From the NCBI GenBank assembly GCA_027493055.1, contig JAPUDO010000115.1, positions 1-41,104 of the forward strand: DNA of 41,104 nucleotides, given 5' to 3'. The DNA is from Niabella sp. Lineage in GTDB: Bacteria > Bacteroidota > Bacteroidia > Chitinophagales > Chitinophagaceae. This document shows positions 1 to 41,104 of this stretch, piece by piece (the first letter of the stretch is position 1; each line of letters starts with the position of its first letter). The position numbers and the translations under genes are program-made. The notes under the pieces are model-generated. The model was not told the origin of the DNA, did not search any database, and was given only the letters and a program-made list of their open reading frames with translations.

Positions 1-94
1 TTTTCTTATGCTCTTTTTTAGTTCTCACATTTTCTCGCAACTTGGGTTAATTAGATTTTAGTTGACAGAGGACAGTTGACAGGGTGAGAAATGT

Positions 95-460
95 AGCAAG
101 AAGCAGAAAGCATGAGGCTTAAAGCTTTTAGCCTTCAGCAGATAAAAAAGGAGCATTGATTTAAGTTGGCAGAGAACGGTTGACAGTTGACAGGATCCCT
201 CTAACTACTTCCTACTCACTACTCACCATTCACTCCCCCCTTCTCGCGCAGGCCTCCGGCCTGTGTGTTTGCGCTACTTGTCTCTGGCCTGGTTGATTTG
301 CAAAATGGAAAGGGCAACAGCAGGAAGCCAAAAGCATAAGGCTTAAAGCTTTTAGCTTTCAGCAGATAAAAAAGGGAGCATTGATTTAAGTTGACAGAGG
401 ACGGTTGACAGTTGACAGAATCCCTACTCACCATTTACTATTCACTACTCACCATTCACT
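95..460. repeat. Duplicated intergenic repeat, two direct copies of about 140 bp
   Basis: The 1-463 gap carries no convincing gene. It holds two direct copies of one unit, at about 95-233 and 319-460. Both contain the words GGCTTAAAGCTTTTAGC and GATTTAAGTTG, then a run of GTTGACA heptamers, then a run of TCACTAC/TCACCAT heptamers. The copies differ by scattered substitutions and small indels, so the duplication is not recent. A small perfect hairpin (CAGGCC-TCC-GGCCTG, 249-263) lies between them. The second copy ends right at the stop codon of the gene at 464-2854. Confidence 0.75.
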
Positions 461-463
461 ACC

Positions 464-2854
464 CTACTCCATCTTCTCTTCCAGGTGGGCCAGCTTACCA
501 TCAACTGTTATACCTTCTATCACTACCCTGAAGGCATCGGTAACGTCATTGTTATAAAAGGAGATCACGGCCTGCCTGGTACGCGGATCAACAGGCACAT
601 TGGGGTTCCAGTACAGGGTTGTTCTCACATCCCTGTCGGCGCCGGGCGCCGGCGATGTTGTCAGGTATTTTGGCGAATAAAATTCACGAATTCCCGTATA
701 CCCTTCTATCCTGCCGCTGGGTATGCCTTTCCCGGGATCACGCTTTGCATCATCGCCCCTGCGCGTATAAATGGCAATAGCCCCGTTACCACCATTAAAT
801 CCACCCATAAACGGAGGCCTGAAGGCTTTGATATAGGCTACATCATTTACATTAATACTTGAAACCATGTTCACATCAGAAGGCATTTCATCAACATATA
901 TCTGGGGTGCACCACCCCGCCAGCTTAAGGAAGCCCCCGAACCCTGGCCGCTAATCTGCAAACCCGCTACTTTCCCCTGCAGGAACATAAAGATATCGCC
1001 CGTTTTTCCAAACGGATCATTTAAAACATCTATCAGGACCGCATCTCCGCCGCTAAACAAACCAGAGGCATACTTTTCGTCCAGCTGCTCTACCACAGTT
1101 TTCGTTTTAGCTTTTACGGTAACAGCCTCCAGCTCCTTATATTTAGTTTTTTGTATGTTATCACTGTGCTCCATTGCCAGCTGTAAATGCCGCCAGAACC
1201 CGGTAGTATCGGGCCACAACAGGTTATTGTATCCTTTGCCTGCCGGTGGTGTACGTAGTTTATTGGGGATAAACTGTATGGTTGCACCGCTCAGGTTTTT
1301 ATCCTGGAACTGGTAATACACCTGTGCTGTATCAAACAAAATAACTGAAGGATCATTGAATGTGCCATTTCGCTGTACAGGCACCAGTAACATTTTATTT
1401 TGCTGGTCCTTTTGTGTTACAATCATCATGGCGGCAGCACCATCTCCTATCAAACCAGGCATAATTCCCTGTACCGTTCCGGAAAGCGACATATAGGAAG
1501 TATCCCTCGGATAATTAATCTTGGGAAGCGTACCTGATACTATTTGCTGCCAGTTGATCCTGCGCCAGCCATTGGTAAGCATTACCAGGTCCAGGTGCTG
1601 TTGCTTTACTCCGGCAGTATCAGTAAAATAGTACGCCGCGTTATGCACTTTTCCTTTCAAATCGCTGGTGAGCATTAAAGTGGATAAAATATTATCACTG
1701 CTATCTGCATCAATGCTCATATCCGTAACAGACACTGATAAAGAGGCACCTGCATTTTCGGGAAGGATAATTTTAACTTCATTGCGGGCACGATAGCTTA
1801 GCCCCCAGCGCTGCACTTCCATTTCGGGTGTAATCATAAAAGGAGCATTGTTATCAATATAAGTAATACGTTCGGCTAATGGCTTCCAGGTCTTATCAAA
1901 CAAGGTAATGGTTAAAACACCATAAGGGAGGTTACTTGTAGGCACTACACCTGTAATATCTCCTTTTACAGATTTGGCAATAGTGAATACAGGATGCTGA
2001 AACATACTGCCTATAAGATATACGCTATCTGATGCCGCTGCAAGATCAGGCGAAATACTTACCCGAAACTCCCGCCTGCCCGGTAACACTTTTACCTGGA
2101 GATTGGCTCCGCTGTTTTTTACAGCCGGCAAACTGGTTGTATATTCCTTATTCTGATCATCCTTCCACTTAGCCGTGAAAGCAGCGCCAGGGGCGGGGTT
2201 CAGCCATATAAAGCCCATCCCGTCATGCTGTATGCGCAGGCTGTCTGCTACTTTCCCGTTACTGCCCAAAACAACACCTTTGATCTTAACAGGCCGTCCC
2301 CATTGGTCTGTAGCCTTAAACGCCACTTTATTAGGAAAATTGGCGAGCAGGTCGCCGCCTTCAGGGAAAAAATCCAGCACAGGTTTTATCGCTGTTTTCT
2401 CAGGTAGTTTCAGGGAATCCTTATTCAGCACCTGGATAGCTTTTTTATATAAAAGTGAAGAATCGAAGTTGAGCATCCACCTGGTATAGGCTTTCACTGC
2501 AATATAGCGGCCTTTAAAGTCTGCCGGTATATCAAACTGTCCGTTGGTAACGCCGTCTACCAAAGGCGCTACAGTATGCTGTAATATCTGTCCTTTCTCA
2601 TCTATCCAGTCTATATAAAAGTTTTTGCTTTCCAGGGCAGGAGCCACTTCATTCATCACATAGGCTTTAAACCAAATAGTTTCGCCGGGAAAATAGGAAG
2701 ACTTATCATAATGCAGGTAGGCCCGCTCAGGACTGAATTTTGCTGCAAAATCTTCAAGTTTCTGTGCTACCGGCTGTGCTTGGGCAAGGCCTGATAAACA
2801 GAGCAGCAATAAAAATACAGACAAGTACCGGGATATATAAACACTATATTTCAT
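464..2854 (-). CDS. Exported MG2-like / TonB plug-domain protein without a beta barrel
   Basis: A 796-aa protein with an N-terminal signal peptide (hydrophobic stretch ending near AQA at residue 27). The region around residues 40-110 (YLHYDKSSYFPGETIWFKAY) resembles the MG2 domain of alpha-2-macroglobulin-like proteins. A region at about 620-720 resembles a TonB-dependent receptor plug (a TVKAK stretch, then LQGKVAGLQISG, then the IYVDE segment). There is no long C-terminal beta barrel, so it is not itself a receptor. Similar MG2-plug proteins are common in Bacteroidota and largely uncharacterised. An outer-membrane or periplasmic role is likely, but the function is unknown. It is divergent from the next gene, and its stop codon abuts the repeat at 319-460. 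Confidence 0.8.
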   Translation of the reverse strand: MKYSVYISRYLSVFLLLLCLSGLAQAQPVAQKLEDFAAKFSPERAYLHYDKSSYFPGETIWFKAYVMNEVAPALESKNFYIDWIDEKGQILQHTVAPLVDGVTNGQFDIPADFKGRYIAVKAYTRWMLNFDSSLLYKKAIQVLNKDSLKLPEKTAIKPVLDFFPEGGDLLANFPNKVAFKATDQWGRPVKIKGVVLGSNGKVADSLRIQHDGMGFIWLNPAPGAAFTAKWKDDQNKEYTTSLPAVKNSGANLQVKVLPGRREFRVSISPDLAAASDSVYLIGSMFQHPVFTIAKSVKGDITGVVPTSNLPYGVLTITLFDKTWKPLAERITYIDNNAPFMITPEMEVQRWGLSYRARNEVKIILPENAGASLSVSVTDMSIDADSSDNILSTLMLTSDLKGKVHNAAYYFTDTAGVKQQHLDLVMLTNGWRRINWQQIVSGTLPKINYPRDTSYMSLSGTVQGIMPGLIGDGAAAMMIVTQKDQQNKMLLVPVQRNGTFNDPSVILFDTAQVYYQFQDKNLSGATIQFIPNKLRTPPAGKGYNNLLWPDTTGFWRHLQLAMEHSDNIQKTKYKELEAVTVKAKTKTVVEQLDEKYASGLFSGGDAVLIDVLNDPFGKTGDIFMFLQGKVAGLQISGQGSGASLSWRGGAPQIYVDEMPSDVNMVSSINVNDVAYIKAFRPPFMGGFNGGNGAIAIYTRRGDDAKRDPGKGIPSGRIEGYTGIREFYSPKYLTTSPAPGADRDVRTTLYWNPNVPVDPRTRQAVISFYNNDVTDAFRVVIEGITVDGKLAHLEEKME

Positions 2855-3185
2855 TTGTTCAGGTTCAGTTTGCAGGATCAGGAAAATTAAACCCCGAAGG
2901 GCTTACAAAAAAATGTTTCTTCAATATTAACAGCAATTTTATGAATTTTTAGCCATCCCGCCTGACAAATTCTCAATTTCAGGCAAGCTGTGTGAAGCAT
3001 CCCTGCCTCATATTCTTATTTTATTGTATTCCAGGCGATGGATAAATACAAAAAAGGGAGATTTATCATACATCCTGGGCAAGAAAGGGCTTCGTTAAGA
3101 AGCTCATAGGCTTTATATTTGCCCCGGTTGAGAATCTGGCGAATTATTTGCACAAAATAATCTGTTTATAATAAAACTTATCATT
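2855..3185. other. Divergent intergenic spacer
   Basis: A 331-bp AT-rich gap between divergently transcribed genes. I see no ORF of interest. It contains one good -7 type element for the plus-strand gene (3114-3121). I found no matching box for the minus-strand gene. Confidence 0.5.
3114..3121 (+). promoter_or_regulatory. Putative Bacteroidota -7 element
   Basis: TATATTTG matches the TAnnTTTG -7 consensus exactly and lies 64 nt before the ATG at 3186. No clear TTTG box is seen 20 nt further upstream, so this is a half-supported promoter. Confidence 0.4.
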
Positions 3186-4370
3186 ATGAAGCGGTTGTTA
3201 CTCCTTTCTTTTATGTTTTCTGGCACCACCATTTTTGCCCAGGTGGATAGTTTGAGCCACGAAATGAACCTCAGGGATAAAGTTTTAAATGATATTCAAA
3301 ACAATTTCAATACAAAAACAAAATCCATAGATTCTACGGTTACAACCCTTGATAAAAGGCTATCCAACCTTGACAGGTCTATAGCAGAATCTAAAGACGC
3401 TAAGGATAAAGCCGATAAGCTGGCGCAACGCCTACAGGCAGTTGAAGAAAAGCAAAAAGCTATTGAAGCGAACGAATTAAACCTTTTCCAGGCCAATTAT
3501 CAATCGGCAATGGTAAACCTGGTGTCTATGGACAGGGAAATAAAACCGCTGATGCTGTTCAATTCAACAAAAGCGTTTTTTAATTCGTTAAGCGAAACCG
3601 GCAATCCTATGAATTATGACGGTTATACAAAATGGTATAACCAATATGCCGCTTTTGTGAAAGAAAAGAAGGCAGAAAGTCCTGTATTAAATGTTACCAG
3701 TAACCTTTTGAGCTTTGCAGGCAACTTCACAAAAGGAGCGCCGGTAACAGGCCCTATCACTTCAGCTCTTTTCTCCAGCATGACCACGTACATTGATAAC
3801 ATAGGGAAAAAAGAAAAAGCATTAAAGACCCAAAGCGAGGAAATGCTTACTCTTACTATGAAGATCAGCCAGTTTAATTATGATAATGACCGTATTGAGA
3901 ACGAATGGGAATCTATCACTGCCGAGCTGCAGGATCTGCAAAAAAAATTTGATAAGTCCTTAAAAGAAAACCTTGCTATAATTAAAACATCTCCTGCTGA
4001 TTTTGAAGCTAATTTTTCAAAAGAGAACGATGCAGAAAAACGTTATCAATACCTGACAAGACTACGGGACGGAGCCGCAAAATTTGTGGCGGCAGAGCGG
4101 GATCAGAATCCTAAAGACTGGCGGCAGAAAGCCTATATCCAGATGAATGATGTGCAATCTTTAAAACAGCGCTTTGGGCAGGTTACGTTCCGCATCAGCC
4201 AGAATTTATTAAAATATAAAGAGCTTTTTGAAAAATACAAAGCTGATCCGCAATTAGGCAGCCGCATTAAAGACCTTGAAATAAAGATGAAGGAACTGCA
4301 GGAATCGTTTGACAAAACATTCGATCCGCTGGAATACATCAATTCTGCCAACAGGATGTATAAAGTATAA
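3186..4370 (+). CDS. Secreted coiled-coil protein of unknown function
   Basis: A 394-aa protein with a classic signal peptide (residues 1-19, ending IFAQ). The mature part is rich in Lys, Glu, Asp, Gln and Asn. It has heptad-like coiled-coil stretches at roughly 30-95, 200-265 and 345-385, separated by a more hydrophobic middle (about 100-195) with the words MVNLVSMD and SLSETGNPMNYDGY. I recognise no enzymatic motif. The next gene (GH28-like) starts 31 nt downstream on the same strand, so the two may be co-transcribed. It could be a periplasmic scaffold or a gliding- or secretion-associated accessory protein, but nothing in the sequence decides this. Confidence 0.75.
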   Translation: MKRLLLLSFMFSGTTIFAQVDSLSHEMNLRDKVLNDIQNNFNTKTKSIDSTVTTLDKRLSNLDRSIAESKDAKDKADKLAQRLQAVEEKQKAIEANELNLFQANYQSAMVNLVSMDREIKPLMLFNSTKAFFNSLSETGNPMNYDGYTKWYNQYAAFVKEKKAESPVLNVTSNLLSFAGNFTKGAPVTGPITSALFSSMTTYIDNIGKKEKALKTQSEEMLTLTMKISQFNYDNDRIENEWESITAELQDLQKKFDKSLKENLAIIKTSPADFEANFSKENDAEKRYQYLTRLRDGAAKFVAAERDQNPKDWRQKAYIQMNDVQSLKQRFGQVTFRISQNLLKYKELFEKYKADPQLGSRIKDLEIKMKELQESFDKTFDPLEYINSANRMYKV

Positions 4371-4401
4371 CCCGGTCTGGTTAAAAAAATAAATTGTTCC
4401 T

Positions 4402-5727
4402 ATGTCTCAAAAATGGGTTTCACTGTTTCTTTTCTTTTTTATTACGGTCTTTAGCATTCAAATTACCGCCCAGGATCTCTTTCCTGATGACTCGCCCATA
4501 CCTGGTTGGTTCAGGCAAATCGCTCCAACGGATATAAACAAACTTGGCAAACAATACCGTATCACCGATCATGGTGTGAGCAGGGACAGCAACCTGTTGC
4601 AGACACAGAACATACAGGAAGTAATAGATAAAGCTGCTGCCAACGGAGGTGGCGTGATTGTTGTTCCCGGGGGTACATTTCTAAGTGGCTCCCTGTTTTT
4701 CAAACCTAAAACACATTTGTACCTGGAAGAAGGCGCAACCCTGAAAGGCAGTGATGACATCAGCAACTTTGCGCTGGTAGAAACCCGGATAGAAGGACAA
4801 ACACTGAAGTACTTTGCAGCTTTGGTCAATGCCGATGCTGTGGATGGATTTACTATTTCAGGTGAGGGTACACTGAATGGCAATGGCCTGCGTTACTGGA
4901 AGTCTTTCTGGCTGCGCCGGGCCTTTAATCCCAAATGTACTAATATGAACGAAATGCGCCCCAGGCTGTTGTATGTTTCCAATAGTAAAGATGTGCAGGT
5001 ATCAGGTATCAGGCTGATCAACTCTCCTTTCTGGACTTCCCATTATTATAAATGCGAAAACCTGAAATTACTGGATCTTTATATTTACGCGCCTCATGCG
5101 CCCGTAAAAGCGCCCAGCTCAGATGCCATAGACCTGGATGCCTGTAAAAATGTGCTGATCAAAAACTGCTATATGTCGGTAAATGATGATGCCGTAGCAT
5201 TAAAAGGTGGTAAAGGGCCGTTTGCAGATAAAGATCCCAATAACGGTGGCAACTATAATGTAATCATTGAAGATTGTACCTATGGTTTTTGTCATAGCGC
5301 CCTTACCTGCGGCAGCGAATCGGTTCATAACCGCAACATTATTTTACGCCGTATAAAGATAGAACATGCTCAACGGCTGCTCTGGCTGAAAATGCGCCCC
5401 GATACACCGCAGCATTATGAGTACATTACCGTGGAAGATATTTCAGGATTTGCATCCAATATGTTGTTTATACAACCCTGGACGCAGTTCTTCGACCTGA
5501 AGGGGGAGCAGGAGATACGTACCACCAATGCCCATCATATCACTATGAAAAATATAAATCTTGACTGTAATGATGTTTTTAATGTAAAGCAATCAGATCA
5601 ATATACGCTTTCGGATTTTACATTTACCAATCTCACCATACGGAACGCTAAAAATCCGCAGATCAAAAAAGAATATGTAAAAAATTTTACTATAAATAAT
5701 GTGGAAGTCAATAATAAAAAATTATAA
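4402..5727 (+). CDS. GH28-family (polygalacturonase-like) exported enzyme with altered active-site motifs
   Basis: A 441-aa protein with a signal peptide (residues 1-23, ending TAQ) followed by a right-handed parallel beta-helix typical of GH28: the GGGVIVVPGGTF entry, the SPFW segment, and repeated strand motifs to the C terminus. The canonical GH28 motifs are NTD, DD, GHG and RIK. Here the first reads SSDAIDLD (D241), the second is intact (D262-D263), the third reads CHSALTCGS (H298), and the fourth reads LKM (K330). All three catalytic aspartates and the His and Lys therefore appear present, but the context is non-canonical. GH28 enzymes cleave pectic uronic or related linkages; the substrate here is uncertain. 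The 3' end overlaps the convergent GH183 gene by 6 nt. No LacI operator is seen in front of it. Confidence 0.8.
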   Translation: MSQKWVSLFLFFFITVFSIQITAQDLFPDDSPIPGWFRQIAPTDINKLGKQYRITDHGVSRDSNLLQTQNIQEVIDKAAANGGGVIVVPGGTFLSGSLFFKPKTHLYLEEGATLKGSDDISNFALVETRIEGQTLKYFAALVNADAVDGFTISGEGTLNGNGLRYWKSFWLRRAFNPKCTNMNEMRPRLLYVSNSKDVQVSGIRLINSPFWTSHYYKCENLKLLDLYIYAPHAPVKAPSSDAIDLDACKNVLIKNCYMSVNDDAVALKGGKGPFADKDPNNGGNYNVIIEDCTYGFCHSALTCGSESVHNRNIILRRIKIEHAQRLLWLKMRPDTPQHYEYITVEDISGFASNMLFIQPWTQFFDLKGEQEIRTTNAHHITMKNINLDCNDVFNVKQSDQYTLSDFTFTNLTIRNAKNPQIKKEYVKNFTINNVEVNNKKL

Positions 5728-6819
5728 GCCCGTCATATATTTTATTTCTGTCCGCATTAAAAAAACGTTGTAGGGATGCCACATCGACATTAAGAAATAA
5801 ATATGATCCGAGTAAGCAGATAAAGGATGAATATAAGATCCATATAGCCGGGGGTATTCGTTCCGGTGCGCAACGCATTGCGGCTGGCTCCATACTGCTG
5901 TTAGTTCCGGCGCATAACGTGCCGATATCTCGGCTCTTGTTTCATTAAAATACAGCAGCAGCCATTGCCTGCTTTTTTCATGGTATATAAACGACAGCTC
6001 TCCGGTTGCATCTTCAAAAAGGTTCGTTGCTTTTTCCTCATCATGTACCCATTCTTTTTTTAACCCGTTCCAGTATTCGTACCGGTCCTGTACCTCAATA
6101 TCTTTTTGCCTGAAACGTGCCAGCCTCGGCGAAGATTGCCTCCCTGATTCGGTGCCGATCATATAAACAAAAGAATCTTTCTTAGAAAAGCCCACCTGTC
6201 CAAAATTGCTATCTTCTCCAAACCGGACACGGGGAACAGGTTTCCAGGAAACACCGTTATCATCTGACCGGTAAAATGCAGAATAATTGGTACCCCAGTT
6301 GGAGGATTCCCAATGCCTTACATTCATATAGTGCACATAATCTGCACCATTAGCTCTTACAGCACCGGTGGGAATAGAGGTCCAGTTCCCGTTGCCCGAC
6401 ATATCCTTTCCTCCGTATATTATTTCGCACGCCTGGCCGGATGCATCTACTGCCATATTATTAATGGTAAGGCCATCCTCCAGCTTCTCATCGCCTGAAA
6501 AAGCCAGCACATTACAACGCCAGTCACTTCCTTTAACCACCGGCTCCTCAAAATGGTGGCGCCCGTAAGTATCTCCAAAGAAGATCCCATACCGGCCTTT
6601 TTCCATTTCCCAGATGATCCCGAGGTCTGTTCCGCCTACATTATAATTGATATGAGAGGTATTGGGGTTTTTTAAGTATTCCTCAGCGCCGGGAGCACCG
6701 GTTACCCGTGCTATACGAACAGCTTTCCCGAATTGTATATCGCAGGAAGGAGCCTTGTGAGAAGTAAAAACAAACAACAGCCCAATACATATAATACCGT
6801 TGCAGTAATTTCTGATCAT
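5722..6819 (-). CDS. DUF4185 / GH183-family protein, predicted endo-D-arabinanase (copy 1)
   Basis: A 365-aa exported protein. It carries the DUF4185 hallmarks: VGGTDLGIIWEM (around residue 61), IFFGDTYG, the LEDGLTINNM segment, and SIPTGAVRANGADYVHYMN (around 150). It ends with YIHPLS and MSMWHPYNVFLM. The fold is expected to be a five-bladed beta-propeller. Members of this family, now GH183, were shown to be endo-D-arabinofuranases acting on mycobacterial arabinan. The signal region has hydrophobic residues 8-18; a lipoprotein cysteine at 26 is possible but unclear. It is the last gene of the susC operon, 13 nt after the 688-aa gene. A paralogue of the same architecture lies at 29365-30504. 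Its TAA stop lies over a Leu codon of the convergent GH28 gene. Confidence 0.85.
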   Translation of the reverse strand: MIRNYCNGIICIGLLFVFTSHKAPSCDIQFGKAVRIARVTGAPGAEEYLKNPNTSHINYNVGGTDLGIIWEMEKGRYGIFFGDTYGRHHFEEPVVKGSDWRCNVLAFSGDEKLEDGLTINNMAVDASGQACEIIYGGKDMSGNGNWTSIPTGAVRANGADYVHYMNVRHWESSNWGTNYSAFYRSDDNGVSWKPVPRVRFGEDSNFGQVGFSKKDSFVYMIGTESGRQSSPRLARFRQKDIEVQDRYEYWNGLKKEWVHDEEKATNLFEDATGELSFIYHEKSRQWLLLYFNETRAEISARYAPELTAVWSQPQCVAHRNEYPRLYGSYIHPLSAYSDHIYFLMSMWHPYNVFLMRTEIKYMTGL

Positions 6820-6832
6820 TTCATAAAACGGC

Positions 6833-8899
6833 TTAATTATCTGCTAAAAATTTACCGCCGTACTTATCATATAGCCTATTGTATGCCTCGGCGGCGGCGC
6901 CATTGCCCCAATCATAAATGGTGAACTCACCAATGCCCAGCCCGTCATCGTTTGTAACGCCGTCATGGCCATAGTTCTCCATCATAAAACCATAATCCTT
7001 CTCACCAAAAAACGGCCAGCGCGCCTGCCACTGCTTCATTGTTTGAGGGTTCAGCGGCGTGTACATCATTGTAAAAGAGGCGCGCAAAGCAGCAAGGCCC
7101 CGTTGCAGGTATTCTTTCTTTTTCAGTATTTCTCCATACTCCAGTATCAGCCCGGCAAAGAGGCTTTGACGGGAATCGTTCCATTCAGCATCAGCATTCA
7201 TTACACCAAAACCACCCAAACTGCGCACAGCAATAAACGGTGGCTGCCATACAGCCTGGTACATCAATAATTCATCTAAGGTGCGCTGACCCCATTTCAG
7301 GTAATTTTTGCTTCCGGTAATTTTATACATTTCAAGCAAAGCCTCAGCTGTCCAGTAAACAGAAAAACTGTTTTGCTTAAACATATTATTACGCGCTATT
7401 TTCTTTCCCACCCAGTTATCACTTCCTACCCTGCTGCAGGACCAGTATGTTTCAAAATCTTCCCATTGTCCTTCGGGAATTATTTTTCCCATTACCGCTT
7501 TCATTGCTTTTTGCGCACTTTGCAGGTAACGCTGCTCCCTGGTTGCCTGGTACATCTTTAATAAAAAAGTAACAGAAACACTGGTCTCAGGAGATTGCTT
7601 CAGGGAAGGCATCGGCTTCAGGTTATCTAAGTTCAGCCAGGCCGGAAAAAACCCATCACTATCCTGCAGCCGGATCAATGCATCAGCATAACGTTTGGCA
7701 TAATCCAATAACCTTTTATCCTTTTCCAGTTCATTATACCAAACCAGCATCCAGTAAGCTGTAAAGCTCATATCGGCAATATGGTAGGGAGACTTTCGCG
7801 GATCCCATGTTAGAGGATTCCGGTTAGAGTTACCAAAATATTTTGTATTCCACCCTTTGGAGCGATGATATCTTCTTCCGTCTATTTCTACTTCTTCCAT
7901 TTCTGTAGCTATCACGCTTTTAAAGAAACCCTCCTGCTGTGGAAACGCCAATGCCAGCTCTTTTGTTTTTATAGCAAACTGCTTTAAAGTATCATTTTTT
8001 GTTCTTACCGCATACCTGTATAATCCCTGCGCGGAACGCAGTGAATTGAACCATGCCTGGTTCCATATAGAGCGGAACTCTCTTTCGTTCACCTGTCCTT
8101 TATAGTTAGGACTTTGAGTGGTATTGACAATAAAAACAGGCGCTCCTACAGTCTTGCCGTTCAATTCAAACTCCTGCCATACTGCGCTTTTCCAGTTTTT
8201 GAAAGCCCAGTTGTACGTTTGCTTGACATAAGGCTCCATATCTGTTTGATGCAGCGGCTCGCCTGACTGGTAAAGCGGGGTGGCCCATTTATTCCACATA
8301 AAAGCTGTGGCGCGCTGGAAAGGATTCTGAATATCTTCAGACTTTCCGGAAACGATCACATAAAAACCTATTTCATTTTTCCCTTCCGGGATAATCATAC
8401 CTCCTTGTCTTTCGTATAAAATATGATCGGTAACTTTGGACTTTCCCAAACCTAGTACCAGCTCATTAGCCGGCACATTCATATCCATCAGCCAGGGAAG
8501 CCCGTTTTTTCTGATCAGATCCAGGTCCGGGATCACCGATATCATTTTTTTCTTACCGGCAGCAATAAGTGCTGGTGCACGAAATACATGCTGCGGGATG
8601 ATATGATTATTACCGGGTGTTAAATGAGGCGCCCAGTTAAAAGAAGGTGAAAAGGCAGGTATAATCCTTACCAGCAGGTCATCCTGCGGAACAGGAGCCT
8701 TTAGCTCCCAGGTTACAGACACATGAAACATGTTTGCTGATACTTTCCTGTAGCTTACCGTAGCCTCCGCATCGCCAGCCTTTGCTGCTGCCACCTGCTT
8801 TATATAAGTGTTCAGCGCCTTAGGCGTAACTGCTGCGCTGCAGGCAAATAGTGATCCTAATAAGAAAAAAACGATAGCTGCTGATCTGATCATTTTCAA
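6833..8899 (-). CDS. Uncharacterised lipoprotein with probable (alpha/alpha) six-hairpin glycosidase-like domain
   Basis: A 688-aa protein. The N terminus is a lipoprotein signal with lipobox LFAC (Cys20). Residues about 40-210 look like a beta-rich N-terminal domain (VSVTWELKAPVPQDDLLVRI). Residues about 260-680 contain regularly spaced helical hairpins, with words such as YALDA-like repeats (LDYAKRYADALIRLQDSDGFFPAW, shortened here to LIRLQDSDGFFPAW) and SFSVYWTAEALLEMY. This pattern is typical of six-hairpin (alpha/alpha) toroid glycosidases and lyases. I do not recognise a named CAZy family. Acidic residues in QDSDGFF, SPETSVS and the C-terminal TNDDGLGIGEFT are candidates for catalysis. 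Its place between GH43 and GH183 in the operon suggests a glycan-cleaving role in the same pathway. Confidence 0.7.
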   Translation of the reverse strand: MKMIRSAAIVFFLLGSLFACSAAVTPKALNTYIKQVAAAKAGDAEATVSYRKVSANMFHVSVTWELKAPVPQDDLLVRIIPAFSPSFNWAPHLTPGNNHIIPQHVFRAPALIAAGKKKMISVIPDLDLIRKNGLPWLMDMNVPANELVLGLGKSKVTDHILYERQGGMIIPEGKNEIGFYVIVSGKSEDIQNPFQRATAFMWNKWATPLYQSGEPLHQTDMEPYVKQTYNWAFKNWKSAVWQEFELNGKTVGAPVFIVNTTQSPNYKGQVNEREFRSIWNQAWFNSLRSAQGLYRYAVRTKNDTLKQFAIKTKELALAFPQQEGFFKSVIATEMEEVEIDGRRYHRSKGWNTKYFGNSNRNPLTWDPRKSPYHIADMSFTAYWMLVWYNELEKDKRLLDYAKRYADALIRLQDSDGFFPAWLNLDNLKPMPSLKQSPETSVSVTFLLKMYQATREQRYLQSAQKAMKAVMGKIIPEGQWEDFETYWSCSRVGSDNWVGKKIARNNMFKQNSFSVYWTAEALLEMYKITGSKNYLKWGQRTLDELLMYQAVWQPPFIAVRSLGGFGVMNADAEWNDSRQSLFAGLILEYGEILKKKEYLQRGLAALRASFTMMYTPLNPQTMKQWQARWPFFGEKDYGFMMENYGHDGVTNDDGLGIGEFTIYDWGNGAAAEAYNRLYDKYGGKFLADN

Positions 8900-8979
8900 A
8901 GCTGATAATATTATGTTAGTAAAATTATACTGTTAAGCGAGGGATTTGCTTCCGGCTATTTTTTCTTTCCGGTAATACC

Positions 8980-9972
8980 TTACTTACTTTTTAAATAATA
9001 CAGCGAAGGAATATCCATTACCAGCTTATCAGCACTTCCCGGCACAGCAACGAATTTAGCTTTTATCAAAGCGGTCCGGCGAGGTGATACTTTATCGATT
9101 GCATTATGCGAATGAAATACATAATTCAGGCCGCCGCTGCCATCGGTAAACATATCGCCATGTCCTACGCCGGGCTTTCCACTGTTTGCCATGCTTAGGA
9201 TAGGGTTTTCTGCCGCTTTGGTCCAGGGACCCATTGGGCTGGCTGATGTGGCATAACCCACCGCATAATTCTGGTTTTCAAAATGGTTGGCTGTATAAAT
9301 TAAATAATACAGGTTGTTATGCTTTAGCACGGTAGGCCCTTCTACAACCCTTGCCTGTATTATTTCCCAGGGTTCGGTGGCTGTGAAACAGAGCGTACGG
9401 GTAGATTTATGAATAGCCGTAAAATCGTCATTGATGCTTGCCACATAAATTTTATTGCCATTTGTGATATCTACATGATAAAGGTATTTTTTTCCATCGC
9501 TGTCAAAAAAAACGAAGGGATCAATATTTTTCTGATCAAAAGCTATGGGATCTTTTGCATAAAACGGACCTTCGGCTCTGGAAGCAACGCCAATGGCTAT
9601 TTGTTCATTGGCCACATAAGCCATATAGAACTTATTATTATACTTCCATACCTGGGGTGCCCAGAAGCCCTGTGTACCAAAAGACTCCATGGTTCTTACA
9701 GCAAAGCCACCCACTACTCCTTCCGGGACTTTCCAGTCTTTCAGATCAGATGAAACAAATACTTTAATTCCCTGGTTAGGCGTATAGCCATCTGTACCAT
9801 ACAGGTAATATTTATTATCATTGAAAAAAATAGTCGGATCGGCCTGGTAAACAGGCTGGCCTGTTGAAGGCGGGGGATCAGGCTGCGGATCATCAGTAGC
9901 CGATCCCTTTCCGCAGGAAAAAAACAGCAGGCCTAAAGCTATAAGCATTAAATTATTTAGTCTTCCCTTCAT
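8980..9972 (-). CDS. GH43-family lipoprotein glycosidase
   Basis: A 330-aa protein with lipobox FFSC (Cys20), then a Pro/Asp-rich linker (residues 26-40) and a five-bladed GH43 propeller. The three catalytic acidic residues are visible: D45 in ADPTIFF (base), D151 in NIDPFVF (pKa modulator) and E211 in VVEGPTV (acid). GH43 enzymes are usually alpha-L-arabinofuranosidases, xylosidases or arabinanases, but some act on D-galactofuranose. In this gene neighbourhood, removal of galactofuranose or arabinofuranose is the likely role; the exact specificity cannot be read from the sequence. The linker after the lipid anchor suggests display on the outer membrane. It lies 32 nt after the SGBP gene in the susC operon. 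Confidence 0.88.
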   Translation of the reverse strand: MKGRLNNLMLIALGLLFFSCGKGSATDDPQPDPPPSTGQPVYQADPTIFFNDNKYYLYGTDGYTPNQGIKVFVSSDLKDWKVPEGVVGGFAVRTMESFGTQGFWAPQVWKYNNKFYMAYVANEQIAIGVASRAEGPFYAKDPIAFDQKNIDPFVFFDSDGKKYLYHVDITNGNKIYVASINDDFTAIHKSTRTLCFTATEPWEIIQARVVEGPTVLKHNNLYYLIYTANHFENQNYAVGYATSASPMGPWTKAAENPILSMANSGKPGVGHGDMFTDGSGGLNYVFHSHNAIDKVSPRRTALIKAKFVAVPGSADKLVMDIPSLYYLKSK

Positions 9973-10004
9973 TAATTCAACATTTATTTGTAAAAACGAT
10001 GTTT

Positions 10005-11246
10005 CTAATTAAGGTATGGAGTGGGATCAAATTTATAACGGTATACATCCCCATTCGGCTCCAGCGCCAGTATGTCTTTACCAATCACTAAAAGTTTTTC
10101 ATACCGGTTCCAGCCGGTTCCTACCAGTATTCTTTCACCAGGAACTGCATCGGCAGACATTTTGTACAACCACAAATTGCCATCGGCGCTTAATGCCAGT
10201 AAATAATTATCCCAGGCAATCACCTGCTTATAAGCTGAAAAGCCGGAGCCCACATTGGTCTTGGGAGCTTCCACCCTTGAAAGCAGTGGCTGGCGCAATA
10301 AATCACCGCTACCATTTATCAGTAAGAAGTAATTTTTGAACGGGATGATAGTAGAATAGGGGTTCCAGAAATCGCCTAACCACCATTCCGTCCATACATC
10401 GGGAACAGCATCACTTCCCACCCGAAGGGTCATGTCGGGGGTCCATTTCATATAAAACAGGCCTGCCCAGAAGGGGTAATTCCTGATCACAGCATCTACT
10501 TCATTAATATAATACAGGTTCTCAGCATCAGGCCATTTTATTTCCCGCCAGGTTTCTACAAATGCTTTAGGCGTAGGATTGAAAGTGCCGTCTGCCTGGG
10601 GAAAATAGATAAACGCCTTATTATCTTTGTGGCGCAATACCAGCGTATTCTGGGCGCCGCGCGCCATAATAATCCTGCTCTTATTAGCCCAGTCAAGCGC
10701 AGCCCCTGTTGACAACACTTTCTGCCTCTTTTCCACATCTGCCATATAGGAACGGGTAAATATGTAATAGGTGGTTCCGTTGGCATCGTTGATCCGCTGC
10801 CCGTCAGCATTTGCAATGCTTAAAGGCAATATATATGCCTGGAAAGGATTTACATTACTTGTTTTTATACTCAGGGTAAGTGTTGATGTAGCTCTTTGGC
10901 CGGCAGGAATTGTTGTATTTTGCTCCAGCTGGTAACTTCCGTCAGGCAGCGGCTGATAAGAGGTATTATGCTTGAGGTTAAAGCTATCTACCAGCGCTTT
11001 TTTTACTTCAAACCGTATATTCAGAACGCTGCTTAGCGTTGGAAGGCCCCCTAAGTAAGCACTATAAGGAAAAGTATAGGTTGTATCTGCGAGCGGTAAC
11101 CCTGTTATGTAAGGGTTGTTGACAACAGCTCTCGGCATATAAACATTATTATAACCTGCAGGATCTTCTATACCGGTATCATATTTATCGCAGGAAGTAA
11201 AGGCCACTGAAATACAGGCTATGATAAAAAATATTTTATTTTTCAT
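10005..11246 (-). CDS. Surface glycan-binding lipoprotein (DUF1735-like N terminus, propeller-like C terminus)
   Basis: A 413-aa protein with lipobox FTSC (Cys19). Residues about 25-165 resemble the DUF1735 domain found in SusE/F-position binding proteins (VYMPRA, an IRFEVKKALVDSFN stretch, and LPLSIANADG). Residues about 180-413 contain repeated segments ending in hydrophobic-aromatic strands (KAFIYFPQ, YLLALSADGNLWLYKMS, DILALEPNGDVYRYKF). These suggest a tachylectin-like beta-propeller. The gene follows susD with a 44-nt gap, the usual place of a surface glycan-binding protein. It is expected to bind the target polysaccharide on the cell surface. No catalytic motif is seen. Confidence 0.8.
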   Translation of the reverse strand: MKNKIFFIIACISVAFTSCDKYDTGIEDPAGYNNVYMPRAVVNNPYITGLPLADTTYTFPYSAYLGGLPTLSSVLNIRFEVKKALVDSFNLKHNTSYQPLPDGSYQLEQNTTIPAGQRATSTLTLSIKTSNVNPFQAYILPLSIANADGQRINDANGTTYYIFTRSYMADVEKRQKVLSTGAALDWANKSRIIMARGAQNTLVLRHKDNKAFIYFPQADGTFNPTPKAFVETWREIKWPDAENLYYINEVDAVIRNYPFWAGLFYMKWTPDMTLRVGSDAVPDVWTEWWLGDFWNPYSTIIPFKNYFLLINGSGDLLRQPLLSRVEAPKTNVGSGFSAYKQVIAWDNYLLALSADGNLWLYKMSADAVPGERILVGTGWNRYEKLLVIGKDILALEPNGDVYRYKFDPTPYLN

Positions 11247-11290
11247 TTTTATAGTTTTATAATGATCTCGATATTAACAAGCTGGTTTTA

Positions 11291-13075
11291 TTACCAGTAC
11301 ATACCTTGCTGTAAATTGGGATCCTTGTTCAGCTCAGACTGAGGTACCGGCCAGAAATAATCCCTGGGCGCGATGAAAACTCTCTTTTCCACAACCGTTC
11401 TCTTGTAGAACGATGCGTCAGTTGCTGAGGTACCGCTGGTGATGTTCAGCCCGTATAAATTACCGCTGTTTGTGGTTGCTGCAATCTTCCATCTTCTTGT
11501 ATCAAAATACCGATGCCCTTCAAATGCCAGCTCTATCCTGCGCTCCGCCCATATCTGGGCACGCATCTCATCCTTTGAAAGACCTGCTGCCAGCTCCGGA
11601 AGGCCCGAGCGTGTGCGAATGGCATTTACATATTTATACACATCTGCCACCGGGCCCTGGCTTTCATTAAGCGCTTCGGCATAATTCAAATATTGCTCTC
11701 CAAGGCGGAAATAGATAAACGTTTTAAGGTCCCAGCCTGTATTGGTGATAACATTGATAAGCGGATTGGAGAACTTCCTCAACACATACCCGGTTTTAGA
11801 AAAATCCGAGGCATTTTTTGAAGCGCCGTCTTTTCCTGAATACCACATCTGTATTGCCGTATTTTTCCACATTTGCCCCGAAAAGTGAACACTTGCATAA
11901 AAACGGGGTTCCCTTTTTACGTACATATTACTTACTCCTGCAGGCCAGTATTTTCCCGCAGCATTTGTAAAGCCCGTTTCTGTGTATCCGGTTGCGCTAT
12001 TGATAACGGGTGATCCATCTGTATTATAACCTGTAACAATCGTACGGCCCTGATCATCCCTGTAAGCATCTACCAATTGCTGGGATACAGACATAATAGA
12101 AAAGCCGCCATATCCTATAGGATTAGAGCAACGCTCCAGGTGCTGATAGGCCTGGTAATTGGTAGCCCACAGCACTTCCTTATTATGATTTTGCAGGAAT
12201 ATATTTGTATAATTTTGCATGGGGTCATTACCCGGCGCCGTGTAAAGGCCATAGCCACCGGCTTCGCAGGCATCTATACATGCTTTTGCCGCATCGGCCG
12301 CTATCTTCCATCTGTTTGCATCATAGCTTTGCGGAAACAGGTTTGCTCCTTCGGGGTCTTTAAAGGCTTTAAAGTCGTTATTGCCATTAAATAAAGGGCT
12401 TGCCACATACAGTAATACCCTTGCTTTTAAAGCCAGCGCGGCTGCCCTGGTAGCCCTGCCCAGTTTATCGCTGGATACAGAAATAGGTAACAATTCAGCG
12501 GCCTTATCACAGTCTTTTACAATAAAATCCACACAGGCATCCACCGACGATCTTTTAATTGTTTTGAAATCATCAGAAGTATTCCATGCCCTGTCCATTA
12601 TAGGAAAAGGACCGTAAAGCCTGAACACCATAAAATGATCCCAGGCTCTCAGGAAATAAGTTTCTCCAATCCATGAGTTCTTATGTTCCTGGGTATATCC
12701 GTCCTGAAAAGGAAGCTGGTCAATATTTTCCAAAAACAGGTTCGCCTTACGGATGGTTTGGTAAGCAAACTGCCAGTTATCCAAAATATTCTGGGAGTTC
12801 CAGCCGCCATTGTTCAAATAATGCGAATAGCTGCCCGGAAAAGTGATTTCCATTTCATCAGAGGCGCCTGTCCACGGCGCCCGTGAAGGGGGATCCACAG
12901 GATTAATCTCCCAGTTTTGGCCGGCATACATAGAAGTAAGGAAGGCCTCCGTATGCAGCCTGTTAGCAAAAACATCTTTGAGGGTAAGATCCTCATCAGG
13001 TGTTTTATCCAAATACTTTGAACACGAACTTAGCATCATTGCGAAAAGTCCCAATACAAATAGTCTTGCTTTCAT
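11291..13075 (-). CDS. susD: SusD/RagB-family outer-membrane glycan-binding lipoprotein
   Basis: A 594-aa protein with lipobox LSSC (Cys18) followed by KYLDKTPDEDLTLKDVF, the typical SusD N-terminal start. It has TPR-like helices (AALALKARVLLYVASPLFNG) and the C-terminal RagB/SusD signature AERRIELAFEGHRYFDTRRW. It should form the lid of the SusC transporter and capture oligosaccharides at the cell surface. It starts 28 nt after susC and precedes the SGBP. Length and order are normal for a SusCD pair. The ligand cannot be read from the sequence; context suggests an arabinan-containing glycan. Confidence 0.95.
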   Translation of the reverse strand: MKARLFVLGLFAMMLSSCSKYLDKTPDEDLTLKDVFANRLHTEAFLTSMYAGQNWEINPVDPPSRAPWTGASDEMEITFPGSYSHYLNNGGWNSQNILDNWQFAYQTIRKANLFLENIDQLPFQDGYTQEHKNSWIGETYFLRAWDHFMVFRLYGPFPIMDRAWNTSDDFKTIKRSSVDACVDFIVKDCDKAAELLPISVSSDKLGRATRAAALALKARVLLYVASPLFNGNNDFKAFKDPEGANLFPQSYDANRWKIAADAAKACIDACEAGGYGLYTAPGNDPMQNYTNIFLQNHNKEVLWATNYQAYQHLERCSNPIGYGGFSIMSVSQQLVDAYRDDQGRTIVTGYNTDGSPVINSATGYTETGFTNAAGKYWPAGVSNMYVKREPRFYASVHFSGQMWKNTAIQMWYSGKDGASKNASDFSKTGYVLRKFSNPLINVITNTGWDLKTFIYFRLGEQYLNYAEALNESQGPVADVYKYVNAIRTRSGLPELAAGLSKDEMRAQIWAERRIELAFEGHRYFDTRRWKIAATTNSGNLYGLNITSGTSATDASFYKRTVVEKRVFIAPRDYFWPVPQSELNKDPNLQQGMYW

Positions 13076-13103
13076 CAGTATGTTTTTTAAATATATTCAA
13101 TAA

Positions 13104-16100
13104 TTAAAAGTTCACCTGTAACCCAAAGTTCAGTGACCGTTGCAAAGGGTACAGGTTAATATTGCTGTAATCACCGCTGTTGGTACCGTTATTAGATTCA
13201 GGATCGAGGAACTTTAATTTGTCAAAAGTTGCCAGGTTGGTACCATTCAGGAATAGCCGCAGCCCTTTAAACCCGTATCTCTTTAAAATCATCTCCGGCA
13301 GGCTGTAACCAATTTCAGCATTTTTCAAACGCAGGTACGACGCATCTCTCAGGTACTGGGAAGAATTCCGGAAATTGTTCGAGTTGTTTTCAGGTGTGGC
13401 AGCAGGATAGCGGGCATCCAGGTTATCGGGCGTCCACCGGTTGTCATAGTACTCCCTTAGTATATTATAGCTGCCAGGGCCCCTCTGGAACGGGAAGATG
13501 GAAGGGCCAACGGTAAAGATACTTGTTCTGGCCGCGCCTGTGAAAAATACACTTACATCCACACCTTTCCAGGCAACAGTTCCGCCAAAGCCATATACAA
13601 TTTCGGGTGTGCGCGGATGACCATCCAGAAATATTTCATCATCAGCATTAATCACACCATCGCCGTTCACATCTGCATATTTTATATCGCCAGGCCTAAC
13701 CGGGCCGAATTGCTGCAAAGGGCTTCGGTCTATTTCATCCTGGTCCTTAAACAGCCCTATTGCCTGCAAACCATACGGCGCGCCTATTGCGTGCCCCTTA
13801 GCGGACTGGTAAGCCACGCCCTCTCTTATTGGCTGGTCATTTTCTATAATCTCATTATGCGCATAAGTAAAATTACCCATGAACGAATAATAAACCTGGT
13901 TAGCCGCAGGCTTGTTCTGGAACTTTAAGCTGGCGTCTATACCACGGTTTTTTGATTCTCCCAGGTTACCATAGGGAATGATCCAGGGAAAATATCCTGC
14001 TACAAAAGGAATGGTTCCCCTTCTTAACAGCATTCCCTTTCTTCTTTCATGAAACGCATCTACCTGTAAAGTAAGCCTATCAAAAAGCTCTGCATCAAAG
14101 CCTATATTTTTTTTGAAAGAAGACTCCCATGTAACATCCGTAACGCCTATCTGTCCTTCATCATAACCGGCATAGCCCTGCTGGCTGCTACCGAACCAGG
14201 CAGTATTGGCATTTTTGGTTATCCTTGTAAGGTATATAAAACGGATATCATTATTAGGCGTTATTCTGTCATTACCCACCTTACCATAAGAGCCTCTTAT
14301 TTTTAACTGGTTCACCCAGTCTATATTCCAGAACTTTTCATTGGAAACGATCCAGCCGGCAGAAACAGAGGGGAAAAAGCCATAACGTTTATCCGGCGGA
14401 AACTGCTCAGAGCCGTTTATACCTATATTAAACTCTGCCATATACCGGTTATCATAAGCGTAAGTGGCCCGCCCTGCATAGCCACGGCTCCTGTAAGGTA
14501 AAGCCAGGATAGATGTATTCGCTGCCAGGAAAGTTACCTCGTTCTGATTAAATAACAGCAAACCGCTTACATCATGCTTTTGGGCAAAAGTACGCTGGTA
14601 GTTCAGAGATCCCTCAACATATGACCCCCTGTCATTTCTATCAGCAAACTTGGAAAACCCGAGGGTTCCTTCTTCCCGAACCACGGCATACCTGTCTTCC
14701 TCCGTTACAGGGTCTTTGCCCAGGTATTGCCTGATCCTGTAGGCCCGCTTCCGGTCAATACCGCCAAAATTATAATAGTCATATGCAAAGCGTCCGTTAA
14801 GAGATAAGCCCTTGGTAATTAAGCGTGACAAATCCCATTTGGCGGCAAGCGTGCTTTGCAGGGTATGCCGCGCCTGGTCAGAATAGCCACTCTGCGTAAC
14901 AAGGGCGTAAGGGTTCCGGCCCAGGTAAGAAACACCACCCGCCACAGAACCGTCAGGATTCTTTACAGGGTACTGGATAGGAGAAATCACACCCAGTGAA
15001 CTGAAGATATCAGGCATAGGCGTACCGGGGTAATGGCCGTTCTGGATAACAGCACCCAGGCCTACCGTGAGGCTAAATGTTTGGGAAAGCTTCACATCAA
15101 TATTAGACCTGAAATTATAACGCTTCACACTGGAGTTGGTTTTAAACTCATTAAGCCCATCCTCATTATAAAGCCCCGATTGCATCAAGAAGCCTACATT
15201 AGTATAATAACGCACCATTTCCGAACCACCGGTTATATTAAGGTTATGAATGGTTTGGTAAGTATGCTTTCTAAGAATAACGTCTGTCCAGTCCACATTT
15301 GGGTGCATATAAGGATCGCTGCCATCCGCATATTTTTGCAGGTCTTCATCAGAATAGGACACGTTGGTCATCCCGATATGGCGCTGCGCCTCGTTCAGCA
15401 GACTGGCGTATTCATAGCCGTCTATATACTTCGCCAGTCTTATTGGTGTAAGCTGGGCAGCTTCTGATCTCAGGCTAACAGCAGGCTTGCCTATTTTGCC
15501 CCTTTTGGTATTGATCAGAATTACGCCGTTCGCACCGCTTACGCCATACACTGCCGTAGCCGATGCATCTTTTAAAATGGTAAAGCTTTCTATTTCTTCT
15601 GCCGTAATATTATTCATGTCCCGGCCTCTTACCCCATCAATAAGCACCAATGGGCCATTACCTCCCGAAAACGAAGCCTGTCCCCTGATAAATACCTGGG
15701 CCTGATCATAACCCGGCTCACCGCTGCTCTGCCTCGTTATAATACCGGGCAGTCTGCCACCAATGGCATTAGACAAAGAAGGCGCCGCCGCCCGCTGCAT
15801 ATCGCTTGCGGCAACCTGAGAAACAGCGCCGGTTACGGTTACTTTTTTCTGGGTTCCATAGCCCACCACTACCACTTCGTTCATTTTTTGCGCTACCTCA
15901 TCAGGCACAAGCTCCACTACAATATTGCGCTGTACACCCGGAACAATTTTCTGAGTTATATAGCCTATATAGGACACCTCCAATGTATCCGTTTCACTAT
16001 GCATCTCAATCATAAAATTTCCGCTTACATCAGATGACACGCCTTTTGCCGGCGATCCTGCTATACTCACAGATGCACCGGGTACAGGTTTTTTTGCGTT

Positions 16101-16292
16101 ATCAATAACCGTACCGTGCAGCACCCAGCTTCTCTGAGGAATGGTATCCTGCTGATAAGCAGTATTGACACCAGTGGAGGCATTACTGCAAAATGCCGGT
16201 TGGGCCAGTGCAAGCAGGCCCGTGTATAATAACACCAATAAGCAGCGCCGCAATAAAATGCGATCAGCAATAAATAGTCGTTTTCGGTTCAT
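13104..16292 (-). CDS. susC: SusC/RagA-family TonB-dependent glycan transporter
   Basis: A 1062-aa protein. After a signal sequence (about residues 1-36) there is a carboxypeptidase-D regulatory-like domain (about 58-135, LHGTVIDNAKKPVPGASVSI). A TonB-box-like stretch EVVVVGYGTQKK is followed by the plug (about 150-265, with SGANGVILINTKRGK) and then a 22-strand barrel to the C-terminal aromatic end (LNFGLQVNF). It imports oligosaccharides across the outer membrane with its SusD lid, powered by TonB. It heads a six-gene operon reaching 5722. Its promoter at 16455-16486 carries a LacI-type operator, and a second operator lies in the leader. Confidence 0.95.
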   Translation of the reverse strand: MNRKRLFIADRILLRRCLLVLLYTGLLALAQPAFCSNASTGVNTAYQQDTIPQRSWVLHGTVIDNAKKPVPGASVSIAGSPAKGVSSDVSGNFMIEMHSETDTLEVSYIGYITQKIVPGVQRNIVVELVPDEVAQKMNEVVVVGYGTQKKVTVTGAVSQVAASDMQRAAAPSLSNAIGGRLPGIITRQSSGEPGYDQAQVFIRGQASFSGGNGPLVLIDGVRGRDMNNITAEEIESFTILKDASATAVYGVSGANGVILINTKRGKIGKPAVSLRSEAAQLTPIRLAKYIDGYEYASLLNEAQRHIGMTNVSYSDEDLQKYADGSDPYMHPNVDWTDVILRKHTYQTIHNLNITGGSEMVRYYTNVGFLMQSGLYNEDGLNEFKTNSSVKRYNFRSNIDVKLSQTFSLTVGLGAVIQNGHYPGTPMPDIFSSLGVISPIQYPVKNPDGSVAGGVSYLGRNPYALVTQSGYSDQARHTLQSTLAAKWDLSRLITKGLSLNGRFAYDYYNFGGIDRKRAYRIRQYLGKDPVTEEDRYAVVREEGTLGFSKFADRNDRGSYVEGSLNYQRTFAQKHDVSGLLLFNQNEVTFLAANTSILALPYRSRGYAGRATYAYDNRYMAEFNIGINGSEQFPPDKRYGFFPSVSAGWIVSNEKFWNIDWVNQLKIRGSYGKVGNDRITPNNDIRFIYLTRITKNANTAWFGSSQQGYAGYDEGQIGVTDVTWESSFKKNIGFDAELFDRLTLQVDAFHERRKGMLLRRGTIPFVAGYFPWIIPYGNLGESKNRGIDASLKFQNKPAANQVYYSFMGNFTYAHNEIIENDQPIREGVAYQSAKGHAIGAPYGLQAIGLFKDQDEIDRSPLQQFGPVRPGDIKYADVNGDGVINADDEIFLDGHPRTPEIVYGFGGTVAWKGVDVSVFFTGAARTSIFTVGPSIFPFQRGPGSYNILREYYDNRWTPDNLDARYPAATPENNSNNFRNSSQYLRDASYLRLKNAEIGYSLPEMILKRYGFKGLRLFLNGTNLATFDKLKFLDPESNNGTNSGDYSNINLYPLQRSLNFGLQVNF

Positions 16293-16352
16293 AACAGTGT
16301 AGATTAATAATGAAAAGAGTCAAAAAGACATTGTTTTTATAGTTAAAATTTT

Positions 16353-16368
16353 GCTTAATCGTTTAAAA
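16353..16368. promoter_or_regulatory. Putative LacI-type operator, secondary susC site
   Basis: GCTTAATCGTTTAAAA: the left half and central CG match the consensus, with two substitutions in the right half. It lies in the expected susC 5' leader, 87 bp centre to centre from the site at 16440-16455. Two spaced sites could allow looping or a roadblock. Confidence 0.6.
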
Positions 16369-16439
16369 CAATACATACATAAACCCCAAAAAACAAACAG
16401 CAATCGAACTAAAATTTTCTGCTTTACAGAATTAATATA

Positions 16440-16455
16440 GCTTAATCGTTTAAGC
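16440..16455. promoter_or_regulatory. Putative LacI-type operator, primary susC site
   Basis: GCTTAATCGTTTAAGC is palindromic except for the two bases flanking the central CG. It abuts the -7 box of the susC promoter and would cover the transcription start. The same sequence recurs at five other places in this window. Confidence 0.8.
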
Positions 16456-16486
16456 AAACATAGGGTATTTTATTATTTCAGCCAAA
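16455..16486 (-). promoter_or_regulatory. susC operon promoter (-33/-7 type)
   Basis: On the minus strand, TTTG (16486-16483), 20 nt, then TATGTTTG (16462-16455) match the Bacteroidota sigma-ABfr consensus TTTG-N19/21-TAnnTTTG fully. The transcription start should fall near 16448, giving a leader of about 155 nt before the susC ATG. Confidence 0.75.
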
Positions 16487-16542
16487 AAAAAATATTTTTC
16501 GTGATAAGGACTCCTTCGGGAGAGCTTGTCCACGGGAATCCC

Positions 16543-16630
16543 TTCTGTGATCTTCCGTGCAGTCTGTGAGGGATAAAAATATTTGGACCGAACCGGATAT
16601 GGCTCACAGAAATCACAGATTTACACAGAA
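16543..16630. repeat. Imperfect inverted repeat with CTGTGA words
   Basis: Arms 16543-16570 and 16603-16630 pair at about 20 of 28 positions, separated by 32 nt. The repeated words are TTCTGTG and TCTGTGAG. It lies between the susC promoter and the 3' end of the GH116 gene. It could act as a terminator-like structure, or it may be a remnant of a dispersed element. Confidence 0.5.
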
Positions 16631-16666
16631 ACTTCTTGGTCAGTCCCACTGCGAATAGGAACCGCT

Positions 16667-19225
16667 TCACCCGCCTGTTACAATATCCCTGATATCAATG
16701 GTGCCGTACACTGTTTGAACTGTAGCCTTACCATTCCTGTACTCAACAGTTCCAAAACCTGTGGCTGTTGATAAAAAGCTGGTGAAGTTGCCTACTTTAG
16801 AATGAACGTACAGTTTCTTCTCTACGGCATCATAACGTACGCCTGTTAAGGCCTGGAGCAATCCATAGCTGGATAATGCACGCGCATACCAATGGCCGCA
16901 TTCATACTCATTAAAAGGATTACGGACGTGCCCGTCATACCGTTTACGACAGGCTCTTACAATTTCCAGTCCCTTAGCTACCTCTCCCATCATTATTAAA
17001 TGAGAAGCTACCTGGTACTCAATACCGGTCCATACTTCATTACTGTAAACAAAGGGAAGCGATAGTTTTCCACCCTCCGGCCAGGAGCATAACAATAAAC
17101 CACCTTCGCCGCCTATGGCATAGGTAGGGCGCTGGGGATTAGCATGAGCTCTAAGGTCACTCCTGAAATTATATTTATATACCGCCCGTAAATGACTTTT
17201 GATCTTTTCTGTATCCACCGGGTCCTCCAGTCCGCACATCACCGATAGCCAGGCTCCCAGTATGCCATCAGACAGGCATCCTGTTCCATACTGGTATTTT
17301 GGGCCCTCTGCTTCAAGCAGCTTTAAAGCCTCAGGCTCATAGCGGGTGTGAAACGATTGCGCCTTTGCAGGATTAGGTGCTTTGAGGTTTTTCCACTGTA
17401 TATCCTGGAAAAAATATTCCCCGTTATAAAGCGATGTTTCAATATAGCTCTTTCCTTTATTGTACAAGGCTTCATATTGCTGAACCTCTTCACCCAGGTA
17501 TTTTCCCATACGGATCACAGCCTGTAAAGCGCCCAGGTAAAACGCCGTACCAAATGCAGTAGGTCCCCAAAATTCAATATCATAGGTATTGTGATGCGGC
17601 TCTTCTATAACGCCTTTTTCACGGGGATCCCAAGTGCGGGTACAATAAGCCATACTAACCTTAACCTTAGGAAAGATGCGGCGCAACCAGTCATCATCCC
17701 CGTTGATGCGCCAGTCCCTGTAAACTTTCATAATACCACCCAACTGACCATCACAAGCCGAATGAAAGTCATGTACCGTTTCGGTAATAGGTATGTTTGC
17801 ACGAAACACCTGGTGCCCTTCTTCATTCTGATTTTCATTAAACTCTGTATTCCTGAGCGACTGTTCTAGAGAAGGAAACAAATGCGGTACGGCCTGCGCA
17901 TAGTTCCACACATGCGTACAGGAACCATGGCAGCTTCCCCAATGATCCCCGCATCCCTCCCAGCACCAGAAACGCCCGTCATATTGCCTTAAAACCGTTG
18001 GCGATTTTAAAATGGTAAGATTTGCTGCTACTGCCTCTACCACTTCCGGCGGCAGGGTGGTTTTATAAAATGTATCGGAAAATAATTTTGTCTTTTGCTT
18101 TAGTGCTGCATATTGCTCCTTCCAGTATTGTGCCACTTCGTGTACTGACTTAAACCGCTGGCTATACCAGGGCTTATGGTATTGGAGCAACGGATCTGAC
18201 TGTACTTTTTCCTTCACCGAAGGTGCTACCACGCCTATCTGTAACCTGGTTTGCGGCACATACCAGCACATCATAACGCGAATGGTTTTTTCTTCACCGG
18301 CGCTCAGCCGGAACGGCACATACAAAGAGGCCCCCGGCGCATCTTTTTCCACCGGCGAACGGTTTATGCTCTCGCCTTTTGCAATAGTGTTCCATACCAT
18401 TGTAAGCCCGTCGAACCAGCCACCCCTGAACCAGCAATGGTCTGTTATAGTAGCAGGGTCATTTGTAAATATGGCAAACGCGCCCTGCTTTTCAGGCGCA
18501 TTAGCTGTGCCATCAGCTGAAAGCACAAAACCATTCTCTATCGGCCTGATGGCATTAGGAGCATCTGCCTGAGACATAAAGTTCCTGCTGTTGTAAGAGA
18601 ATACGGCCTCAATGGCTTTGCCAGCTTTATTCTTAAACGTGTATTCCAGGCAGGCCACCGGAAGGCTTGAAGCATCTGCATCAGTGGGTATAAAAGGGCT
18701 CCATCCGTTAACGGTAATTTCCAGGGGAATATCATCATCCTTTAATGTGAGCTTACCAAACGGAAAGCGCGCTGTAAATTCAGCAGCATTCATCCGGGGC
18801 AATCCCCAGGTAGCGCCACCGGTACCGCCCAGCCCCGAATCTCTCTGTCCGAACTTCTTCCATTCCGGAACAGCTCCTTCCAGCACTTTAGCGCCGTTCT
18901 TTATACCTTTTACGCTGACAGCCGCAAACATGGCCGGCTCAAAAAATATTTCGGGGTTGTTGCGTACCGACATGTGAGAGATAGCCCCCGTGCCTTCCAG
19001 GCAAAACATACCTGCACCTATTCCGCCCAGCGGAAAAGCAACCCGGTTTAAGTACTCGTTTTTATATGGCTCATTAAAACCGCGGGAACCTGCCGGCACA
19101 GCATCTTCAATTAACGGTTTTACTTTTTCAGTCCCTCCCTCCTCAGCGGAAGACATTACCGGTGTAATGGCTGCAGCTACGCTGCTTAAACCCATGGCTT
19201 TTATAAAAGATCTTCTGTTCTTCAT
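16667..19225 (-). CDS. GH116-family glycosidase, Tat-exported; predicted exo-D-arabinofuranosidase
   Basis: An 852-aa protein. The N terminus RRSFIKAMGL has the twin-arginine pattern (R4-R5), followed by a hydrophobic stretch, so export of a folded protein to the periplasm is predicted. Residues about 50-370 form the beta-rich N-terminal domain (RVAFPLGGIGAGMF). Residues about 400-830 form the (alpha/alpha)6 catalytic domain, with GSCTHVWNYAQ and HNTYDIEFWGP; D549 in the latter corresponds to the GH116 general acid. Most GH116 members are beta-glucosidases, beta-xylosidases or glucosylceramidases, but a GH116 from Dysgonomonas gadei acts on D-arabinan. The start codon overlaps the operator at 19225-19240 by one base. 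It is probably transcribed alone. Confidence 0.88.
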   Translation of the reverse strand: MKNRRSFIKAMGLSSVAAAITPVMSSAEEGGTEKVKPLIEDAVPAGSRGFNEPYKNEYLNRVAFPLGGIGAGMFCLEGTGAISHMSVRNNPEIFFEPAMFAAVSVKGIKNGAKVLEGAVPEWKKFGQRDSGLGGTGGATWGLPRMNAAEFTARFPFGKLTLKDDDIPLEITVNGWSPFIPTDADASSLPVACLEYTFKNKAGKAIEAVFSYNSRNFMSQADAPNAIRPIENGFVLSADGTANAPEKQGAFAIFTNDPATITDHCWFRGGWFDGLTMVWNTIAKGESINRSPVEKDAPGASLYVPFRLSAGEEKTIRVMMCWYVPQTRLQIGVVAPSVKEKVQSDPLLQYHKPWYSQRFKSVHEVAQYWKEQYAALKQKTKLFSDTFYKTTLPPEVVEAVAANLTILKSPTVLRQYDGRFWCWEGCGDHWGSCHGSCTHVWNYAQAVPHLFPSLEQSLRNTEFNENQNEEGHQVFRANIPITETVHDFHSACDGQLGGIMKVYRDWRINGDDDWLRRIFPKVKVSMAYCTRTWDPREKGVIEEPHHNTYDIEFWGPTAFGTAFYLGALQAVIRMGKYLGEEVQQYEALYNKGKSYIETSLYNGEYFFQDIQWKNLKAPNPAKAQSFHTRYEPEALKLLEAEGPKYQYGTGCLSDGILGAWLSVMCGLEDPVDTEKIKSHLRAVYKYNFRSDLRAHANPQRPTYAIGGEGGLLLCSWPEGGKLSLPFVYSNEVWTGIEYQVASHLIMMGEVAKGLEIVRACRKRYDGHVRNPFNEYECGHWYARALSSYGLLQALTGVRYDAVEKKLYVHSKVGNFTSFLSTATGFGTVEYRNGKATVQTVYGTIDIRDIVTGG

Positions 19226-19240
19226 CTTAATCGTTTAAGC
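19225..19240. promoter_or_regulatory. Putative LacI-type operator at the GH116 start
   Basis: TCTTAATCGTTTAAGC differs from the consensus by one end base. It abuts a near-consensus -7 box on the minus strand (CAAATTTG, 19247-19240) and touches the GH116 ATG. A transcript from here would have a leader of only about 10 nt. Confidence 0.7.
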
Positions 19241-19670
19241 AAATTTGATCAATTTTTAGGGCCCTACACATTTTGATTGGGCCATTTATCTCTATATATT
19301 TTATTCCTTATAAAACAACATTAAAGTAACGATCAGGATATACCATTCGAAACCCCTTAGGTTAACTATTGCGTTCCTTAGTTTCGGGGAAGTCTTAATC
19401 AACAGTCAATGCTCCTTTTTCATTTTTCGGAAGTCTAAAAGCTTAAAGCCCTGGGCCTTCCATATCCTCCTCTCCAGCCTTGCAGAATAAACTCCAAGGG
19501 ACATTTTTTCCGACTAGTATCAGCACCTGTCATTCTCCTTCAGTTGGTGTGCGATACACAGTAGTTCCAAAGGCCTATATTTTGATCCTAAATACTTAAT
19601 CCATTCTCAACCGAAAATATCAGACACCGGCTGTTGTTATCACCAAGATCTGAAGCTTAACTTCAGGATA
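19241..19670. other. Spacer without a recognisable gene, possibly decayed coding DNA
   Basis: About 430 bp between the GH116 operator and the GH92 relic. No ORF with family resemblance is seen. A short imperfect hairpin (TGAAG-cttaa-CTTCA, near 19651) is present. Because a GH92 tail fragment adjoins it, part of this spacer may be eroded gene sequence. Confidence 0.4.
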
Positions 19671-19877
19671 CTAACGGTTGCTTTTCATAAGAAATTCCAA
19701 TACGCCACCCTGCATCACTTTATTATGACTAATGCTGAAGCCGGCTATTGGCCTGTTATTGACAGCCACACTTTTAACATATTTGTTTTCTTTTGTTAAA
19801 AAATCAACCAGCGCCCGGAGATGTTTTCCTAATCGGTTTTGTATATTAACTGCACCCGTCAGGCCTTTACCTGACAA
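19671..19877 (-). pseudogene. Relic of a GH92 alpha-mannosidase C terminus
   Basis: A 68-codon reading frame overlaps the fucP end by 19 nt. Its last ~45 residues (ENKYVKSVAVNNRPIAGF, then HNKVMQGGVLEFLM) align by eye with the C terminus of the intact GH92 in this window (GNIYIQSVKLNNKVHAKN, then HSDILKGGILEYEM). Only the final strands of the family are present; the catalytic parts are missing. It reads as the 3' remnant of a second GH92 gene once located between fucP and GH116. An independent small protein is very unlikely. The frame itself is still open. Confidence 0.7.
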
Positions 19878-21151
19878 CCTTTAGCAGCATAATAAAGTAT
19901 AAACAGGAACAACGGTATAGGTACCAGGAATCCTGTGGCCATACCATAAATATCGGCAACCAGTCCCATCAAAGGAGGGAACAAAGCGCCCCCCGCAACT
20001 GCCATCACCAGAAAAGAGGCTCCTCGTTTTGTCTGTGTACCAAGTCCCTTAATGGACAGAGCAAATATGGTTGGGAACATAATGGACATAAAGAAGAATA
20101 CGCCATACAATGCGATCAGGGAGGGCCAGCCTATTTCAGCGGCTACAACCGGTAATAAAACACAAACGGCAAGCGTATAAAAAGCCAGCAACCTGGCGGG
20201 TTTAAAATACTTCATGAGCGCGCTGCCAGAAATACGTCCGATCATGAACAGCGCAAACCCGATAGATAAAAAGTATGGCCCGTCTTTTTCTTCAAAACTG
20301 AGATGCATCTCATCATCGGTAACAAAATTGATAAGATAGCTGAATATTCCTGTTTGTGCTGCCACATAAAGGAGCTGGGCTACAAATCCCAATTTAAAAT
20401 GACCGTTTTTCCATAATGGCTTTTTGGTGATATACCTTGGATCGGCAGGGTCGGTAACTTCCATATCAGCGCCGGGCGTTGCAGACATACCATGGCCACC
20501 GCCGTGGGCAGCATTTTCATCTTCTTCTGTTATTTCAGGGAGCTTCAGGCGCATAAAAACAAATGCCACAGCAAGCACGGACAGGCCAATTATAGCAAAC
20601 GGTAAAACAATGGACATCATTTTTTCACCTTCCACGTGGCTTTGGTTGCCATACACATATAATGCAATTAAAGGGCCAACCACCCAGGCAAGTCCATTGA
20701 AAGACTGGGAAAAGTTGATCCTGCGCTCTGCTGTTTCGGGCGGGCCTAATTTTGTAGTATAAGGATTGGCTGCTGTTTCCAACGTGGTAAGACCTGAACC
20801 AATCACCAGCAGGCATAATAAGAATAGTATAAACGATTGAGCCGGGGCTGTTACCGCTGCAAGCAAAGCACCCGCAGCAAAAAGCAATAACCCGAATATC
20901 ACACCTTTTTTATACCCGTATTTTTTCATGAACAGGCCGGCAGGTATGGCCATACCTAAATAGGCGCCATACAACGCCGTCTGTATCAAACTTGATTGCC
21001 ATTTTTTCAAATGCAGCATCGTCTGGAAATTCTTGTCTAATGTATCCAGCATACCATGCGCTACGCCCCAAAGAAAAAATAAAGAGCTGATAGCCACGAA
21101 TGGCGCTACATAGTTAATACCGTCTTTAACAAAGAGTGATTTTTTTTCCAT
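19859..21151 (-). CDS. fucP: FucP-type MFS sugar/H+ symporter (predicted D-arabinose or L-fucose permease)
   Basis: A 430-aa inner-membrane protein with about 12 hydrophobic segments. FHS-family signatures are FFLWGVAHGMLDTLDKNFQ (TM1), TLETAANPYTTKLGPPETAE (between TM4 and TM5) and GLGTQTKRGASFLV. A charged, His/Gly-rich loop (EEDENAAHGGGHG) separates the halves. The L-fucose permease family also transports D-arabinose. I start at the ATG at 21151; the TTG two codons earlier is less likely. A LacI-type operator variant lies 12 nt upstream. The 3' end overlaps the GH92 relic frame. In this locus it most likely moves the released pentose into the cytoplasm. Confidence 0.88.
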   Translation of the reverse strand: MEKKSLFVKDGINYVAPFVAISSLFFLWGVAHGMLDTLDKNFQTMLHLKKWQSSLIQTALYGAYLGMAIPAGLFMKKYGYKKGVIFGLLLFAAGALLAAVTAPAQSFILFLLCLLVIGSGLTTLETAANPYTTKLGPPETAERRINFSQSFNGLAWVVGPLIALYVYGNQSHVEGEKMMSIVLPFAIIGLSVLAVAFVFMRLKLPEITEEDENAAHGGGHGMSATPGADMEVTDPADPRYITKKPLWKNGHFKLGFVAQLLYVAAQTGIFSYLINFVTDDEMHLSFEEKDGPYFLSIGFALFMIGRISGSALMKYFKPARLLAFYTLAVCVLLPVVAAEIGWPSLIALYGVFFFMSIMFPTIFALSIKGLGTQTKRGASFLVMAVAGGALFPPLMGLVADIYGMATGFLVPIPLFLFILYYAAKGCQVKA

Positions 21152-21162
21152 TGGCAATATTT

Positions 21163-21178
21163 GTCAATCGTTTAAAAA
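21163..21178. promoter_or_regulatory. Putative degenerate LacI-type operator upstream of fucP
   Basis: GTCAATCGTTTAAAAA shares the core AATCGTTTAA with the other sites but deviates at both ends. It is the weakest of the six copies and has no clean -7 box beside it. Confidence 0.5.
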
Positions 21179-21239
21179 TTTTTTAAAAGTAATCAGCGGT
21201 AAAATACAGCTTTTTTAGATAAAGAACATTATTTATGTC

Positions 21240-21423
21240 GGAGGTCTGAAGTCGGATGTCCAATGTAAGATTCCCTGTTTAAACTTCCCATATCCTGAGC
21301 ACATTAAACTATCTCCAATTTCTGTCATCCTGCACATATATCGTACACCGCACATCCAACATTTCTTACAGTCTTACGGCTTTACCAACTTCCCCGTCTT
21401 TTCTGACTTTTCTAACTTCCGGA
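21240..21423. repeat. Heptamer-paced degenerate repeat between fucI and fucP
   Basis: Starting at 21240 four 7-mers follow each other: GGAGGTC, TGAAGTC, GGATGTC, CAATGTA. The other end (about 21310-21423) shows related words in inverse orientation, such as TTCTGACTTTTCTAACTTCC. That end begins directly after the fucI stop codon. No gene is seen. Confidence 0.6.
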
Positions 21424-23211
21424 CTACTTATACAGTGGCCCATACACCGTGCAGGCCCTGTAATCTGAGCCTTCTGTATCCATACCAAAAGCACCCCATG
21501 CAGATGGTCTGAATATTTTATCGGCAGATACATTGTGCATAGCCACCGGTATTCTTAACATGGAAGCCAGGGTAATTAATTGATCGCCTATATGCCCGTA
21601 GCTGATGGCACCATGATTGGAGCCCCAGCCGGCCATTACAGAATATACATCTTTAAAAGGTCCTTCACCTGTAAGATTAGGCACAAACCAGGTGGTAGGC
21701 CATATCCTGTCAGTTCGCTCATTTAAAATATCATGCACCTTTTCGGGCAGGTCAACTGTATAGCCTTCGGCAATCTGCAATACCGGTCCCAGCCCTTTTA
21801 CCAGGTTCAGGCGACACATGGTTACAGGCATATCTCCTTTGGTTAAGAAGGTAGAAGAGTAGCCGCCCCCACGCATGTAATCCCTGTTGGAAGGGCTCCA
21901 AACTGTTGCATCAAGGCAGGCATTCACCTCCTTTTGGGTTATTTCCCAGAAAGGCTTCATAACGGGTTTTCCGTCTTTAGATTGCCGGCCGGTACCGTCC
22001 AGTGTAGCAGAACCTGAGTTGATGAGATGAATAAATCCTTCGGCTGCACGTCCATCAGGCTTCCAGCCGGATACCCGCTCAGTAGCCTGCGGGCTCCAGT
22101 AAGTACGCACATCAGCAAATATCTGAGCTGTGTTTGTCAGTAAATAATTGAACAGCATGGACACCCCGTTGTAACAATCATTTTCCGTTGCTACCATATA
22201 CGGGTTGCGGATACTGTTCCAGTCAAATGAGGAGTTAAGCATTGCTTCTGAAAAATCCCCATCCGGTAAAAAATCCGTCCACTGGCGCTGTCCCTGGAAG
22301 CCGGATACAATAGCATTGTGGCCCATTGCTTCTTCGGAATATCCCATCTTCTCCAGTTTAGGGTTACCAATCATCAGGTCGCGGATAATCATGGTCATCT
22401 TCACCACAAACTCCCAGTCCTTATCTTTTTCCCTGCGGGATTTTATTTTCTCCTTACGGTTATAATCTTTTCCTTCTTTACAGTTCTTCTTTACCCATAC
22501 CATGGCCTTTTTAAACTCGTCCTGGTCAAAGATATTAAGCTGAATGCGCCTTAATACCTCTGAAGAATCAACATATTCATTGCGCATGCCCAGGTACTCC
22601 TGAAAGAATTGCGGATCTACAATAGAACCTGCAATACCCATAGATACGGAACCAATGGCGAGATAGGATTGTCCTTTCATGATAGCAACCGCCATACCTG
22701 CTTTTGCAAAATTCAATAGCTTATCCCGCACGTCTGCCGGTACCGATGGGTCACCCATATCCTGCACTTCCCTTCCGTAAATACCAAAGCAGGGCAGTCC
22801 CTTTTGATTATGGGCTGCCAGTGTTGCTGCCAAATATACCGCTCCCGGACGCTCGGTGCCGTTAAAGCCCCAGATGGCTTTAGGAATAGAGGGGTCCATG
22901 TCCATTGTTTCTGAGCCATAACACCAGCAAGGTGTAACAGAAAGTGATACGCCCACATTATTTACAGCAAACTTTTCGGCACAGGCCGCCGCTTCTTTTA
23001 CACCACCAATGGTAGTATCTGCAATTATGCATTGCACAGGCGTGCCATCAGGATACTTCAACTCTTTTGTGTACAGCGCTGCTACGGCTTTTGCCATGTT
23101 CATGGTTGTGGTTTCAAGTGATTCCCTTATACCACCCCAACGCCCGTCAATAATAGGGCGAATACCAATTTTAGGGTATTTATCTTTTTGTAATTTTTGT
23201 TTTGTTGCCAT
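21424..23211 (-). CDS. fucI: FucI-type ketol-isomerase (L-fucose / D-arabinose isomerase)
   Basis: A 595-aa cytoplasmic protein, essentially the same length as E. coli FucI (591). Collinear motifs include [19 protein letters not shown] at the N terminus and [20 protein letters not shown]. The Mn-binding residues appear as E343 (ATENDC), D367 (FADVRTYW) and H533 (GSNHG). The enzyme interconverts L-fucose/L-fuculose and also D-arabinose/D-ribulose. With no fucosidase nearby and D-arabinan-type glycosidases all around, D-arabinose is the more likely physiological substrate. A D-ribulose kinase is needed for the next step and is not in the window. The heptamer repeat at 23222-23256 lies just upstream of its ATG. 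Confidence 0.92.
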
Positions 23212-23221
23212 TATGAAGATA

Positions 23222-23256
23222 TTAGACGTTAGATATTAGATATTAGATATTAGAAG
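23222..23256. repeat. Five tandem heptamers in the fucI leader
   Basis: TTAGACG, then TTAGATA three times, then TTAGAAG: five consecutive 7-mers starting 11 nt upstream of the fucI start codon. On the transcript strand the unit reads TATCTAA. Copy-number change would alter the leader length. Confidence 0.8.
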
Positions 23257-23281
23257 TTTGATAGCTCACAATAGCTTCAAA

Positions 23282-23391
23282 AGGCGACATTCCTACTATC
23301 TTCCGACAACATTCCATCATCTTCACTATTCCATCCTGTCACCCTCTTTCTCCGGACTTTCGAACCCCGGACTTCTGACTCTCCTAATCCA
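23282..23391. repeat. Degenerate repeat after the DUF6786-like gene
   Basis: Low-complexity words such as ATTCCATC, CCGGACTT and CTTCTGACTC repeat with a 7-8 nt step. Read on the minus strand they begin directly after the stop codon of the gene at 23393. They share the AGTCAGAAGTCCGG vocabulary with the repeat at 35292-35371. Confidence 0.55.
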
Positions 23392-23392
23392 A

Positions 23393-24646
23393 TTATTTTT
23401 TAAATGCTTTTTCGATCTCTTCAACCGATACTCCCAAAACTTTCTTAGCTATTTCGCTAAGCGCAGCTTTATCGCCTGTAAAATGATAAACGTTGTGATT
23501 ATGCGTTAGTTTTCCCCCGGGTTTTAAAAAAGCAGCCGGAGAAACACTTTCTATTTCATAAAAGGGGCCCATCTGGCTTCCATCTTCCAAAGGCCCATCG
23601 TTATAGGCATTCATGGCATCTCCGCTGAATGGTTCCCTGTCTGTACGCCATTCCTGGTTCAGGTATTTACCTGATGGGTTAATATCATATTTCACAACAG
23701 TGAGCACATTATCAGCAGCGTCATAACTGCCGGCAATGTTTTTAACACGGGCCGGTGGTATGCCCAGCTTACCTCTTGATTTTCCATCGGCCTTAAAAAA
23801 CAAAATACCATCTTTATAATTGATACGGTCTTTTGCAATTTCACCAAAATAATCAGTAGTAGCTACTTTGCCGGTGGCGTTATTGTTGTAAGGGATCACT
23901 ATCGTGCAAGCCTCTGAGGGCGTAAACATATCAAGGTTCCACATACAGGGCGCCCCTGTTTTCTCATCCCAGGCATTTTGTCCTGTATTGGTAAGACTGT
24001 TCACCGTTCTGAAGGCAACAGATTTTACAGCAGCACTAAGGGTAATACCAAGATCTGCATTAACATCACTCTGACCAATTAATGTTACGGAACGGTCGGC
24101 TTTGATTTTAAGAGAAGTGCCGGCATAATTGATAATATCCATGTCTTTGCTCATGGCAACAGAAGCCGCACCGGAAGATACCAGGGACCACGCTTCCGTA
24201 TCAATAGGAGCCGGTGTTTTCCAGTTGGCAAATTCCATTGTGGCGCCAGGTTTAAAATACAGGGAGAACACACCGCCTTCAGGCCCCAGCCACAACCTGT
24301 CTTCTCCACCATAGGCGTTCATATGCTCATCTGCCGGGCCTTCAAATGCTTTGTAATTCACCCATCCGAAGCTTTTTCCGTTTAACCCGTCTGCTGATGA
24401 AGTAAATACCTTTGCCTGGTATTTTGGCGATACAATCACCTGGCTCAGCCCGTCCCCGCTTTTTAATACAATCAGTGTACTGTCTTTCTGTTGCAGAAAA
24501 TTAACATCATATCCAAAACTTCCCTGTACATGATTTTCCATAGCTGTATTTGTTGAATCGGAAGATGGGGCATTTGTCTTCGTTTCGTTATTACAGGCTG
24601 CCAGAAAGCCTCCTGCAAGCATTATTGTTAGTATAGGAGATCTCAT
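23393..24646 (-). CDS. DUF6786-like lipoprotein
   Basis: A 417-aa protein with lipobox LAAC (Cys18) and a Ser/Thr/Asn-rich linker. The body is beta-rich, with GGEDRLWLGPEGG, WNLDMFTPSEACTIVIPY and YEIESVSPAAFLKPGGKLTHNHNVYHF. The last motif recalls galactose-mutarotase-like (aldose-1-epimerase-like) beta-sandwich proteins. I assign it to DUF6786 from memory of the family, without a search. It starts 15 nt after the GH172 gene, so it is co-transcribed with it. Possible roles are sugar mutarotation, oligosaccharide binding or an unrecognised glycosidase; none is proven. Confidence 0.65.
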   Translation of the reverse strand: MRSPILTIMLAGGFLAACNNETKTNAPSSDSTNTAMENHVQGSFGYDVNFLQQKDSTLIVLKSGDGLSQVIVSPKYQAKVFTSSADGLNGKSFGWVNYKAFEGPADEHMNAYGGEDRLWLGPEGGVFSLYFKPGATMEFANWKTPAPIDTEAWSLVSSGAASVAMSKDMDIINYAGTSLKIKADRSVTLIGQSDVNADLGITLSAAVKSVAFRTVNSLTNTGQNAWDEKTGAPCMWNLDMFTPSEACTIVIPYNNNATGKVATTDYFGEIAKDRINYKDGILFFKADGKSRGKLGIPPARVKNIAGSYDAADNVLTVVKYDINPSGKYLNQEWRTDREPFSGDAMNAYNDGPLEDGSQMGPFYEIESVSPAAFLKPGGKLTHNHNVYHFTGDKAALSEIAKKVLGVSVEEIEKAFKK

Positions 24647-24661
24647 CCGTATGTATTTAAA

Positions 24662-25825
24662 TTAGTTTACTTCTAAAATACCCGCATCGGGCAGTTTGGG
24701 GAATTTTGCATGAGGCTCGGTCTGGTACCAGTACGCCACTGTAATAATATCCGAATGCTGTGGTAAATATCTGCCACCACTGCGCCAGCCCAGGTCCTGT
24801 ATAGTTACTTTTAAATCTTTATCAAAACGAACGGGATCCATAATATGCCAGCGGTACATGCCAAAGCGCATTTGTGAACCATATAAACCATCGGGGCGCA
24901 ACACCTGGTGCAAACCTGCATAAGCAGTGGAATACTCCTGGTACTGACGGGTGCGTTTGTTCTCAAAGTTATAAGAGCCGCAGAAATAATCCTCTGTACC
25001 GGTGCCTACAATAGTAGCATTTTCTTTGTCGCCATCCATAAAGAATTTTATTTCTCCTTCTCCCCACCAGCCGTTGTTAGTAACGCCTACTCCCATATAA
25101 GTACCTACATAATGCCCTTTACCTTTTACACCGTCCAGGATGGTGTGCAATGAACCGATGTTAGGTTTGCTGCGGCGGTATTGCGCATGAAAATAGGCTT
25201 CATCATCTCCTACTTCTGTAAGTGTATAATCCACCTGGTAATATAAACGCATGGGCTGGCTGTCTATATTCTGCATGGTCATTTTAATTTTTTTTCTGAA
25301 AGGCATTTTCCAGTAGCTGTTAAAAGCACTGCCGGGATTAACGGTTATTGCCAGCGAGTTCAACGGAGAAAACTCATTCCAGGGCGTTGCGAAGAAAGGA
25401 CCTATAGGGCTTTCAACCGATGGATCGGTTTCATCATCGTAATATACCCTGAGTATGGAAAAATTGTTATTGCCTGTTGGTGTCATCCAGATATGCTGTA
25501 TTGCGCCGGGGCCTGTAATATCAGCCATTGTAAAAGTTTCACCCGGCTCAATAATAATGAATGGGTTTACTTTCCATCCTTTTCCCAAATCCCGTGCTTC
25601 GCTGGCAGCATTGGCTACATTGCGTTTGCCTTTGTCCTTTACAGGATCGGCCATAGCGCCTTTGCCTTTTTCACCGGTAAAGTTTTCGGGGCTGATAGAG
25701 CGGGTTTTAGCATCAGAAAGGCGGGACAGATTACCAAGGCTCATATCGAGGCCGTTAAACTTACCCTGCTGCGCGTTAACGCTAATAGCTACTACAATAG
25801 TAAACAGGAATAAAATCTTCTTCAT
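24662..25825 (-). CDS. GH172 (DUF2961) family, predicted exo-D-arabinofuranosidase, short form
   Basis: A 387-aa exported protein (signal residues 1-18, ending VNAQ). The DUF2961 core is complete: DITGPGAIQHIWMTP, the double-psi-like strands, GWWGEGEIKFFMDGD and GTGTEDYFCGSYNF. The two catalytic glutamates known in the GH172 difructose-dianhydride enzyme correspond here to E258 (or E256) and E278. GH172 members hydrolyse alpha-D-fructofuranosides and alpha-D-arabinofuranosides. The length is normal for a single-domain member. A consensus promoter and LacI-type operator lie just upstream (25851-25897). It heads an operon with the DUF6786-like gene and perhaps fucI. Confidence 0.9.
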   Translation of the reverse strand: MKKILFLFTIVVAISVNAQQGKFNGLDMSLGNLSRLSDAKTRSISPENFTGEKGKGAMADPVKDKGKRNVANAASEARDLGKGWKVNPFIIIEPGETFTMADITGPGAIQHIWMTPTGNNNFSILRVYYDDETDPSVESPIGPFFATPWNEFSPLNSLAITVNPGSAFNSYWKMPFRKKIKMTMQNIDSQPMRLYYQVDYTLTEVGDDEAYFHAQYRRSKPNIGSLHTILDGVKGKGHYVGTYMGVGVTNNGWWGEGEIKFFMDGDKENATIVGTGTEDYFCGSYNFENKRTRQYQEYSTAYAGLHQVLRPDGLYGSQMRFGMYRWHIMDPVRFDKDLKVTIQDLGWRSGGRYLPQHSDIITVAYWYQTEPHAKFPKLPDAGILEVN

Positions 25826-25850
25826 GTGGCTTTTTTTATAATTGACAATT

Positions 25851-25866
25851 GCTTATACGTTTAAGC
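25851..25866. promoter_or_regulatory. Putative LacI-type operator upstream of GH172 (short)
   Basis: GCTTATACGTTTAAGC, with flanking TT and AA extending the symmetry. It abuts the -7 box at 25866-25873 and is 33 nt from the 3' end of the LacI-type gene. Confidence 0.78.
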
Positions 25867-25897
25867 AAACGTACGGTATAAATATATATTCACCAAT
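25866..25897 (-). promoter_or_regulatory. Promoter of the GH172-DUF6786 operon
   Basis: On the minus strand, ATTG (25897-25894), 20 nt, then TACGTTTG (25873-25866). The -7 box is a perfect TAnnTTTG; the -33 box keeps TTG. The operator overlaps its downstream edge. Confidence 0.65.
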
Positions 25898-25899
25898 TT

Positions 25900-26934
25900 T
25901 TATTTCATTTTTTTTTGCCTGCTGCTTTGCCCGATCACAATTTTGGAAGGCACCACTACTTTTAACGTTTTGGGCTGTGTGCTGTTTATACTTTTGATGA
26001 GCGATTGTACTGCTTTTTCACTAATCTCATTCAGGTTCTGTTTTATATAGGTTATTGATGTATAAAAGAATTCAAATGTATCGCTTTCATCAAAACTGAT
26101 CATACCTAAATCATCAGGCACCTTCACATTTTTTGCATGAATTACTTTAAGTGACTGTACAGAAATGCTGTTGGTGGCAAAAACAAGCGCATCCACTGCA
26201 TTTGAAGTTGCATCCAGCAGCTGCGCTATTGCCTCAGCTACATGCTTTTTATAATCCTGGAAGGGCACTTTTACTAACCACCTGGATTGAAAGCGGATGC
26301 CTGCATCTTTAATCGCATCTTTATATCCCTGAATGCGATCCTGCATGTGCGTAAGCGGTGTATCATACGCAATGATCCCTATTTTCCTATAGCCGTTTTT
26401 TGTAAGCAGCTTCACTGCACTGTACATAGCATCGTGGTTGTCTGTAACCACTGTATTTGTTTCTACATCCTTAAATCCCCTGTCCATTAAAACAAACGGA
26501 ACGCTCTTTGTTTTTAACTCTTCAATCTGCGACTGGGAACCTGCCACCGGCGTTATAATAAGACCATCCACCTGCCGGTTCAAAAATGTATTGATGAGGT
26601 TCTGGGATTTCTCTAGCTGTTCATCGCTGCTTCCAAACAACACCGTATAACCATTTTTTTGCGCTTCCAGCTCAATATTACGGGCCAGCATTGCAAAAAA
26701 CGGGTTGGATATATCGGCAACAATCAGGCCTAAGGTTTTGGTCCGGCCAAACTTCAGGCCCCGGGCTATGAGGTTAGGCTGATAGTTCATATCAGCGGCT
26801 ACTTTTCTTACTTTTTTGGCAATCTCTTCTCCAACACGCGCCTCTCTTTCCTTACCATTTAATACATAGGAAACCAGCGCCGTGGAAACACCTACTTTTT
26901 CTGCAATATCTTTTATGGACACTCTTTTTGTCAT
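25900..26934 (-). CDS. LacI-family transcriptional regulator of the PUL
   Basis: A 344-aa protein. The N-terminal helix-turn-helix (residues 4-26, VSIKDIAEKVGVSTALVSY) is followed by the hinge with NYQPNLIARGLKFGRT (about 52-67). The periplasmic-binding-like effector domain then starts at LGLIVADISNPFF and contains VDGLIITP and GMISFDESDTFEFF. It is cytoplasmic and DNA-binding, and should respond to a sugar or sugar phosphate. It is the only DNA-binding regulator in the window. Six CG-centred palindromes lie in front of PUL genes, one of them 33 nt beyond its own stop codon. The effector is unknown; D-arabinose, D-ribulose or an arabino-oligosaccharide would fit. Confidence 0.93.
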   Translation of the reverse strand: MTKRVSIKDIAEKVGVSTALVSYVLNGKEREARVGEEIAKKVRKVAADMNYQPNLIARGLKFGRTKTLGLIVADISNPFFAMLARNIELEAQKNGYTVLFGSSDEQLEKSQNLINTFLNRQVDGLIITPVAGSQSQIEELKTKSVPFVLMDRGFKDVETNTVVTDNHDAMYSAVKLLTKNGYRKIGIIAYDTPLTHMQDRIQGYKDAIKDAGIRFQSRWLVKVPFQDYKKHVAEAIAQLLDATSNAVDALVFATNSISVQSLKVIHAKNVKVPDDLGMISFDESDTFEFFYTSITYIKQNLNEISEKAVQSLIKSINSTQPKTLKVVVPSKIVIGQSSRQKKMK

Positions 26935-27043
26935 ATCTCTTTATCTTTTCTTGCGGTCATTGCCGCTGATTAGGATTACCACTACCAAAAATACGGGTTA
27001 ATAGCCCAGCATTGAGGGGTGCATAATATTTTTTAACCTTTAA

Positions 27044-27057
27044 GAATCCGAAGATTC
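27044..27057 (-). terminator. Small UUCG-loop hairpin after GH92
   Basis: GAATC-TTCG-GATTC on the transcript strand, about 27 nt after the GH92 stop. The stem is only 5 bp and no clear U-tract follows, so termination is uncertain. Confidence 0.3.
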
Positions 27058-27083
27058 ATGCTTTTATACTCCGATAAAAAATG

Positions 27084-29354
27084 CTATTTATCCGCACATA
27101 GCTTTGCCCATTTCAAATTAGGCTTTGGCCCCATTTCATATTCCAGGATACCTCCTTTTAAAATGTCACTATGTAAAATGGTATTTTTAGCGTGTACTTT
27201 ATTATTCAGCTTTACAGATTGTATATAAATATTTCCGGGCTTGCTGTTCTTTGTTTTTATGATAAAGGTCTTCCCGTTTTCCAGGTCTATTTCCGCATGT
27301 GCTATCCTGGGCGAACCAAAATTGTACACACCGCTTGCAGGGTTAACCGGGTAAAAACCTAAAGCATTAAAGATATACCATGCCGACATTTGACCACAGT
27401 CTTCATTACCTGCATACCCGGCAGCATCAGTAGTGTAAAACTTATTCATGATCTCATCCACACGCTTTTGTGCTTTCCATGGTTCTTTTACATAATTATA
27501 CAAAAAAGCTACATGATGGCTGGGTTCATTACCATGCGCATATTGCCCTATAAATCCTGAAGCATTTTCATTCTTTTCATTTTCACCACCTTCCAATACA
27601 AAAAATTCATCCAGTTTTTTAATGAACTTTTCCCGTCCGCCCAATAACTGTATTAAACCCGGCACGTCCTGCGGTACATACCATACATATTGCCATGCAT
27701 TTGCTTCGGTATAAGGATTACCACCATTATTGCCATATTGAAAAGGATTGAAAGGCTGCAACCATTTGCCGTTCTTATCCTTTCCCCTGAAGAAGCCGGT
27801 TTCCGCATCGAAAATATTTTTGATGTACTGAGATCTTTTTATGAAATAATTATAATCATCCGTTTTTCCCAGCTTCTTTGCCAACTGCGCCACGCACCAG
27901 TCATTAAAAGCAATTTCCAGTCCTTTTGAAACAGATTGTGATTCCAGGTCTTCGGGAAAATACCCATACTGATCCAGGTATTTAAACGGAGCGCCGGGGT
28001 GGTCCCGCAGTGAAGAGTTTTTAACCGCTTCATAAGCTTTTTCAAGATCAAACCCTTTTAACCCTTTTTCAACCGCATCCACAATAACAGGAATAGAATG
28101 GTTACCGATCATACAATAATTCTCATCGTTCCATAATTGCCAAACAGGCAGGTATCCATAAGTTTCATATTGCCTTACCAGGCTTTGTATGAACGCTGCA
28201 TCTCTTTGCGGTTTTAGTAAAGTATAAAGAGGATGTGCTGCACGGTAAGTATCCCATAACGAAAAAGTAGAGTACTGTTTCCCTCCCGCTGCTTTGCGAA
28301 CCGTCATGTCTGTAGCCTGGTACTCACCGTTTACATCAGCAGTATTATTGGGATGTATGTAAGCATGATAAAGCCCTGTATAAAAAATCGTCTTTACGGA
28401 ATCTGCTGCTTCAATCCTTATGTTTGACAGCTCTTTTTCCCACAGGTTATCTGCCTGCATAGCTATTGCATCAAAATTCCAGTCCCTGATCTCGGCTTCT
28501 ACATTCTCCCTGGCGTTTTTTACGCTTACAGGCGAAATACCCACTTTCACTAATACCTGCTCTCCTTTTTTTACATCAAAATTAAGCGCGGCCCTGACAT
28601 CTGTAGTGCCGTTAATCACTGACTGATTTTTAAGCGAATGAAGTCCCCAGGCCATTTCATGGCTTACGATAGGCTTAGAGAAACGGGCATGAAAATAAAC
28701 TTTTCTCATTCTTGCCCACCCGGTGATGACCCTGTATCCTTCTATGGTATAATCATCAATTTTCCTGATCTCTGCACCTAATATCCGGCAAACCCAGTAA
28801 TCTCGCTTTTTACTAAGCGAATGATCCAGATCTATCATAATATGAGCCGGCTTATCATCATTGAAAGTATAGCGGTGAAACCCTGCATGTTCTGTTGCTG
28901 TCAGCTCGGCCCTGATATTATAGTCCAGCAGGTCTACCTGGTAATAACCCGGACGGGCCGTTTCCTTATCATGTGAAAAAGCAGAACGGTAGCCCGAGCG
29001 GGGCTTATCGTTATCACCAGGAAACCATTGCACATTACCGGTAGCCGGCATCAAAAGCACATCAAAAAGATCTGCCACGCCTGTTCCGCTTAAATGAGTA
29101 TGGCTGAAGCCCACAATGGTGTTCTGTCCATAATTATAACCCGAAGCCGGGCTGAAAATTTCGTTATCGGTATCCGGACTTAATTGCACGGCTCCAAACG
29201 GAACACAGGCCCCGGGAAAATTACTGCCAGAGAGGCTTTTACCGTCTACTGAACCGGTGCCGATGAAAGGGTTGACCCAGGAAGTTGTTTTGCTCTGTGC
29301 TGCAACTGTATAACTAAATGCCAATAATAAGACAGTGGCAAAGCTGATTTTCAT
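27084..29354 (-). CDS. GH92-family exo-alpha-mannosidase
   Basis: A 756-aa exported protein from the ATG at 29354, which gives a proper signal peptide (MKISFATVLLLAFSYTVAAQ). The ORF can be extended 11 codons, but that start would overlap the preceding gene. GH92 signatures are present: WVNPFIGTGS near the mature N terminus, GFSHTHLSGTG, YSTFSLWDTYRAAHPLYT, YAHGNEPSHH (with the catalytic-acid Glu) and NEDCGQMSAWYIFNALGFYP (with the basic Asp). The family consists of Ca-dependent alpha-mannosidases. It is last in the GH172-GH183-GH92 operon, 10 nt after GH183. It would suit the mannan or mannose caps of lipoarabinomannan, which is inference. A C-terminal relic of a second GH92 is at 19671-19877. 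Confidence 0.92.
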   Translation of the reverse strand: MKISFATVLLLAFSYTVAAQSKTTSWVNPFIGTGSVDGKSLSGSNFPGACVPFGAVQLSPDTDNEIFSPASGYNYGQNTIVGFSHTHLSGTGVADLFDVLLMPATGNVQWFPGDNDKPRSGYRSAFSHDKETARPGYYQVDLLDYNIRAELTATEHAGFHRYTFNDDKPAHIMIDLDHSLSKKRDYWVCRILGAEIRKIDDYTIEGYRVITGWARMRKVYFHARFSKPIVSHEMAWGLHSLKNQSVINGTTDVRAALNFDVKKGEQVLVKVGISPVSVKNARENVEAEIRDWNFDAIAMQADNLWEKELSNIRIEAADSVKTIFYTGLYHAYIHPNNTADVNGEYQATDMTVRKAAGGKQYSTFSLWDTYRAAHPLYTLLKPQRDAAFIQSLVRQYETYGYLPVWQLWNDENYCMIGNHSIPVIVDAVEKGLKGFDLEKAYEAVKNSSLRDHPGAPFKYLDQYGYFPEDLESQSVSKGLEIAFNDWCVAQLAKKLGKTDDYNYFIKRSQYIKNIFDAETGFFRGKDKNGKWLQPFNPFQYGNNGGNPYTEANAWQYVWYVPQDVPGLIQLLGGREKFIKKLDEFFVLEGGENEKNENASGFIGQYAHGNEPSHHVAFLYNYVKEPWKAQKRVDEIMNKFYTTDAAGYAGNEDCGQMSAWYIFNALGFYPVNPASGVYNFGSPRIAHAEIDLENGKTFIIKTKNSKPGNIYIQSVKLNNKVHAKNTILHSDILKGGILEYEMGPKPNLKWAKLCADK

Positions 29355-29364
29355 GGCCTGATTT

Positions 29365-30504
29365 TTATTTGATATTAATGTCTGCACTCATTAAAAAAAC
29401 ATTATACGGCTGCCATAAAGACATCGTAAAATAGATCTTGTCTCCTTTATTTTTCAATGGGTGCATGTAGGGGCTATACAAACCCGGGTACTCTTTAGCA
29501 GTAGTGATCAGTTTTATATTGCTCCAGGGTCCTGTTAATGTTTTTGCACTCCTGTATACCAGGGCATGTCTTTTTACCACAGGGTTGGCATCATGATGGA
29601 AGTCGTAGATATAGGCAATGATCCATCTTTTATATTTTTCGTGATATAATAACGAAGCTTCTCCCACCGGAGCAGGAATCACTTCTGTAGCAGCATTTTC
29701 ATCACCCTTTACCCATTTATCCTGGTTACCGTTCCAGTATTCATAATTTGCCAGGTTCAAAATATCTTTTTCTCTGAAACGGGCCAGCCAGGCGCCGCTG
29801 CCCCTGCCCGAAAGCGTACCTAACATATAAACATAACCATCCTTTTTGGCGTAACAAACTTGTGAGAATCTGCTATCAGCTTTAAAAGTAACATCAGCTT
29901 CTCTAACCCAGTTAGCGCCACCGTTGTAAGAGGCATACAGGGATGAAAAATGAGTGAGCCACCGGCCTTTGGGTGCTTCCCATTTATAAATATTCATGTA
30001 ATGCACATAGTCAGCACCTCCTGCATGAACGGCTCCCGTAGGAATAGAAGTGTAATAATCAGACGGAACGGGATTTGCTGCAGCCCCTGCACATATTTCG
30101 CGGGCCCGGCCCTGCTCATCCAGGCTCATACTATCCAGTGTAAGCCCATCCTCCAGCTCATTATCACTTGAAAAACCCAATACATTCGAACGCCAGTTAC
30201 TGCCATTACCACCACCCTTCTGGGGTTTAAAATCCTTTCCGTTGGTATCACCGAAAAAAATGCCGGTCTTATTATTGCCCATATCCCACATAATACCCAG
30301 GTCAGTTCCTCCCACATCATATTTTTCACTGGTATTATTAGGATCAGGAAGGTTCTCTCCTTCCAGGGGTTTTCCTGTAACCCGGGCAACTCTCTTTACA
30401 TTGCTTAATTCAATTTCACCGGCCTGATGCATTTTTGCAGCACAGGCCAGCAGTAAAACCGGCATCAGCAGAAGGCCGCTTATCCTGGTTAATAAACTCC
30501 TCAT
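29365..30504 (-). CDS. DUF4185 / GH183-family lipoprotein, predicted endo-D-arabinanase (copy 2)
   Basis: A 379-aa protein with lipobox LLAC (Cys21). It has the same motifs as the copy at 5722-6819: VGGTDLGIMWDM, IFFGDTNG, LEDGLTLDSMSL, SIPTGAVHAGGADYVHYMN and SLWQPYNVFLM. It is clearly paralogous but well diverged between the motifs. Its start overlaps the stop of GH172 in an ATGA junction, implying translational coupling. The clear lipid anchor suggests surface or periplasmic attachment, whereas copy 1 has a less clear signal. The endo-D-arabinofuranase function is inferred from the family. Confidence 0.87.
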   Translation of the reverse strand: MRSLLTRISGLLLMPVLLLACAAKMHQAGEIELSNVKRVARVTGKPLEGENLPDPNNTSEKYDVGGTDLGIMWDMGNNKTGIFFGDTNGKDFKPQKGGGNGSNWRSNVLGFSSDNELEDGLTLDSMSLDEQGRAREICAGAAANPVPSDYYTSIPTGAVHAGGADYVHYMNIYKWEAPKGRWLTHFSSLYASYNGGANWVREADVTFKADSRFSQVCYAKKDGYVYMLGTLSGRGSGAWLARFREKDILNLANYEYWNGNQDKWVKGDENAATEVIPAPVGEASLLYHEKYKRWIIAYIYDFHHDANPVVKRHALVYRSAKTLTGPWSNIKLITTAKEYPGLYSPYMHPLKNKGDKIYFTMSLWQPYNVFLMSADINIK

Positions 30505-32426
30505 TTTTTTATTAATATAATACGGTTGAAAACAAGGCCGGGCGCTTTAGCAGACCTGAACATAATGTTTACAGGTACCAACGGTACCGTATTGCCGGCA
30601 ACTTCAACGTCTCCCAGATAAATGGCCACATCCTTTTTCCCCCGCTGTACATCTACAGTACGCCAATCGTATATTTTTGTCACATCAGATATACGAATAT
30701 CTATTTTATCAACACCGGCCTCTACTTTGTTCAGGTACAGCTGATATTTTCCTGCAGGAACTTCGCTTACATTCACAGATACATTTGCATTGGCTTTATC
30801 TTTTACGATAGCATTCCCGTCCTTTAAATCTATATCCCCGTTATAGGTAAGATGTTTTAAAAAGCCGGTATAGAAAGTAGCCGTATCCGGTATAAATACC
30901 TTTGTCAGTCTATTGGAAGGCTCGTTGCTAACAGCTATTGCCTTATCAGCATAATACATAGCCACAGAGGTATAGCTTACGGGACGGTTATTCACAGGGC
31001 CATGCTCAATGGTATGTTTAATGCTCCTCGAAAAAGGCATTTTATCGCTAAGGAAAAAACGGTAGCCGCCCGTTCTGCTTAAAGGAAGCGTATAATCCAT
31101 GCAACCGCTTAAAGCGGCGCCCAGCTTTTCTACCCAGCCACCGGGCTGTGCATACCAACCTCCGTTAAAATAGTCTTCACTGCCCGTTCCGTGCAGTCTC
31201 AGTTCTCCATCAACATAGGTTTGGTCATCTCCTTCAAAGAATTCGGTAAAATTATTATAATCCCGGCCCTGGGCCTGCAGCAGGGTGCCTATATAATGGC
31301 CCCTCCCCTGCCCTTCCAGGAAAACATATGATTGTCCGTTAGCCGGCTCATCATTATTCCATGTTGCATAAAACCTTCCTTCGTTTGCCATACGCTTCTG
31401 GCCTGTATAGTAAACAAGCGTTTTCAGGCGCAATGGTTCCTGGGGCACACCATCTGCCTTCCTGTACACCAGCTCTATATTTGCGCTTTTATCAAAAGGC
31501 ATGGGAATATAACAGTATAATTTTCCGTCAGTAGCACCCATTAATAAGCTCTCCATAGCCCGTTGTCCAAATGCAAAACCGAAAAAGTCGGCTACAGGAA
31601 TATATACAGCAGGGACTGTTTCATTATCCCAGGTAATTTTTATATCAGCCTGTTTATACAGGCCGCTAAAAATCTTTGAAGGATTTAGCTCAATACCGGT
31701 TATCCTGCCGCCGGAAGAGATGCGGGCAATGGTCTTTGAGTTGCCAGGCTGCAATTCTATATCACTTTCTATTGATTTGACACCAGGATACTTAAAATTA
31801 TCAATGGTCCTGTTCTGGTTGCTCCACAACCTGGTTACCTTGTCTAAAAGGTTCTTTTGCTCAGCAGCTTTCACCGCATTGAATGTTTCTACTTTATAGG
31901 ATTGATTATATTCCCGGTACTGTATCTGGTGAAACATGATCTTTTCTCCCCGGAAAACTATTTTGCAGCTTTTGGCGTATGGAATGGGAACATAGCTGTA
32001 ATAACCACCTACCATATAAGCATCTACCAGCGGCTTCAGGAATGGCTCCTGCTTTCCGGAGAACAGATCGCTGAACTTCAGAGACAGGCCGGGCGCTGAG
32101 CTTCCGTCAAAATAAAAATCAAGGATATCATCTGTAGGCGTGGGTGTCCATATCCGCTCAATAACGCCACTCCCCTGAACATCCAGCAGGACAAGGCCAT
32201 CTTGCTCTTTTTTTATAAACGAGTATTTGCCGCTGAAGCCGTCATCATTGCCGCCAGTGCGGTCATACGAAGAAATTTGCTTTACACGCGTGCCGTCCAT
32301 ATATGCGGGTAACCCGCTGATATTATGTAAGCGGTTCAGCTCTGTTTCAAAATTTACTACTTTCTGTGCCTTTCCAGACACTGTTGCAGCGAGTACTGCT
32401 GTTATAAAAAAAATCTTTTTCATCAT
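30501..32426 (-). CDS. GH172 (DUF2961) family, predicted exo-D-arabinofuranosidase, long form
   Basis: A 641-aa exported protein. I start at the ATG-ATG pair at 32426/32423, giving the signal MKKIFFITAVLAATVSGKAQ. The frame stays open to 32597, but that extension would run across the operator and promoter, so it is rejected. The DUF2961 core spans about 30-480, with GSGVIERIWTPTPTD, TEFFEGDDQTYVDGE and LHGTGSEDYFNGGWY. The catalytic Glu of the last motif is retained. A C-terminal beta-rich domain (about 500-641, YQLYLNKVEAGVDKIDIRI) is absent from the short paralogue. It is first gene of the GH172-GH183-GH92 operon. Confidence 0.87.
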   Translation of the reverse strand: MMKKIFFITAVLAATVSGKAQKVVNFETELNRLHNISGLPAYMDGTRVKQISSYDRTGGNDDGFSGKYSFIKKEQDGLVLLDVQGSGVIERIWTPTPTDDILDFYFDGSSAPGLSLKFSDLFSGKQEPFLKPLVDAYMVGGYYSYVPIPYAKSCKIVFRGEKIMFHQIQYREYNQSYKVETFNAVKAAEQKNLLDKVTRLWSNQNRTIDNFKYPGVKSIESDIELQPGNSKTIARISSGGRITGIELNPSKIFSGLYKQADIKITWDNETVPAVYIPVADFFGFAFGQRAMESLLMGATDGKLYCYIPMPFDKSANIELVYRKADGVPQEPLRLKTLVYYTGQKRMANEGRFYATWNNDEPANGQSYVFLEGQGRGHYIGTLLQAQGRDYNNFTEFFEGDDQTYVDGELRLHGTGSEDYFNGGWYAQPGGWVEKLGAALSGCMDYTLPLSRTGGYRFFLSDKMPFSRSIKHTIEHGPVNNRPVSYTSVAMYYADKAIAVSNEPSNRLTKVFIPDTATFYTGFLKHLTYNGDIDLKDGNAIVKDKANANVSVNVSEVPAGKYQLYLNKVEAGVDKIDIRISDVTKIYDWRTVDVQRGKKDVAIYLGDVEVAGNTVPLVPVNIMFRSAKAPGLVFNRIILIKK

Positions 32427-32528
32427 TCTTGTATACTGTGTGTTTCTGATACCTGCAGGTGCAATATCGGGGGAAAACAGCGGCTTACTCCTGTATTTAA
32501 ATTCACAGCAGGCAATCTTACTATTTTT

Positions 32529-32544
32529 GCTTATTCGTTTAAGC
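32529..32544. promoter_or_regulatory. Putative LacI-type operator upstream of GH172 (long)
   Basis: GCTTATTCGTTTAAGC, flanked by TT and AA. It abuts the -7 element of the operon promoter and is about 103 nt upstream of the start codon. Confidence 0.78.
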
Positions 32545-32575
32545 AAAGTAAGGAGACAAAAGCCAAACCACCAAA
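32544..32575 (-). promoter_or_regulatory. Promoter of the GH172-GH183-GH92 operon
   Basis: On the minus strand, TTTG (32575-32572), 20 nt, then TTACTTTG (32551-32544). The -33 box and spacing are perfect; the -7 box has one mismatch. The layout is the same as at susC and at the short GH172. Confidence 0.65.
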
Positions 32576-32894
32576 TTTTATCCTGGGTGCATAACATTTC
32601 AATGATAGCCGATATTTGTGACGGGTGATACTACCCTGCCACGGGGTACGCCACTAATATGTTATCACCTGCAGCAAAATGTTATGTGCACTTTATCCTG
32701 TTTTGTCAAAATGCCATCTGTAGTATTATCATGCTGCTATTCCGGTTATTTTTTATCTGTACATCTGTTGGTATTTACGCGTTTTCATTGCCGGGAAATA
32801 ACCTCCTGCCCCTTTACCCGGGGTCTTTTTAAATTTTATGCTAATATTCACTTTCAATATATAAAATATTTTATGTAAAAACAGGAAAAAGCAT
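32576..32894. other. Divergent spacer between the PUL and queA
   Basis: About 320 bp with no convincing gene. AT-rich, with no repeat of note. It separates the PUL from the housekeeping block. Confidence 0.5.
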
Positions 32895-32902
32895 TACCTT
32901 TG
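32895..32902 (+). promoter_or_regulatory. Putative -7 element of queA
   Basis: TACCTTTG is a perfect TAnnTTTG match. No clear -33 box is seen. A start near 32909 would give a leader of about 137 nt. Confidence 0.5.
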
Positions 32903-32911
32903 CAGCCACAA

Positions 32912-33045
32912 AATCGAAAACCGGTGCCGTAAGACCGGGGCTCGGCAAGATAAAATGCCTGACCTACAGGTTTTTTACTACCAACCTCAGCTTCCCTACC
33001 ATAACTGGTGTAAGGTTTTGAAACATAAAAAAAAGATTACTTTAC
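32912..33045 (+). promoter_or_regulatory. Structured queA leader, possible attenuator
   Basis: The leader can form CCGGT-loop-ACCGG (32921-32938), or alternatively GCCG (32926-32929) with CGGC (32943-32946). A short CCTG-ACCTA-CAGG hairpin (32958-32970) is followed by six Ts. AGGTT at 32968-32972 could instead pair with AACCT at 32983-32987. This looks like competing structures, but I do not recognise a known riboswitch class. Confidence 0.35.
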
Positions 33046-34095
33046 ATGAAGCTTTCACAATTTCAATTCGACCTCCCGCTTAACCTTATTGCCCAACACC
33101 CAGCTAAAAAAAGAGAGGATGCCCGCATGATGGTGGTGCACCGCCATACAGGGGAAATAGAAAACAAGCATTTCCGTGATATACTGGACTACTTTGAAGA
33201 CAAAGATGCTTTTGTGGTAAACAATACAAAGGTGTTTCCTGCCCGTATGTACGGGCGCAAAGAAAAAACCGGTGCTAAAATAGAAGTGTTTTTGCTGCGT
33301 GAGCTGAATAAGCCGAACCGCCTTTGGGATGTGATCGTTGATCCCGCAAGAAAGATCAGGGTAGGTAATAAATTATATTTTGGAGACAACGAAGAACTGG
33401 TAGCCGAAGTGATTGATAATACTACCAGCCGTGGCCGTACTATTAAATTTTTATGGGAAGGGGATGAAGAAGGGTTCCGCGCGCAGTTAGAAGCCCTGGG
33501 AGAAACTCCGCTGCCTAAATATATTAAGCGCAAGCCGGATGAGGACGACAAAGAACGGTACCAGACCGTTTATGCCAAGTACGAAGGTGCGGTAGCTGCC
33601 CCTACAGCCGGCCTCCACTTTAGCCGTGAGCTGATCAAACGCCTTGAGATCAAAGGGATCCGTTTTGCAGAAATCACCCTGCATACAGGGTTGGGTACTT
33701 TCCGTCCTATTGAAGTAGAAGACCTGAGCAAGCATAAAATGGATGCCGAATACTTCCGTATTGACGAGCATGCATGTAAAATTGTTAACAAAGTTAAAGA
33801 AACCGGCCATCGCATCTGCTCTATCGGTACTACTACCATGCGCGCCATGGAATCTTCATTTACCGCTCAGAAATTATTAAAGCCTTCGGAAGGCTGGACC
33901 AATATGTTCATTCATCCTCCTTACGAGTTCAATATTGCTGATGCCCTGGTTACTAATTTCCACCTGCCCAAAACCAGCCTGATGATCATGACCAGCGCTT
34001 TTGCCGGCTACGACCTGGCGGTTGAAGCTTACAAAAAAGCAATTAAAGACAAGTACAGGTTCTTTAGCTATGGCGATGCCCTGCTGATCCTTTAA
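33046..34095 (+). CDS. queA: S-adenosylmethionine:tRNA ribosyltransferase-isomerase QueA
   Basis: A 349-aa cytoplasmic enzyme that makes epoxyqueuosine in tRNA from preQ1-tRNA and SAM. Length and motifs are standard: [51 protein letters not shown] and the C-terminal [12 protein letters not shown]. The start ATG gives the normal N terminus ([11 protein letters not shown]). It is monocistronic, ending before a strong terminator at 34118-34150, and is divergent from the PUL. It looks like ordinary core genome. Confidence 0.96.
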
Positions 34096-34117
34096 TTATA
34101 TTAATCATAAAGCATTG

Positions 34118-34150
34118 ATGGCTATCGGCAACGATGGCCATTTTTATTTT
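34118..34150. terminator. Rho-independent terminator after queA
   Basis: A 10-bp stem (ATGGCTATCG / CGATGGCCAT, one G-U pair) closed by a GCAA tetraloop, then TTTTTATTTT. It lies between convergent queA and the serine hydrolase gene. Confidence 0.8.
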
Positions 34151-34208
34151 GCAGCCGCAGAACGCTGCTATTGACTGTGACTATAATAATTCCACTGATG
34201 TATAATAA

Positions 34209-35276
34209 CTACTCCACGCATCCGCAGGTCTCTATGATCTTTTCGGCAAGATCCGCCATAGGCATTGGATTTCCCATACTCCTGTTAGTAAGCAGGATGA
34301 GGCTGAATTTTTTGGCAGGTATTCTGTAAAAGATATTTAAGAACCCGCTGGTGCTTCCCGGGTGATAGGTCACTTTTTCTCCAGAAGGGGTTGTTTTCAG
34401 CCGCCAGCCAAAGCCATAATCAACCATTTCCCCTGAGCTGGTATAATTAGGTGTAAACGCTTCTTCTATAACCGTAAGCGGCAGCACTTTACCCGAATAC
34501 AGGCTTTGGTCCCACTTTAGCATATCATTGATGCTGGAATAGATCCCGCCATCGCCCAGTACGGCGCTGTAAGGGTTTTGGTCCTTCATAAACCAATGTC
34601 CCTCTTTATCCCGAGCATATCCATAAGCCCGATTCTTTACAGCCGAAATGCCTTTTTCATAGGCCACTGTATTATTCATCCTTAAAGGCCTGAATATATT
34701 TTCCGACATGTAGCGTGCAAAGCTCATGCCTGAGAACCTCTCCACCACCAGGGCCAGCAGCGCATAGCCGGTATTACTGTACCTGAATTGTGTGCCGGCA
34801 GGAAAATAAGTGCTCTCCAATCTTTTTACTATCTCCAGTACGTCTTTATCTTTTACCTGGCTGGCAAGCGCCGTATCGCTTACCAGGTTTTCGTAATCCT
34901 GTAAGCCTGAAGTATGGTTCAGCAAATGCTTTACGGTTATACCCCATTCAGGAAAGCCCTCAAAAATAGCTGTCAGTTTCATGTCGAGGTTCAGCTTGCC
35001 CTGCTCTTTCAACTGTAATACCGCAGCAGCAGTAAAGGCTTTTGAAACAGAAGCCAGTCTGAAATTGGTAGCAGATGTTACCCGCCTGTTTTTTTCAAGC
35101 TCCGCCATTCCATAATTTTTTTTATAGATGATCTTCCCGTTCTTTACTATAGCTAACGCCGCTCCCGGCCCCTCTTTGTAAGGCAGCATCAGCTGGTCTA
35201 TGGCCGAAGTATTTTGCGCTTTCAACATAAGCGATGCAGGAAACAGAAAAAAGAGAATGAGGAATTTATTTACCAT
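34209..35276 (-). CDS. Serine hydrolase of the class C beta-lactamase / DD-peptidase fold
   Basis: A 355-aa exported protein (signal about 1-20, ending LKAQ). The SxxK motif is S76-V-S-K79 (ASVSKAF), the second motif is YSNTGY, and the KTG-like element is HPGSTSGF. These define the Pfam Beta-lactamase family of penicillin-binding-like hydrolases, which includes esterases, peptidases and D-amino-acid hydrolases. Nothing indicates antibiotic resistance. It is transcribed convergently to queA and flanked on the 5' side by a degenerate repeat. The physiological substrate is unknown. Confidence 0.9.
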   Translation of the reverse strand: MVNKFLILFFLFPASLMLKAQNTSAIDQLMLPYKEGPGAALAIVKNGKIIYKKNYGMAELEKNRRVTSATNFRLASVSKAFTAAAVLQLKEQGKLNLDMKLTAIFEGFPEWGITVKHLLNHTSGLQDYENLVSDTALASQVKDKDVLEIVKRLESTYFPAGTQFRYSNTGYALLALVVERFSGMSFARYMSENIFRPLRMNNTVAYEKGISAVKNRAYGYARDKEGHWFMKDQNPYSAVLGDGGIYSSINDMLKWDQSLYSGKVLPLTVIEEAFTPNYTSSGEMVDYGFGWRLKTTPSGEKVTYHPGSTSGFLNIFYRIPAKKFSLILLTNRSMGNPMPMADLAEKIIETCGCVE

Positions 35277-35291
35277 ACCGGGACATTAACT

Positions 35292-35371
35292 CCAGAAAGT
35301 TACAGAAAAGGTCAGAAAGTCGGAAAAGTCCGGAGTCAGAAAGTCCGAGTCGGATGCAGGACATACGAAAG
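35292..35371. repeat. GTC-word degenerate repeat
   Basis: Successive words GTCAGAAA, GTCGGAAAA, GTCCGGA, GTCAGAAA, GTCCGA and GTCGGATG. The repeat begins about 15 nt upstream of the serine hydrolase ATG. The same vocabulary occurs at 21400-21423 and 23355-23391 in inverse orientation. Confidence 0.65.
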
Positions 35372-35408
35372 AATTTATATTTATCCACCTGAACGGAAGT
35401 TTTATTTT

Positions 35409-35617
35409 GCCGCGAAGCGGCTGCCTGTTTTTAGAAAATGTTCATTCCAAGATTTAAAGCGCTGCGTAGCTGCGCAACGTTTGTTATGGGTATTTAAAGA
35501 ATTTTATGAGTTCCCCTGATAGCCCAGATCTGTAAGAATCTGACAGGCATACGCCTTTCTTTTTGAGTTCATCTATCGCCCGGAGGCGATAACATACAAA
35601 TACGAGGCGAGGACGCC
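35409..35617. repeat. Cluster of short GC-rich hairpins
   Basis: The 35277-35640 gap has no gene. Besides the GTC words it holds GCCGC-GAA-GCGGC (35409-35421), TATCGCC-CGGA-GGCGATA (35574-35591) and GGCG-AGGA-CGCC (35606-35617), plus an imperfect palindrome near 35459-35480. They may be REP-like elements. Confidence 0.5.
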
Positions 35618-35640
35618 CCGCACAGCAAAAAACAAAAGCC

Positions 35641-36315
35641 TTACAGGTCTACAATACCCACTTCTTTTGCTTCTTCATTCAAATATAAGTCATCTATTGA
35701 AACATAGACCGGACCTGTATTTTCAGGCAAAAGCCTGAGCAGCGCGCCACCTTTGGCATTATCAAGGGCTTTAAACACAAACTCACTGCAATACATCTTG
35801 TCATCAGTATAGAAATTAAAGAACATATCAAACAGTAAACCTGCTGTATAACGGTTACGCAACCATGCAATAAGTGTATGCGTTTCTTTGGAATCCAGGG
35901 AATACCTGAATACAGCAATCCTGTCCACTGCCCCCGGGTCACAAAATACTTCCAGATCTTGCCTTAGCAGTTTCTGGGAAGGATTATAGCTGCCTCCCAA
36001 AGCATGATACACAAACACCGTATCGTTTTCAATCTGAATAATGCCACAATGGGAGTAGGTTTTGTCCTTCCGGTTAAAGCTGCGCGCTGCACGGCTTACT
36101 TCATCTGTTCCGTTTCTGACAATCACATCTCCATTCTTAAGCAAGGACTTTAAGCTATTTATTTTATTGTAAGCATCATCATAATTTTTCCCGGTACAGG
36201 CTGCTATCCAAAAAAGAAAAAGGCATCCGCCTAAACGGATACCTTTGAAGGCAAAATGGATTTTACCTTTATGAATTATGCCCGTCTTTCTCTGCTGTTC
36301 TTTCATGCTCGGCAT
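35641..36315 (-). CDS. YiiX/YebB-like (NlpC/P60 superfamily) lipoprotein
   Basis: A 224-aa protein with a late lipoprotein signal (FWIAAC, Cys40). The motifs fit the permuted papain-fold YiiX family: NGDVIVRNG (about 61-69), TYSHCGII with His89, VYHALGG, and YCSEFVFKAL with Cys176 as the probable nucleophile. The family contains amidase- or peptidase-like cell-envelope enzymes; the substrate is unknown. The start overlaps the phoH 3' end by 47 nt, and no later ATG, GTG or TTG precedes the signal, so I keep the long start (ATG at 36315 or 36306). Confidence 0.8.
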   Translation of the reverse strand: MPSMKEQQRKTGIIHKGKIHFAFKGIRLGGCLFLFWIAACTGKNYDDAYNKINSLKSLLKNGDVIVRNGTDEVSRAARSFNRKDKTYSHCGIIQIENDTVFVYHALGGSYNPSQKLLRQDLEVFCDPGAVDRIAVFRYSLDSKETHTLIAWLRNRYTAGLLFDMFFNFYTDDKMYCSEFVFKALDNAKGGALLRLLPENTGPVYVSIDDLYLNEEAKEVGIVDL

Positions 36316-37252
36316 TATAGGCCTTAATGATGGCTTTTACCAAACGGTGCCTTACTACATCTTCCTCATCCAGCTCAATATAACCAATACCAGGTATATT
36401 ACGTAATATACGGGCAGCCGTTTTTAAGCCGCTACGCTGGTTCTTAGGCAGATCTACCTGCGTCATATCTCCGGTAATAATGGCTTTCGCATTGGCGCCA
36501 ATACGTGTAAGGAACATTTTCAACTGCAGGTCAGTAGCGTTCTGTGCTTCATCCAGGATAATAAAGGCATTGTCTAAAGTACGGCCGCGCATATAGGCCA
36601 GCGGTGCAATCTCAATAGCCCTTGTTGTCATGAAATAGCCCAGCTTATCCGCTGGTATCATATCATCCAGCGCATCATACAGGGGCCTTAAATACGGATC
36701 AATTTTTTCTTTAAGGTCGCCGGGTAAAAATCCCAGGCTTTCGCCTGCTTCTACTGCGGGCCTTGTAAGAATGATCTTTTTTACCTGTTTGTTCTTTAAA
36801 GCCCTTACAGCAAGCGCTACAGCCGTATAGGTTTTACCCGTACCCGCAGGGCCAAGCGCAAAGACGATATCATTCTTCTCTGCTTCCTGCACTAACCGTT
36901 TCTGGTTCGCGGTACGGGCTCTTACGCTTTTGCCATTGGGGCCAAACACCAGCACTTCGTTGGGGTTGCGCTCCATAAAATTGTCAATCACTTCTGCATC
37001 GTCTCCTCCCAGGATCTGGTCAAAATAATTGTTACTCATACTGCCATTTCTTTCTAAATAAGAAATAGCCAGCTTGATTTTTTCGGTAGCAGCCTGTATC
37101 TGCTCGGGAGAACCGCTTAGCTTTAGCTGGGTGCCGCGCGAAAGAATCTTAAGTAACGGAAATTTCTTTTTAAGGATGTCGAGCTTAGCGTTGTTAACCC
37201 CAAAAAAATCAAGAGGATTAACGGTTTCAAGGTTAATAATTGCTTCTGTCAA
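36269..37252 (-). CDS. phoH: PhoH-family ATPase
   Basis: A cytoplasmic 327-aa protein. It has a KH-like N-terminal region, then Walker A GPAGTGKT, the RPAVEAGESLGFLPGDL segment, and Walker B FIILDEAQN, followed by GDMTQVDLP. It is a core PhoH/PhoL NTPase linked to RNA metabolism and ribosome function. No ATG is available at the start. I choose TTG at 37252, which gives MTEAIINLETVNPLDFFGVN, the normal family N terminus. The TTG at 37285 adds 11 unlikely residues. Confidence 0.9.
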   Translation of the reverse strand: MTEAIINLETVNPLDFFGVNNAKLDILKKKFPLLKILSRGTQLKLSGSPEQIQAATEKIKLAISYLERNGSMSNNYFDQILGGDDAEVIDNFMERNPNEVLVFGPNGKSVRARTANQKRLVQEAEKNDIVFALGPAGTGKTYTAVALAVRALKNKQVKKIILTRPAVEAGESLGFLPGDLKEKIDPYLRPLYDALDDMIPADKLGYFMTTRAIEIAPLAYMRGRTLDNAFIILDEAQNATDLQLKMFLTRIGANAKAIITGDMTQVDLPKNQRSGLKTAARILRNIPGIGYIELDEEDVVRHRLVKAIIKAYNAEHERTAEKDGHNS

Positions 37253-37471
37253 TGCTTTGTAGTTTACGATTAAAGCTCCCGGCAAAGGGCAACCGGTTTA
37301 TTTTACGTCATCATGCATGTTACATGATGCCTGCCCTTCTTTTCCAAATATATTTTTTCTACTCAAAAGAACAGAAATTAACTTATTCACAAAATGTGGA
37401 TTCTGTTAAATGTTTTTTAATTAAGAAATGCTTATAAATAAGGATTGAACAAACAGCACAGCTTTGCAGCC

Positions 37472-39925
37472 ATGAAAACTTTACTGCTTTTGTTATGCTG
37501 CTTTATATACCATTCGGTTACAGCACAATATAAGCTGCATGGCAAAATCACCAATATCCGGCTGGAGCCCCTGGCATTTACCAGCGTTCAGCTTAAAGGC
37601 AGCCGTACCGGGGTACTGAGCAAAGAAGACGGCAGCTTTAGCTTTGAGCTAAGCAGCGGCGTTTATGAGGTGATCATATCAATGATTGGTTACCATCCAC
37701 GCTCTATAAAGGTTGTCATTAATAAGCAGGACGTTGAACAAGCTGTTATACTGGAAGAAGATGCTCTAAGCTTATCAGCCGTAACGGTAAAGGGTAAAGC
37801 GCGCGACAGGGCAGAAGAATACATCCGGCAGGTCATCCGTCATAAAGAAGCCATACAGGCCGCACCAGGCGCTTACAGCTGCGATGTTTATATTAAAGCC
37901 GTTCGTGAAGATTCAGCAACGGCTTCCTCTTCAAAGAAGAGAAAAGCAGTCAAAGACAGTGCAAGCCTCCGGGCTGTACCGCCGCTATCCATGAGCGAAA
38001 TTTATTTAAGACTCGATTATGAAAGCCCGGCCCGATTTAAAGAAGAACGCAAAGGCATTACACGCAGGGGAAATACCCGCAACCTGTTTTATTTATCTGT
38101 AACGCAGGGCCGGTTTGACTTTTACGATAACCTGCTGAAAGTACCCGCATTATCAGTAACACCGTTCCTGTCGCCGGTAAGCTATAGCGGTCTGATCGCA
38201 TACAAATACAAAACGCTGAAAGTTGAAAAAAAGGGGGACCACCATATTTATACCATCGGTATTAAGCCGGGCGGACTTAGTAATGCTACGGTTAGCGGAG
38301 AAATAGTTATTGATGACAGCGCATGGGTGATTTTGAGAACGAAGCTCTCTTTTCCCAAATACCACCTGCCCGAATATGATTTTTTTGAGGTGGAACAACA
38401 GTATGACTGGGTGGATAACCAGGCATGGATGATCACCGGGCAAACCTTTACTTATCGATCCAACACCAGGCGGCTTACAGCATCAGGGACCACAACGGTT
38501 ACCTACAAAAATTTTGAGCTGAATAAAAAATTCGGCAAAAAATACTTTGGTCCCGAAATAAGCGCGGCCACAAGGGATGCCTATCGCAGGGACAGCGCTT
38601 TCTGGGCATCTGTAAGAACAGTGCCTCTGACCGGAAAAGAGATCAGGTTGATACAATATACAGACAGTATATATGCAGTAGTCAATAGCAAAGCATACCT
38701 TGACTCTATAGACAGGAAGAATAACAAAGCTAACTGGAAAAACATTTTATATAAAGGCCAGACACTGAGTTATCATGAAAAAGGTACCCAGTATATTTTG
38801 CCCTCCATTGCATCTACCATTTCCTTCAGCTTTGGCGGATACAGGACACAGCTGCCTTTTTCCTTTTCTAAAACAGATAGCCTGAGAAAAATAACAAGGC
38901 TTTACAGCAATATCAGCTATGGCCACCTGAATAAAGATGTGAATGGCCGCATTAATTTATCCCGGAGGTATAATGCTTTTAACCAGGCCACCTATCGTGT
39001 CAGCATCTCAAGGGATTTTGCGGCTATTTATTCAGGCGATGCATGGATCAACCAGCTTAAGCGCACTAACTATTATCTTGACAATTCAATAGGTGCAGGA
39101 TGGAGCAGGGAAATCGTTAACGGTTTATATGTAAAAACAAATTTCAGCATTGCTTTAAGAAGAAGCCTGGCGGGATATAAGACCTATAACTTTGTTGACA
39201 GCATTTTTAATAATGTAGCCGGAGAACAGACAGGAACAGCGCCGGCCTTTAATGCTTACAATGCGCTGTACGGAGATCTGGAGATCAGCTATACGCCCTT
39301 TCAGCCTTATATGCGTGAACCGTTGGAGAAAATAATACTTGAACCCACCTGGCCTACCTTTTATATGCAATGGCGCAAGGGCATACCGCGCCTGCTGGGA
39401 AGTGAGGTAAACTTTGATTACACAGAGCTGGGCATCAGACAATACCTGCGGATGGGGCTTATAGGCAATGCACAATACACGATAAGATCAGGAAGCTTTT
39501 TAAATACAAAAGACCTGCGGCTGGTAGATTATAAATGGCAGCGTAGGGGAGATCCCATTTTTTTTATGAACCCTAACGAAGCTTTCCAGTCGATGGACTC
39601 TACTTTCCCCGTGTTCAAAAGATTTTATGAAGGCCATTATTTCCATGAATTTAACGGGGCTATCCTCAACAAAGTACCGCTGCTCAAAAAAATAGGATTA
39701 CGGGAAGTAGCCGGAGCCGGATTTTTAATTGCCCCGGAGAGAAATCTTCAGTATGTGGAAGCCCTTGCCGGAATTGAAAGGGTATTCAAGCTGCCCTTCC
39801 AGAACTTTCAGAAAGTAAAGCTGGGCGTATATGCTTCAAGTGCCTTTTCCAACCAGTTCCAAACACCTTTCCAGTTTAAAATAGGCCTTACCAGTTGGGA
39901 TACCTTTGGCAATAAGTGGAGATAA
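37472..39925 (+). CDS. DUF5686 outer-membrane protein with carboxypeptidase-regulatory-like domain
   Basis: An 817-aa protein from the ATG at 37472, which starts a clean signal peptide (MKTLLLLLCCFIYHSVTAQ). A CarboxypepD_reg-like domain follows (about 22-100, LHGKITNIRLEPLAFTSVQL). A long DUF5686 region follows, rich in beta strands and ending in a barrel-like C terminus (FQFKIGLTSWDTFGNKW). The family is widespread in Bacteroidota, is predicted to lie in the outer membrane, and is functionally unresolved. It is divergent from phoH. A TTG nine codons earlier exists but would spoil the signal peptide. Confidence 0.85.
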   Translation: MKTLLLLLCCFIYHSVTAQYKLHGKITNIRLEPLAFTSVQLKGSRTGVLSKEDGSFSFELSSGVYEVIISMIGYHPRSIKVVINKQDVEQAVILEEDALSLSAVTVKGKARDRAEEYIRQVIRHKEAIQAAPGAYSCDVYIKAVREDSATASSSKKRKAVKDSASLRAVPPLSMSEIYLRLDYESPARFKEERKGITRRGNTRNLFYLSVTQGRFDFYDNLLKVPALSVTPFLSPVSYSGLIAYKYKTLKVEKKGDHHIYTIGIKPGGLSNATVSGEIVIDDSAWVILRTKLSFPKYHLPEYDFFEVEQQYDWVDNQAWMITGQTFTYRSNTRRLTASGTTTVTYKNFELNKKFGKKYFGPEISAATRDAYRRDSAFWASVRTVPLTGKEIRLIQYTDSIYAVVNSKAYLDSIDRKNNKANWKNILYKGQTLSYHEKGTQYILPSIASTISFSFGGYRTQLPFSFSKTDSLRKITRLYSNISYGHLNKDVNGRINLSRRYNAFNQATYRVSISRDFAAIYSGDAWINQLKRTNYYLDNSIGAGWSREIVNGLYVKTNFSIALRRSLAGYKTYNFVDSIFNNVAGEQTGTAPAFNAYNALYGDLEISYTPFQPYMREPLEKIILEPTWPTFYMQWRKGIPRLLGSEVNFDYTELGIRQYLRMGLIGNAQYTIRSGSFLNTKDLRLVDYKWQRRGDPIFFMNPNEAFQSMDSTFPVFKRFYEGHYFHEFNGAILNKVPLLKKIGLREVAGAGFLIAPERNLQYVEALAGIERVFKLPFQNFQKVKLGVYASSAFSNQFQTPFQFKIGLTSWDTFGNKWR

Positions 39926-39969
39926 TTTCATAAATTCGGTTATCCATAACATCCATAAAACTAAAACTC

Positions 39970-40395
39970 ATGTACGAAACAACCCCTTCTTTTCCAACCG
40001 GCTCTATTCTCTTTCTTATAGCTATATGCGTATTTTATATTTACTGTATGTGGAAAATATACCGCAAAGCAGGTTACCAGGGCTGGGAAGCTATCATTCC
40101 GATTTACGGTACTTATATTCTTTTAAAGATAGTGGGTAAACCCTGGTGGTGGCTGCTGATGATGCTGATCCCGGGTGTTAATATCATTTTCGCTATCTGG
40201 ACCTACAACATGCTTTCGAAAAGCTTTGGTAAAACTGAGCTTTTTACTGTAGGACTTTTATTGCTATCTTTTATTTTCATCCCCGTATTAGCTTTTGGCG
40301 ATGCAAAATATTTGGGCCCTTATGGAGATAGAGCGGCTTTTCTTTCTTATGGTGATAAGAATAGATTTGATTTTGAAAACCCCCAACAATTATAA
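39970..40395 (+). CDS. Small DUF5684-like membrane protein
   Basis: A 141-aa protein with three hydrophobic segments (about 12-28, 56-78 and 90-108). The motif KAGYQGWEAIIPIYGTYILLKIVGKPWWW (shortened: GWEAIIPIYGTY, then GKPWWW) and PGVNIIF are typical of DUF5684, a small inner-membrane family with unknown role, sometimes fused to signal peptidase. The C terminus is hydrophilic (GDKNRFDFENPQQL). It begins 44 nt after the DUF5686 gene on the same strand. Confidence 0.75.
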   Translation: MYETTPSFPTGSILFLIAICVFYIYCMWKIYRKAGYQGWEAIIPIYGTYILLKIVGKPWWWLLMMLIPGVNIIFAIWTYNMLSKSFGKTELFTVGLLLLSFIFIPVLAFGDAKYLGPYGDRAAFLSYGDKNRFDFENPQQL

Positions 40396-40415
40396 CAGGG
40401 CTTCCAAATAAAGAG

Positions 40416-40457
40416 AGGTTGTATTAAGAGTGTGTATAAAAGCTTTTGATACAACCT
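40416..40457. terminator. Bidirectional terminator-like hairpin
   Basis: AGGTTGTAT (40416-40424) pairs perfectly with ATACAACCT (40449-40457); the loop contains the inner palindrome AAAAGCTTTT. It lies between the convergent DUF5684-like gene and rpe. Confidence 0.6.
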
Positions 40458-40462
40458 TTGGT

Positions 40463-41104
40463 TTATATCGCTTTCAGCTTTGCTACTGCATCTATAGGAT
40501 CTTTTGCCCTGAACACGGTGCTCCCGGCTACCAGCACATCTGCTCCGGCATTAATGATCTCCCTGGCATTTTCAATGGTCACGCCGCCATCAATCTCAAT
40601 TAAAACATCAAGATCGCGTTCAGAGATCATTTGCTTCAGCTGCTTTATTTTTTCCAATGTGTAAGGAATAAATTTTTGCCCGCCAAAACCCGGGTTAACG
40701 CTCATAAGGTTTACAATGCTTACCTCATGTAAAATATCGCTCAACAAAGAAACAGGTGTATGCGGGTTAACTGCTACGCCGGCCTTCATACCCAACGATT
40801 TTATTTGAGAAATATCCTGGTGCAGCATAGGGCAGGCTTCAATATGGACCGTTAAATGATCGGCTCCTGCGTTTTTAAAGGTCTCCGCATAACGGCCTGG
40901 CTGTTCTATCATCAGGTGCACGTCACAAGGTTTTTTTACTATTTTTTTTACAAACTCTATCACCATAGGGCCAAAGCTGATATTAGGAACAAACATACCG
41001 TCCATTACATCAAGGTGCAACCAGGCTGCGGCACTATTGTTTACAATTTCAACTTCCTGCTGAAGTTTTAAAAAATCAGCTGCCAGTAAAGAAGGAGCTA
41101 TTAA
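40463..41104 (-). CDS. rpe: Ribulose-phosphate 3-epimerase, partial (5' end beyond the window)
   Basis: A TIM-barrel enzyme of the pentose phosphate pathway that interconverts D-ribulose 5-phosphate and D-xylulose 5-phosphate. Visible motifs: IAPSLLAADFLKLQQE at the window edge, HLDVMDGMFVPNISFGP, CDVHLMIEQP, SVNPGFGGQKF and IEIDGGV. The reading frame stays open to 41104, so only the first few codons are missing. It acts one step below the product expected from FucI plus a ribulokinase, but it looks like core genome and its placement may be chance. Confidence 0.95.
   Translation of the reverse strand, partial: LIAPSLLAADFLKLQQEVEIVNNSAAAWLHLDVMDGMFVPNISFGPMVIEFVKKIVKKPCDVHLMIEQPGRYAETFKNAGADHLTVHIEACPMLHQDISQIKSLGMKAGVAVNPHTPVSLLSDILHEVSIVNLMSVNPGFGGQKFIPYTLEKIKQLKQMISERDLDVLIEIDGGVTIENAREIINAGADVLVAGSTVFRAKDPIDAVAKLKAI

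Follow-up and report, generated by a model that had tools for sequence, protein, structure and literature searches.

The walls of mycobacteria and related bacteria are the best-known source of D-arabinan, and enzymes that cut this polymer are tools for dissecting walls of this type. According to the available parts of PMC10115798 and PMC10509167, two D-arabinan loci have been worked out, one in a gut Bacteroidota (Dysgonomonas gadei PUL42, supported by proteomics; PMC10115798) and one in Microbacterium (PMC10509167), and the GH183 family was shown in these sources to cut arabinogalactan and lipoarabinomannan. The initial annotation of the DNA studied here had GH116 reported as D-arabinan-degrading in D. 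gadei; in the accessible text of PMC10509167, it is instead Microbacterium arabinogalactanolyticum whose GH116 was demonstrated to be an exo-β-D-arabinofuranosidase, and the GH116 of D. gadei was noted only as putative.

Here we analysed a window of 41,104 nucleotides that spans all of contig C115 in a draft Niabella genome of 5.75 Mb. As judged from its sequence, the window very probably encodes a polysaccharide utilization locus (PUL) for D-arabinan, of the same kind as D. gadei PUL42. What is new is the near genus-wide distribution of such loci, a gene set split over two contigs with a common palindrome, and two conserved parts, a 688-aa protein and DUF6786, the former of which may be a new sugar-cutting enzyme. 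Families were called by Pfam and NCBIfam profile searches and nearest solved relatives by PDB searches. The locus comprises 15 genes, all on the minus strand, running from ~32426 (ORF edge 32597) down to 5722, and the family scores of the named genes lay far above chance expectation:

30501..32426 (ORF to 32597), minus strand: double-domain GH172, DgGH172b type (DUF2961, 205 bits in two stretches)
29365..30504, minus strand: predicted GH183 endo-D-arabinanase b (DUF4185, 294 bits; lipoprotein-like N-terminus by eye)
27084..29387, minus strand: predicted GH92 α-mannosidase (Pfam; best solved relative 6f8z, 889 bits)
25900..26934, minus strand: LacI-family regulator (Pfam)
24662..25825, minus strand: predicted GH172a exo-α-D-arabinofuranosidase, ExoMA1 type (DUF2961, 286 bits)
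23393..24646, minus strand: DUF6786, mutarotase-fold, lipoprotein-like (Pfam and fold)
21424..23211, minus strand: FucI, predicted D-arabinose isomerase (NCBIfam, 1047 and 1081 bits)
19859..21157, minus strand: FucP-like MFS sugar permease (NCBIfam, 275.9 bits; cut-off 280.4)
16667..19225, minus strand: predicted GH116 exo-β-D-arabinofuranosidase, ExoMA2 type (twin-arginine-like N-terminus by eye)
13104..16292, minus strand: SusC (NCBIfam, 955 bits)
11291..13075, minus strand: SusD (Pfam)
10005..11246, minus strand: SGBP-like lipoprotein (BT_3987-like N domain; putative SGBP role)
8980..9972, minus strand: GH43 (156 bits)
6833..8899, minus strand: 688-aa (α/α)6-barrel protein, candidate unnamed glycosidase family (no full-length family match)
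5722..6819, minus strand: predicted GH183 endo-D-arabinanase a (DUF4185, 303 bits)

The permease, scoring just below the cut-off, is a near relative of FucP rather than a certified FucP. The double-GH172 ORF opens at 32597, and a signal-peptide-like N-terminus opens at the ATG at 32426 or 32423; because of this N-terminus, and because a putative operator (32527-32546) falls inside the longer reading, the gene probably starts near 32426. The initial annotation had listed two GH183, two GH172, GH116, GH43, SusC/SusD, an SGBP-like protein, FucI and a FucP relative, all of which were found where it had placed them, and the profiles assigned the enzymes to GH172, GH183 and GH116 as it had proposed; its inventory omitted GH92, LacI, DUF6786 and the 688-aa protein, and the probable start near 32426 corrects it at the right-hand end. 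The same window also carries QueA (33046-34095), through which the genus was assigned, a 16S search of the same genome having given no match. QueA showed 96% identity over 305 aa to the N. defluvii genome, 93% to that of 'Sphingobacteriales bacterium 41-5' and 84% to N. hibiscisoli (read through stops), compared with 57-66% to genomes of Proteiniphilum, Pedobacter, Parapedobacter and Mucilaginibacter; Niabella belongs to the Chitinophagaceae. Outside the locus count, a GH28 family gene (4402-5727, plus strand) abuts the end of GH183a on the opposite strand and is flanked by a gene without a Pfam match (3186-4370, plus strand).

The PDB searches placed GH183b nearest to EndoMA1 (179 bits), GH116 nearest to ExoMA2 (390 bits versus 60 for the next relative) and GH172a nearest to ExoMA1 (375 bits, compared to 139 for DgGH172c and 119 for αFFase1), while FucI matched a D-arabinose isomerase at 976 bits and L-fucose isomerases at 922 bits and lower. 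The double-domain GH172 was distant from all four solved GH172 enzymes (65-108 bits) and 44% identical to the Dysgonomonas gene in the GH172b position; it resembles DgGH172b, a weakly active enzyme of 1.5 domains according to the available parts of PMC10115798. Residues named in the accessible text of PMC10509167 were mapped onto alignments of relatives, counting distinct rows only. In GH183, R198, E243 and Y293 were present in 49/49 rows, W138 in 48/49, and D33 and D51 also in 48/49, the exception being truncated at these two positions; all six residues occur in both window copies and in a third copy on contig C96. The GH116 residues E431, H446, R483 and D557 (ExoMA2 numbering; the PDB chain is offset by 4, hand-counted) were kept in all 24 rows and correspond to E423, H438, R475 and D549 of the window protein. 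Two Glu were invariant in GH172a (34/34 rows), and the position of the fructofuranoside-blocking Asn was occupied by Asn in 29 rows and by Asp in the other 5; the window enzyme has E256, E278 and N286. The window locus combines GH183 carrying the catalytic Asp pair and Glu243/Arg198, GH172 carrying both Glu and the blocking Asn, and GH116 carrying the residues of ExoMA2 with a SusC/SusD pair and FucI.

For gene content, the closest comparison was the locus of Dysgonomonas sp. UBA7710, orthologous to PUL42; over 142 aa, the UBA7710 GH172c shares 97% identity with the D. gadei enzyme of solved structure. In a single run, the order of the UBA7710 locus is LacI, FucP, GH172a, GH116, DUF6786, 688-aa protein, GH172b, FucI, SusC, SusD, SusC, SusD, a 314-aa protein, GH172c, GH183, GH183 and kinase. 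The Niabella set matched this locus in a different gene order. Niabella and D. gadei PUL42 share GH172a, GH172b, two GH183, GH116 and FucI; common to Niabella and UBA7710 besides are DUF6786, the 688-aa protein, FucP, LacI and SusC/SusD. The published D. gadei numbers for GH172a (02467), GH116 (02468) and GH172b (02471), taken from the available parts of PMC10115798, have room for just two genes between them, 02469 and 02470, which are therefore probably those of DUF6786 and the 688-aa protein. Unlike PUL42, the Niabella set is split over two contigs (C115 and C96) in a different gene order, its window has GH43, SGBP and GH92 and no kinase, and its third GH172, on C96, is only 38% identical to Dysgonomonas GH172c. 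GH92 was rejected as a core gene: the only related loci to show it were that of G152 and that of G826, where it lies at the stretch edge. The window SusC/SusD were 45-48% identical to those of L006 and L010 versus 33-37% to the Dysgonomonas pairs. The Microbacterium arabinogalactanolyticum locus, as far as the accessible text of PMC10509167 describes it, is alike in its isomerase and in having GH183, GH172 and GH116 enzymes that keep the residues tested here, and differs in being of Gram-positive type, with an ABC importer for SusC/SusD and a kinase in the cluster. The second Niabella locus, on C96, contains:

C96, GH183: third copy in the genome, 68% identical to a Dysgonomonas GH183 over 457 aa
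C96, SusD and SusC: 75% and 74% identical, respectively, to Dysgonomonas counterparts
C96, GH172: Glu motif GAED present, 38% identical to GH172c
C96, LacI: LacI-family gene
L068:7099-8154, minus strand: C96 351-aa secreted-looking protein, no Pfam match, a conserved part (56% identical to the gene directly after GH183 in G809)

The D-arabinan assignment made by the initial annotation is well supported, since D-arabinan enzymes and a D-arabinose isomerase are the nearest solved relatives, the tested residues are kept, and the genes present correspond to those of the PUL42-orthologous locus in Dysgonomonas; the palindrome and the GH183 distribution described below also speak for it. Speaking against it are the lack of a pentulokinase in the window, with the best homologue lying in an L-arabinose gene group, the FucP score just short of its cut-off, the low identity of the C96 GH172 to GH172c, and a SusC/SusD pair nearer to other loci than to Dysgonomonas. 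GH43, which the annotation had counted in the enzyme set, is present and neither supports nor competes with the D-arabinan reading because no specificity could be assigned to it.

Comparison of intergenic regions returned 33 shared words versus 5, 0 and 0 in shuffles and led to the palindrome TTGCTTAAACGNNTAAGCAA. With up to 3 mismatches allowed and both strands included, the window had 8 matches, at 5 places, against 0.10 expected, and none of 100 shuffles reached 8. As the pattern was drawn from these same sequences, its independent support comes from C96 and from other Niabella loci. The places in the window are:

16351..16370, minus strand: operator-like palindrome before SusC (3 mismatches)
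16438..16457, minus strand: operator-like palindrome before SusC (1 mismatch)
19223..19242, minus strand: operator-like site (3 mismatches) that overlaps the start codon of GH116
25849..25868, minus strand: operator-like palindrome before GH172a (perfect)
32527..32546, minus strand: perfect operator-like palindrome, ahead of the probable double-GH172 start

On C96 the palindrome lies directly before SusC and at one further place, so that the two loci share a putative palindromic operator. A scan of 12 further GH172a loci from Niabella showed it at GH172a in 10 (G119, G147, G148, G149, G151, G153, G155, G156, G158 and L024/G157), the remaining two, G022 and G152, lacking it. G826 had one weak match (3 mismatches), and none was found in G809 or on the C126 stretch. 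The LacI gene adjoins the site region in the window, and its product presumably binds the palindrome.

GH183 matches above 100 bits occurred in 14/17 Niabella genomes, including N. defluvii with a copy in pieces, and were not found in the other three (G022, G159 and G160). Such matches were present in one of 144 other Chitinophagaceae drawn (G124), and in a draw across the order (n = 298) just in G372 besides two Niabella; these counts exclude PF13810 matches that reached ~50-60 bits in other members of the family and covered ~100-170 positions. GH183 is thus nearly a genus trait of Niabella (Fisher p 2e-16, shared descent ignored). Samples L024 and G157 (contig), L014 and G826, L017 and G833, L013 and G166, L030 and G154, and L035 and G150 are duplicates, and L008 and L009 are near-identical. 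Carriage of the set almost throughout the genus makes environmental scavenging of mycobacterial-type walls a testable proposition. The literature matches listed held no tie of Niabella to D-arabinan; some of the Niabella-naming papers among them deal, going by their titles, with plant matter, compost or agriculture. G022 (L145/L146) and G413 (L183/L184) have reduced clusters in which GH172a, DUF6786, FucI, FucP and the 688-aa protein occur with no GH183 or GH116 in 40 kb; these perhaps serve D-arabino-oligosaccharides. In the drafts of G152 (L114-L116) and G150, N. defluvii (L134-L136), FucP, DUF6786, GH183 or SusC frames were in pieces, reflecting either decay or sequencing error.

From these data we infer the substrate, activities, cell location and regulation as follows. 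Secreted or surface GH183 endo-enzymes would cut the D-arabinan of arabinogalactan or lipoarabinomannan, presumably of actinobacterial walls, and SusC/SusD with the SGBP would bring the fragments into the cell. Removal of α-D-Araf would fall to GH172a and the double-domain GH172, and that of β-D-Araf to GH116, while GH92 may remove mannose caps; the 688-aa barrel protein would most likely be a further glycosidase for the same glycan, and DUF6786 may speed anomer or ring interconversion of the freed D-arabinose. FucP would import D-arabinose, FucI would convert it to D-ribulose, and an AraB-like kinase encoded elsewhere in the genome would feed the pentose phosphate pathway. The LacI-family protein would control both the window locus and that on C96 through the common 20-bp palindrome.

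The kinase step departs from the complete route to the pentose phosphate pathway that the initial annotation had suggested, as Pfam found no pentulokinase in the 15-gene locus. Within the same genome, the best homologue (52%, 651 bits) is on contig C126, where its gene adjoins those of an L-arabinose isomerase (AraA) and a class II aldolase-family protein. E. coli AraB accepts several 2-ketopentoses, which makes supply of the kinase in trans from C126 plausible. An FGGY-type kinase lies inside the cluster in UBA7710, G413 and G809 (Pfam confirmed for G413), and we took an in-cluster pentulokinase as an accessory, not a defining, feature of PUL42-kind loci.

A locus of this composition might instead serve a D-Araf glycan of non-actinobacterial origin, for instance on pili or in certain lipopolysaccharides, or short D-arabino-oligosaccharides that other organisms leave behind. 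D-Araf occurs on Pseudomonas pili and as a motif in a few lipopolysaccharides (available parts of PMC10115798), and the GH183-free clusters of G022 and G413 with GH172a, DUF6786, FucI and FucP point the same way. A module of GH172a with FucI or GH116 and DUF6786 is alone no proof of polymeric D-arabinan, because it is also found in genomes with only partial PF13810 matches. We nevertheless consider this reading improbable for the window, which has two GH183 genes, with a third in the genome, of a family that cuts arabinogalactan and lipoarabinomannan (PMC10115798 and PMC10509167, as far as available), and whose GH116 and GH92 suit lipoarabinomannan, with its β-D-Araf ends and mannose caps. Still less probable is that FucI and FucP act on L-fucose in a mixed locus for plant glycans or fucans: the two families are named for that sugar, GH43 is present and GH28 adjoins on the other strand, but Pfam identified no fucosidase family among the 15 genes, and FucI is nearest to D-arabinose isomerase and co-occurs with GH172a and DUF6786.

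DUF6786 and the 688-aa protein are given no role in the available parts of PMC10115798 and PMC10509167 and are clear assay targets. The model of DUF6786 showed a mutarotase fold, and its profile had no PDB match up to E 1; the likeness to aldose 1-epimerases and galactose mutarotases is one of fold only. Those enzymes use a catalytic His and Glu, and by eye the position taken for the His was not conserved in DUF6786. A literature search found no paper with DUF6786 or PF20583.

In both Bacteroidota and Bacillota, the 688-aa protein is found repeatedly in D-Araf loci, whether or not these have GH183. Its predicted model consists of an (α/α)6 barrel and a β domain. The best fold matches were GH76 mannanases, and a profile built from its alignment had one PDB match (E 0.063). 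GH76 enzymes carry a catalytic Asp pair. The comparison with these α-1,6-mannanases is one of fold only, the 688-aa protein having an extra N-terminal β domain and no Pfam GH76 match. Barrel residues D481, E483, C488, D570, E572 and D575 were present in 23/23 distinct rows and E438 in 22/23. The protein was not assigned to GH127, to which its match was short and partial (28.7 bits, cut-off 24.9; 45/376 positions in the best stretch); no stretch passed alone, and 2/10 relatives matched. On its modelled fold, the protein is a candidate unnamed glycosidase family.

That it founds such a family as a second exo-β-D-arabinofuranosidase, or by cutting another D-arabinan linkage, is a possible but tentative reading, which its recurrence in both phyla, the conserved barrel residues and a 1141-aa frame in G028 (L156:8621-12043, minus strand) fusing a relative (30%) to a double GH172 all favour. 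Within the stretches compared (named-locus flanks of ≤10 kb, absence being absence from that stretch), it was present where GH116 was not seen (L029, L033, G022, G413 and L023) and absent from GH116 stretches L007, L012, L034, G147, G149, G153 and G156. Against this, both proteins occur together in the window, G119, G148, G151, G155, G158, L008, L013, L028, L032, G826 and G809, and with so many loci having both, the idea of a plain substitute for GH116 was not upheld. Lyases, epimerases and terpene synthases lay within ~4 Z units of the GH76 fold matches, and remote relatives were also found in unrelated contexts (G415, G424 and G642). The G028 fusion led us to rate higher a joint reading, evenly poised in our judgement, in which the 688-aa protein would be an unnamed GH family acting on D-arabinofuranosides, in PUL42 too, and Niabella would scavenge Mycobacteriales-type walls with its two loci in one LacI regulon.

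In the Virgibacillus oceani stretch (L029), GH183 and the homologue of the 688-aa protein have a true GH127 relative (16007-18043, minus strand; 82 bits) only a few kb away, and GH42 and an esterase are also encoded there.
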